Assembly: GCA_963281255.1 (NCBI GenBank)
Contig: OY725489.1
Coordinates: 7,378,523-7,442,522 of the forward strand
Direction: 5' to 3'
Length of the DNA stretch: 64,000 nucleotides
Source of the DNA: Aphrocallistes beatrix
Taxonomy: Eukaryota; Porifera; Hexactinellida; Sceptrulophora; Aphrocallistidae
In this document: piece after piece, positions 1 through 64,000 of the stretch
Layout: each line of letters opens with the position of its first letter
Position numbering within the stretch: position 1 is the first letter of the stretch
Program-made: the position numbers and the translations under genes
Notes under the pieces: model-generated
The model's input: only the letters and a program-made list of their open reading frames with translations
What the model was told of the DNA's origin: nothing
The model's database searches: none

Positions 1-159
1 CAGTATGCTAATAATTATAGAATAATTACAATTAGATTCTAGACCTACTTACTAATCTGCCATCCTAACCTAGTTATATATATGATTGATCGAGAAATTT
101 ACAATAGAGAACTACAGCAGTCTGTAGTTTGCATTAGCAGTTCAAACAATATAAGTTAA

Positions 160-605
160 CAAGCGCGCTTCGCTAGCTTGCGCTGCGCGGTTAGCGGACA
201 CTTNNNNNNNNNNNNNNNNNNNNNNNNNNNNNNNNNNNNNNNNNNNNNNNNNNNNNNNNNNNNNNNNNNNNNNNNNNNNNNNNNNNNNNNNNNNNNNNNN
301 NNNNNNNNNNNNNNNNNNNNNNNNNNNNNNNNNNNNNNNNNNNNNNNNNNNNNNNNNNNNNNNNNNNNNNNNNNNNNNNNNNNNNNNNNNNNNNNNNNNN
401 NNNAAGCGCGCTTGTCTTCTATAATGGCTGAGTTATGCTCGAATAACTGCATTGCTTTACTTTTAAAAATGTGACAATGACGTCATAATTCCATGATGAG
501 TCGACATTTTCGTCTGAGCACATAACTTAGTGGAGTCATAGCCAAAAGACTCCCACTTGCCAAAAATCAGCTTTCTGTGCCTGGCAGTTTCTTCAATCAA
601 TTCGT

Positions 606-606
<1 letters not shown>
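160..606 (-). repeat. HelB Helitron-like copy interrupted by assembly gap
   Basis: The 3' tail (reverse complement of CGAAGCGCGCTTG) starts at 160. The body resumes after the N run with the HelB-specific text found at 1660-1790 and 50600-50790, and ends at the GAATTGATTGAAGAA-type segment next to a TA microsatellite. The 5' terminus is lost. AAGCGCGC occurs on both sides of the gap, so the gap may hide a tandem or nested copy. Confidence 0.6.
204..403. other. assembly gap (200 N)
   Basis: Exactly 200 ambiguous bases inside a GC-rich Helitron 3' tail. The hairpin-forming repeat is a likely reason for the assembly break. Confidence 0.99.

Positions 607-609
<3 letters not shown>

Positions 610-673
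<64 letters not shown>
610..673. repeat. (TA)n microsatellite
   Basis: About 30 uninterrupted TA units sit where HelB copies carry a variable TA tract just inside the 5' end. A HelB 5' stub (TCCTTACTGTTAAAACTCG) follows at 687. Confidence 0.9.
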
Positions 674-674
<1 letters not shown>

Positions 675-866
675 TACATATATATATCCTTACTGTTAAA
701 ACTCGATTAAAACCCGTGCACGTCCAGGAATGTTGAATTGAAAGTGAAAGTTAATTGAAAATAAACTGAAATTGAAAATAAAAGCTGGGTCTTTTCTATT
801 TATACCTTTGACCCCAAGTAATCCTCGGATATTATTAATGTGTGTGTATATATATATAAATATATA

Positions 867-1341
867 CACTGCCCTACCAAAAGTATTCATACACCCCAAT
901 AGTTCCCATACAAATTGTATAAATCGTATCTATTTTTTGAGTCAATAGTAATAAATCAGTAACAGTTTGACTAAATTTGGCTTAAAATTCATATTCTACA
1001 CACTCGATTTACTCATTTTATAGTCTTTCAACTCAATTACTCTCCTTCAAACATAAATATATGGACATTTACTTCATTGTGTCACATACCATAAATTAAT
1101 GCCACTATATATGATGGCGTTAGTGGCACTAGGTGTCACAGGATAGAATATTTAACTTTAAAATAGAGTAATTGAGTTGAAAGACTATAAAATGAGTAAA
1201 TCGAGTGTGTAGAATGTAAATTTTAAGCCAAATTTAGTCAAACTGTTACTGATTTATTACTATTGACTCCAAAAATAGATACGATTTATACAATTTGTTT
1301 GGGAATTATTGAGGTGTACGAATACTTTTGGTAGGGCAGTG
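867..1341. mobile_element. Tc1/mariner-like palindromic MITE
   Basis: Perfect terminal repeats (CACTGCCCTACCAAAAGTAT) extend into inverted arms of about 200 bp, with TA on both sides (865-866 and 1342-1343). No ORF inside. The TA duplication fits Tc1/mariner or pogo mobilisation. A half copy with a related end lies at 43555-43718. Confidence 0.85.
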
Positions 1342-1361
1342 TATATACGTATATATGTATA

Positions 1362-1818
1362 CAAGCTCGCTTCGCTTGCTTGCGCTGCGCGGCTGGCGGA
1401 CACTTAGTGTCCGCCGGAGGCACCCTTCGGTCGCCTGGGGGTAACGTGGTTAATTATAAGGGAGATGTTAACTCTGAATATGTCCATCTTAGTTTTAAAT
1501 CAATATCACTCGAAAAATCACCAAATTTGTCAATTTCAAATTTTATAATGCGTAGTGATGACGTAATAACAAAGTGATGAGTCATCTTTTTTGATGATAG
1601 TTGCATCATATGTGGGCGTGTTAGTAGACAGATTCTATTAAAATTTCAGCTTTCTATCTCCTATATTGGCTGAGTTATGCCCGAATAACTGTGTTGCTTA
1701 ACTTTTAAAAATGTGAGAATGACGTCATAATTCCATGATGAGTCGACATTTTGCTCTGAACTCAGAACTTACTGGCGCCATAGCCAAAATACTCCCACAT
1801 GCCAAAAATCATCTGTAT
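1362..1818 (-). repeat. HelB Helitron-like copy
   Basis: It has the full GC-rich tail in reverse (GCGGACAC palindrome at about 1397-1415), then the HelB body. It breaks off at about 1818, inside the segment upstream of the HelB 5' end. Confidence 0.7.
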
Positions 1819-2289
1819 ATATAGGGAATTCCATGTCAAATCAACCAGTCATTTCACCACCATCGGCCGATTTGTCCGAAATTGGCTGTGCGACAAGCCA
1901 CTGATATGTCTTTACTTTTGTGAAAATTTCAGATCAATCGGTTATGTGGTTTTTTACTCATTACGTCACAAAATTTTGAATTTTTGCTGTTTGACCAAGG
2001 ATTTTCACAATGGTAAAATCACCATCCCATATTAAACTCGAATAACTCGAAAAATATTCATCAAATTATTTCATAAATTGCTATACTCATATATGGAGAA
2101 TACGAAAAACTTGATAAATTAAGTTTTGAGTTCCTTTTCTTTGTGAAAACTGGAACTAAAACCAAATCCGGAAGCAAACCGGAACTATGACGTAACAAAA
2201 ATGTATATTTCGGAAACAGTTTACTTTTTGGTATTTTAATGTTTATAGTCCTAATTCGTTGTATAAAAAGTTCAATTGGTTTCCACCCC

Positions 2290-2853
2290 AATAGAAATTA
2301 TTGTACAAGTACGACGCTACAATAATTAAATTGACATCGTTATTAAAATACTCCAAAGCCACAACTTATGTTTGATATCTTAAATGTATTATAGTGTATG
2401 GCAATTAAAAATATTATCTGCATATTTTCACACCTTTATATACATATTTTCACACCATTTGATCAATTTTGAAAATAATGCTAGAGAATAGCTTCCAACG
2501 GGTGACATGGGGTTTTCAGGGGTGTAGATTTCGAATATCATATTTTCAGAGCTATATGATAAATTATTTGTTTACTTTTGTTTACAATAGATACATAAAG
2601 TAAACAAATCTCAAAAATATGCTAGAAACTTGCTTTCAACGGTTGACATGGGGTTTTTGGTGCTGTAGATTTCAAATATTATATTTTCAGATCCATATGA
2701 AAAATTCTTCGTTGACCTTTGCTTACAATTTTTATATAAAGAAAAAGAATTCCCAAAATATGTTAGATTAAGTAACTCCAGACGCCCGCAGGGCGACTCT
2801 GCGGATACACAGTGTCCGCATGCCGCGCAGCGCAAGCAAGCGAAGCGTGCTTG
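2290..2853 (+). repeat. HelA copy, 5' truncated
   Basis: HelA body with two internal roughly 160-bp units, then the GC-rich hairpin tail ending GCGTGCTTG at 2853. The 5' TCTTATATATTAAAACG end is absent. Bases 1819-2289 hold no recognisable gene. Confidence 0.7.
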
Positions 2854-3040
2854 TAATAATTATTTTCTAAAGTAATCTAGTCTGTATCTCATCTTTTTCA
2901 ATTAATCTTATTACTCTCCTTCGAGATGTGAAAAATCTTTTTTCGAGATGTGAAATTTTTTTTTTTGTGGTAGCATATTTAAGAAGCATAGCATAGCATA
3001 ATTACGCGAATTCAAGTTTAGATCTTTTCGATGGGTCATA

Positions 3041-3592
3041 TCCTTACTATTAAAACTCGATTAATGTGTATATATATATATCTATATATATATATATCTG
3101 TAACGAATTGATTGAAGAAACTGCCGGGCGTATAAAGCTGATTTTTGGCATGTGGGAGTCTTTTGGCTATGGCTCCAGTAAGTTCTGAGCTCAGAGCAAA
3201 ATGTCGACTCATCATGGAATTATGACATCATTGTCACATTTTTATAAGTTAAGCAACACAGTTATTCGGGCATAACTCAGCCATTATAGGAGATAGAAGG
3301 CTGCAATTTTAATAGAATCTGTATATTAACACGTCTCACATATGATGCAACTATCATTAAAAAATGATGACTCATCACTTTGCTATGACGTCATCATTAC
3401 TCATCAAAATTTTAAAAATTGACAAATTTGGTGTTTTTTCGAGTGCAATCGATTTTAAAACTAAGATGGACATATTTAGAGATGATATATCCCGTTTAAT
3501 TAACCAATGTCATCTCCAGGCGACCAAAGGGAGCCTCCGGCGGGCACGAAGTGTCCGCCAGCCGCGCAGCGCAAGCTAGCGAAGCGCGCTTG
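3041..3592 (+). mobile_element. HelB, full-length non-autonomous Helitron-like element
   Basis: 552 bp with both ends present: A|TCCTTACTATTAAAACTCG at 3041 and GCGCGCTTG|T at 3592. The A...T flanks and 5' TC agree with Helitron insertion between A and T. The 3' end CTTG departs from canonical CTRR. It has no terminal inverted repeat, no target duplication and no coding capacity. Immediately downstream is another A|TCTTATATATTAAAA (HelA 5' stub, 3595 to about 3715). Confidence 0.75.
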
Positions 3593-3716
3593 TATCTTAT
3601 ATATTAAAAACTTGGACTCTTTTGATGTTTGTTCGAAGTAATTGAAGAATTGGTGAGCGTAGAACTATGGAATGGGCATCTAGGTGTCAAATGATGAGTT
3701 TACGAATAAGTTCAAA

Positions 3717-4148
3717 GGTCTGTTGCATGAAAAAATGCCCCCCCCGTGAAAAAATGCCCCCACCATGGATATTCATGTAATATGGGGGGTGGCAAAATTT
3801 CATGGAGTTAGCGTGAAAAATTGTCCCCCCGTGAAAAAATGCCCCCCACCATGGATATTCAAAAGTATGCCAATGCTTAATACAAAACATTTTGAATGCT
3901 ATTTGGCTTCTATTCGTTTACTAAAGCACTGCAAATCAACAAACTAGTCGTGTGAAGTAATAACAATGACTTTCATAAATGTATCGTATATAAATAGTAA
4001 TAGCAATATTTAGTGTTAAACTCAAGAATATCTATGGTGGGGGCATTTTTTCATGGGGGGGCAATTTTTCACGCTAACTCCATGAAATTTTGTCCTCCCC
4101 ATATTACATGAATATCCATGGTGGGGGCATTTTTTGATGCAACAGGTC
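3717..4148. mobile_element. G-run foldback MITE
   Basis: Inverted arms contain TGTTGCATGAAAAAATGCC followed by runs of C, each with two sub-repeats around CACCATGGATATTC. A second copy lies at 20244-20674 with its unique core inverted, so the core has flipped between the arms. No ORF of its own. Confidence 0.7.
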
Positions 4149-4204
4149 TATACGAAATTTTCACTCCTCGCCGAGATAGGTGACTTATTAATTATTTTAT
4201 TATG

Positions 4205-5236
4205 AACCATAGCCTACTCTAATAATGCCTCACAGTAAAATAACCATGAATGCGTTAATAGCCGAATGGATTAATACAAGTACACGATTAGCCTAAAATC
4301 GTTAACCATGTGTATAAACATGGCATCAAAGTACATATATCCGTCGTCAAAATTTCGATTAGTCATCATATCATTGCGCAACAGGCCATTTTAAGCACGA
4401 TTTTGGCAATTTTCTAAGCTGTTTTAAGCCTACTTCTAAATGTTATTAAGGTAGAATTTTTGTGTAGAACTAAGATTAGTACGAGTTGATTTGAAAAATT
4501 AGAATTTTTCGATGGAATGTTGTTACATTCCTACGTTGCTATGGTAAAGCATTTTGATCAGTTTGAGCCATATCCTGCAAACGGTAAGAACTAGGTCTTC
4601 AAATTTGATCATATTTGATAGGCAATTGGCTACTCCCTATTAGGTAATAATACAATTTAAACTTCTAAATTCGCAGACTATAGAGTTATGCGACAAATTA
4701 GTGTTTGGGTCACATTCTTAAAATCAACCCATAACTCAAAACTCGTTGAATTTAGATGTTCAAGTTGTATTATCACCTACTAAGAAGTAGTCCATTGCCT
4801 ATCAAACACGATCAAATTGAAAGATCTAGTTACTACAGTTTGCACGAAATGGCCCAAACTGACCAACATGCTTTACCATAGCAACGCAGGAAAGTAACAA
4901 CATTCCATTGTATCAACTCGTACTAATCTTGATTTTACACAAAAATCACACCTCAATACCATTTAGAAATAGGGTTAAAACAGCTTAGAAAATCGCTAAA
5001 ATTGTCCTTAGAATAACCTGTTGCGCAATGATATGATGACTAATCGAAATTTTTCCAACGGATATATGTACTTTGATACCATGTATATATATGCTGGTAA
5101 TACATTCTTAATGCCTTTCTGCATGGTTAACGATTTTGGCTAATCGTGTATTAATCCATTCGGCTACTACTTCATCCCTAGTCCACACTTTTCAGTCTAC
5201 TGTGAGGCATTATTAGAGTAGGCTATTCATGAACCT
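4205..5236. repeat. 1-kb palindromic repeat
   Basis: Outer ends ATAGCCTACTCTAATAATGC and its inverse enclose arms of about 450-480 bp, each carrying TCATATCATTGCGCAACAGG. Single-arm fragments occur at about 19660-19975 and 25163-25450, and a short end at 35021. No coding potential seen. Confidence 0.7.
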
Positions 5237-5817
5237 AATTTTTCTGCACCAGTTCTGAATTCATGATTAACTCTAGATAAATGACATTTGTTAGTGGAGA
5301 ATTAGGAAGCAATCAACCGTTTCTTTGATATCCCCAGGGAACAGTAGGGTGACTCTGCGGACAAGCAAGCGAAGCGCGCTTGTTTAATAAGTTGTCAACA
5401 ATGAACTTTCATTCGGTTGGAATATTTACTATCACTTTCTATTGTCGAGTTATTTAATTTTAAACATTTGTATAGTTTTATCTTTGTATTATATGTCACA
5501 TTTAAAACGTCCAATCATGTATAATTCATGTATTCGTGTCCGAAGAGTCGCCCTGTAGGCACCTGAAGTTATTCAACATGGCCATAATTGGGAATTCGTC
5601 TAATTTATATAAATATTGCAAACAAAAGTAAACAAAAATATATCATGTCGATCTGAAAATATAATTATTGAATTATACACCACGAAATATTTTATGTCAA
5701 CCGTTAGAAGCTAGTCTCTAGCATTTATTGAAATTAGTTGACTGGAACATTCAGCTTTGTCAATACGTACATTGTAAAGTATTGGATTAGAAAATCTTGT
5801 GAGGGAATACACAATAC

Positions 5818-6049
5818 ACTGTTTTTTTTGCGGATCGGACTGCGGGCTGCGAGGCGGGCCATGGACTGGGTTTATTAAAATTTCGGACCGCGGTTACAAA
5901 ATATAGGTCCGCGTCCACCTTGATTCCAGAGGCTTTGCCCCTAGACTCCACTGGGGGGCAGATAGCGCACCCCAGACCCCTTCTGGGTTCAATACACACC
6001 GAAATAGATGCCCTGAATACCCCCATAATAAAAATCCTAGATCCGCCCC
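5818..6049 (-). mobile_element. hAT-like short element
   Basis: The right end read on the minus strand is CAGGGGCGGATCTAGG, typical of hAT termini. The interior is markedly GC-richer than its surroundings. The left end is not clear. The open frame inside is not protein-like. Confidence 0.45.
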
Positions 6050-6108
6050 TGGTCTCTTAAACTTTCAGATATTTTACAAAGTAAGTGATTGACGTTTAAA
6101 CTGTAACA

Positions 6109-6814
6109 TCTTATATATTAAAACGCTAGGATTTTGTGTGTGTGTTTGTCCGAAAAGCCACAACTTATGTTTGATATCTTAAATGTATCGTAATGTATAT
6201 TAATAAAACAGATTCACACCATTTGACGAATTTTGAAAAATATGATCGAGACTAGCTTCCAACGCGTGACATGGGGTTTTCAAGGGTGTAGAATTCGAAT
6301 ATCATATTTTCAGGTCTATATGATGAATTATTTGTTTACTTTTGTTCATATTAGATATATCAAGTAAACAAATCTCAAAAATATACTAGAAACTTGCTTT
6401 CAACGGTTGACATGGGATTTTCAGGGGTGTAGATTTCGAATATAATATTTTCGAGTCAATTTGATAATTAATTTGTTTACTTTTGTTCACAATAGATACT
6501 AAAGTAAACAAATTGCAAAAATAGGCTAGGGACTGGCTTCCAACTGTTGATATGGGGTTTGGGGGTATGGATCAAAATATGCTAGAAATTCGCTTTTAAA
6601 TTTTTACATTATTTTTTTAGGTGTGGATTTCGAATTATTTTATCATGGCCCTTTTTCTTGTTCTGAATTCATGGTTCATCATAAATAATTGACGTTTTTA
6701 GTAGAGAATTAGAAGAAACCAATCACCCTTTTTTTTGACACCCCCAGGCGCCTGCAGGGCGAAAATGCGGACACAGTGTCTGCAAGCCGCGCGGAAGCTA
6801 AGGAAGCGTGCTTG
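6109..6814 (+). mobile_element. HelA, full-length
   Basis: Starts A|TCTTATATATTAAAACGC at 6109 and ends GCGTGCTTG|T at 6814. Three internal tandem units (about 6225-6400, 6400-6540, 6540-6640), each with the CAACGGTTGACATGGG-type core. Non-coding. Confidence 0.75.
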
Positions 6815-7101
6815 TATACAAATAAATACTTACTAATCATATTAATATCGCTCAGTAATCATTGAGTAATACTCTATGAATTGAGTTCCATATTAATGGT
6901 TGATTTAGATTGTAAAAGAATGGTACGTCAGGGAAAATATTTGCAATTGAAGGAAGTGTTAAAATTTGTTTAGTGCACCTTAGGTACGAAAGAAAATTGT
7001 AGAGTGCATTAATGAATTCTGAGTTACGACTTGTTTGAGCTCTAAAAGGTTTCTCATTTTGTCATTAGTTGTCGTCTCGAAAATCGTATGCATACAGTAG
7101 A

Positions 7102-7325
7102 TATTGGATATATTGATAGTGCCGGGGACACGGGATTATTGGTAAATTATCGCTATATCCAATATATCACTATATCCAATAAAATTGGCATATAATGTCA
7201 TCGACTGGAGCATCTCAATCAAGCATATCAACATTACCACTATATCCAATATATCACTATACAAAATATCACTATATCCAATATATCACTATACAAAATA
7301 TCACTATATCCAATATCTATTGCAA
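7102..7325. repeat. short tandem-repeat MITE (ATATCACTATATCCAAT)
   Basis: About six variants of CACTATATCCAATATAT sit between inverted ends that begin GATATTGGATATA. It is absent from the paired position in duplication copy B, so it inserted into copy A after duplication. Confidence 0.6.
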
Positions 7326-8029
7326 TTTGCAGAATCATCAGATTAACTAAATTAGCAAAATTAGCAGAATTAACAGAATTAGCAAAATCTAAAGAATGAA
7401 TTGAATTAGCAGAATTAGCAAATTTTAAATCATCGATGTGTTCAATATCTATTCTGACGAAATTCGATAAACATCTAACACCATTTGTTTAAATTTAATT
7501 ATAGTATAGGGGCACTCATTTCAGAGCTTGGCAACTACACATAGTCAGTGAGTCCACCATCCCGATTTCGTCGGGATTAACCTAAATTTGCTTGAAAATC
7601 CCGAATTCCGGTGCAACTTTGGCCGAGATGAGAAAATCTCGATTTTACAAGGGTATATTTGAATTACAATCATTCTGTTCGGTGTGATAGCATCTATATA
7701 TTGAACGATGTAAGCAAACTTGTCAACTACTAGTAAATTCAATGAATTCAATAATTAAAGTCTATTTTTACTTCTATAGGCAGGTCCAATTAATATTGCA
7801 ATTATCGCTTTCAATGGAAAACAGGCGAGAATGACGATCAGTTTACCAAAGCTATTTGACAGAAATATTTATCTTAGAGTAATGGAAATGGTGTTTCAGG
7901 ATCATCGGGTAGCAAAGTCTCTTTGGCAGCATACCTTCGAACCTAATATTCTGGGCTTTGCCCTCGATTGTCCGCTTCGCCATCAAAATTCCCAACAAGG
8001 TACTATCCAAAGGTTGGATACTCTGTATA

Positions 8030-8610
8030 GAAGGGGTCGGCAAACCCCGGCCCGCGAAGTGAATTCGTGTTACTCGCGACCTCATTACATTTACATATAA
8101 ATACATATTTAATGAGAGCTAACTGAAAACTTAATTCACCCGTGATATCTATCACAATTTTGTCTTGACTGGATTTTTTTGTTTTCTCATATAAATACTA
8201 AAATACTTATATCTTTATATATATAACAAGTTAAGGATTTTCGAGTGAATAATGTCATCGGCTAATACCATATTCAAAGTGGATCAGGAAAATCGCATAT
8301 TTAAGGAAAGTTGGGGAAACAACATTCGTTCATCATATATGGAAATTTTCAATATGCGTTACTGACACTCCTAAGTTGCTGTGTTTGTAAGAGTAATCAA
8401 TGCAAATTTTTAATTGCTTCAGAATTCGCCTCACTAAAGGAGATTACTACTGGCTTCAGTATATTTCAAGCAATCAAAAATGTCCTAGAGTATCTTGGAT
8501 TAAACTTGAATAATATTGGTGGGCAACGACATATGAAATGTTAAACCCTCCGGCCCGCGTGTTAATAGAAATTAGTCATTCTGGCTCGTGAATTGAAAGG
8601 TTTACTGACC
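8030..8610. mobile_element. probable hAT remnant
   Basis: The left edge GGGGTCGGCAAACC and CCGGCCCGCG boxes near both edges resemble hAT terminal regions. The interior carries only a short open frame with no recognised transposase motif. Boundaries are approximate. Confidence 0.35.
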
Positions 8611-9297
8611 CTTGCTCTATAGTACGTATAGTAAGGTGAACTAAAAATATCATAAAGATACCCTAGTCTGCCACTACCTTTATCATGTAATCGCTATCCA
8701 GACATCACACAAATGAGCCGCGTTCACTGAGTATAGTCTATCTAGCACTTTGTTTTTAGCACCTACTCAAAATGTGAAAAAGTATGATATTTTTGAGGGA
8801 ATGTTATTTAATTTAAATATTTTGTATCGTATTATCCTTATACTATACTACAGCATCTGAACAATAAATCATTATCATCCAGCTCGTACTTGTGTAGTAT
8901 TTTTTATTTTTTATGAATAGTTTAAAGTATAAACCCTTTCTAATTGGTTGTAAACTTGTATTAGCGCAAAATAATCTTCTAAAAATAAAATTTAGGCTAT
9001 CTCATAATCTTCAATCTCACGCTTGCATTTAGTAATGGGAGTAAATACAGAATATAGGAAATCTATGAGCATTTACTATAAATAGAAAAATGCCAGACAA
9101 TCTTGTGTTCTTAACCACTATCGAAACAGCAGCGGTTAATCGGTTAGCTGAATCCAACATTAACCAAAATGGGAAAAAATATCAACATTGGATTATAAAT
9201 TTAATGTAAGGCAATAATTGAATAAGCATATATATAGTAGTAACTGCAAATGTGTACGTACAATTTCCGAATATTTTATTTTTACTTAGTAGCTTAC

Positions 9298-9414
9298 CAC
9301 TATTAGCAGGATTGTGGAAGACTCCTTGCTTCAAGAGAACTTCAACGTCGTCCAAGTTAGGATTCTGTTTAGATGCATTTGAAATTTTTTCCTCGTTGGG
9401 GTAGTAGGGTAGAT
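9298..9414 (-). CDS. channel paralogue A, exon 2 (start of ankyrin domain)
   Basis: A 117-nt exon, phase 1 in and phase 1 out, exactly as in copy B (55060-55176). It is bounded by ...TTTTTGTTAG acceptor and GTAAGC donor. It encodes an ankyrin-like helix (VEVLLKQGVF). No later exon of this copy is visible between 1 and 9297. The matching intron in copy B is about 9 kb, so the rest may lie off the left edge, or the copy may be truncated. Confidence 0.75.
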
Positions 9415-9496
9415 CTAACAAAAAATATTTTATTGAAGGATTGGTGTGCGAATTCAGTGATACAAATTTGTTCCAAAGTAAAATTAGCATAAAGTA

Positions 9497-9745
9497 TCTT
9501 ATATATTAAAACGCTAGGATTTTTGTTTGTTAGCTTGTCCGAATCGATTGAAGAATTGGCAAGTCGTAGAGATACAAAAATTGACATGTGGGTGTCAAAT
9601 GATGAATCAACGATTAAGTTCGAAGGTCTAAGCGAAATTTTCACACCTCTGCAAAAAAATAATTTTAACACATTTTCAATGCAATACTATGTATGGACAT
9701 ATTTTAACACCATTTTATGAATTTCATTTCAATAATAATACTCTG
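9497..9745 (+). repeat. HelA 5' fragment in intron 1 of paralogue A
   Basis: Starts A|TCTTATATATTAAAACGC and continues through the shared CGAATTGATTGAAGAA segment, then breaks off. The same intron of paralogue B carries a different insertion (55225-55655). Confidence 0.75.
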
Positions 9746-9869
9746 AATAGTAGACACGTTTAAATTATCATTTTATCGCATTCTGACTTAATAAATAATG
9801 AAAGTTTCAAGCACATAAGGGGGGGCGTTACAAAGAGAAAGGATGGGAAACACTGTTGTAGGAACTCAC

Positions 9870-10092
9870 CTGATATATCCAAGTTAAGTATATCGTTTAG
9901 GTAAATTTTAGCATCATTGCTCGAACACATCTCTTTTGAAAGGCCTAGGAAATCTCCTACTGTTCTCCTGTTCTTAGCGAGCATTGAGGAATTCTTGTTA
10001 ACTTCTTCTTGTGTCATTTCTTGTGCCAGAGGTGCAACTGATATTGATTCTCCTGAATTCGATATTGTCTCATCTGCGATAGCTTCCGCCAT
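9870..10092 (-). CDS. channel paralogue A, exon 1 (N-terminus)
   Basis: ATG at 10092 opens a 74-codon frame (MAEAIADETISNS...) ending in a GTGAGT donor, phase 1. It is alignable over its length with exon 1 of the complete channel gene (55855-56068) and has a four-residue insertion. Differences concentrate at wobble and a few polar residues, and the frame and splice sites are kept, so it may still be functional. No signal peptide or membrane segment. The first 45 residues are serine- and acid-rich. Confidence 0.75.
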
Positions 10093-11139
10093 TTTATTCT
10101 AACTGTTTTGTTGTTTTTTGCTTTTGTGATATTATTGGCCTGAATCGATTCAGATTGAATCTACTTGATCAGTGCTTCGGATTAATCTCGCTACTAAAGT
10201 GTCAAAAATGGAATAAAGGCAAATGACAGCTCTCCACTTGTATAATTGGTATTAACTTATTTTTGAGCTAAAAGAAACTTCGTGTCTCGTTTTGAGAATA
10301 TTGAATTGTAACACCTCGAAATTTTGTTAAACATACGGTTGCCCCTACAATGTGTCGCATCATTTGCTATAAGCCATTTGGGTAATGAAGCCATAAAGCA
10401 TTTTTCAGATCATCTCTGTTGACAACATTTTGATAAAAATAGTCAGAAAATGAACGATATGTACATAGGCTTAAAATTGACTAATATCACATGAAATAAC
10501 TATTTTTGGTTTTATTCCAAACTTTTTGGCTCAACGTCTTGTGATTAAGGTATAAAATCATTAGTGGAGAATGGAGGAGTAAGTACATTTTCGTTGTCCT
10601 GAATTCTACCACTTATGGAAGTCCTACTGTATTATTTCTAGTATCATATACTCGCTGTATGTATATCCACAAATGTATTTATTGCTGGTGAAGCAAAATA
10701 ATTAATACTTGTATTAAAGTGAATGTATGTGTATAAATGTAATTATAATCCTTTTATACTGGAAAAATTGTAATGATCATAATATGCTGAGAGGTCGGTT
10801 ACCAGCTTTATATCTCATTAAGTATCAAATTCATTGAAAGTAATTATTAGTCTATATACATTGTGCTAAAAACGCGTATAGTAAGATGTTGTAAGTGTTT
10901 CAATATATTAGGTACAGTTTGAAATTCTATTTGCACAATGCAAAATTTAGAAAGGCCTATGTAGTATTTCTTCCTGATAATGACCAAATACACAACGAAA
11001 GCTTAAAATTTACAATCTATTTTTCAATGGGTTGTTTGGATTATTTATATTTTTCAATTTGGTTGCTTTTTTTCGAATATTATCTGTTAAAATAACTATT
11101 ATTAAAATCTCGAAGAGTTACACGGTAGAATGGAAATCG

Positions 11140-11495
11140 TGGATGTACCTTGTAACCGCGGCCCACAATTTTGAGTTAACCCGGCCTGTGGCCCGCAACT
11201 AAATTATTCGGCCCGTAAGAAGCCCGCATAAATATTTTTGGCCCACGTTGTAAGTTACTAACTGAGACACTTAGGGAATCCTATTATGGGAGACATTGTG
11301 ATGGAGTTTCTGCAACACAGATATGTGGAAACTAACAAAGTTCCATTTACGTAAGTATTCCATAATTGGTACCTCGTGACAATTAAAACATCGTCTCGGT
11401 TATCATCGCGGGGAGTCCTGCCAAGATTTCCGGCCCATGGAGCCCACAAGCTATTACATTCGTCCCGCGCGGTCCGCACCCCGCGTGCAACTCTG
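11140..11495. mobile_element. hAT-like GC-rich insertion
   Basis: Repeated GGCCCRC boxes (GCGGCCCACA, CGGCCTGTGG, CGGCCCGTAA at left; CGCGGTCCGC at right) resemble the subterminal repeats of hAT elements. It abuts the broken channel pseudogene and may have truncated it. Exact ends not found. Confidence 0.35.
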
Positions 11496-11499
11496 AGTG

Positions 11500-11966
11500 A
11501 TATGCAAATAAGTACCAATAATTTTGAAAACATTGAGTAGCTTTGTTTGCATAAACGAGTTAATAGCGAATGCAAATGTCGCGCATATTCAATGAAACTC
11601 CAAGTAACGCACGTCAGGGTTGACAAGAATGATAATCCTGAAAATGATCAGGATAAATATGAGCAAAAGTCGTATTACATCCAACCAGTTGCACCAATCA
11701 TAAAAATAGTCAATCATGACACCTATGCATATGTTCTCGTAGAGGATGGATTCATTAATACTTCTTATGTCTTCTTTCAATCGCTTGATACGATTCTCAG
11801 TTTTCTCTTTTTCTCGCTTTCTCTTCTCTTCCTCTCGCCTTCTTTTTTCTGCATCCTCTACCACAGATTCGAGATAAAAATGGAAAGAATCGTAGTCATC
11901 ATCACTATCGTCATTGCTAGAATATTCACTTGCATCACTATCGTTGGTACCGAAAACCTTATCTAA
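11500..11966 (-). pseudogene. TRP-like channel fragment (linker to S4)
   Basis: On the minus strand an acidic stretch (NDSDASEYSSNDDSDDDYD) and a Lys/Glu-rich helix lead into YFYDWCNWLDV, a hydrophobic segment and RYLEFH. A TGA stop follows where the intact gene has Trp (YLEYQW). After the stop, in the same frame, homology continues (FAF...KLLNVFKIIGTYLHI against FAFLL...IKLLNIYSVFGTYIRI). It is a diverged, non-functional piece of a related channel, cut at about 11500. A hydrophobic frame just upstream (about 12000-12100, minus) could be another exon but could not be matched. Confidence 0.8.
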
Positions 11967-12437
11967 TAATTAGAATAATTTTCTTTACTGAAATCAGACT
12001 TCTCAGAAACGCTTGCATCATCTGCACCTCCATCAACCTGCACGAGTGCAAACAGTAACGCAACCAGAAAACTGATAAAAAAGAGAATTTTGTTCCCTAG
12101 CACAAGTTACCATATTTCTTGAATTTCTGATTCACAAGGATTCTAGTCACTCAGTGATATGCTATTTTATCATTGTCAGTTGCGGAGAATCGCTGAATTA
12201 GGGAAGATTTTCTCTTTTCGTAGGCCCAATAGTCGTCAGGGGTCGAATGTTGATAATCCATTTTGAGAACTATGAAATCCAACTTCACTTTAAGAAGACA
12301 CAAGTACATAATATTTTATCAACTGAGATAAACATTTTACAGTGTATCATGTCCGTGCGCTATCACGCATAATGCATACAGTTGGAACCTAGTCTCTAAT
12401 TTACACTCTAAATTCGAATACAATTACTTTTCATATA

Positions 12438-12815
12438 CAGTCGAACCTGCTATAACGGCCACTCTATATAACGGTCAGCTGTTTATAGCGATCACCAATG
12501 AACAGTCCCGTCCGAAATTCCTTAATAGTGAATCTGTGTATAGCGGTCACCTGCTCAACGCAGCCAGCAGCCACCCGTTTGTAGTCCCTTACTGACCCTA
12601 AAACTGTGTATAACGGCCATCATCCTTTTCACTTTTTATGTGTTTATTACAGGACTTGTTACGAACGATAAACAAGTTTCATGTAATTACTTCAGGTAAT
12701 GGATTTCTAAAAACTTGATATTTATTGCACTACGTTAATACCTTTTTGGGATTAAGACAATCACCTGCATATCAGGGTGGCCGGGTAGGGTGGCCGTTAT
12801 ATACAGGTTCCACTG
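12438..12815. mobile_element. pogo-like MITE (TATAACGGCC family)
   Basis: The left end CAGTCGAACCTGCTATAACG is matched by the inverse of TATATACAGGTTCCACTG at the right. TA precedes the left end. A related copy at 22041-22552 is in opposite orientation. No ORF. Confidence 0.75.
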
Positions 12816-12889
12816 TTGTTTACAGTAAGATAGTAAAACCAGTGTTTCCTCGAAATTCCTGAAAATTGTGGCAAATTCAAATAACGACC

Positions 12890-13137
12890 GCGCTTCGCTT
12901 ACTTGGAGGTCTGCGGCTGGCGGACACTTTGTTTCCGCCAGATGCGCCTTTTGGGCGCCTAGGTTAACATTGATTAATTATAAAGTAGATAACAGCTCTA
13001 AATACGTTTGTCATACTTTTATAATCGATATCGTTCGAAAAATGTTTTCCAATTTTTAAATCAACCAGAATACTCCCACATGCCAAAAATCAGTTTTCTG
13101 TGTCTGCCAGTTTCTTAAATCAATTCTTTACACATAC
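12890..13137 (-). repeat. HelB fragment
   Basis: A diverged GC-rich tail (GCGGACACTTTGTTTCCGCC) followed by HelB body and a jump to its 5'-proximal segment, implying an internal deletion. Confidence 0.55.
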
Positions 13138-13150
13138 ATATATATATATA

Positions 13151-13631
13151 CACTAAGCGGACAAAAGTATTTCAACACTTGATTCTTTCGCATACAAATA
13201 ATAATAACTCGGATTATTTCATGAAGGGCAATCCGTTCAAATTCAAAAAGATACTAAAAATCTGATTTCAGATTCGAAATCTACACATTCGAATTAGTCA
13301 TAGTTGAACATAACTAATAAATTACCCAACTCAATGAACAATCTTATCAGCCTGAGCCACCATAGGTAATTCATTGCCATCATGTATAGTGGTCAAAATG
13401 GGTGTATGTGGCATAAGGTGGCACTGATTGATAATTACAAAAAGTTAGAGGAATTAATGATTAATTAGAAAAATTAACCTGTGACTAATTTGAATGCGTA
13501 TTATTCGAATCTGGAATCCGATTAGCTGTATCCAATACCGTTTAGAAGTAACCCTCTTCATGAATAGACCCATTTTAGTATTATTTGTATGGGAAAGAAT
13601 CAAGTGTTGAAATACTTATGTCCGCTTAGTG
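13151..13631. mobile_element. Tc1/mariner-like palindromic MITE
   Basis: The ends CACTAAGCGGACAAAAGTAT and the inverse at 13612-13631 are flanked by TA on both sides, with long inverted arms. It lies at the 5' edge of a HelA copy. A one-armed relative lies at 15690-15830. Confidence 0.8.
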
Positions 13632-14378
13632 TATTAAAAGGCAAGGATTTTTTTTGTATTTGTCCGAATTGATTGAAGATTTGGAAAGTCATAGAGATGT
13701 GAAAATTGGCATGTAGGTGCCAAATGATATGACTACTATTAAGTTCTAAGATCCAAAATTTCACACCAAAAATTTTTTTTAACACCTTTTCTATACAAAA
13801 TAAATGACTACACTAACACAATAGAAATAATTGTACAATGATGACGCTACGATAGATCGTCATCGTTATTGAAATACTTCAAAGCCACAACTTATGTTTG
13901 ATATCTTAAATGTATTATAGTGTATGGAAATATAAAATATTATCTGTGCATATTTTCACACCTTTATATACATATTTTCACACCATTTGATGAATTTTGA
14001 AAATAATGCTAGAGAACAGTCTCCAAAGGGTGACATGGGTTTTAGGGGTCTAGATTTCGAATATCATATTTTCGAGTAAAGTTGATGATTAATTTGTTTA
14101 TTTTTGTTTACAATAGACACATAAAGTAAATAGATTACAAAAATATGCTGGAGACTAGCTTTCAACGGTTGACATGGTTTTTTTAGTGCTGTAGATTTCG
14201 AATATTATATCTGCGGATCCATATGATAAATTATTCGTTAACTTTTTTTACAATATTTATATAAAATATAAAAATTTCCAAAATTGGTTAGATTGAGTAA
14301 CTTTAGCCGCCCTCAGGGAGACTCTGCGGACACGCAGTGTCAGCATGCCGCACAACGCAAGCAAGCGAAGCGCCCTTG
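13632..14378 (+). repeat. HelA copy with 5' end cut by MITE
   Basis: TTAAAAGGCAAGGATTTT retains the end of the HelA 5' signature directly after the MITE's TA. Two internal units and a decayed GC tail end at CGCCCTTG (14378). Confidence 0.7.
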
Positions 14379-14434
14379 TTGGTAATTATAAGCATTCGTA
14401 ACTTGATCTCTGAGTTACTGGTGCACTATCTCAA

Positions 14435-14442
14435 TATAAATA
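14435..14442 (+). promoter_or_regulatory. TATA box of the NHL gene
   Basis: TATAAATA lies 69 bp upstream of the ATG at 14504, with the downstream stretch free of repeats. Position and sequence suit a core promoter giving a leader of about 30-40 nt. Confidence 0.5.
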
Positions 14443-14503
14443 GCCTTACATGACTTTTGTTCATTCATAAAACTATCCAATTAGAATCTCCCAGTTAAGT
14501 ATA

Positions 14504-15370
14504 ATGGCCTTGGAATTTCCCGTGTCACTGCCTGTGGACCACTTAACAGCTGTTGCGAAGAGAGGTCAAGCTCCTGGTGAGCTCTGGTATCCTCGTGCTG
14601 TCGCAATAGACCCAGCCACTAACCGCATATATGTCACTGAGGGAGGTTTTTGTTTCCCGAGAGTGTCTATATTTTCAGAGTTTGGTGAGTACCTGAATAG
14701 CTACACTCACAATTCCATGAAAGCATTATGGGGAATCGCCATACACGGAAACAAACTGTATGTAACGGACGATTGTATTCATTCTGTTTTCCACTTGAAG
14801 ATTGAGGCTGACTTCAGTCTGGTGGCTAGGCAAGGGAGCAGTGGGTCTGGTCTCGGACAGTTTTATCGTCCCCGCCAACTCTCCATTTCTCCTAATGGAG
14901 ATGTGTACATAGCTGATCAATCCAACCACAGAATCCAAATCTTAGATTGCTTCCTAAACCCCATTCGTGTGGTGAAACATCCATCCATGCGCAAACCTTG
15001 TGATGTAAAATTAACGACTGATGAGATATACGTACTTAGTTCAAAAGATTCGCTTTGCGTGCACGTATTTACCCATACTGGGGATAAGATTCGCTCTCTA
15101 ATCACTCGTGGCTTTACTAAAGAAATGCAGGTGTTGGAACCCTTCTACTTCTGCCTCGACACCAAGAAGAATTTAATTATCAGTGATTCCTTGAGGAGAC
15201 ACATCAAAATATTCTCCAATGAAGGATCTCTACTCTACACGATAGGAGGACATGGACACCAAGTTGGAATGTTCATTCAGCCTCAAGGATTAGCTCTGAT
15301 TTCGAATCTAAAATTAGTTGCTGTATCCAATAACCATAACTATGGACTTCAAATATTTTCTTCTCTATAA
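14504..15370 (+). CDS. NHL-repeat beta-propeller protein, single exon
   Basis: An intact 288-residue frame without introns. At least five NHL-type blades are visible: WYPRAVAIDPATNRIYVTE (about 28-46), ALWGIAIHGNKLYVTDD (75-91), FYRPRQLSISPNGDVYIAD (120-138) with NHRIQIL, KPCDVKLTTDEIYVLS, and FYFCLDTKKNLIISDS followed by HIKIFS; the last begins FIQPQGLALI. NHL propellers bind protein or RNA, often fused to TRIM/RING modules. Here no RING, B-box or coiled coil precedes the propeller, and there is no signal peptide or membrane helix, so a free cytosolic propeller is likely. It is related to the genes at 60695 and 63813 but lacks their N-terminal helical region. The partner is unknown. Confidence 0.9.
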   Translation: MALEFPVSLPVDHLTAVAKRGQAPGELWYPRAVAIDPATNRIYVTEGGFCFPRVSIFSEFGEYLNSYTHNSMKALWGIAIHGNKLYVTDDCIHSVFHLKIEADFSLVARQGSSGSGLGQFYRPRQLSISPNGDVYIADQSNHRIQILDCFLNPIRVVKHPSMRKPCDVKLTTDEIYVLSSKDSLCVHVFTHTGDKIRSLITRGFTKEMQVLEPFYFCLDTKKNLIISDSLRRHIKIFSNEGSLLYTIGGHGHQVGMFIQPQGLALISNLKLVAVSNNHNYGLQIFSSL

Positions 15371-15858
15371 GCGTGTTTTCTGTCATTATTTTTTTCATTT
15401 TTCTATAGCTCTTAATTAAACTTTGATCCCTCTCTATTTGTATTTTACCAGATTACTATTCACTTCCATGTAGACCGAAGCTCACATAACTGTATCGCAC
15501 TTTTATCAACAATAATCACATAGACAGCACTGATCGTATCGGCCTTTCTATTCCTGATGCTACAGCACTGATAAATCAATAGTCTCGTACTCCGTACCGT
15601 CACTACAGACTTGAGGATACTCACGAGTAGTCTCTGACGTCATTATAAGAGCATGTATCACTGTATCAGCTGTTTGTGAATCATTTGGAACGAGATGAAA
15701 GTATTTGAACACTTGATTCTTTCACATTCAGAATCTATGTATTCGAATTAGTTATCGTTGAATATATTTTACATATTACTCAACTTATTCAAACATCCTA
15801 TAAACTTGTACTCCATAGCTAATTCATCCTTACTATTAAAATTATTTTAATGTTCATA

Positions 15859-16080
15859 TCTTATATATTCGAACGCAAGGATTATATTTGTATGAATTGA
15901 TTGAAGAATTGGCAATTCGTAAAAATACGAAAATTGGCCAGTTCGTGTCAGATGATGAATCTATGATTAGGTTTCTAGGTCAAAGCTAAATTTTCACACC
16001 TCTGCAAAAAAAATGAAAACAAATGTTCACACCTTTTCTAACAAAATAAATAACTACACTATCACAATACAAATTATTAT
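15859..16080 (+). repeat. HelA 5' fragment
   Basis: Begins TCTTATATATTCGAACGC and runs into the HelA 5' body, then stops at a different repeat. Confidence 0.6.
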
Positions 16081-16094
16081 ACGGGAAAGCTGAA

Positions 16095-16440
16095 TCTGTC
16101 CTACGATTATTCCGAGTTTTCCAGTGGAAAACTCGGAATAATCGTGTTTTTTTTCTGTGGGATTCTGTGGGATTTCGTGGGTTTTTCTTTGGGTTTTTGT
16201 CTTTTTTTCTGTGGGTCTTTGTGGGTATTCCCACTGAAATCCTGTGGGAATGGGATGGGAATGGGTTTTGAAATTCTATTCCCACGGCAACCCTGACAGA
16301 TTCCGAACTCAAGCGTCGGACAGATTCCGAACTCGAAATAATCGTAGGACATATTCCGAACTCAGGCATAGGACAGATTCCGAACTCGAAATACTAGTTG
16401 CAGTGCAGATTCCAAACAGTTTGGTCGTAGGACAGATTTC
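16095..16440. repeat. compound tandem repeat (ATTCCGAACTCG) with GTTGCC element
   Basis: Repeats of GGACAGATTCCGAACTCGAA flank a G/T-rich segment whose inner edge is CCCACGGCAACCCTG, the inverse of the end of the element at 52668-52835. A perfect hairpin lies at about 16106-16144 (GATTATTCCGAG and its inverse). The arrangement suggests a short hAT-like element inside a minisatellite. Confidence 0.55.
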
Positions 16441-16928
16441 GGTAGTCATAAACTAACCTGTTACACGATGGCGGATTATTTTGGTTATAGCAGTGAGTCA
16501 ACTCAGATGCTTACTCTATTTGTTACTAGAAAATGTCCCACTATCTGAATATGATATGCTATGTCTTTGATATTCGGTTCAGGAACTATTCATGAATACT
16601 GATATTCGGTTCAATCGGTTTCAACCTTGTTATTAAGTCATTGTATAATTTATTTGTCTAAAATCAATGGTTTACATATTAGACAAGCGCGCGTGCGCTG
16701 CGCGACTTGCCGACACTTCGTGTCCACATAATCGCCCTAGGGGCCTTGAGTTACTCAATCTAGCCTATTTTTGGGAATTTGTGTAAATACGTATTGCAAA
16801 TAAAAGTTTTAAATAATTTCACAAATAGATCCGAAAATATAATATTCTAGATCTACGCCCCTGAAAATCCCAAGTCAACCGTTGGAAGCTAGTCTTTAGC
16901 CCATTTTGTAATTTGTTTACTTTATGTA

Positions 16929-17397
16929 CAGTGGAACCTCCGTAATCCGACACCTCTGTAATCCGACATTTCTCTAAACCGACATTATTTCTGCTCACGG
17001 ATCGTTTTTCTATAGAAAACAACCTCTATAATCCGACACCTCGCAATTCCGGAGTCCGACAATTTAATGATTTTCCAGTAATGCAAATTCGACCTGTATA
17101 ATCCGACAATTTTTTCGTCTATCAAATAATGTCGGACTATGGAGGTTATTTTACCTCCATAATCCGACAAATTATTCTTCTTTCAAATGATGTCGGATTA
17201 TGAAGGTTATTTTACCTCCATAATCCGACAAATTATTCGTCTATCAAAAAATGTCGGATTATGGAGGGGTTATTTTACCTCTTTGATCAGACAAATTATT
17301 CGTCTGTCAAATATTGTCGGATTGTGGAGGTTATTTACCTCCATAATCCGACATTTTGCTGATTTTCCACAAATGTCGGATTATGGAGGTTCCACTG
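16929..17397. mobile_element. pogo-like MITE (TCCGACA family)
   Basis: Terminal repeats CAGTGGAACCTCCGTAATCC, TA on both sides, and many internal inverted copies of ATAATCCGACA. A second copy lies in intron 1 of the channel gene (55225-55655). Non-coding. Confidence 0.85.
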
Positions 17398-17481
17398 TAT
17401 CTATTGTAAACAAAAGTAAACAAATATTAATCATATCTATTGAAAATATGATATTCGAATTCTACACCCCTAAAAGCCCTG

Positions 17482-17955
17482 TTGCGTATGATTTTGAGAC
17501 CCGTGTGATTTTGAGACCAGTTATTAATACTAGTTATCTATTGTTTCATTGTCCCGTATTATTTTGAGACCAGTCATTAACTAGCTAATACAACACTGAC
17601 CAAGACAATATTGCATGTGTGCAAATTTGAGCTATAAGGAACAAACGAACTAACCAACAACAAGCTTGTTTTAATAGTAAAAGTTTTCAAAATAATCATT
17701 CATTTCCACGATGAAAATTAATTGCTCAACACCAATTGTTGTATCACTATAAATATCAACAGATAATTATCGTTATCAATCACCAAGTCGAAAATTAATA
17801 GCTAGAATAGCAATGCCACATTGTATTGAACACAAAACAATTTAGCAAAGGCAAGTTACAACGATAGATTAATATATATATCCCCAAGATTTAAACATAG
17901 ACAATGAAACAATAGATGACTAGTTAATGACTGGTCTCAAAATCATACGCAACAG
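17482..17955. mobile_element. palindromic MITE (GATTTTGAGACC)
   Basis: Ends TGTTGCGTATGATTTTGAGA and its inverse sit inside a HelA unit, which resumes cleanly with CCCTATGTCAACCG. A GCCC(T) direct repeat flanks it. No ORF of note. Confidence 0.7.
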
Positions 17956-18059
17956 CCCTATGTCAACCGTTGGAAGCTAGTCTCCAGCGAATTTTATAAA
18001 ATTCATCAAATGGTGCTAAAATATCCTTACTATTAAAACTCGATTAATCTATATGTATA

Positions 18060-19046
18060 TCTTATATATCAAATGCTAGGATTTTCTTTTTATTTGTTTT
18101 TTTGTCCGAATTGATTGAAGAATTAGCAAGTCGTAGAGATATGAAAATTAAGTAGGTGCCAAATATTATATACGGCTTCACTCTCACAATAGAAATCGTT
18201 GTATGACACAATTCTAGGCTGTGATTGTTATTAATACTTCAAAGCAATAACTTATATAGATGTCTCAATTATATTATAGTGCAGGGCTGTCCGACTATAT
18301 TTACTTCGGGCCGCAACTACTTCATACCATTTAGTGGCGGGCCGCAATACAGGGGCGTGCACTCGGGATGGGTATGGATAGAGGCATTTTGGACAATTTG
18401 TATCGGGAACAATAGAAGCTGATATCTATTGAAAAGAATTGGTAGGACCATGGTCTATCAGCCATATGTCCCTACCAACGAGAAAACGAGATGCATGATA
18501 TGGAAAATTTGGAGAATTTGTCTAAAAGTGGGTAAAAAGGGGGAGATTGAAGCAGGCAACGCGGGCCGCCTGTTGGACAGCGCTGTTATAGTGTATTGCA
18601 ATAAAAAAGGTTATGTGTATACTTTCACACCTTTATATACATATTTTAACACCAATTGACGAATTTTGAAAATTATGCTAGAGACTAGCTTCCAACAGTT
18701 TAAATGCGGTTTTTAGGGGTGTAGAATTCGAATAATAGATTTTCAAATCGATATAACAATTTTTTGTTTACATTTGTTAACAATAGATACATAAAGTAAA
18801 CAAATTACAAAAATAGGCTTGAGACTAGCTTCCAACGATTGACATGGGGTTTTCAGGGATACAGATCTAGAATATTATATTTTCGGATCTATATGAGAAA
18901 TTATTTGTTAACTTTTGTTTACAATATTTATATAAATTAAACAAATTTCCAAATAGGCTAGATTGAGTAACTCTAGGCACCGGCAGGGCGACTCTCCGCA
19001 CATAAAGTATCCGCCAGGCGAGCAGCGCAAGCAAGCGAAGCGCTTG
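18060..19046 (+). mobile_element. HelA with hAT insertion
   Basis: Begins TCTTATATATCAAATGC at 18060 and ends GAAGCGCTTG|T at 19046. Three internal units. A 304-bp hAT MITE interrupts the segment before the units. Confidence 0.7.
18282..18585. mobile_element. hAT MITE with perfect 8-bp target duplication
   Basis: The ends CAGGGCTGTCC and GGACAGCGCTG are flanked by TTATAGTG at 18274-18281 and 18586-18593. Removing it restores the HelA sequence. Subterminal GCGGGCCGC boxes are typical of hAT. Confidence 0.9.
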
Positions 19047-19392
19047 TGTACAAAAGGTGTGAATGTACACTAAACCTTTTTTTTTGCTATACACTACAAT
19101 ATACGTAATTGAAACTTCTATATAAGTTATTGCTTTGAAGTATTAATAACAATGACAGCCTACAATAGTGTTGTACAATGGTTTCTATTGTGTGAGTGAA
19201 GCTGTACATAGTATTGAATAGAAAAGGTGTGAAAATTTGTTTTCTATTTTGTTTGCAGAGGTATTAAAATTTCGCTTAGATCTCAGATTTTAATCATAGA
19301 TTCATACATATCTCTTATCTCTACGACATGCTAATTCTTCAATCAATTCGGACAAACACAAACACAAAAAATCCTGACGTTTTAATATGTAC

Positions 19393-19650
19393 AAGCACGC
19401 TTCGCTTGCTTGCGCCGCGCAGCTTGCGGACACTGCGTGTCTGCAGAATCGCCCTGTGGGCGCCTGGAGTCACTCAATCAAACATATTTACACACATAAT
19501 ATATAGGATTTTTTTTCCTTTAAATAAATATTGTAAACAAAGGTCGACGAATAATATCTCATATGGATCCGAAAATATAATATTCAAAATCTACAGCACT
19601 ACAAACCCCATGTCAACCGTTGGAAGCTAGATTCTAGCCCAAAAAATTTT
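19393..19650 (-). repeat. HelA 3' half
   Basis: A complete GC-rich tail with the perfect GCGGACAC-TGC-GTGTCTGC hairpin and one internal unit, then a break into the palindromic repeat family of 4205-5236. Confidence 0.65.
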
Positions 19651-20243
19651 TGTATCAACCCATTCACATCTCAGTTCAATGCGAAATATTTTATAATAAA
19701 AACACTAAGTTTCCTTAAACAACCGCTGAAAATCACTAAATTTGTAAAAAATATAACCAATTGCGCAATTATATGGTGACTGATCAAATTTTAACAACAA
19801 ATATGACACCATATTTATATATGCTGGTAATATATTCCTAAACTCTATTGTGCTTTGTTAATGAATTAAGGTAGCTCATGTATTAGTTCAACCATCTTCT
19901 ACCGCATTCCTAATCCCAAATCCGCAAGATACTGTGAGGCCTTATATGCAGTAGGCTATGCTCAAGATACTACAATAGACGCAGAGCATTAAAGGAATGC
20001 GCTCTAAAGAGCATCGCTCCTATATTGAGGACCGGAGCCTGAACACGCTCCTTTTCGATCACAGGAATGGGAGCCAGACCACACTAACTCTTTAAAATCA
20101 ACAGCTGAAGCTATTTTGGGGAGTGCTTATTGCTCTGAATATGTGTACTACACTTACTTATATCAAACTAGGGGAACAGTTGCTCTTATAGAATAAGATT
20201 CAAACTATTGCCACTAACTTTCTGAAAGTGACACCTGCAAATA

Positions 20244-20674
20244 GACCTGTTGCATGAAAAAATGCCCCCCCCGTGAAAAAATGCCCCCACCATGGATATT
20301 CATGTAATATGGGGGGGGGCAAAATTTCATGGAGTTAGCGTGAAAAATTGCCCCCCCATGGATATTCTTGAGTTTAACACTAAATATTGCTGATACTATT
20401 TATATACGATACATTTATGAAAGTCATTGTTATTACTTCACACGACTAGTTTGTTGATTTGCAATGCTCTAGTAAACGAATAGAAGCCAAATAGCATTCA
20501 AAATGTTTTGTATAAGCATTGGCATACTTTAGAATATCCATGGTGGGGGGCATTTTTTCACGGGGGGGCAATTTTTCACGCTAACTCCATGAAATTTTTC
20601 CCCCCCCATATTACATGAATATCCATGGTGGGGGCATTTTTTCACGGGGGGGGCATTTTTTCATGCAACAGACC
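20244..20674. mobile_element. G-run foldback MITE, second copy
   Basis: Same arms as 3717-4148 (TGTTGCATGAAAAAATGCC plus C runs), with the unique core in the other orientation. TA-type flanks. It lies just downstream of the channel gene's poly(A) signal. Confidence 0.75.
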
Positions 20675-20759
20675 TACGAATTGGGATTTGAAAATTATTG
20701 TGAAAAATAAATAATTACATTCAAAAGGAGTAAAAATAATCAAATCCAAAAGGGAATGT

Positions 20760-20765
20760 TTTATT
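20760..20765 (-). terminator. poly(A) signal of the channel gene
   Basis: AATAAA on the minus strand, about 50 nt after the stop codon at 20816. Confidence 0.7.
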
Positions 20766-20815
20766 GAAAAAGTACAAATGAAAAAAATGATAAAAATTCA
20801 AAGAAAATATACAGC

Positions 20816-21093
20816 TCAGGATTGTTCCTGCTCCTTCTCCAAGTTACTGAGAGTTTTGAGATTTTTACATACATCAGTAAGTCTATTTTCAAGTACTTCG
20901 AACTGAGTGGACAATTGATCCATCTTGTTATGATTGAAATCTGACATAGTTTGAATACGATGCTGCAGTGCTATTTGTGTTTTTTGATGTTCAGCTAAGC
21001 TCAGCTTTTGTTCTTTAGAATATGTATCAACTAGCCCGTGTAAATCTTTACCTTTTCCATAGCTGTAGGCGGCATCGATTTGAAATATTCCAT
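20816..21093 (-). CDS. channel exon 10 (C-terminal coiled coil, stop)
   Basis: Acceptor ...CTTTATAG at 21094-21095; the 92 codons end with TGA/TAA-type stop at 20816. It encodes a heptad-rich stretch (KMDQLSTQFEVLENRL, VCKNLKTLSNLEKEQEQ) suited to tetramer assembly. Phase 1 matches exon 9. Confidence 0.85.
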
Positions 21094-24000
21094 CTATAAA
21101 GTATTTAACGTCATAAAGCAATACATTCATACATGACTCAATGAGGAAAATGTAATATCTAATTTTTATTTCGATTATATGGACCAAGTAAAATAAATCT
21201 TCAAGTCTGTTGGTATATGTGAAATAGCATGGATTTCATTTTATAAATATAATGGACCAGGTGATTTGGGATTTCCAGCCCAAAATGACTATACTATAAG
21301 AAATACACTACAAAATGATCTTGAGTTTCATGATTATATAATTCAAATTTTGTCAAAGAGGAAGTATTTTATAAACAAAGTTATATGATAAAATAAATAG
21401 ATTTAAGGATTGAGATTTTATGCTAAAAATAGAAGAATGGTACAATAATTGTGTCAAAGCATCATTTTAATCTGAACCAAAATTCAACATACCAATGCAT
21501 AAATGTTTTTAGGGCTGGAAAAAGAATCAAATTGGTAACAGGATACAAAAATATATTAAGTTAATGATGTTGAGGAGAGAACACAATATATATTTCCAAA
21601 AATGATCAGAAAATGATCGGGTTAAAAAAGATCGCTGATCCCCATCTGATCGTCAAATAGGATCGCGATGTTGATCGAACGATTATTGATCGCGCAATCT
21701 TAATGCCCTAAATGTGATTAGTTTATTAAATTTAGTAGTTCCTGATGTATTATAATATTCATTTCTCGCGTGCCAAGTCACTGGAGCAGCACTATCGGTC
21801 TATAGACCGACATTTTTCAGAAAGGTTTTCTGGGCTTTATACTAACCTTAATTCAATTGCACTTATCTATGAAGTGATTGAATTATATACCGAATTTTGA
21901 CATCTTGGGGATACTCTTTCAAAGAACAGATTCAATTTCCTATTACTATGGCACTGGCATCCCACGTTAAGACTTTTATTAATGGTAGAAGTATATTCCA
22001 TTAAATCAAGTGGAGTACTCGGTATTGGATATTTTAAATATAGTGGAACCTGTATATTATATACAGGTTCCACTATATTTAAAATATATTTAAAAAAGGC
22101 CGTTATATACAGTATATAACGGCCACCCTCGGGACTGGACAAAATTGGCCGTTATACACAGGTGACCGTTGTATACAGGTGATTGTCTTAACCCCCAAAA
22201 GGTATCAACGTAGTGCGATAAATATCAAGTTTTTAGAAAGCCATTTCTTGAAGTAATTACAAGAAACTTGTTTATCGTTCGTAACAGGTCCTGAAATAAA
22301 CACATAAAAAGGTGAAAAGGTGATGGCCGTTATAGACAGATAGTGGCCGTTATACACAGGTGATGGCCATTATATGTACACAGTTTTAGGGTCAGTAAGG
22401 GACTACAAATGGGTGGCCACTGGCCGCGTTGAGCAGGTGACCGCTATACACAGGTTCAATATTATGGAGTTTCGGACGGGACTGTTCATTGGTGACCGTT
22501 ATAGACAGGTGACCAATATTATATAGAGTGGCCGTTATAGCAGGTTCGACTGTATTTAAATATTTAGAACATTAGATAAAAATATATTTGAATGAAAAAT
22601 AAACTTACCAACTAAGAAATATTTTTTTAAATCTTTCTTTTCAACAATAATATCCTTGCCACCTGATACTCGGTTCGCTACAAATGAAAGAAGAGACTTC
22701 TTTTGTATTTGATAAACAAAATCCATTCTATAGCGAGCAACAATTTTCTCTGCATTCTTTTTAACAGAACTATAAGTATCAGTCAACTGTGCAATGAAAA
22801 TGTTCAAATAGACCACAATTACGATAAATACAAAAACCATATAAGTGATAACAGCGAGAACATTTAGAGTTGTGACATAATTAAAACCCAAAACCTCTTC
22901 ACCCAATAATATGCGTGTTCCAAAAAGGAGAAGAAATCCAAAGTTATCAATAATTCCACTTAATTCCTGGCTTGTGTTAAAATAGTTTATAAAAAATCTG
23001 GTTTGATTAGTTCCATTAAAAACTACCGGTAGAGGAACGCGCAGACTCAAAAGGAATGTCATTACAAAGAGATATAGAGTAATTACGAACAGTAGCATGA
23101 ATTTTGAAACGTCCCTCTTGCACACTAAAATAATTATCCTGATATAAGTTCCAAAAACTGAGTAGATGTTCAGAAGTTTTATAATAGAAAATGAGCTTAG
23201 TAGAAATGCGAACGGAGCGACATACCATTGATATTCAAGATATGGTAAGCGTGGAGCAACGAGTGTTAAAAAGCGGAAAAAGATAACGACAAAGACGAAT
23301 AGAATACCGCCTGTGTCCAACCAATTGAACACATCAGAAAAATAATTAACGAGAGCCCAACCGATATAATTTCTCCTTTTGAACAGAGTATAATAAAATT
23401 TAGGGAAAAAAATACAGAATACCTTTATAAATTTCAATAATTTTTGTCTGAAAGGAGTACCAACCTCTTTGGTAAGCTTTGTTTTGGGTTTTCCTTCACC
23501 AGGATGATCTTTATATTGTTCCAATAAATACTTCCCTTCTAACGACTGTGTTGGGTACACAAAAGGCTTCGAATCATTCTCTTCTTGTTCGCTTACTTTT
23601 AAAGGCGCTATTTCATGTACTACATCAATCTCACTACCTAAATCTGTTTCTTGTCTTGAGAGAGGAACCAAATCAATTAATTCTCCATTTGTTTCAGAAT
23701 AGTCAGAAGGAGATTGAGTTTCTCTCGATTCTTCTTCCAATGATTCGCTTTGTTTTTCATAATGCTCCTTACCAGATGTAAAGAAAGACTTTCCAAACCA
23801 ACTAGCAAGCCAATTGATTATCTTTTGAACTAAAAGGGAATATCGTTACTAGTAAAACTCGATTAATGTTTATATATCTATATCTCTGTAACGAAATGAT
23901 TGAGGAAACTGCCACGCACAGGAAGCTGTTTGTAGTATGTGGGAGTCTTTTGGCTATGGCTCTACTAAGTGCTGACCTCAGACGAAAATGTCGACTCATC

Positions 24001-27000
24001 ATGGAATTATAACGTCATTGTCACCTTTTTTATAATTAGAAATGTCAGTTTTTAGACCATAACTCAAGCCATTTTAGCTGATAGAAGGCTGAAATTTTAA
24101 TAAAATACAAGCACGCTTCGCTTGCTTGCGCTGCGGGGCATGCGGACACTGCGTGTCCGCAGAGTCGCCCTGCGGGCGCCTGGAGTCACTCAATTAAACA
24201 TATTTTGGAATTTTTCCCCTCATATAAATATTGTAAACAAAGGTCGACGAATAATTTCTCACATGGATCCGAAAATATAATATTCAAAATCTACAGCACT
24301 TATACCCCATGTCAACCGTTGGAAGCTAGACTCTAGCCCATTTTTGTAATTTGTTGACTTTATATATCTATTGTAAACAAAAGGAAACAAATTGATGATC
24401 AAATTTACTCGAAAATATGATATTCGACATCTAGACCCCTAAAAACCCCATGTCAACCGTTGTAAGCTAGTTTCTAGCATATTTTTGAGATTTATTTACT
24501 TTACGTACCTATTGTAAACAAAAGTAAACAAATAATTTATCATATACATCTGAAAATATGATAATCGAAATCTACACTCCTAAAAACCCCATGTCAAACC
24601 GTTGGAAGCTAGTTTCTAGCATATCTTTGAGATTTGTTTACTTTATGTATCTATTGTAAACAAAAGTAAACAAATAATTTATCATATAGATCTGAAAATA
24701 TGATATTCGAAATCTACACCCCTGAAAACCCCATGTCACCCGTTGGAAGCTAGTCTCTAGCATTATTTTCAAAATTAATCAAATGGTGTGAAAATATGTA
24801 TATAAAGGTGTGAAAATATGCAGATAATCTTTTTTATAGCCATACACTATAATACATTTAAGATATCAAACATAAGTTGTGGCTTTGAATTATTAATAAT
24901 AATGACGATCTATTCTAGTGTCGTACTTGAACCATCCAATTTCTATGGTGATAGTGTAGTCATTTATTTTGTATAGAAAAGGTGTGAAAAATTGTTTTCC
25001 ATTTTTTTTGCAGAGGTGTGAAAATTTCGCTTAGATCTTAGAACTTAATCGTATATTCATCATTTGAAACCTACATGCCAATTTTCGTATCTCTACGACT
25101 TGCCAATTCTTCAATCAATTCGAACAAACAAAAATCCTAGCATTTTAATATATAAGATGTATATCAATATACCTCACCATAGCCTACTCTAATAATGCCT
25201 CAGAGTAAAATAACCAAGGATGCGGTAATAGTCGAATGGATTAATACAGAATTAGCCTAAAATCGTTAACCATGTAGTATAGGCATTAAGAATGTATTAC
25301 CAACATATATAAACATGGCATCAAAGTACATATATCCGTTGGAAAAATTTCGATTAGTCATCATATCATTGCGCAACAGGTCATTTTAAGCACGATTTTC
25401 AATTTTCTAGGCTGTTTTAAGCTAACTTCTAAATGTTATTAAGTTAGAAATCCCAAAATAGTGGCTAAAATTAGGCAAATTTCCAAAATACTGTTGAATC
25501 ATTATACTGAAGACTGCTTAGATTGCTTAGATTCTAGTCAGTTATCTAAAGCAATATACCTACTATGGATTAAAACACTAAGAACGGCAATTGATGGAAA
25601 AAAAAATTTCTAAGAGTGCGAATAAAATCTCACTTCTACTATTTAAAATAAATTTTTATCCCCAATCTTACCCATTGAATTGGCACCTACTAAAGGTGAC
25701 ATAACGGTAAAATTACTTTGAATTTCTAAAAGCTGTTTCGTACGAATATTAAGAATACATATATGAACTTAAAAATACGCAAAACTTCAAATCTAAAATT
25801 TCAAAAACAATAGCGTCAGCTACTAGTACTGGCCTTAAGCTTATTGATAAACTATCAGATCCTCTTCCCCAAAATCTCAAGACTGCTCTTACTTTACAAA
25901 AGGCAAGCAAATGGGAGTTAAAGAAGTACGTTACATATATCCTTATATTAAGACAAATGTTAACCGGTCACTTAGAATGGTTTCTTTTAAAGATTTATAT
26001 GTGAAAATACATTGGTGTTGGGACCAAATAGGTTTTAGAGGATGGAAACCTCTACATTCTAAAATTAAAGAACAAGGGGCAAGCCTACAGGGTGTCAATT
26101 AAGTTATGTTACATAGTGTAGATTACTCACATAGAAACATTATTTATTGAACCATAATCGGCTCAAGTTACATTTGTTCGGATAAGTTTTGCAATTGTAA
26201 AAATTCATTTATCAACTCTATACTTCAACAAATTCCAAAATTTTATCTCTATTGAGGGAATACGGTCAAAAATTATCATTTTATTTTTGTCTGGAAAATC
26301 TCAAAAAGAAATTTTGAACAACCTGAAAGAAGAAAACGTCAATCGCCAGCTTATTTACAGGCAGGGGCGATCCCAGGGGGGGGCATCCGGGGCATTTGCC
26401 CCTAGTTTGATTGTGCGGCCCCGGATTTCATTCGACCATCTAAGCCAAAATCATAGGAAGGCCCCGGATTTTTTTTATTTTGCCCCGCCTCGCCCCGGTT
26501 TGGAAAATTCCTGTGACCGCCCCTGTTTACAGGACCATCAAGCGATATAAGGATACTGGATCTGTCCAAGACCGCCCTCGAACTGGTCGTGCTATATCGG
26601 TTTGCACACAACAGTTAAAGAAGAAGATTTCCAGTCGGATTTCTTGAAATCGGCGGCGGTCTATTAGAAAAATGGCTCGGGATTTTTCAGTTAGTCATGA
26701 ATCCGTTAGAAAACTTGTGAGGAATTAGTTTGGACTTAAATCTTTGAAACTCCAAAAAGTACACCATCTTAGTCCATCCTTAAGAAAGAAAAGATTAGAG
26801 AGATCAAAAAAACTTCTAACCCAGCTCGCAGTGGGTGATGAAAATCAGATACTATTCTCAGATGAAAAAAATTTCACGGTCGAAGAGTCCCATAACTCTC
26901 AAAATGATCGTATCCTTGCTACATCATCAAAAATGATAAATGGTAATGAGAAATTTATTGATCGGGTGCAAAGGCCTCAATATTTGATGGTGTGGGCCGG

Positions 27001-30000
27001 AGTGTCTGCTAATAGTCGAACAAATCTGATTTTTGTCCCCCAGGGGGTAAAAATTAATTCTCAAACATACAAGGAACTAATTTTGGAGCCAGAAATCAAA
27101 ATAGCGGGTAGAAAGTAATTTAAAAATAAAGACTGGCTCTTTCAACAAGACTCCGCTCCTGCCCACGCCTCCAATGCTACCCAATCGTGGCTACGTGTAC
27201 ATAATATTGAGTTTATTTCGAAGGAAGAGTGGCCATCTTCAAGCCCAGACCTTAACCCACTGGACTATTCTATATGGGAGACACTGCAAACAAGGGCTTG
27301 TGCTAAACCCCACAAAAGTCTGAAATCTCTGCAGAGTGCACTCTTCAGGGAATGGCAACGAATGCCTCAAAAAGAGCTGCGAGATTCTGTGAATCAGTTT
27401 AGGGGGCAAGAAAAGAAGAAGCTAGTATATAGAATAATCAATCATGGTAAATCATCGTAAGTAATGTACTAGTAGGTACTGAAGAAATTCGATTGATCAC
27501 TTCGATATTGTAAAAGTTAAATAAATTTAGCGATGTAACAGAACTTAATTGACACCCTGTAATTTCATGGACGGGACGGGATCGTCCCGGAAAATCTAGA
27601 TGCCTATTTTAGGGGACGGGACGGGACCATCCCGGAAAATCTAGGTATCTAATTTCCAGGACGGGACGAGTCAAGATACCTCTTTCCCCGGATGGGACAG
27701 AAAAGGTACCTAATTTCCGGGACGAGACAGAAAAGGTACCTAATTTTCGGGACGGGACGAGTTTGGATGCCTAATTTCCGGGATGGGATGGGTTAAAATG
27801 CCTAATTTCTGTGACGGGACGGATTAAGATACCTTATATTCGGGACGGGACAGGATCATTTCGGAAAAACAAGATCATAGTAAGGCCTCGGATTATTTTT
27901 CCCTTGGCCCCGCATCGCCACGGTTTGGAAAATTCCAGTGACCCCCCCCTGATTCTATTTCTTGAAATTTAAGCAGTTGTCGCGATTAATCGATGTTTCA
28001 ATACACTGAATTGACTCTACTGTATAATTGGGTATTTTTGTCACGTCCCGAAAATTAAATACTGACAAAGTATTCCGGAATAATTCTGTCCCGTCCCGGA
28101 TATTAGGTATCTCAATCCGTCCCGTCCCAGAAATTAGGCATCTTAACCCGTCCCGTCCCAGAAATTAGGTTTCTTAACCCGTCTCGTCCAGGAAATTAGG
28201 CATGCCCAGAACAAGGGTATTATATAAATGTTGAACTAGTGAAAATATTTTTATCCCACTGCCCCAGCCACCAGTGTAGACGTATAAAGCAAACTAAAAA
28301 ATCAATTGTTACGAAGCCCATCTTATGAGACAACTTCGGATCTCGAGGTCAAGTAGACCTTATTGACATGAGGACTACTCCTGATGGTGATTATAAATGG
28401 ATTCTTTACTATCAAGATCATTTTACAAAATTGATTGTTCTATTGTTCATTAAAGAGAAAATGTGCATTAGTAGTTTCAAACAACTTAATCAAAATTTTC
28501 TTTACTCTGGGTGCACCTACTATCTTACAATGCGATAATTGCAAATAATTCGACAACAAAATGCTTGTGAGCATGCTAAATAAATTATGCCCATGCTCCA
28601 AAATTATACATGGCAAGCCCGGTTATCCACAATCACAGGGATCCGTCGAAAGTGCTAATAAACGCATCGGAGGTATTCTCACAAGCGTATTAAATAAGCA
28701 ACAAAAAACAGAATGGGTTAAGGAATTAGATAAAGTAGCATATATCAAAAATTCTTCCTACTATAGTGCATGTCAAAATAGTCACTATAAAATGCTCTAT
28801 GGGAGGAACCCTCCTAAAGGCCTTCGGACTTTGATATTCCTGAGGCACTCTCCGATGCCATTAATACAGTTAAAGAGCTCAGAATGGTAAACGCAGATTT
28901 AAAATTTAGATATGAATTTAATCAAGATAAAATTTTTGATAATACTAGTTTAATTTCCATTCTTGAGGAACCTAGTCTTAATTCAACACCTGGTACTGCA
29001 TGTATTCAAGATCACATTGAAGATACACTCTCTTCCAACAATTCGGAGCAATGTGACATCGATATGCACTTTGATCCAGCAAATTTAAGTGACTATTTAC
29101 TATCTCCCTCCTAGTTTGTCATGCGAAGCCTGTAATTTTTCAGCTCAGTTGGTGAAGAACGGATACATTGTAATCAATTTAATTCTGTTAGGCATAAAAA
29201 TTGCTTTAAAAAACTTTCCCCTCATTAAGAGGGAACCTAAACCACAATATTTTTGTTCTCAATCCCACTACCTTAATGTTTCTAATCGAAACAAAGCAAA
29301 TTTAATGGCTCAACGAGGTCAAAAACGTCAAGCTGACAAACTGCTATCCGACACAGCCAAGAGTCTCCCTGAAATTGCTATTGGAGATAATATTGGAGTA
29401 CCTATACCAAAGGAAGATAGAGGCAAGTTGGGTCAGAGTCATATTTGGGAGTAATAACTAGTGTATCAGGGAGCTTTTATGCTATTGGAACTAGTCTAGG
29501 ATTTTTGAATCGAAAGTATAGGAGAGGAGAATTTGAGCTGTGGGAAGGTCATCTTATCTTAGGGTTCCTATGATTCCCAAGCTAGAAATTAAGATGCACA
29601 TTGTGGCTAAATTAGTTTCACAAAGTAGTAAACTTCACATCAATGTCGAGGTAATTGTGCTACCAGACACTGTCCTTGTAAATTACATAGATACGAATGT
29701 AATTCAGGTTGTCATCCAAAGGTAGCTGGTAACTGCATCAATAATGGAGCGTCTGTATTTGACGGATCCCAGAAACAATCACATACCTTTCCGCCTTCTA
29801 AAGGATGTCGAAAACAATTCCAAAACGACCACATTTATCCAATACTTGACAAACTATCAATTTTACAACAAGGTTACAATAACAATGTCAACAGCAAGGA
29901 AGTGAAACTGAATGCGAATAGTCAAACGATTACATCTAGTCTAGACGATATCCTTATACAAAACATCATGACAAATGATAATATTAATCAAGAATCCTTC

Positions 30001-33000
30001 ACAAACCAGCAACATGATTCAATCGATTGTACAAGCCCATCAAAACATCTATTTTCGGAACTTGAAGAACTTTGTCTGGAATGGGGAAGTAATTACAAAG
30101 ATGTTCAATCAGTCAACACATGTCCTCTCGATAATTTTATTGCATTAATTTGCCCACACATTCAGGAATTAAGAAATTTTATAGCATCTCAGCAGATAGC
30201 AATGAAAAGTAATTTACAAAGTAATTTATGTGTTGACATATGTACAGATGAAAAATTTTGATACGCTTCGTTTTTGACTTTCAAGAAAGATGGAAATAAG
30301 AGAAAAACATGGTGTCATAGATTTCTCTGGATCCGAATATACATGGTTAAGTTTTTAATATATATTGGACTATGAAACATGATATATGAGTGCAAATTGA
30401 AGTGTCCAAGTTGTTCTCTGGAATTTACAAAGTTAGAAAATATTAAGACTTTCAATAAATATATAGTTAATAAATGCCAAACTACCATTGTGAGCAAAAT
30501 TGAACACAAAAATGCAAACTTTACAAAAGAAATAATGTAGCTTTCACAAGTTTGGACGGAAAGTTATTGAACCTATCACCTTTATTGATCTTAGAAGTCG
30601 GGAATCTCGACATTGATGAAAAAGGAATAGATAAACGCATTACTTATGACATCATGTCGTATTCTTAATTTTGACTTAATTGGATATACATTGCTGTCAG
30701 GAAATCATTTTACTCTCAAGACATTCCTAAACAGTATTCTATATTAGTATGATGGTATGAGAACTCCAAAAATACATCTAGGAAAAAGTTCTCGACTTCC
30801 AAAAATATCAAAAGTTAATTTCGTTGTTTTCATGTGTTAGACTTAAAATCCCTTTAGTCCAGTTACTCTCAACTATCAGTTATTCTCTTATTAATTAATC
30901 ATATTGTAGGTCCTAAATTTCGTTTACTGTCTCTACATTCATTCATTAGAATATTAATAACATTGTAGGCCTTAAATGTGTCTTATTTCTCTACATTCAT
31001 TCATTAGTAATATTATTACTGTCGTACGCAGGATTGATAAATATCATGATTTTTTTAGATCAAAGACATCGAATTTTATATTTAAATCTGATTTTTTATT
31101 CAAATTGGATTTCAAATATTTTCTAAGAATCTAACCTTGTCGAGTTTATACATTAATTTAAATAGATCATGACTCGATTTGACGCTACCTGTAAATGAAC
31201 ACATGAATATATAAAAGAGGAGTCTATAAATGATAAATCGAGTGGAGTCTAATGTATAGTTTATTTTTCATATCCAATCAATTTCCTTTTAATTAAACTG
31301 GTAAATCCACTAGAAAATTAATTGGAATAATGATTTTAAACAAGCTGTATTTTGTATGGCATATAACCATTGGATATTAAAAGGAATAATTACACCCTAT
31401 ATAATTACAATATACCGACTAATTTTTTAAAATCATAATTTTAATAATAAGTATCATTGATTTGAATCGAACAACAATGCAAATTTTGCCTGTCTGCTGT
31501 ATTTAAAAATAATAAATATTTTGTATTGTTATATCAAGACTAAAATTGCATTTGAAATCTAGTTCATTTGTCGCGCAGAAACCATCCTAATGCTGCATAG
31601 TTACGGTGCATAAGTAATGGAGCACTTGCTAAGTTTCCAGAAACCTTATTGGTACGAGTCCCAAAAGCCATGCATTGACTAGTACTTACATCTTCCAATA
31701 GCAGACATCTACCATAACATTTACATTAGATACATAAAGTAAACAAATTACAAAAATAGGCTAGAGACTAGCTTCCAACGGTTGACATGGGGTTTTCAAG
31801 TCTATATGAGAAATTATTTGTTAAGTTTAGTTTACAATATTTATATAAAGTAAACAAATGCCTACAATACGCTAGATTGAGTAATTCCAGGCGCCCGCAG
31901 GGCGACTCTGCGGACACAAAGTGTCCGCAAACTGCGTAACACAAGCAAGCGAAGCGCGCGTTTGTATACACTATAATCGTTTTTTATAGTATAGCTGCAA
32001 ATCCTGACGAGAAAACAGTTTAAGTATTTGAAGAATCGATTAGGATCAAACAGCCAGATGGGACAGAGGAATGATGAAAAATTCATAAAATATAAACTGA
32101 TTATAAACTTCGGATACAACTTCGAAAATTAATTTGAAAGCGGTTATGAGTTCTATGGAGGTTTTCAGAAATATAAGTTCCTAATTTAACCAAAACGAAT
32201 TTCTCATAGTATTCAAGAACCTGGCAATTGGGAAACGGAACTTTCGTCGCCGGAACTTTCGTCGCGGAACTTCCGTCGCCCGGAACTTTCGTTGCTCAAC
32301 GTTTTAGTTATTATTATTACAAGCGCGCTTCGCTTCTTTGCGCTGCGCGGCTTGCGGACACTGCGTGCCCGCAGAGTCGCCCTGCGGGCGCCTGGAGTTA
32401 CTCAATCTAAACTATTTTTGGAATTTTTTACTTTATATATATGTTAGGACAAATTTGCGAAATCAACAATTATGCATAATTGTCGACAATTATGCATAAT
32501 TATGCAAAATTGTTCATCTAATGCGACAATTATGCATATTTTACAATTTCGTAGATATTTACTGCACTTTTCGAGCCATTCTTTTAATTTATTATGCCAT
32601 CCTTCTAGTTTATTATTAGTTCTTGGACAGTGTGTGTGTTCGTCGAATACATTCCACAAAATGAGTGAAAACTGCCCTACCAAACCAAGTCTCTTCAAAT
32701 TATTTTATAAATCCTTATAGGAAGATTCAGGTCTAAATGCTAGGGTTAAAATTCATTTAGACCCACAACTTCTGGGTGAAGATGCTACCAGTAATATCGA
32801 AAATCAACAGAATGTTTATTCTGAGTTTCTTATTGACTATCTAATTAGAATTCTAATTAGATATACTACATGTTTAGTTTATCTATTTTTCGATACAATA
32901 CATACATCCTCAATTGGAGAAATCGGGTTGACTGTGAAAAAATGGTCCCCCGGGCCAATATTCCATGGAAAATTTGTCCATGCAGGATTAAAACTTTCAG

Positions 33001-36000
33001 TATAGGACCTTGTCGTATTAGATGAACAATTATCCAGAATTGTCGTATTAGATGAACAATTATGCATAATTGTTGAGAAATGAACACATACGCATAATTG
33101 TTGACAATTATGCATAATTGTTGATTTCGCAAATTTTCCTAACATATATATTGTAAACAAAGGTCAAAGAATAATTTATCATATCGATCTGAAAATATAA
33201 TATTCGAAATCTACACCCCTGAAAACCCCATGTCAACCGTTGAAAGCAAGTTTCTAGCATATTTTTGAGATTTGCTTACTTTATGTATCTATTGTAAACA
33301 AAGGTCAACGATTAATTTTTCATTTGGATCCGAAAATATGATATTCGAAATCTACACCCCTGAAAACCCTATGTCAACCGTTGAAAGCAAGTTTCTAGCA
33401 TATTTTTGAGATTTGTTTACTTTATGTATCTAATGTAAACAAAAGTAAACAAATAATTTATCATATTGATCTGAAAATATTATATTCGAAATCTACACCC
33501 CTAAAAACCCCTTGTCAACCGTTGGAAGCTAGTTTCTAGCATAATTTTCAAAATTCGTCAAATCGTGTGAAAATATGTATATAAAGGTGTGAAAATTACA
33601 AATAACCTTTTTAACTGCCATACACTATAATATATAATTGAGACATTCATATAAGTTATTGCTTTGATTAATTACAATTACAGCATACGATATTGTCGTA
33701 TAATGTTTTCTATTGTGAGAGTGAAGCCGTACATAGTATTGTATATAGAAAAGGTGTGAAAATTTGTTTTCCATTTTTTTTGCAGAGGTGTGAAAATTTC
33801 GCTTAGATTTTCGAACTTAATCGTAGATTCATCATTTGACACCTACATGCCAATTTTCGTATCTCTACGACTTGCCAATTCTTCAATCAATTCGGACAAA
33901 CAAACAAAAAAAAAAATCCTAGCATTTTAATATATAAGATTAACGTATGTAATTGATTATTGTTAACGGATATAATTTCGCCTTATTAGTGACTAAATAA
34001 ACGGATACTAATGTGTAAGGAACGGAAGTTGAGGCTTTTTGAGTGGAGTATGTTTGAAAGTATGGTTGAGGGCTTTTGATTGAGAAATAAGTAAGTGCGA
34101 AAGGGGTATCGTGATGAAAATTCCAGGGGAAAAAGTTCCGCTACCCGTTGTCCGGTAACTAATGTTCAGAGGACGAAATGTCCGCGATGAAATGCCCGGG
34201 GCGACGAAAGTTCCGGGCGACGAAGGTTCTGGCGACGAAGTTCCGCGACGAAAGTTCCAGGGACGAAAGTTCCAGCGACGAAAGTTCCGCCATCCTTGGC
34301 AATTGTATATTTGGATGTAGTACATACATTTGCATTATATATAGCTAGTATACTTACCTAATAAAAAATTCCTACGGTCTTGAGCTTCTAAAAGTAATTG
34401 AAATTCTCCCATCTCTGATATCACTATCCATATCCAAAACAGAAGTATATATAATTCAGCAAATAACCTCAATACATTAAGAAAATCAATACGGAAATTG
34501 AAGAAATAGAGAGTTGATACAGAGATGTGTTCAGTAGCTGCTAGATTCAGCGCATAACCTAAAAACAACCAGATTAATGAGTAGATTGGTTACAATCTTT
34601 TGTTTCCGACTAGAATGCATGCATAGCATTACGTATAGTAGCCAAATTCTAAAATGAGTGCCTCCCTATTTTTTAGTGCGCAGACTATGCTACGTAAAGT
34701 GGTCACACATAAAATGAGTCCTCCCTATATTCTATATTTTTAATCTATACGGGATTTTTAGGAACATTATAGATGTGGGAAAAATGAACTTAGGAGAAAA
34801 GGAGTTAAAAGTTTATCAGCAGACGAAGCACTATACGATTTTCGATGCGACACCAAATGACAAATGAGACAGCTTTTAGAGTTCAAACAAGCCGTAGCAC
34901 GGAATCCATGAATGCGCCACTATAATATTTTGAGCACCTAAGTGCATAAGAAAATTTAAACACCTTTACAGTGGCAAATATTTTCGCTGACGTACCAATT
35001 TTTTACAATCTTTATCCATAGCTTACTCAATATAATACCTCACAGTAAATGACCAAGGATGCACAGGCATGGCACCTCCTTTTGAAAACTGGTAGGGCGG
35101 AATATCAAATTGTCGTACCCTACGCGACTACTTATTGATTTTCAGATGCCCAGAAACGCCGTACCTCATTTTTTCAACATTACCTTCCTCCCCATTTGAA
35201 CTGTACGCGATGACATTAAAAAAATGATTATTGGCAGGAAGTTTTTGTGACATTCAAAATAATTCTGAATTCTTTATATTCGCCTTTTTCTATAATCGAC
35301 ATATTTTCTGACGTGTGGCATTCTGAGAAATGAGCAGGGATGAAGTACGGATCGTGCCACACCCTAGGCCAAGGATTTCAGAACTGGAAAAAAAAAGTTG
35401 TACGGATATTCTTTTGCCAAATGTTTACTTGCACTTTATTTTTTCCCCATTTAGCTTATTCACTAGTTTTTTTAATACTTTCTGCCTATTTTTTGACCGG
35501 GATTTAGTTGGGAGTGAGGTGAATAATGATGAGTCGACATTATATACTATATATACTTGTATATATATACACAAACATTAATCAAGTTTTAATAGTCAGG
35601 ATGATTAGTTTGAGCGAGAATTTAATATTTATTTTTACATAATACCGTTAATTTCAAATTGATGAGTTAAATTGGAAGTTATATTTCAGAGAAGAACGTA
35701 AACAAATGAACGCTCTTCTTTAATGCTCTCCTAGTAATTAACGGATCTAAATATAAATTACTACAACTATCAACTTACCCAATGCGAGTAGATATAGAGT
35801 GTGTAGAAAGGTTTTGAAATATAAATAACGATCCCCTCTCTTTTCCATCTCTTTATCAACATACAAACGCATCACACCATGATATGCTAAATCTTCATCT
35901 CCACTTTCTGCTATCAATTGGAATCCGGTAGGATCTTGCCTTTCACTATATTTTTCATTCTCCCTAACAATTTCAGACTTTACTGGTGAGTCCAATAGTT

Positions 36001-39000
36001 TGGTACTGACGTAGACTAAAACATAGTAATTAAATGAGCAACCAATATTCTCAAAAGGTAGCTGGAGTAATTCAAATTTCCAGGGACTTCTTGGAAACAT
36101 GGGTGGCGCCAGGAATTACCCGACAGGGGGACTAAATTAGAGTGTCTTTTCTAAATTTCTTCCAATTCTTTCTCCGACAGATTATAAAATTTTCCCGACG
36201 GGGGTGCTGTAGCCCTACACCCACTGGCACCACCCTTGCTTGGAAAGCGATTATGTTCAGTGAATATTCAAGGATTTAGATAGATAAAATGTGATGATTA
36301 TATAATTCTACAACCGCGTTAAAGCACTAGCGCAGCGCTGGTTACATCCATACTAAGCACTTCATAAATCATATACAATTCACTTATTTCCCATTTAGAT
36401 ATAGATCTTATTGCCGAATAATGACACGGGTTTTCGATCTTTGGACTCTTCATGACGTTATCATAATGACGTTAACATAAAATTATAGAGAAACCATACT
36501 GAATCTTATATATTAAAACGCTAGGATCTTTTTGGTGTTTGTTCGAATTGATTGAAGAATTGGCAAGTCGTAGAGATACGAAAATTGGCAAGTAGGTGTC
36601 AAATGAGTAATTTACGATTAAATCCGAAGTTCAAAGCGAATTTTCACACCTCTGTTAAAAATGTAGAAAACAATTTTTCACACCTTTACTATACAATATA
36701 AAGGCTTCACTCTCACGATATAGATCATTGTACAATACTACAATAGACTACTTCAAAACAATTACTCATATAGGTATCTTAATTAAGGTTTTTAATGTGT
36801 ATAGCACTGTTTCATCGTAACTTGATAACCATCGTAACTTGATAACAACCATGGATGCACAACTTCTATCGTAACTTGATTACCTTTGACAACCAACTTC
36901 CGATTTGAATAAATTCGATGTTATTGGAAATAAGAGGATCAGACGTTTATGAAAATGTATTAAAATTTTATTTGTATGCCTCTTAGGCTAGTTAAACCGA
37001 GCTCAACCTCAACAATATTGTTAGTAGTTCATCTAAAAATTCCAATTCAAGACTTTGTACCCATATTTTTGAATAACAGGCGTTTATGCAGTTTAAATTT
37101 CATAGGAAAATTCCAAATTTCTTGGGAGCTATAGGTTGGTAGAGTTGGCGGTCAGTTAGTTCGGACGTATACCACTCTTACTAGTTACCAGAGTGAGCAT
37201 GCTGTAATATTTCAGTAATATTTCATTCAATTGAAGATGTAGCCTAGTTGGATGTATTATTAATTGATAGAGAATAGACATACGTTTTATGAGACGTGAT
37301 TTGAATCGTATAAATTCACTAGTTTCATTAGGATAACCCATCAAAGTTTTTACTAAAATCCGAAATTTTTAATACTGACTTCTGTCGATTTTTCAACATT
37401 TTTGTCCCGCTTTTGGAGTTGATACTCCATCAATGTATTCTTTATTACCCTATATCTTATTTTAAATAATGAAAACTTAGGGCAGCTAATCGATTTTTTA
37501 AAGTATTTCATTTTTGATTCATCCATCTCATAAAACGTATGTCTATTCTCTATCAATTAATAATACAGCCAACTAGGCTACATCTTCAATCGATTGAAAT
37601 ATTACTGAAATATTACAGCATGCTCACTCTGGTAACTAGCAAGGGGGGTATACGTCCGAACTAGCTGACCGCCAACTCTACCAACCTATAACTCCCAAGA
37701 AATTTGGAATTTTCCTTGAAATTTAAACTGCATAAACGCCTGTTATTCAGAAATATGGGTACAAAGTTTTGAATTGGAATTTTTAGATGAACTACTAACA
37801 ATATTGTTGAGGCTGTGCTCGGTTTAACTAGCCTAAAAGGCATAAATTTAAAATTTCAATACATTTTCATAAACGTCTGATCCTCTTCGTTCCAACAAGG
37901 CTGGATTAGGTTAACCGGTTAATCGGCTAACCCCCGTCAATCTCGGTTAACGGTTAAGGAAATCCTCGATCGGTTAGCCGATCGGCTTTATTTTATAAAT
38001 ATTTACACTAATTTCATTGTTTTTCTTCGGAGATTCATGAATATTATTTCCAAAAATTTGATAATACAGTATAATTCCTATTTTATAATTATATAATATA
38101 TTTCGAGACGACTGAAAATTATAAAATTTTTAATATCAGGTTAAAGATTAGTCCAAAAATCCATATTTTTACTAATTAATATTGCCATCGGTTAACCGGT
38201 TAACCGCCCTGGAGGAAACCAAAATAACTGATCCCTAAAATCGGTTAACCAACCCCAGCCCTGTTTCCAATAACATCGAATTTATTCAAATCGGAAGTTG
38301 GTTGTCAAATTAACACTTCAAGGGTGCTCGGTCGAATCCCGATTCAACTTAACACTCCTATTCAAGTAACTCAGGGTTATCAAGTTACGATAGTAGTTGT
38401 ACATCCATGCAAATTATCAAGCATGATGGTTATCAAGTTACGATGAAACAGCACTTAAAAAGGTCATGTGTCTATTTTACAACTTTATACACATATGCTC
38501 ACACCTTTTGACGAATTTTGAAAAATGTGCCAGAGACTAGTTTCCAAAGGTTAATATATGGTTTTTAGAAGTGTATATTTTGAATATCAAATTTTTGAAT
38601 CAATATTATACGTACATATTGGTCCACTTTAATTTACAATAGTTACATAGAGTAAACAAATTCTAAAAGCAGGCTGGATGAAAGCTTCCAAAGGTTGAAA
38701 TGGGGTTTTGGGGTGTAGATTTCGAATATCATACTTTCGCATGTACAAGTATATGATAAATTGTTTGTTTTCTTTTTTTCAATAGTTACCATAAAGTAAA
38801 CAAATTCCAAAATAAGGTGAAATCATTCACTCAACTGTTAACATGGGGTTTTGTAGGTGTAGATTTCTAATTCCTTTTATCATGGACCTAATTTTCTTCA
38901 GTAATTAATTAGAAAGCGATCCAACCGTTTCTTTGATATCCCTAGGCGCCCTCAGGGCAAATATTCGGATTCGGAGTGTCTGTAAGCCGCACAGCGCGAG

Positions 39001-42000
39001 CAAGTGAAGCTCGCTTGTTTTTGTCTTAAATTCAAATTTATATTTTATCTTTTTAAGATAAGAATATTTCCATCATTAAAAAATATTATTTTCGATTATT
39101 TGATACATCATTATGATGTCAGCATAATATTTAGAGATCAATCAATTCAGACAAACAAACAAACAAAAATCCTAGCGTTTAACATATAAGATATTTCAGT
39201 ATGAAGATTATAAACTTCACATTTAAAAACTCTAAAATTAATATTTCCAGATGTATTATAATATTCGTATTTCGTGTCCTACGAGTCATTTAATGGATTT
39301 GTACTATGAGTGTGTCAGCTCCATTTTTCTTATTTATTGAATAAATTACCTTTATTAGACGTCGGTGATGATCTTATAGAGCAGTCCAACATTGAGTAGA
39401 TTGATTTGTGCATTTGGTTATTTATAATTTTATACCAAGGTAATCGGTAAAAATCGTAAGATCCCTTTAGTTTGCGAATTAGAACAGCCAAAGATGCGTC
39501 CTGATTCTGTTCCACTGCAATGTCTGTTGGAGACTGTGTCATATTATTCTTTAAGTCAGTTACTGCACCCAAAGCTAACAGAACCTGTGTATATTGATTT
39601 TGATTAATACTCTAATTTATTTAATTTCAGTTTGCGAACTAGACAAATCCACAATACCTGTTTATTTCTTTCAAACTTGGTAAATGGTTAAATTGCAATG
39701 CAGACATAAATTACTCCGTTTTTAAGAGTTTTACATCATTACATTTATTACGAGTAGTGGCGGTTCTACGGTGGGACCAGATGGGACTGTCACTGGAAAA
39801 TTGGTCCGGGGGACCAATTTTTCTCGAAAAATTAGTCTTCCGGAAATTTTTCCTGAAAAAAATGGTACCCGGACCAATATTCTCTGAAAATAATGGTCTC
39901 CCGGACCAATTTTCTCTGAAAAAAATGACCCATCCGGACCAATATTCCATGGAAAAATGGTCCATTGCAGGACCAAAGTTTCGTGACAGGGCCATGGCCC
40001 CATCATTTTATGGGTTGACCCTGATGCCAGGTGGGGTCTGCTATTCGCTTGTCATAAAATATTACCCAGCTTTTATTCATTTTTTTCAAATTGGTCTCCA
40101 CTGAATTTCACCTAGTCCTATTGCACTTTTCACTCTAGCCCCGAAAGAGGAAAAAATTGTTTGATTATCTAAACAAGCTCAAAACTGTAATAACCTTCAA
40201 ATGGGAACAATCTTACTAAATTTTAATCTAAAACTAGAATCCAATGATATGACTAGTAGACGATGAAGAAGTTATTCGGAGGGTAGAACTTACTTCTACA
40301 GTTGAAGCATGTCCTCCTTGGATTGCTGACATTAGCGGTGTAGCTAGCTTGTGATCTCTCCAGTCAACTACAGCGCCATGCTTCACTAGAATACTGGCTG
40401 CTATTGAGTTTCCAGAGTATGCAGCATCGAAAAGAGGAGTGCGACTAAGATGGTCATTACAATTGACATCTATATCTTTTGATAGTAGGAGATAGAGGAT
40501 CTAATAAAGTAGAAAAGTAGAATATATAAACATACATACGGTATGGGAATGTAACTTTGTGTCCGAAATTCGGGTGCTTTGTTCTATTGATATTAATCTA
40601 AAGAATGCTATTAAGCATTTCAAAACTGAAATTAGAACTTATATTCTTTTTGTTGGAAAGCCATGAACAAATTTGCATTTTACAATCCACTATGAATAGT
40701 CCAAATATTGAACTATTTACTATATAAAGAAATATGGACTCAACTATAAGAAAAACAATGCCAAAGCAAAAATATTAGCAAACCTCAATCTTTTCCAGAC
40801 AAATAGTTATAATATTGCTAATCTATTAATGCTGCCAATGACATTAAATTAGTGAAAATATACTCATTAACTTCAAGTTCCTATTCTCCACATTCGAATT
40901 AATGACTATACATGCGCCCTTCGCTTGCTTGCGCTGCGCGCGGCTGGCAGACACTATGTTCCGTCGAAGTCGGATCTTGGGCGCTTAGGCTCATATTGAT
41001 TAATTATATTATAAGGTGGATAAATCTCTAAATACGCCTGTCTTAGTGTTATAATCGAAATCAATCGAAAAAACATTCCCACTTTTTTTTGATGAGTAAT
41101 GATGACGTCATACCAGAATGATGAGTAATCATTAAGTACGCTTCGAAAGTACGCTTAAGCACGCTTCGCTTGCTTGTGCTGCGCGGATGGCGGACACTTT
41201 GTGTCCGCCAAAGGCTCCCTTCGGTCGCTTGGCGGCACATTGATTAATTATAAGGAAGATAATACAGTCGACTCCGCTTAATAGGGCCACTGTTTAATCA
41301 GGCCACTTTTGGCAGGACCGGAATAGCTCTCACACATAGAAGCTAATACCAAATATTTTCGGTTAATAAGGTCCCCCGCTTAATCGGGGCAAAATGTCCT
41401 CTGACCGATGTGGCCCTATTAAGCGGAGTCGACTGTATCTCCAAATATGTCTGTCTTACTGTTAAATCGATACCACTCGAAAAATCACTAAATTTATCAA
41501 TTTTCGAAATTTTGATAAATAATGATGACGTCATAACAGAGTGATGTGTCATCATTTTTGGAAAATAGCTGTAGTATATGTGAAGTATATTAATGTACAC
41601 ATTTAATTAAAATTTCAGCCTTCTATCACTTAAAACGGCAGAGTTATGGTAAAAACAGATAATTCTCAGTAAAAGGTGACAATGACGTCATAATTCCATG
41701 ATGAGTAGACATTTTGGTTTGAGCTCAGATCTTAGTGGAGCCATAGCCAAAAGATTCCCAATTACAAAAATCAGCTTTCTGCGCCTCGAAATTTCTCCAA
41801 TCAATTCGTTACAGAGATAGATATCTTATATATTAAAACGCTAGGATTTTTTTGTTTGTGTTTGTTTGAATTGATTGAAAAATTGGCAAGTCGTAGAGGT
41901 ATGAAAAGTGGCATGTAGGTGTCAAATGATATGACTACGATTAAGTTCTAAGATCTAAGCGAAATTTTCACACACCTGCAAAAAAAATGAAAAACAATTT

Positions 42001-45000
42001 TTCACACCTTTTCAATTACAAAATAAATGACTACACTATCACAATAGAAATCATTGTACAAGTACGACACTACAATATATCGTCATTGTTACTAATACCT
42101 CTAAGCCACAACTTATGTTTGATATCTTAAGTGTACTATAGTGCATGGAAATAAAAAAGTTTATGTGCATATTATCATACCTCTATACAGGTAACTCTCG
42201 CCGTTCGCGGGTTTGCCATTCGCGGTTTCGACTATTCGCGGAAAATTTTTTGAGTCTTGTTTTGCTATTCGCGACTCGTTCCCTCGACTATTCGCGGTTT
42301 TCGTTGCTCTCTTCAGTAGTTTATGGGCTAGCATAAGTCCATTCAGCGCACTTGAACATATTAATATGGAATCTGCGCTATATAAATGTCTATTATTATT
42401 ACTTAGGTTTGCTACTAGGTGATCTAACTCATTTATCACTTAATTTATTACTACCATTTTACTTGCGCCAGTGTTGTATGAGTATTACAGCTCAACTATT
42501 GAATCAATAACGTATTTAGCAAACAGTATCTAGCGTCGTTTTTATAATCTAGGAACGTAACCCCACCATTCTCATTGAACTAAGGTCTTGCCGTTCGCGA
42601 TTTTGCCATTCGCGACAATTCTCAGGAACGTAACCCCCGCGAACGGCGAGGGATACCTGTATACATATTTCACATCATTTGACGAATTTTAAAAATATGC
42701 TAGAGACTAGCTTCCAACGGTTGACTTCTAACTTCCAACGGTTGGTTTTCAGGGGTGTAGATTTCGAATATCATATTTTCGGGTAAGTTTGATAATTAAT
42801 TTGTTTACTTTTGTTTACAATAGGTACATAAAGTAACAAATTACAAAAATAGGCTAGAGACTAGCTTCCAACGTTTGAAATGGGTTTTTTAGTGTTGTTG
42901 ATTTCGAATATTATATTTTCGGATCCATATAAGAAATTATTTGTTAACTTTGTTTACAATATTTATTTAATATAAAAACTTTCCAGAATAAGTTAGATTG
43001 AGTAACCCGCATGGATAAAATGCTGAAGTTTTAATAGAATATGTATATTAATATATCTCACATATGATGCAACTATCATAAAAAAATGTCGGTCGACAGA
43101 CCGATAGTGCAGCTCCAGGAAGTGACTCGAAGGAATATGTTATATAAATATCGGATTACATCATGAATTACTAATCTTACGGCATTCTAAGTGTGAAATT
43201 TGGAACCTACATATTAAAATACCCTATATTTGCCATTGAGAGCTAGCTTTTAGCTCAAAATAAGTTTTTTTTAAAAGGTGCGAAAATATGTATATATACA
43301 TATGTTAGAAACTCATAAAATATTCATATTATTACTTTCAAAGTGTTAAAATCGGAATCTACGTATTAAAATATCCTATATTAACCGTTGAAAACTCGCT
43401 TTTAATTCAAAATAAGATTTTTTCGAATGGTGTGAAAATATGTATATATACATATGTCAGATGCCATCATCTACAATGGTGATAACTCGCGATATGTGCT
43501 ATAGGGTAGTAAATGCCGAAAATACTTAATTTTAAAGGAGAGTAATTAAGTTAAAAGCTTATAAAGTGGGTAATTCGAATATGGAGAATTCGAATCTGAA
43601 GTCAAATTAAGTGTATCTCTTACCAATTAAATACCTTGACTCGCTAAATAAATCAGTATTATAACTATTTGTATGGGGAATTATGGGGTGTACGAATACT
43701 TTTGTTCAGGCAGTGTATATATACCGACACGCCCTGCGGACGCCTGGAGTTACTCAATCTGACCTATTTTTGGAATTTGTCAAATTTATATAAATACTGT
43801 AAGGAAAGATTGACGATTAATCATATGGATCCGAAAATATAATATTCGAATTCTACACCCCTAAAAACCCTAGGTCAACCATTGTAAGCAAGTCTCTAGC
43901 ATATTTTTGTAATTTGTTTACTTTATGTTTCCATTGTAAACAAATGTAAACAAATAATTTATCATATCGATCTGAAAATATAATATTCGAATTCTACACC
44001 CCTAAAAACCATATGTCAACCGTTGGAAGTTAGTCTCTAGCATAATTTGCAAAATTCGTCAAATCGTGTGAAAATATGTATATAAATTGTGAAAATATAT
44101 AAATACTTTTTTTGCTGCCATACACTATAATATAATTGAGACATCTATACTATAAATTATTGCTTTGTAGTATTATTAACGATGACGGCCTACAATAGTG
44201 TCGTACAATGATTTCTATTGTTTGAGTGAAGCCGTACATAGTATTGTATACAAAAGGTGTGGAAAATTGTTTTCCATTTTTTTTGCAGAGGTGTGAAAAT
44301 TTCGCTTTGATCTTAGAACTTAATCGTAGTCATATCATTTGACACCTACATGCCAATTTTCATATTTCTATAACCTGCCAATTCTTCAATCAATTCGGAC
44401 AAACAAATAAACAAAAAAATCCTAGCGTTTTAATATATAAGATTCGTATGAAAAACTTTGGGTAGCACGAATGCCTTTTTTCAGGCAGTGTACATTTTGT
44501 ATCTCAAATTCGTTATCTATTCACTCTAATTATTCACCTTTGAGAGAGTCTACTATAATTACTAACTCACAATCTTTGATACTTGACGGTACTTACTCCT
44601 CGTCATTTCCATTACATTGGAACATCAGTTATCCGAACGACTCGGGTAACCAAACTGGTATTTTATAAAATTTGGAAATAATAGTTTTTGAGCCAAGAGA
44701 ATTGAAAGCATTAAAAAACACCAAATTTCTAACCACCCCCGATAAGACACTTTCATCATATACTGTAATGCGAACTCAATAAAATACGTAATCCATAGAA
44801 ATAGGAGCACATCACATTCCTGATCCGTTTATGCACTTTTAAAATAGTGTTAATCAACTACATTACATAAATTAATCTCAGATTAACATAAATGATACTC
44901 ACGAAGTATAAAATTACTTATCTGAACTCCAGTTTTCGAACTTATCCGAATATTTGGTCCCGTCAGTTATCTGAATATTTGGTCCCGTCATGTTCGGATA

Positions 45001-48000
45001 ACTGACGCTCTGCTGTATATATTATGATCATTAGTGACACAAAATGACAAATATTTAATATTTTCCACATGATAAAGAATATTTCAGTTCAAGTTTCAAA
45101 AAAGAGTAATTTGGATGTCTAGTTTACAAATTTGAAATCAAATATAGAGAATTTCTCACACTTTGCTTACATAATCCTTGATGACAATTTGATATTATTT
45201 ATATGGCGATTTTCGTGATGTTCAAATATTTTCATCTCGATGGTGTCTATATTTAAATATATATCGAGTTTTCATAGTAGAGATTAACAAATAACTGATT
45301 CCGAGTCCCATATTTTCAAAATCTAGACTATAGATAACGTATTTTACATTAATAAGTGCAGGAAAGCTACAAGTAAGATCACTTTTAATTTGACGATTTG
45401 ATCGCAATTATTATCGGAATTGAACTAATGAAGTATCTATTTAACCTCTTCTGATGCCGATTGTGCTGCAATATGTAGAGGAGTCTGTCCTTTCCTGTTG
45501 ACTGAATTAAAGTCTGCCTTGTTATCTAGTAAGATCCCAGCACAAGATGCATAACCCTCTAAGCAGGCTACGTGCAATGGTGTATTGCCAGGTCCATTTT
45601 TGGCTTCAATTAGAGATGTATCTCTTTCTATGATCATTGATATCATGTGAGGACTGCCGCCTGTACATAAATAGTATAAAACATATAAAATAAATTATTT
45701 GTTCGTTATCCATCTTTTTATGAAAAAGGGCGGAGAGGCGGCGTTTATTTTTAATAATCTAGTTAATTACAATTAAGGTCACTTATCATAAACCCTCTTA
45801 AACGGAGGCTATTAAATGTTGTATCAGTCTGAGTTGACTAATTCATGAATTATCAATGAATTACTCAAAATTTGAAACTAAAATAATGAAAATAATATTT
45901 GATATTTCGCTTAGGGACTGAGCAATGTTAGAGGTATATAACATGTGCAACCTTTTAACCACTTTTGGGCATAGAATCTGCACTAATGTTTGAGATTTTG
46001 AATAATTCATTAATTGAATAATTCATAATTCTTCATCATATTTCAATGAATTAGTCAACTTAGGTATCAGTTCAAAAATGACAACTAACTTACTCAGAGC
46101 ACAGCAGTGAAGGAATGTGTCAAAACGTGTTAAATTTGGACGTGTGGATTCAAAAATACGCCCTCCAAGAGAATAGTCCCAAAATAGTGCTTTCAAATGA
46201 ATACCTACACAATTAATCATGAATTCTCCAAGAACGACTTGATTCTTGAAACACAATTGTCCAAATCCTAGATGCAGACAGAAAAAGTAATGGTGAAAAA
46301 ACTCCAATTGTATCGATCTAGCCATAACAAAGAAGATTAAATCCCATCTCTCGTTGTTCTGACACTGAAGAATCAGATAAGTGTTTATGTTTTTACCTAA
46401 AGAAAAGGAATTTAGTTATACAGCGATCATGGGCATCAACGCGCTTATGGGTGAATTTTATCTATGATGTAATTATAAATATTCAAAGAGATTCCAAAAT
46501 TTAATATATGGACCTCTAAATACGTCAAAAACGCTGAAGACATAGGTCCCAAGTTTAGTGTGCCGAATCAATATTTAGTAAACAAGCGCGCTTCGCTTGC
46601 TTGCACTGCGCAGCTTTCGAACACTAAGTGTCCGCAGAGTCACCCTGCGGGCACCTGGAATTACTCAATCTAACTTATGCCAATTTTCACATCTCTATTA
46701 CTTCCCAATTCTTCGATCAATTCGGATAAACACAAAATAAAAATCCTAACATTTTAATATATAAGATAGTTTGAGCTGATTATAAATAAACATATCAGCT
46801 TAAGACTATCAAATTTATGTATTTGAGAGAAATTAATATTTCAGTTCGAATGCGAGTCAGTGGATTCTGGCCTTCAAATGCGGGTCTGACCAGTTTGAGG
46901 CGGGTTACTTGGACCTAACATAGACTACTTTAAGTAAGGACTGTAGGCTTCAAACTCGGGTCCTGGAACTTGGGTCCATTGTGATTATTTATATCTCGTA
47001 CCGTTCAAGTTAGACATAGAATATGCACCATTGTTAATAAGAAGTCATATTTTGGAGTCCTGTTATGCAATATTTGTTCCGGTCGCAAATATTGTTGCAC
47101 CCGGAACAAATTTTATATATTAAAACGCTAGGATTGTTTTCTTGTGTGTTTGTCCGAATTGATTGAAGAAGTAAGACGTAGGGATATTAAAATTGGCATG
47201 TAGGTTTCAAATGATGTAATTACAATTAAGTTCTAAGATCTAAACAAAATTTTCACATCTCTCCAAAGAAATGGAAAACAAATTTTCACACCTTTTCTAT
47301 ACATTACATATGAGTTCACTCTCACACTAGAAATAATTGTACGACACTACAATAGATTGTCATCGTTTAAATACATCAAAGCCACAGCTTATGTTAGATA
47401 TCTTAATTTGATTATAGTGTATAGCAATAAAAAGGGTTATGTACATATTTTCACACCTTTATATACATATTTTCACACCATTTGACAAATTTTGAAAAAT
47501 ATGCTAGAGACTAGCTTCCAACGCTTGGCATGGAGGTTTTAGGGGTGTAGAGTTCGAATATTATATTTTCGGATCTATATGAGAAATCTTTCATTAACTT
47601 TTGTTTACAATATTTATATAAAGTAGATAAATTCCCAAAATAGGCTAGATTGAGTAATTCCAGGCACCCGTAGGGAAACTCTGCGGACACTTTGTGTCCG
47701 CAAGCCGCACAGCGCAAGCAAGCGAAGCGCGCTTGTTTGTTATAAAATTAGTCGATTTACAATTTTATAAATTATATGACTGTGAATATATTATGACTGT
47801 GAATTTTTATATGACATTATTACAATAACTATCATAAATTATGACTGTGAATTTTTATATGATATTATTACAATAACGATCACATCTTTGTTCCAGGCAA
47901 GGCTGGATTCGGTTAACCGGTTAACCGGCTAACCGCCGTCAATCACGGTTAACGGTTAAGAAAATCTTGGATCGGTTAGCCGATCTGCTTTATTTTCTAA

Positions 48001-51000
48001 ATATTTAGACTAATTTCATTGCTTTTCGATGGAGATTCATGAATATTACTTCTAAAATTTTGATATTACAATATTATTTCTATTTTTCTAACCAAATAGT
48101 ATATTTCGAGACCACTGAAAATTGTAAATTTTTCAATATCAGGTTAAATATTAGTCGACAGATCCATATTTATACTAATTAATATTGACATCGGTTAACC
48201 GGTTAACCGCCCTGGAGGAAACCAAAATAACCGACCCCGAATATCGGTTAACCAACCCCAGCCCTGTTCCAGGTTATCATTAAATTAAAATCATTTGTAT
48301 GGTTTCCTGATCCAATGCTGTATATACTCTGGGTAATTAAGTGGGAAGGTTTGAAGCTAGCAAGGTTGGAACCGAATAGTTCGATATTCGGTTAGATTAA
48401 ATACTATTTGGCAAATATTTGAATTCGGTTGGGAACCGAATATCAGCATTCGTATTCGGTTGGAGTAAACTGAATTTATTATCAGTATTCGTATTCGGTT
48501 AGGATAAATTATGCCATATCCTTGTCTTATTTATTCCAATAAACAGCTTCGTAGGAGAAAGTACAGGACAAGTGAGACATAATTGTGGCTATAATTGTGT
48601 TCTAATGATTATGTCGCACCTGTCGCGCACCTGCTCCAACAACCCTAAGAGAGGGATATGGCATAATTTAATCATATTAAATTAATAAACAAGGTACAGT
48701 GTGATAATGACTAACGTTCGCAACTCCATACTTAATTAGTCATAGTAAATACAGTATTGGATCATGGAACCTAAAAATAATTCCAGTTAAAAAACATCCC
48801 GGAACGAATATATCATTGTCATTGTAACAAACCGTAGAAACTATTCATAGTCTTAACTTGGCCCGGGACAAATTTGTAAATTGACTAATTATATAACAAA
48901 TTTGTTCTGGGTGGAACCTTTTGCATCCAAACAAATATTGCTTAGCAGCCTATTAGACTGTTGCCTTACCTCAACTATGTGAGGAATGAGAGCTTTAAGG
49001 TATTACACCTGTTTTTTACAGATTAAAGATCAATTTGGCAATATTTTGACCTGGTTTAAACGCATTTTAAAGATTACAAGCGCGCTTCGCTTGCATGCGC
49101 TGCGCGGCTGGCGGACACTTTATATTCGCCGGAAAACATTTGGGTGCCTGGGCTCACAGTGATTAATTAAAAGAGAGATTACATTTCAAAATTCGTCAAA
49201 GGGTGTTAATATATGTATTTAACGGTGTGAAATTATACACAAACCTTTTTTATTGCTATACACTATAATATAATTAAGACACATATATAAGTTATTGCAT
49301 TGAAATATTAATAACAATGAAAGCCTACAATAGTGCCTTACAATGACTTCTATTGCTGGAGTGAAGCCGTACATAGTATTGTCACGGACTTCTTAAATAC
49401 ACGGACTTTCAACTTCATTTTACAGTAAATTAGCGTAGGAAATTAATATCGATGAGTTATGTTTGGTACATTTGGCATCACATTTTTGGTGATATATGTA
49501 TTATTATTGAATAGGAAGTAGCATATGCTGATTTCATCGGCCATATTGGAATACTTGAAATGTTTGTGGTTTTTGAGTTTCTGCGGTTTCAACACCTTCC
49601 CATATATGGTAATCCCGTTAATAATTCGTAATTGGTTAGAGTTAGACATGTAAAATGTACTACAGTTGGATAGGAAGTCATACATAAGGTGTCATTTGAG
49701 CGTATCGACTGATCTTAGTTATGTTTAACCTTTTTGATTCCGCGGTTTTCACACCTCCATATATCTTTACTATTAAAACTCGATTAATCAATATAATATA
49801 TATATATATCTATATCTAACGAATTGATTGAAGAAACTGTCAAGCCCAGAAGGCTGATTTTTGGTATGTGGAAGTCTTTTAGCTATGGCTCCAGTAAATT
49901 CTGAGCTCAGACGAAAATGTCTCATCATTGAATTATGACGTCATTGTCACATTTTTATAAATAGAAATTTCAGTTTTTCGACCATAACTCAGCCATTTTA
50001 GGGCATATAAGGCTGAAATTTTAATACAATGTGTATATTAACATACCTCACATATGATGCAACTATCATATAAAAATGATGACTCATCATTCCGTTATGA
50101 CGTCATCATTACGCATCAGAATATTAAAAAATGACTAATTTTGTGATTTTTGTGCGATATCGATTATAACAGTTAAACAGACGTATTTAGAGTTTTTATC
50201 TCCATATAATTAATCATTGCGACTTCAAATTCGCAAAGAAGCGCGCTTGTGTATATATATATACAAATTAATCGAGTTTTAATAGTAAGGATATATATAT
50301 ATATACAAGCGCGCTTCGCTTGCTCGCGCTGCGCGGCTGGCGGATACTATGTCCGCCAGAGGCGCCCTTTGGGAGCCTGTGGTCACCATTGATTAATTTA
50401 TATGGAGATAACATCTCTAAATACGTCTGTCCTACTGTCATAATCGATATCGCACAAAAATCACCAAATTAGTCAATTTTTAGAATTCTGGTGCGTAATG
50501 ATGACGTCATAACGGGGTGATCAGTCATCATTTTTATATGATAGTTGCATCATATGTGAAGTATGTTAGTATATAGATTCTTCTTAAAATTTCAGCATTC
50601 TATCTCCTATAATGGCTGAGTTATGCTCGAATAACTCTGTTGCTTAACTTTTAAAAATGTGACAATGACTTCATAATTCCATGATGAGCCGACATTTTCG
50701 TCTGAGCTCAGAATTTGCTGGAGCCATAGCCAAAAGACTTCCACATGCCTAAAATAAACTTTCTGTGCCTGGCAGTTTCTTCAATCAATTCGTTACAGAT
50801 ATATATATATATATATAGATAGATATTATACAAGCTCACTTCGCTTGCTTGCGCTGCGCGGCTGGCGGACACTTTGTGTCCGCCGGAGGCACCCTTTGGG
50901 CGCCTGTTGTCACCATTGATAAATTATATGGGTGATAACATCTCTAAATACGTCTATCCTACTGTTATAATCGAAATCGCACGAAAAATCACCAAATTTA

Positions 51001-54000
51001 TCAATTTTTAAAATTTTGTTGTGTAATGATGAAGTCATAACAGAGTGATGAGTCATCATATTTGGATGAAAGTTGTATCATATGTGAGATATATTAAAAT
51101 ACACATTCTATTAAAATTTCAGCCTTCTATCACCTATAATGGCTGAGTTATGGTCGAAAAACTGAAATTTCTGTTTATAAAAAGGTGACAATGACGTCAT
51201 AATTCCATGATGATTCGACATTTTCGTCTGAACTCAGAACTTAGTGGAGCCATAGCCAAAATACTCCCACATGCCAAAAATCAGCTTTCTGAGCTCGGCA
51301 GTTTCTCCAATCAATTCGTTACAGCGATATATTTATATACACACACACATATATACACATTAATCGAGTTTTAATAGTAAGGATAGATTAATCGAGTTTT
51401 AATAGTAAAGATATATGGAGGTGTGAAAACCGCGGAATCAAAAAGGTCAGACATAACTAAGATCAGTCGATACGCTCAAATGACACCTTATGTATGACTT
51501 CCTATCCAACAATAGTACATTTTACATGTCTAACTCTAACCAATTACGAATTATTAACGGGATTACCATATATGGGAAGGTGTTGAAACCGCAGAAACTC
51601 AAGAACCACAAATATTTCAAGTATTCCAATATGGCCAATGAAATCAGCATATGCTGCTTCCTATTCAACAATAATACATCAATGAGCATACATTATGTGA
51701 AGTTGTTTCCCCCATATTCTCTATCACAAATATTTAACCTAGCCTCCATAATCCTTCTCAGCAGCAGATCACTTTCCATTTTAAGATGCAAGAACTCAGA
51801 GAGAGACATTTGACCGACGTTTCGATTCCCGTTCTCCATCCAAAGGATCCTGTTGAAGGGGATACATACAAAACCAAAAGTGGGGACTGGAGCTAAACCA
51901 TATTGCCTTTCATGGTGTCCTCTTAATTGCTCGTCGATATCTAAAATACACGGACTCTGTTCTCTGGAGTAAAAGGAAGAATATTGCTTAACAAGGAGAC
52001 TCCTAGCTTGAAATATGAGATTGAGGAGAAAGAGAAGTACCTTGTCAGGAATTTGCAAGCTCTAAAAGGTAAGTATATTTGCTTTCAATTAATACTAGCA
52101 AATTGTATTTGTTCCATCTGACAATGGTATCCGAATTATTATATTCTGGCAAATCTTAAAAACATCTCGGAGGATGTCATAGACAGCGAATGGGTTCTAT
52201 CCCCAAGGGGGTGATACTTTGAAAATAATTGTTTAAAATTTGTGGGAAAATTTATATTTCACATGCAGGTCGCTTGGCCATAGTAATACCAATACTGATA
52301 ATTATATATGTATTTCAATGAAGTATTTATTTCAGTAAACACAGAGGGGAGCTCCCCGACCTTCGGCGTCTATGATGTTTTCTCGTTTATCCTGAAATAG
52401 TCATTTTTATCTACATATGTAGAGGGTGCGTCAAAAGCAACAAGGAATAATTTGTATTATTGAAAATTGTTCTACAGAGATCTAATCTGCAAAGTAAAAG
52501 TTAATTGTATCTCACAGCTTTCAATAAATAAGTGGAACATTTTAGTTCAGTTTAAATTCAGAAGAATATCTAGTAATAGTTTACTATGATCATGACCCGC
52601 GCTATCCAAACAATATTCTTCATAAGTCATGAAAATTATATCTAAGGAAGTTCTTCGGAGTAAATCAGGGTTGCCGTGGGAATGGGAATCCCCATAGGAT
52701 TCCTATGGGATTCACACAGGGTTCTAAGGAGATTCCCACAGGGTCCTCCCATAGGATTGCTGTAGGAATCCCCATGGGGATTCCCACAAGAATTATATGG
52801 GGATGGGATCGAATGGGAATTTCATTCCCACGGCAAATTTCTCGGTTGATCCCCAGTGGTCATGGATTAAATACACATCAATGGAATTGAACATTCTAAT
52901 AATCAAATTTAGCAGCTCTCTCATAATCTCACACAAGCTTCTGGTAATCAGTGCTAAATTTTTAACAATTGAAACTCATTGACATGACGTAGTATGAAAT
53001 GAATTATTCAATTTTGAATTTAGATCGTAAAAAGTGGTACGGCAGAGAAAATATTTGCAACATCAGGAAGTGCTAAAATTTGCTTATGCACTTCATGTAC
53101 TCAAAAGAAGCTGTAGTGTGCATCAATGGATTCTGAGTTAAGGATTGTTTGAACTCTAAAAATTGTTTCATTTTGTCATTAGGTACCGTCCCGAAAATTA
53201 TGCATAATTTGCAGAATCATCAGATTCAACAAATTTGCAGAATGAGCAAAATAATTGGTGAATTAACAGAATCAGTAGAATTAGCAGAAATAACAGAATT
53301 AACAGAATTAGCAAAATCTAAAGAATTAACTAAATCAACAGAATAGATAAATTTTAAATCAGATATATTCAGCATCTACTCAGATAAACTTAGCTGATAA
53401 ACATCTAGCACCATCTGTCCAAATTTATCATAATATATGGCGCCATTCAGTTCAGAAGTTGGCCACTATAGTACATAGTCAGTATCCAGCCATCCGATTT
53501 CGTCTGGATTATCCTGATTTTGCTTAAAATCCCGATTTTACAGAGGAATATTTGAATTACAATAATAATGCTGGGTGTGATAGTCTGTATATGTTAGGGT
53601 GCTCCAAAAATTAAGTTTGAATCTTATAATGCACACTCTTCAAATGGTTTACCTTGATCACCAAGTATTCACCATAAAATTCATGCAATTCGGAGATGGT
53701 TTAGTGGTTGCGCAAGGTAGCCTCCCCCTCGTGCTAATTTACTACTAGTATAAGTAACTTTATTTTTGTGATATTTGGGGGCGGTTTTATATAAGCTAAT
53801 AATACATTTTAATAATCTAAAATCTACCAGTTCCGAGATATTGGCGAAAACAGTCGGGACCAGCCTTCATAGTTGAAATTATTAATGGTCTCAACTGTTT
53901 CGCTAATATCTCCGAACCGGTAGCTTTTAGGTCATTAAAATGTATTATTAACTGATATAAAATCACCCCCTAATATCACAAAAATAAAGTTACTAGTTTA

Positions 54001-56068
54001 TTTAAACATCAGAAATACGCCTTTTACAACTTTTGGCCCCAACCCAGATCCCATTATAAATTAGCACGAGGGGGAAGCTACTTTGCGCGACCACTAGACC
54101 ATCCCCAAATTGCATGAAAATTTTATGGTGAATACTTGGTAATCAAAATAAACTATTTGAAGAGTGTGCATCTAAAGATTCAAACTTTCGAATTTTTTGG
54201 AGCACCCTAATATATATATATATATGTAACGAATTGATTAAAGAACCTGCTGAGCACAGAAAGCTGATTTTTGGTATGTGGAAACCTTTTGAATATGGCT
54301 CCACTAAGTGCTAACCTCAGACGAAAATGTCGACTCATCATGGAATTATGACGTCATTGTTACCACTCCTATAATTTGAAATTTCAGTTTTTGACTATAA
54401 CTCAGCAATTTTAGGTTATAGAAGGTTAAAATTTTAATGGAATGTGTATATTAATATTCTTCACATATGATACAACTATTGACCAATAATGATGACTCAT
54501 CATTCCGTTATTATGTCATCATTATGCATTAAAATTTGAAAAATTGACTAATTTTGTGATTTTTCGTGTGATATCGATTATAACGGTAAAACAGAGGTAT
54601 TTTAGGATGTTATCTACCTTAAAATCAATCAATGTGAGCCCAGGCCTCCTTTGGGCGCCTCTATCGAACACAAAGTGTCCGCCACCCGCGCTGCGCATGT
54701 AAGTGAAGTGTGCTTGTCTTAGATTAATGGCTAGAGAATCAAAAAGCAATCAAACTTTTCTTTGATACCTTGGCGCCCGCAAGTCGACTCTGCGGATACG
54801 CAGTGCCCGCAAGCCGCACTGCGCAAGCAAGCGAAGCGCGCTTGTTTAATAATAAAATTCCACACATCAACTTCCTATCTCCTTAACCACTTTCGGAACA
54901 ACAGCGATTAATCGATTAACTGACTCCAATCTTGATCCCAGTAAGAGAAAATATTAGCATTACATCATAAATAAATGTTGTACATAATGGATTACAAGCA
55001 TACAAATAGCAGTAAATGTGTAAAATTTCCGAATATCTTATTTTTACTTAGTAACTTACTATGAGTAGATCGATTTTGGAAGACTCCTTGCTTCAAAAGA
55101 ACTTCAACGTTGGCCAAGCTAGGATTCTCTTCACATGCCTCCCAAAGTTTTCTCTCGTTGCATTCATAAGGTAAATCTAACAAAACATTTCACTGAAGGA
55201 TTGTTGTGCAAATATTCAGTAATACAGTGGAACCTCCGTAATCCGACACCTCTGTAATCCGACATTTCTCTAAACCGACATTATTTCTGTTCACGGATCG
55301 TTTTTCTATAGAAAACAACCTCTATAATCCGACACCTCGCTATTCCGGAGTCCGACAATTTAATGATTTTCCAGTAATGCAAATTCGACCTGTATAATCC
55401 GACAATTTTTTCGGCTATCAAATAATGTCGGATTATGGAGGTTATTTTACCTCCATAATCCGACAAATTATTCTTCTTTCAAATGATGTCGGATTATGGG
55501 GGGTTATTTTATCTCTTTGATCAGACAAATTATTCGTCTGTCAAATATTGTCGGATTGTGGAAGTTATTTTACCTCCATAATCCGACATTTTGCTGATTT
55601 TCCACAAATGTCGGATTATGGAGGGTATTCGATAATCCGACAATTTGCTAATCCGACATTTTTTTGCTTTTACTCTTAAAAGATACATTTTATATTTGCC
55701 CAATCAATGTTGAGTATTTTCAGTATTGAATACAAATACAATTTTGAGAATGAAAAATTATTGGAAATTGTTAACCAATCAATTATATGACTTTTCTACT
55801 ATTTACTATTTATTATGTTTAATACTTGCATTTACTATTATTTGGGAAACTCACTTGCAATACTGAAGTTTAGTATATTGTTTAGGTAACTTTTAGCACC
55901 ATCTGTTGAACACATCTTTTTTGTAAGGCCTAGGAAATCTCCTACTGTTCTCCTGTTCTTAGCGGGCATTGGGCAATTCTTATTAACTTCAATTTGTTGT
56001 GCCAGAGGAGCAACTGATATTGATTCTTCTGAATTTGATATCGTCTCATCTGCGATAGCTTCCGCCAT
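20816..56068 (-). CDS. ankyrin-repeat TRP-like cation channel, ten exons over 35 kb
   Basis: Joined from exons 56068-55855, 55176-55060, 46162-46094 (or starting 46204), 45660-45446, 40500-40294, 39584-39350, 36015-35779, 34558-34358, 23829-22609 and 21093-20816. Phases agree at every junction (one ambiguity, exon 3 start), giving about 997 or 1011 residues. Domains: Ser/acid-rich N-terminus (1-75), ankyrin repeats (about 75-330, e.g. GNTPLHVACLEG, GQTPLHIAAQ), S1 (about 413-435), S2 (460-485), an unusually long acidic cytosolic linker (500-620), S3-S6 (about 665-845), a pore-helix-like LLLFGTRILLGEE, S6 ending FIAQLTDTYSSV, and a C-terminal coiled coil. Ankyrins followed by six helices and a short re-entrant loop fit the TRPA/TRPV-like channels of the plasma membrane. 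Subfamily and stimulus cannot be told. All introns are loaded with transposons. Confidence 0.85.
21590..21705. repeat. GATC-dense repeat in intron 9
   Basis: About ten GATC sites in 110 bp, partly arranged as inverted repeats (CGATCAATAATCGTTCGATC-like). It may be the end of a short transposon (AGGGCATTAAGATTGCGCG at the right edge). Non-coding. Confidence 0.4.
22041..22552. mobile_element. pogo-like MITE (TATAACGGCC family), second copy
   Basis: The right end GCAGGTTCGACTG precedes TA; the left end AGTGGAACCTG is followed directly by its own inverse, giving a tiny perfect hairpin. The interior matches 12438-12815 inverted. It ends only 56 bp from exon 9. Confidence 0.75.
22609..23829 (-). 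CDS. channel exon 9 (linker, S3-S6, pore)
   Basis: A 1221-nt exon between acceptor TTCCCTTTTAG and donor GTAAGTTT, phase 1/1. It starts VQKIINWLASWFG, then about 110 Glu/Ser-rich residues, then RQKLLKFIKVF, S3 with FNWLDTGG, S4-S5 (IIKLLNIYSVFGTYIRIIIL), an extracellular loop with NGT and NQT glycosylation sequons, the pore helix, and S6 (VFVFIVIVVYLNIFIAQLTD). Putting all of S3-S6 on one long exon while the rest of the gene is finely split is notable. Confidence 0.9.
23845..24106 (+). repeat. HelB 5' part, interrupted by HelA
   Basis: TTACTAGTAAAACTCGATTAATG and HelB body to TTTTAATAAAAT, where a HelA copy starts with CAAGC at 24108. The remaining HelB 3' part is not seen beyond it. Confidence 0.6.
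24108..25157 (-). mobile_element. HelA, full-length reference copy
   Basis: Both ends are clear: the tail GCGTGCTTG begins at 24108 and 5' TCTTATATATTAAAATGC ends at 25157 (1050 bp). It contains four tandem units of about 160-175 bp, each with a TTGTTTACTTTATGTATC-like start and a CCCATGTCAACCGTTGGAAG core. No ORF, so it must be mobilised by a partner elsewhere. Confidence 0.8.
25163..26085. other. palindrome fragment and unidentified stretch before mariner
   Basis: 25163-25450 is one arm of the 4205-5236 palindrome. From 25450 to 26085 there are short open frames on the plus strand (e.g. from 25911, MGVKEVRYIYPYIK...) without a recognised domain. They could be the 5' part of the integrase element found beyond the mariner. 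Confidence 0.4.
26287..27460 (+). pseudogene. mariner/maT-like transposase, disrupted
   Basis: Helix-turn-helix region (SGKSQKEILNNL; RTIKRYKDTGSVQDRPRTGR), then catalytic residues in ILFSDEKNF, LFQQDSAPAHA and SPDLNPLDYSIWE. The last two aspartates are 37 residues apart, the DD37D (maT) signature. It is broken by the hAT MITE at 26362-26525, by in-frame stops near 26646, 26728 and 27117, but catalytic residues survive, so inactivation is fairly recent. It is flanked by its own TIRs. Confidence 0.9.
26362..26525. mobile_element. 164-bp hAT MITE inside the mariner transposase
   Basis: Ends CAGGGGCG and CGCCCCTG with an exact 8-bp target duplication TTTACAGG at 26354-26361 and 26526-26533. Excision would restore the transposase frame (LIYR joined to TIKRY). 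A decayed relative lies at about 27855-27950. Confidence 0.92.
27562..28210. mobile_element. foldback-like element with minisatellite arms
   Basis: The left arm (about 27562-27860) holds eight or so units of about 35-40 bp around GGGACGGGACGGG with CCTAATTTCC. The right arm (about 28035-28205) holds the same units inverted (CCCGTCCCGTCCCAGAAATT). The centre carries a decayed copy of the 26362 hAT MITE. Terminal arms made of inverted tandem repeats define foldback elements. It adjoins the mariner's TA. Confidence 0.65.
28240..30261 (+). pseudogene. KRBA2/Ginger-like integrase element, decayed
   Basis: Fragments in changing frames along the plus strand: a Cys-pair plus TKKSIVTKPI stretch, integrase core with VDLIDMRTTPDGDYKWILYY, LTMR/CDN for the second acidic residue, and GYPQSQGSVESANKRIGG with the catalytic Glu. 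Next come a NKANLMAQRGQKRQADKLL segment, a Cys-rich module (CRGNCATRHCPCK...CNSGCHP at about 29644-29715) in another frame, and a 119+ residue C-terminal frame (to stop at 30261) containing TCPLDNFIALICPH. This order is known from integrase genes of KRBA2/SCAND3-like transposons. Several frameshifts and stops make it inactive. The N-terminal part may be split off by the mariner. Confidence 0.75.
30262..31714. other. no recognisable feature
   Basis: AT-rich sequence in intron 8 of the channel gene without long open frames, tandem arrays or matches to the repeat families of this window. It may be the decayed flank of the integrase element. Confidence 0.5.
31715..31964 (+). repeat. HelA 3' end
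   Basis: One and a half internal units and the GC-rich tail with the perfect GCGGACAC hairpin, ending GCGCGTTTG at 31964. Confidence 0.65.
32320..33939 (-). mobile_element. HelA carrying a MULE insertion
   Basis: Tail at 32320 (GCGCGCTTG on the minus strand), 5' TCTTATATATTAAAATGC ending at 33939. Three internal units remain (33180-33580). It is interrupted at 32443-33143. Confidence 0.8.
32443..33143. mobile_element. MULE-type element with transposase fragment
   Basis: Ends GTTAGGACAAATTTGCGAAA and its inverse (one gap) continue into arms rich in ACAATTATGCATAATTGT. Flanks are ATATATAT on both sides. On the minus strand (32698 to about 32560) a frame reads FSLILWNVFDEHTHCPRTNN followed by KLEGWHNKLK, matching the C-terminal RTNN-EGWH motif of MULE transposases. 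Only this motif region remains, so it is non-autonomous. Confidence 0.8.
34358..34558 (-). CDS. channel exon 8 (S1 end and S2)
   Basis: Acceptor GGTTGTTTTTAG, donor GTAAGTAT, 201 nt, phase 1/1. It encodes YALNLAATEHISVSTLYFF and S2 (LNVLRLFAELYILLFWIWIV), then the start of the cytosolic linker (EAQDRRNFLLG). Confidence 0.85.
34560..35778. other. intron 7, degenerate repeats
   Basis: Two partly repeated AAAATGAGTGCCTCCCTA-like segments (about 34650-34740), a fragment of the 4205 palindrome (35021-35060) and a HelB 5' stub in reverse at about 35578-35600. No gene seen. Confidence 0.5.
35779..36015 (-). CDS. channel exon 7 (pre-S1 and S1)
   Basis: Acceptor ACTATGTTTTAG, donor GTAAGTTG, 237 nt, phase 1/1. 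A charged cytosolic stretch (SEIVRENEKYSERQDPTGFQ, DKEMEKRGDRYLYFK) precedes S1 (TFLHTLYLLALG). Confidence 0.85.
36099..36237. mobile_element. short MITE (GGGTGGYGCCAG ends)
   Basis: GGGTGGCGCCAGGAATT at left and the inverse of AAGGGTGGTGCCAGTGG at right enclose about 140 bp with CCCGACRGGGG boxes near each end. Target duplication uncertain. Confidence 0.5.
36807..38451. mobile_element. large palindromic element (GTTTCATCGTAACTTG ends)
   Basis: The ends CTGTTTCATCGTAACTTGAT and inverse extend into arms of about 500-600 bp (e.g. GATGAACTACTAACAATATTG in both). A hAT MITE sits in the right arm. About 1.27 kb without it. No conserved ORF, so probably mobilised in trans. Confidence 0.75.
37896..38263. 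mobile_element. hAT-like MITE (GGTTAACCGG family)
   Basis: Ends CAAGGCTGGATTAGGTTAAC and inverse of CAGGGCTGGGGTTGGTTAAC. The uninterrupted left arm of the host palindrome shows the target (ATTTCCAATAAC). Flanks GTTCCAA/TTTCCAA are a near-perfect 7-bp direct repeat. Another copy lies at 47898-48266. Confidence 0.8.
39350..39584 (-). CDS. channel exon 6 (last ankyrin repeat)
   Basis: Acceptor ATACACAG, donor GTAATTTA, 235 nt, phase 0/1. It opens VLLALGAVTDLKNNMTQSP and DIAVEQNQDASLAVLIRKL, typical helix-helix ankyrin text, then leaves the repeat fold. Confidence 0.85.
39765..40015. repeat. minisatellite (GGACCAATWTTCTCTGAAAA)
   Basis: About six units of about 36 bp around CCGGACCAATATTCTCTG with GAAAAATGGTC in intron 5. 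The outer edges GTGGCGGTTCTACGGTGGG and CCATGGCCCC are GC-rich. One diverged unit also occurs inside the MULE at about 32935. The frames on either strand are by-products of the repeat. Confidence 0.7.
40294..40500 (-). CDS. channel exon 5 (two ankyrin repeats)
   Basis: Acceptor TACTTTATTAG, donor GTAAGTTC, 207 nt, phase 0/0. It encodes LLLSKDIDVNCNDHLSRTPL, FDAAYSGNSIAASILVKHGA and LATPLMSAIQGGHASTVE, two clear ankyrin units. This exon was too short and closed by splice sites to appear as a long open frame. Confidence 0.88.
40915..41155 (-). repeat. HelB fragment
   Basis: A GC-rich tail (CGCTTGCTTGCGCTGCGCG) and the first 150 bp of HelB in reverse, followed directly by another HelB tail at about 41158. 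Confidence 0.6.
41158..41822 (-). repeat. HelB with pogo MITE insertion
   Basis: Reverse HelB tail and body interrupted by the 171-bp MITE at 41265-41435. It ends at the GAATTGATTGGAGAAA segment beside a HelA 5' end. Confidence 0.65.
41265..41435. mobile_element. 171-bp pogo-like MITE (GTCGACTCCGCTTAAT)
   Basis: Ends CAGTCGACTCCGCTTAATAG and perfect inverse, TA duplications at 41263-41264 and 41436-41437. A relative lies at about 63600-63777. Confidence 0.9.
41824..43010 (+). repeat. HelA with pogo-like MITE, 3' tail lost
   Basis: Begins TCTTATATATTAAAACGC; units at 42665-43000. The sequence stops at GATTGAGTAAC before the GC-rich tail and continues as HelB text. The MITE at 42188-42659 is inside. 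Confidence 0.65.
42188..42659. mobile_element. pogo-like MITE (CGCCGTTCGCGG)
   Basis: Ends CAGGTAACTCTCGCCGTTCG and inverse of CAGGTATCCCTCGCCGTTCG, TA at both flanks. Repeated CTATTCGCG boxes inside. Non-coding. Confidence 0.85.
43085..43726. repeat. degenerate repeats and half MITE
   Basis: 43085-43135 repeats the CGGTCKAYAGACCGA palindrome also found at 21795-21815. 43190-43450 holds two diverged HelA-like units. 43555-43718 is half of a MITE related to 867-1341. Confidence 0.5.
43727..44442 (-). repeat. HelA lacking terminal hairpin
   Basis: Starts at the CGCCCTGCGG part of the tail (last 50 bp lost) and reaches an intact 5' end at 44442. Two internal units. Confidence 0.65.
44615..45015. 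mobile_element. pogo-like MITE (CAGTTATCCGAAC)
   Basis: Right end inverse CAGCAGAGCGTCAGTTATCC, left end CATTGGAACATCAGTTATCC, TA flanks. 401 bp. Confidence 0.75.
45446..45660 (-). CDS. channel exon 4 (two ankyrin repeats)
   Basis: Acceptor TTTATGTACAG; donor reads GTTAAA, a weak site, but the frame closes with TAG two codons later and the join to exon 5 gives continuous ankyrin sequence. 215 nt, phase 1/0. It encodes GSPHMISMIIERDTSLIEA, GNTPLHVACLEGYASCAGIL and GQTPLHIAAQSASEE. Confidence 0.85.
46094..46162 (-). CDS. channel exon 3 (ankyrin, start ambiguous)
   Basis: Donor GTAAGT at 46088-46093. It encodes RIFESTRPNLTRF and DTFLHCCAL, which continues in exon 4 as SGSPHMISMI to make a standard ankyrin unit (T-x-L-H-x-x-A-x-x-G). 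Two acceptors keep the phase: CTATTCTCTTGGAG (start 46162, 69 nt) or AATTGTGTAG (start 46204, 111 nt). If the exon is skipped, exons 2 and 4 still join in frame, so it could be alternatively spliced. Confidence 0.65.
46583..46766 (-). mobile_element. minimal 184-bp HelA
   Basis: An intact GC tail and an intact 5' end with nearly all internal units deleted. It shows that about 90 bp at each end is all that persists in the shortest derivatives. Confidence 0.75.
47111..47735 (+). mobile_element. HelA copy
   Basis: The 5' end reads TTTTATATATTAAAACGC (first two bases changed) and the 3' end GAAGCGCGCTTG|T. One internal unit. Confidence 0.7.
47898..48266. mobile_element. hAT-like MITE (GGTTAACCGG family), second copy
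   Basis: Ends CAAGGCTGG and CCAGCCCTG with exact 7-bp repeats TTCCAGG directly at both sides (47891-47897, 48267-48273). About 90% like 37896-38263. Confidence 0.85.
48360..48690. repeat. TATTCGGTT tandem motifs and inverted repeat
   Basis: Several ATATTCGGTTNGG and GGAACCGAATA motifs in both orientations (48365-48500), then an inverted pair (AAATTATGCCATATCC at about 48505 and GGATATGGCATAATTTAA at about 48655). Probably a degraded transposon. Confidence 0.45.
49384..49763. repeat. inverted repeat arm 1 (with 51405-51690)
   Basis: About 280 bp nearly identical to the reverse complement of 51405-51690. Each arm joins a HelB 5' end (TTTACTATTAAAACTCG). The short frame shared by both arms (MYDFLSN...TFYMSNSNQLRII) is conserved only because the DNA is nearly identical; no family recognised. 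Confidence 0.75.
49764..50249 (+). mobile_element. HelB copy
   Basis: 5' TTTACTATTAAAACTCG to a shortened tail (GAAGCGCGCTTG|T) lacking the GCGGACAC hairpin. Confidence 0.65.
50305..50812 (-). mobile_element. HelB copy
   Basis: Complete tail at 50305; the body reaches the GAATTGATTGAAGAAACTGC segment and a TA tract. The 5' terminal 25 bp are not seen. Confidence 0.65.
50831..51383 (-). mobile_element. HelB, full-length
   Basis: 553 bp with the tail at 50831 and 5' TCCTTACTATTAAAACTCG ending at 51383. Same length and structure as 3041-3592. Confidence 0.75.
51405..51690. repeat. inverted repeat arm 2
   Basis: Partner of 49384-49763. It ends abruptly next to the candidate minus-strand exon at 51693. 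Confidence 0.75.
51693..51963 (-). CDS. candidate terminal exon, unknown protein
   Basis: A strong acceptor (CTTCCTTTTACTCCAG) opens 89 codons reading EQSPCILDIDEQLRGHHER, QYGLAPVPTFGFVCIPFNRI, ...SLSEFLHLKMESDLLLRRIM... to a stop at 51693. Composition is protein-like and the acceptor is excellent, but no family is recognised and no upstream exon was found. The stop lies at the edge of the inverted repeat, so the true end may be lost. Confidence 0.45.
51970..52068 (+). CDS. candidate penultimate exon, coiled-coil protein
   Basis: Open frame KGRILLNKETPSLKYEIEEK, EKYLVRNLQALK ending in a consensus donor (AAAG|GTAAGTAT), phase 1. The left edge (acceptor CTCTGGAG at 51968-51969) is tentative. 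It joins in phase to the next entry. The preceding exons are not found, possibly separated by the repeat insertion to the left. Confidence 0.45.
52336..52400 (+). CDS. candidate terminal exon, joins 51970-52068
   Basis: Acceptor GTATTTATTTCAG, then NTEGSSPTFGVYDVFSFILK and TAG. Phase 1 in, matching the donor at 52069 across a 267-bp intron. AATAAA follows at 52523-52528. The protein family is unknown. Confidence 0.5.
52523..52528 (+). terminator. possible poly(A) signal
   Basis: AATAAA 122 nt after the stop of the plus-strand exon pair. Confidence 0.4.
52668..52835. mobile_element. short hAT-like MITE (GTTGCCGTGGGAAT)
   Basis: CAGGGTTGCCGTGGGAATGG at left, inverse TTGCCGTGGGAATG at right, with many CCCAYAGGATT and GGGATTCCC boxes. 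Related ends appear at 16200-16300. Confidence 0.6.
53595..54210. mobile_element. palindromic MITE (TTAGGGTGCTCCAAAAA ends)
   Basis: TTAGGGTGCTCCAAAAATT and its inverse enclose arms of about 270 bp (e.g. TAGCACGAGGGGGAAGCTAC opposite GTAGCCTCCCCCTCGTGCTA). Superfamily not clear from the ends. Confidence 0.75.
54211..54716 (+). repeat. HelB copy
   Basis: Starts within the TA tract before TGTAACGAATTGATTAAAGA and ends with a diverged tail (GTGTGCTTG, 54716). The extreme 5' end was lost next to the MITE. Confidence 0.6.
54720..54846 (+). repeat. HelA 3' tail
   Basis: GGCGCCCGCAAGTCGACTC... to GCGAAGCGCGCTTG|T, only the last 120 bp or so. Confidence 0.6.
55060..55176 (-). CDS. channel exon 2
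   Basis: Acceptor GTTTTGTTAG, donor GTAAGTTAC, 117 nt, phase 1/1. It encodes RKLWEACEENPSLANVEVLL and KQGVFQNRSTH, the first ankyrin helix pair. Confidence 0.85.
55225..55655. mobile_element. pogo-like MITE (TCCGACA family) in intron 1
   Basis: The left end CAGTGGAACCTCCGTAATCC follows TA. The interior is nearly identical to 16929-17397 with one unit missing; the right end has decayed. Confidence 0.8.
55855..56068 (-). CDS. channel exon 1 (start codon)
   Basis: ATG at 56068; 214 nt to donor GTGAGTTT, phase 1. It encodes MAEAIADETISNSEESISVA and a central NRRTVGDFLGLTKKM motif shared with paralogue A. The start is supported by conservation of the ATG and loss of similarity in frame upstream. 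Confidence 0.85.
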
Positions 56069-57174
56069 TTTATTTCAACGGATATTTATGCGGTACTTTC
56101 AGTTTGAACCAATTTAGACTGAATCTGCTTGATCAATAATTCGAATCAATTTCGCTACAAATAAATCTCTTGAAGTGTTAAAATTGGTTAAATAAATGTT
56201 AATATCAATTTTATACATATTTAATTGAAATTAACCTATTTTAAGCTAAAAGGAACTCCCATTTTGAAAATATTGGATTGTGACACCTCGAAACTTTTAA
56301 TATTGAGGCAACCTATAAATGGGAACCTCTCTATATAGAGCAATCCTTGGCCATATTTAATCGTTTTAATACAATGAACATAAGTAGAGAAATGGATGGT
56401 GAGGATTGGAGTAAAAAGTTTTTCTATTCGAATTAGCCTCCTTAATAGAGGGACGTGGTATGAGAGCGGTTTACTAAACACAATTTGCAACGTGTCACCA
56501 GATTGATTCTTGAATTAACCTCACTTAGACTAGTAAGCATTTTTCAGATCATCGCTGTTGGCAACATTTTGATAAAAATAGTGAGAAAATGAACGATATA
56601 GATGTACATTGGCCTAAAATTGACTAATATCACTTGAAATAACTATTTTTGGTTTTATTCAAATCCTTTTAGCTCAATGTCTTGTGATTAAGGTATAAAA
56701 TCAATAGTGGGGAATGGAGGAGTAAGTACATTTTCGCTGTCCTGAATTCGGCCACTTATGGAAGTCCTACTGTATCTTTCTAGTACCATATACTCGCTGT
56801 ATGTATATCCACAAAAGGTAACACCCTGTTTATTTATCGCTGGTAAAGCAAAATACTTAATACTTGTATTAAAGTGAATGTATGTGTATACGTATATGTA
56901 ATTATAATCCTTTTATACTGGAAAATGGTTATAGTATGCTGAGAGGTCGGTTACCAGCTTTATATCTCATTAAGTATCAAATTCATTGAAAGTAATAATT
57001 AGTCTATATGCATTGTGCTAAAACACGTATAGCAAGATGTTGTAAGTGTTTCAATATATTAGGTACAGTTTGAAACTCTATTTGCACAATGCAAAATTTA
57101 GAAAGGCTTATGTAATCTTTCTTCCTGGTAGTGACCTAATACAAAACGAAAGCTTAAAATTTACAATCAACAGA

Positions 57175-57440
57175 GTGTTCGCCTGCCGCGTAGCGCTTGC
57201 AAGCGAAGTGCGATTGTCTCAGATATGATACAACTCAAATAATGATGACTCATCATTCTGTTATGACGTCATCATTACTCATCAAAAATTGAAAAATTGT
57301 CAAATTTTGTGATTTTTCAAGTGATGTCGATTGTAACAGTAAGAAGTATTTAGGAATATTATCTACCTTATAATTAATCAATGTTAGCTTTTGTGTGCTT
57401 CTAGCGGACAAAAAGTGTCCGCCAGCTGCGCAGTGCAAGT
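57175..57440. repeat. Helitron-tail fragments flanking the duplication edge
   Basis: A tail piece (CCGCGTAGCGCTTGCAAGCG) at 57180-57217 followed by the 3' part of HelB to about 57440. Confidence 0.55.
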
Positions 57441-57708
57441 AATTGATAATTCCTTTTTAACTATCCTGTATATAGTGTTATGGTAGAGTCGCCTTCAATG
57501 AGTCATTGATAATTCATTTTATCCCAGCCTGTTGATATGTTATAAATTATGCAATGAGTTTGAATAACATTTACAACTCTGTCTACTATACATTACTGAT
57601 AATCAGAGCATTAAGCACTCCTCAAAATTAGGAGCGCGAAAATAATGGGTTATAAAATGAAATTTATCGCAAAATTCCAACAAATAAGAAAAATTATAGA
57701 TTTGGATA

Positions 57709-58299
57709 CTAATACTCGTACATTCTTTTTAAGTCAAGGATGACTCTGTGCAGATATCTTCCTGTGAGATCAGCTGCACTGATTTGTAATGGTGTGTGAA
57801 AACACACGTCAGGTGATGGAAAGGGGCATTGGAATTCGAGGAAAAATATGAGTGAGTTTATTGGAAAGGATAATTAAGCTTTTCAACTGATGTGTAATTT
57901 GATTGGTATAAACAAAAACAAGTTCCAATAGCTATACTCACCCCTCACTGATCTCGTTGTATGTGTCCAGGGGAGGTAGAGGGCGGTTAATTGTTGTGTC
58001 CAGAGCGGACTCAATGTGTACAGAAGGAGACTGTGATATATGAAAGTATTTACATCTACACAGTTCCCAGTTCCCAGCACTGTACATAAATTGAAATTTT
58101 CAACTTATTAATTATAATGACAACAACAGCAACAAAAACAACAAACATAAATGAAATAATATTTACAATGAATATTACGTTTATGATCTATATATACATC
58201 TAATTTATCCATATCCAGCCCACATGTTTTGCATCTATATTTAGCACCTTCGTTCAGGAGAACCTCCTTCTCAATATTCTTGCTCTGAAAGCAGCCCAT
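57709..58299 (-). CDS. putative N-myristoylated C2H2 zinc-finger protein, three exons
   Basis: Exon 1 from ATG 58299 (MGCFQSK, a myristoylation/palmitoylation-type start, Gly at position 2) contains one C2H2 finger, CKTC-x12-H-x4-H, and ends near 58167 (donor GTAAAT). Exon 2 lies between acceptor TTTATGTACAG (58079) and donor GTGAGT (57942); exon 3 is 57778-57709 after acceptor TTACAAATCAG. Exons 2-3 in their most protein-like frame read SPSVHIESALDTTINRPLPP, LDTYNEISEG and AADLTGRYLHRVILDLKRMY, with a YNEI SH2-type site. Exon 1 does not join this frame through the donor I favour; the frame it does join is less protein-like, so the exon 1-2 junction is unresolved. A membrane-tethered signalling adaptor is one guess. 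Confidence 0.5.
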
Positions 58300-58426
58300 T
58301 TTGAACAAATGGTAGTGAAATAATATATCGATTTAGTAAATTCAGATTCAGATTCTATAACTGTCGACTATATGTTTACTATTTTAGGTTCTTTATAAAT
58401 AACATTGCGGCGATTACAAATCATCA
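58300..58426. promoter_or_regulatory. possible bidirectional promoter
   Basis: 127 bp between the ATGs of the minus-strand finger gene and the plus-strand PHD frame, AT-rich and free of the window's repeats. TATAAATAA (58394-58402) points toward the PHD frame. Confidence 0.35.
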
Positions 58427-58579
58427 ATGGCTTGCGGTTCAAAACAAAAGAATGATGGTTGGGTAGGCTATGATATGTGCGAAGAGTGGTTTCATGGAAG
58501 ATGTGTCAGGGTAAATGATGTCAAGTTCTTGGGTGATGAACCATACTTTTGCCCAACATGCACATATAGTGTTTCTTGA
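58427..58579 (+). CDS. PHD-finger fragment, 50 residues
   Basis: MACGSKQKNDGWVGYDMCEE then WFHGRCVRVNDVKFLGDEPY and FCPTCTYSVS*. It matches the C-terminal two thirds of a PHD finger: W-x5-C-x2-WFH-x2-C ... CPTC. The Cys normally before the Asp (CD-x-C) is Tyr here and the first Cys pair is reduced to one residue, so zinc binding is probably impaired. It may be the last exon of a longer gene or a retained gene fragment. TGA at 58577-58579. Confidence 0.6.
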   Translation: MACGSKQKNDGWVGYDMCEEWFHGRCVRVNDVKFLGDEPYFCPTCTYSVS

Positions 58580-58736
58580 TAAATAATCTTAGTTCTCTCT
58601 AATCGTAAATTATAGAAGTGTATCTTGTAATTCTTTGTAGTTCTCTTTCCAAGCTGTATTATGAAGTATTAATGTTATTCAAATTATTCTTTACAATTGT
58701 TCTAAAATGTTTATTTAGTTGTTTGTTTGTTTTCTA

Positions 58737-59036
58737 TTATTGTCTAATTATAAAATTGTGAAGTAAATTCGATTTATTTGAATATTTACTTTGTTGATTC
58801 GAGTGTCCTACAAGATGTGGCATAGTGTTTAGAGGGACAGAGGTAATACACATGGTAATTTTTAGTTTGATAGTAAGAACAAAGTCTTCCACTTCTCCAG
58901 GTTTCAGTGGCGTAGGGAAAGAAGTTTTTGTAACTCCAATCTCAAGTGTTTTCATAAATTTTAACACTTCCTTAACCGCAAAATCTATTTTTGTTACAAT
59001 AATAAATTGGTTGTGAAGTTGTCTGTCACAGGACAT
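58737..59036 (-). other. conserved open frame, unidentified
   Basis: A 99-codon frame without stops, with CDRQLHNQFIIVTKIDFAVK and TSFPTPLKPGEVEDFVLTIK, then ITSVPLNTMPHLVGHS. Parts recur with stops at 62130-61960, at about 63110-63030 and at 63480-63400, all on the minus strand. This is a multi-copy, mostly decayed exon. A faint arrestin-domain-like flavour is not enough to name it. Confidence 0.35.
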
Positions 59037-59309
59037 CTCGAAACCGGCGATGTGGAGTGAGTAGTGTCAGTACTCGTGTTCTACTTTCGTATCAATTGTT
59101 CGATGAAAATTATTGTGAACATCTTTTTCTTCATTAGAAATGAAACCCTTTGAGGCACAGTGATTCTGAGACTTGTTTGGAGAGAAAAGAAGGTCGTCAT
59201 ATCCGATATGTCGTTAAATCCGAAATAACTCTAAATATGCATTATAAACCTTGATGGGCCTTAGATTTATTCATTTTTGAAATGGTCCAACACTATTGTG
59301 AGCACAAAG

Positions 59310-60318
59310 TCAATACACATAAAGTAAAAGTGGTAGATATACTTCAATATTTGCCAACATACTGAAAAAGTTGGTTATTGAGGAGTGGTGCAGTCGACTC
59401 AACTGATGGTCTGCCAAGAAGTCTTGAAGCTCGCGGAAGGACTGACTCTGTTCCTCTGAGCATGGGAGTTTGCGTAATAACTTCATAACGGTGCCAAGGA
59501 ATGAAGAAGCAGGTAGGCTGGGTTTATTCTCCTCCTCAATATCAACATCGTCATCAGTCATGCCATCTGCAATAGGTCCGATTGCCATACCATCCTCCAG
59601 AGAAATAAAGTCATCTAATGTAAGCCACCCGACACCAGCCCAGCCTCTTCAGAACTTCTCCGAATTGATGTGTCGGAGGCTGTGGTGTCTTCAGTGGTAA
59701 GCTCATCCTTGAACCCAACGTGCTGGTAGCAGTGCTTGATGATTGCAGGGGTGGTATTGTCCCAGGACATTTTCAGCCAGTCTAGGGCCTGGAGCAAGTC
59801 AAGTTTGAACTCCGTTTCAGAATCAACTGCCAACAATCGCTTCCTGACTAGAACCCGGCGGTAGTGGTGGTTGAGGTTCTTAATGATGCCTGCGTCCATG
59901 GTTTGAGTTATGGAAATTGTGTTGTGTGAGAGGATGAAAAGCTTCACATGAGACGAGGTAAGTTTCGGATGACAGGAGAAGTTGTCAAGAATCGTAGCGA
60001 TTTTCCTGTCGCCAAACTTCATAGAATTGTTCGCCTTCCTTGACCATTTCTCAACCCTCTCGCATGCCATCCTTCTCCCCAAACGGACTAGTTGCAACCA
60101 AGACAGTGACGCGTCCTTGGTTCCTTGTTCTGGAACTCTTCTCTGATAAGTTTCAGTTTTGTTGGTAGTTCTATCCAGTTCAGATGAAGGAGCACAGGTT
60201 CGTGGTAGTCCACACATTTCACAGTTTTCAGTTTCTCCGGGATACATTTGGATTTTCCAAAAGAAAGGGACCGGTGAGTTACTCCTCCGGAGCTGTACTC
60301 TTCAAGAATCGAAACCAC
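59310..60318 (-). pseudogene. Tigger/pogo-type transposase, frameshifted
   Basis: Three overlapping frames: 60318-60088 (SFGKSKCIPEKL), 60247-59615 (main) and 59588-59310 (acidic C-terminus). The main frame holds ATILDNFSCHPKLTSSHVKL and NTISITQTMDAGIIKNLNHH with YRR; the two Asp are separated by 29 residues (DD29D), the Tigger signature. The N-terminal CENP-B-like DNA-binding part and the first catalytic Asp are missing, and at least two frameshifts are present. It could be the trans source family of the pogo-like MITEs, though this copy is dead. Confidence 0.85.
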
Positions 60319-60694
60319 TCAAGCAGTGCAGCCTAGATCTCTGGTATCGAGACTATCACATTCTATCAATAAGTCTTATCTCAATCATTAGCTTACTCGC
60401 TCCCCTTGTTCACTAATGTCCCGATCTCATCGTTTCGTATAATTTTGTTGCGAATCAAACGTTTGATTGTAATACGAATAATCTAAGAATAGTTTTTCCA
60501 TTCTTGTAAACTCGTGAAATTAGAAATCGAGGGGATCAATAAATTTTCATTAGTCAGTAAATTCCCTAACTTTACAGTAGTTTCCATAGCAACCATTGAT
60601 GTGCTTTGGTATTCTCATATTACATATAATACGGATTGTGTCTTAGTTAAAGTATAATATTTCTATTCAACGCAAACTATTCAAAAGTGAATCA

Positions 60695-61931
60695 ATGGCA
60701 ACAAATATTCAAGAAATTGTCCCTTACGACACAATTACTCATTTCGATCGCATCGCCGCGCGAATTACGGACACATTGAATGGCCTGATTGATCAGCTGA
60801 TCGAGAGGAGAGACACTCTCTGCCAAGTAGTGGCACATCTTCACGATGACTTCCACAACAAAGAGTCCACTCGTGTCGCTGCCATCGAAGAGTTGGATCA
60901 AACTCAGCTGCATCTGAATCAAATGAGAAAAGTGAACATTAACCTCCCTACTCACGAGCAAGCAGGACTCGTGTACGAACAGGCCAAGCAGCAGCTGTGT
61001 GTTCCCACCCCACTCCCTAACCTCTCCTTCTCCTGTCCCACCCTCTCCCTCCTTCAGACCCAGATAGAGCAGTTCGGGGAGGTAGTCCAGCTGGAAGCAC
61101 CGCATTACTCTCAAAAGTCACAACCCATCCTAACCGCTGGGACGCGAGGGGAAGGTGATAAGCAGCTTGATGGTAGAGGACTGTCTCTAGACGAAGTGAA
61201 TGAGAAGGTGTATATAGCAGATTGGGGGAACAGACGCATACAGGTACTGTCCTTCCAAGGAGAGTTCCTATCTCACTTTGGAGAGGAAGTACTATCCTTG
61301 CCTTGGGGAATATCAGTCACTGATAATCACATCCTCGTAACAGACGTTGGTTATCACACGCTATTCCAGTTCTGTAAGAACAGCCACCAACTAATCAACA
61401 GAGCTGGTGGTGAGGAAAATAATGAAGGACAGCTGTATGTTCCACGGGGATTAAGTGTAGACTGGAATGGAGACGTGTTTGTAGCTGAGCAATTGAACCA
61501 CAGAGTATCCGTGTTCTCTAACCTCCTACAATACAAACAGACTATCGGACAAGGATCGTTATCTCACCCTCAAGACGTAAAACTAACGACATATAAAGTG
61601 GTGGTATTAGACTGTAGGTCCAACTGCATCCACTTCTTCTCCAGAAGTGGAGACCTCCTTACCTCCTGCGTCTCTCTGGGAGAAGACCAGGGATTTTTGG
61701 CACGGAATCCTGATTTCTTCTGTCTGGACTGTGATCAGAATATCCTCGTTAGTGACAGGGGACAACATGCCATCAAGATACTCTCAAACTCCGGGGAGCT
61801 CCTCCACACCATTGGCAAGGGAAGGGAACGGGAAAGGAGAATTCATGTATCCACGTGGTATTGCCATTTCTAATTCTGGCATTTTGTTTGTATTGTCTGG
61901 TAATCCTAATTATTCTTTACAATTGTTCTAA
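60695..61931 (+). pseudogene. NHL-repeat protein with C-terminal frameshift
   Basis: ATG 60695 opens 392 codons. Residues 1-100 are helical/coiled-coil-like (ITDTLNGLIDQLIERRDTL, HNKESTRVAAIEELDQTQLH), like the region after a B-box in TRIM proteins, but no RING or B-box is present. NHL blades run from about 145: GLSLDEVNEKVYIADWGNRR, LPWGISVTDNHILVTD, YVPRGLSVDWNGDVFVAEQL, HPQDVKLTTYKVVVLD and FFCLDCDQNILVSDRGQHAI. After HTIGK the frame slips: one extra G in a run of G (about 61820-61826) diverts it, while frame +2 continues YPRGIAISNSGILFVLSG to a stop at 61931. Everything else is intact, so a sequencing error or very recent mutation is possible. Confidence 0.85.
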
Positions 61932-63520
61932 ATGATTATTTATTGGTTTATTTGTTTCTATTATTGTCTAATTATAGAACTGTCAATTAAATTTGATTTA
62001 TCTGAATATGTACTTCGTTGTTATGAGTGTCCTACAAGATGTGGCACAGTGATTAGAGGTACTTGGGTAATACGGATAGGAATCGATATCTTAGAAAGTT
62101 AGTAAGAGCAAAGTGTTCCACTTCTCAGGTCCCAGTGGCAAAGGAGAAGAGGCTCTAGTACCCACAAACGAAATATGAGAATAAATATAAACCTAAAGTT
62201 AAGTCCCTGATTTTGGCTGAAACCTTTTAACCTTTTCTGAGAAAGTGTGAACATTTAAAAAATTGCACCTAGGTTCAAATCTCACCATGTAAGAAATATA
62301 CGATGAGTAATCAAAATTCTGATCTTGCCACAAGGAGTGATCCTGCTGCTCTGATGGCTGTTTAATGGCGACACTGAGGACCACAACACCTCCGATTGGA
62401 GCATCGCAAAAGATCGAGGACTGAGAATCCTTTTTCATGGCTGCCGTCAGCACCTTGACCTCCACGAAGGAAGACACAAAGCAGCCACCACGTGTCCATG
62501 TGGCTTAGAGTGGAGTTGAGGAGCGACAGAGCTAGAGGCAGCGGAACATTGAGAGGTTTGACATCGCTTTTAAGGTCCTGAAAAAAAATTGTATCTTCCA
62601 ATCGACAAGCACGAGGAACCAGAATATTATATGACACACATTGACCATGCGGGAGCTTATCGACAACTTATGTGTGCGTCTGCGGAGAGAGATCTAGCGA
62701 GAGGACAACATAGTCTTCCCAGCGTGTGTAGTGTGGTCCTCCCGCGAAGAATTGGTTGAACTAAGAGCAGGTGGTTTTGACGATAAAAGTGGCAGGAAAT
62801 TTATGGTCAAACTTCGGTGGCACCTGACGGAGAAAGGTCCACCCTCTTTGGATGGAGGTGGCGCTAGAGGTAAGTGGCATCGATCGAGGATGCACGAACC
62901 AGAGGAGTGAGTGGGAAATGAAGAGAAGCTGACCAATGATAAAGAGAAGATCCAGATCGTATTTCCCACCGTCGGGTGTGGAAAGACAGCAATCGTCCTC
63001 TAACCAGGAACCAGGACCCGAGAGAGCAACTAAAATATTTAATTTGCTGTTACGAGTGTTCCACAAGATGTGTCACAGTGGTTGGAGAGGCAGAGGTGCA
63101 TACTGTACAACCTTCCCGATTTCGTTTGTCTATCCCGACTCCCGACGCAAGTCCCGCCGGGAGCTATATAATCCCGATTTGACCTATTTTCTTCCTAATT
63201 AACCCGATATTCTATATTGTTAATTCAATATTTCCCTCAACTTTAAGGCAATAACCAATAATTGACAAATAATTACTTGGTTATTCGAATATATGCAATA
63301 TTAAAAATTGAATATCCATAGTCTGCCATAAATAATAGCTCAAATTTTGGGTTCAAAGTTTACGGTCTGGCCCACGTTAGAAATCCCGATTTGAAGTAGC
63401 TACTAGGTTGGACTGTATGGAGGTGATACGCATAAGAATTGATTTTTTGGAAGTAATTAGAGCAAAGTGATCCACTTCTCAGGTTCCAGTGACATAGAGA
63501 CTAAATATTTGCATAATGAA
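61932..63520. repeat. dispersed duplicate blocks downstream of the NHL gene
   Basis: Blocks at 61905-62150, 63040-63110 and 63410-63490 repeat parts of 58671-58960 (e.g. GTCCTACAAGATGTGGCA and AAAGTGNTCCACTTCTCAGG). Between them 62190-63000 is unusually GC-rich with overlapping minus-strand frames that contain stops and no recognised domain. I read it as decayed copies of one locus. Confidence 0.5.
62180..62185 (+). terminator. possible poly(A) signal of the NHL gene
   Basis: AATAAA about 250 nt after the frame-corrected stop at 61931. Confidence 0.35.
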
Positions 63521-63599
63521 TAAACAAGAAGTTATTATCCTTACTCACAAGCGGTGATCCTAGATTCCTAATTTTTAATTGCTCCAATTAGAATTCAGT

Positions 63600-63777
63600 C
63601 TATTTAATAGGGTAACATCGGTCTGTGGACATTTTGCCCCGATTAAGCGGAGAACCTTATTGACTAGAAATATTTTGTATTCGCTTCTATGTGTGGAAGC
63701 TAATCTGGTCCTGCCTAAAGTGGCCCGATTCAGCGGTTGACCCGATTAAACAGTGACTCTATTAAGCGGAATCGACT
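63600..63777. mobile_element. pogo-like MITE, relative of 41265-41435
   Basis: CCCGATTAAGCGG and CTATTAAGCGGAATCGACT boxes in inverted arrangement; the left end has decayed. Confidence 0.6.
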
Positions 63778-63779
63778 AG

Positions 63780-63785
63780 TTTATT
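63780..63785 (-). terminator. poly(A) signal of the minus-strand NHL gene
   Basis: AATAAA on the minus strand, 28 nt after the stop codon at 63813-63815. Confidence 0.6.
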
Positions 63786-63812
63786 AAACACCACAACATA
63801 CAATAAACTGTC

Positions 63813-64000
63813 CTACCATAAAGAAAATATTTGTAATATATTATCACTATCATTCCAAAAACAAACTACTAATTTGCTATTGTTAGTTAAAGCAATTCCT
63901 TGTGGACGATGAAACATCCCTGGTTCTAAGCCGGTTTCTTCCAGACTGTTCCAGGTACCATCTCTCATAAATATCTTAATCTTATGTGCTCCATTATCAC
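63813..64000 (-). CDS. NHL-repeat protein, C-terminal end (partial at window edge)
   Basis: The minus-strand frame enters from the right edge: HKIKIFMRDGTWNSLEETG, MFHRPQGIALTNNSKLVVCF and NILQIFSLW, then TAG. It aligns with the end of the 14504 gene (HIKIFSNEG..., FIQPQGLALISNLKLVAVSN, LQIFSSL*). This is the last blade of an NHL propeller, and the gene converges on the 60695 gene. Too short to appear as a long frame. Confidence 0.85.
   Translation of the reverse strand, partial: DNGAHKIKIFMRDGTWNSLEETGLEPGMFHRPQGIALTNNSKLVVCFWNDSDNILQIFSLW

Follow-up and report, generated by a model that had tools for sequence, protein, structure and literature searches.

TRPA channels carry a long ankyrin array of 14 or more repeats, and TRPV channels carry about six repeats. 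TRPA1 combines ankyrins (17 in the title of 7ykr) with six helices, and TRPVL channels have about six repeats, as TRPV channels do. CrTRP1 of Chlamydomonas (6pw4) is an algal channel that sits on a very long branch of the tree. TRP channels of type I and type II are reported from sponge transcriptomes, with a glass sponge among the sampled species, in the available part of PMC3890488. Here, we have analysed a 64,000-nucleotide stretch of the glass sponge Aphrocallistes beatrix (contig OY725489.1; hereafter the window) and suggest that it very probably holds a functional gene for an ankyrin-repeat TRP-like cation channel, which, with two further intact tandem copies, would belong to a clade rich in introns.

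The gene runs on the minus strand from 56068 to 20816 and has ten exons and nine introns, all of them GT-AG as read from the sequence (Table 1). The joined exons comprise 3,228 bases including the stop, that is 1,075 codons and a stop codon with zero internal stops, and the phases entering exons 2-10 (1,1,1,0,0,1,1,1,1) are consistent throughout the chain. Only exon 9 is long (1,221 bases). An earlier note had rebuilt a ten-exon gene from scattered short frames and had stated that splice sites and phases agree at all nine junctions; its outer coordinates proved exact and its gene model was confirmed almost base for base. The weak donor of exon 4 is also present in the two paralogs described below, and reads GTGAGT in a copy on another contig (C14). 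Of the nine junctions, the one at the exon 3 acceptor is the least certain, since this exon begins with residues that differ among the three tandem copies. An alternative, phase-0 acceptor there (TTCTTCAG) would break the phase, and we discarded it. From these signals we infer that the ten exons are spliced together, most firmly exons 4-10.

Table 1. Coordinates, in the window, of the exons of the channel gene and of associated features.
Feature	Position	Strand	Remarks
Exon 1	55855..56068	-	start codon 56068-56066; recurs in paralogs A and B
Exon 2	55060..55176	-	degenerate repeat-like N-terminal region; least constrained exon in the W-A comparison (dN/dS 1.03)
Exon 3	46094..46396	-	degenerate sequence; towards its end the first canonical ankyrin repeat begins; acceptor position uncertain
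Exon 4	45446..45660	-	ankyrin repeats; weak donor GTTAAA
Exon 5	40294..40500	-	ankyrin repeats
Exon 6	39350..39584	-	final ankyrin repeats and linker; downstream intron has a sister-clade counterpart
Exon 7	35779..36015	-	pre-S1 region and first part of S1
Exon 8	34358..34558	-	remainder of S1, then S2
Exon 9	22609..23829	-	long S2-S3 linker, S3-S6, pore loop, post-S6 helix; Ion_trans
Exon 10	20816..21093	-	cytosolic C terminus; stop 20818-20816; preceding intron has a donor counterpart in the sister clade
AATAAA, possible polyadenylation signal	20760..20765	-	about 50 bases beyond the stop
Gene A, exons 1 (10092-9870) and 2 (9414-9298)	9298..10092	-	rest of gene A lies beyond the window

That the exon chain is not a product of chance came from the comparison with its neighbours. 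When exon 9 was searched against its own genome (100.5 Mb, 28 contigs), two close places were found on the same contig, 86% and 82% identical; matches in this genome amount to 79 places when pieces and more distant channels are included. Exon-by-exon comparison showed that all ten exons of the window gene (W) recur in the same order and on the same strand in both neighbouring copies, A and B, with B on the other side of W from A. The introns of the three genes are GT-AG throughout (27/27), their frames are open over 1,075 (W), 1,094 (A) and 1,112 (B) residues, and the proteins are 83-86% identical; in A and B, the ends of exons 2 and 3 were set by frame and GT/AG. In the three-copy comparison dN/dS is 0.30, 0.45 and 0.40 at dS 0.21-0.24, and substitutions favour the third codon position (91/71/164 at positions 1/2/3 for W-A and 107/85/162 for W-B). 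Since two full-length tandem paralogs repeat the ten exons, nine introns and open frames, and appear to be under purifying selection, these look like living genes rather than relics. One could still read the locus as a decayed or transposon-shuffled relic whose pieces we joined by chance, as intron 8 contains a transposase-like frame (27119-27457, plus strand; DDE_3 22.5 bits, below the cut-off of 28.6), the introns hold dispersed and tandem repeats, and a truly broken relative lies nearby. The intact frames, the uniform GT-AG introns and the dN/dS values argue against a relic to the point that we give it next to no credence, and for exons 4-10 we regard it as already refuted. The broken relative, at 12315-11499 on the minus strand, is a C18a-type (sister-clade) channel copy with stops that lies between the window gene and paralog A.

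Exons 4-10 are thus firm, and exons 1-2 with the start of exon 3 are less constrained. For this 5' part, the channel could be real and yet exons 1-2 or the start of exon 3 could belong to another transcript, or the first exons could be used alternatively: exon 2 stands out in the W-A comparison (Table 1), the first residues of exon 3 are unlike in the three copies, and intron 2 measures 8.7 kb in W, 14.9 kb in A and 5.2 kb in B. Nevertheless, A and B each carry exons 1 and 2 in the same order and in phase, weak matches to them are present in the C14 copy, and we consider separate 5' exons improbable. The C14 copy has clear counterparts of exons 3-9 and weak or partial ones of exons 1, 2 and 10, and a stretch containing stops lies inside its exon 9.

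Both domains that the earlier note expected in the joined protein were matched by Pfam profiles, Ank_2 at 1.8e-48 and Ion_trans at 28.0 bits against a cut-off of 25 (31.3 bits for exon 9 alone, same cut-off); a TIGR00870 match of 42 bits is far below its cut-off of 499 bits. The note had the ankyrin repeats running across five exons. The repeats are real, but by our own count there are about six canonical ones (residues about 206-395), which begin late in exon 3 and continue into exon 6, four exons in all, and in our own reading exons 2-3 otherwise hold what seems to be degenerate repeat-like sequence only. The membrane half has S1 divided between exons 7 and 8, S2 in exon 8, and S3-S6 with the pore in exon 9. 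S2-S6 are above a hydropathy cut of 1.5, S1 is below it and was placed by homology, and residues 164-182 in exon 3 are marginally above it (1.57 vs 1.5). The linker between S2 and S3 has about 180 residues, and the filter in the S5-pore-S6 unit lies around L-G-E-E.

Six membrane segments with a pore loop (Ion_trans), S1 being placed by homology, are as expected of a group I member of the TRP superfamily. For this group, the available part of PMC9242649 asks for at least seven of twelve fingerprint residues, and seven are found here (G803, F831, F879, F909, N919, I922 and A923, by our own placement from spacing). The count is not discriminating, because scores of 7-8 are also reached by some TPC and Nav domains in the table of that source, as far as it is available. 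Searched against solved structures as a single sequence, the pore region matched CrTRP1 first (8.2e-6), TRPV2 second and then PKD2L1. With a pore profile built from 15 family members there were 118 matches at E <= 0.01; the best 60 all belong to the TRP superfamily, CrTRP1 leading them. The E-values of profile A3 are 9.3e-12 for CrTRP1, 5.2e-9 for TRPM4, 4.9e-7 for TRPC4 and 6.7e-7 for TRPV4. By the listing in the available part of PMC9242649, the fingerprint letters G, N, F, I and A are common to CrTRP1 and this protein, and the fingerprint of CrTRP1 differs at other places; we take this as a likeness and not as a sign of close relationship.

Could the protein be a true TRPV or TRPA member? 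The number of canonical repeats is that of TRPV and TRPVL, TRPV2 is the second match of its pore region, TRPV4 is the best solved match by sequence for the pore region of a single-exon relative, and the fold matches of a modelled relative are led by TRPA1 and TRPV chains. Against this, the pore profile is nearest to CrTRP1, TRPM4 and TRPC4 and not to TRPV, TRPA1 has many more ankyrin repeats, and the TRPA1 fingerprint ends in L-I-G-R where F-I-A and V are found here. The tryptophan of the TRP helix is also absent, with V at the aligned position, and this absence together with the long S2-S3 linker sets the protein apart from TRPV/TRPVL; it does not exclude the superfamily, because TRPA1, TRPVL and CrTRP1 are also without this tryptophan. 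TRPVL shares the letters N-F-I-A with this protein in Table 1 of PMC9242649, and the S6 aromatic residue is F here and is listed as W for TRPVL in the available part of the same source. We consider true TRPV or TRPA membership unlikely, and suggest from these comparisons that the protein is a divergent TRP-superfamily channel. What the earlier note called a TRPA/TRPV-type channel thus stands as an architecture of ankyrins, pore domain and pore loop, and is not supported as a membership.

The model of a full-length single-exon relative (P0001; 32% identical to this protein in the pore region) has a pLDDT of 80.7 and a pTM of 0.70, and shows an ankyrin stack, six long membrane-type helices and a pore helix. 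Its top five Foldseek matches are TRPA1, TRPA1, NOMPC, TRPV5 and TRPV6, over 637-932 alignment columns; the relative is thus predicted to fold as an ankyrin-TRP protein, with TM-scores over the query of only 0.29-0.40. VIA-align of the full model listed ankyrin-type chains and said little on the channel half. Exon 9 modelled alone is of low confidence (pLDDT 57.6), and its structural matches are weak, with PKD2 chains first.

The channel family has many members in this genome and in Oopsacas minuta, which is a hexactinellid in the available part of the literature. A search with a single-exon family member gave 80 relatives, of which seven carry NCBI names, all from O. minuta, one has a transcript name and 72 are without a name. 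The O. minuta proteins have the same ankyrin and channel architecture and the S6 motif LN(V/I)FIAQL(S/T)D; three of them (P0017, P0024 and P0035), named 'Ankyrin repeat domain-containing 29-like' or hypothetical, are ankyrin/ion-transport proteins that share 51-53% identity with the single-exon relative L042 across the searched region. The seven O. minuta proteins in the tree fall among the single-exon genes, outside the ten-exon clade, and protein-collection searches of limited sensitivity found no ten-exon orthologue in Oopsacas. In an insensitive search, the pore region of the joined protein matched 0 of 3,595 candidates from a large protein collection at E <= 0.001, a null that says little because this genome itself contains relatives, beyond the protein's own clade, with identities of up to 48%. 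Exon 9 gave four matches among 1,724 candidates, all separate proteins of 316-410 residues: the window's own, two identical to the C2 copies and one resembling the C14 copy. This search covered proteins of roughly 220-710 residues, and an insensitive search found no matching protein of greater length. Such short separate proteins fit the expectation of the earlier note that gene finders relying on long frames would fragment the gene. Among the papers listed by a literature search, none named the ten-exon clade in its title or at the start of its abstract.

We also looked at the mitochondrial code of this genome. The cox1 frame contains 14 TGA, 42 ATA and 16 AGA codons, with several AGA at what we take to be conserved serine places; AGR as Ser, AUA as Ile and favoured, and TGA as Trp are as in Hexactinellida. 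The hexactinellid mitochondrial code is described in the available part of PMC2267718, where AGR as Ser is also given for some bilaterians. Together with the NCBI-named relatives, all from O. minuta, the code speaks for a hexactinellid host.

The introns of the window gene range from 433 to 10,528 bases with a mean of 3,558 (n=9), and the means for A and B are 4,828 and 2,699. In the available parts of the published reports, O. minuta has 1.59 introns per gene with an average of 341 bp (PMC10280926), and the intron averages of two compared scaffolds of O. minuta and A. vastus are 194 and 516 bp (PMC10282587). The mean of 3.6 kb is notable beside these averages of 194-516 bp, which are figures of other species. 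The transposase-like frame and the repeats in the introns would explain the intron length. In the window, another transposase-like frame lies upstream of the gene (59618-60301, minus strand; DDE_1 above its cut-off), 17098-17353 and 55394-55629 share one 61-bp tandem unit that has TAATCCGACA-type arms, and 140-141 bp units form tandem arrays at six places. Single open frames on the plus strand encode two NHL-repeat proteins (14471-15370 and 60647-61873), and 200 bases are masked (204-403). No Rfam family matched in the window at gathering cut-offs, and no tRNA was found in it.

Relatives of the gene have far fewer introns. In the sister clade (C18, C6, C7 and C12), the two C18 genes have the entire ankyrin half in one frame and the channel half in another, and long channel frames are present in the other genes read. 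Intron 6 has a counterpart in the same phase, seen at the donor in two genes and at the acceptor in four, and intron 9 has one in the same phase in six genes, at the donor side alone; in the sister-clade genes read, only these two sites are interrupted and none of the other seven introns was seen. The more distant L042 is a single exon from start to stop, and in many other relatives the frames are 700-955 codons long. At L037:3-3269, upstream of the C18a channel, lies an open frame of 1,089 codons with, by eye, two repeated halves. In the tree, the ten-exon clade and the sister clade group together with 100/100 support and the single-exon genes fall outside; the outgroup branches are very long. 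This tree left out C7c, which had joined the ten-exon clade on a long branch in an earlier tree, and one identical row, and the C14 copy was never in any tree because a motif filter dropped it. To explain this pattern, seven gained introns make the more economical account, and massive loss in two lineages would produce it as well; with the long outgroup branches and the omissions from the tree, we do not choose between gain and loss.

How such a channel may work is suggested by analogy with solved TRP channels. The ten exons, once spliced, would give a coding sequence of 3.2 kb and a subunit of 1,075 residues with a cytosolic ankyrin domain, S1-S4 including the long S2-S3 linker, S5-pore-S6, a helix after S6 and a C-terminal tail. 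Four such subunits would assemble around a cation pore that would open on signals read through the ankyrin and linker regions. Judged by its family, the likeliest function is that of a cation channel subunit gated through its cytosolic ankyrins. According to the available part of PMC10280926, hexactinellids conduct action potentials, yet O. minuta is devoid of sodium-channel genes and has no obvious voltage-gated potassium channels; a role of the present channels in glass-sponge electrical conduction would be a guess. It is a long shot, in our estimate, that seven introns were gained in a single clade of a glass-sponge channel family that is otherwise poor in introns, that mobile elements later inflated them to kilobases, and that the tandem channels of this clade are among the cation channels behind this conduction, which runs without known voltage-gated sodium channels.

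We would like to point out that this is an ordinary kind of gene, with an intron history that is mildly surprising. As it has two intact sister copies in tandem, and its relatives have far fewer introns, it is a new member of a known channel superfamily whose gene is unusually intron-rich. A 35-kb multi-exon TRP clade beside relatives with few or no introns shows annotators what is being fragmented, and the family makes a compact test of intron gain versus loss. For physiologists, the three intact copies are candidates to express.
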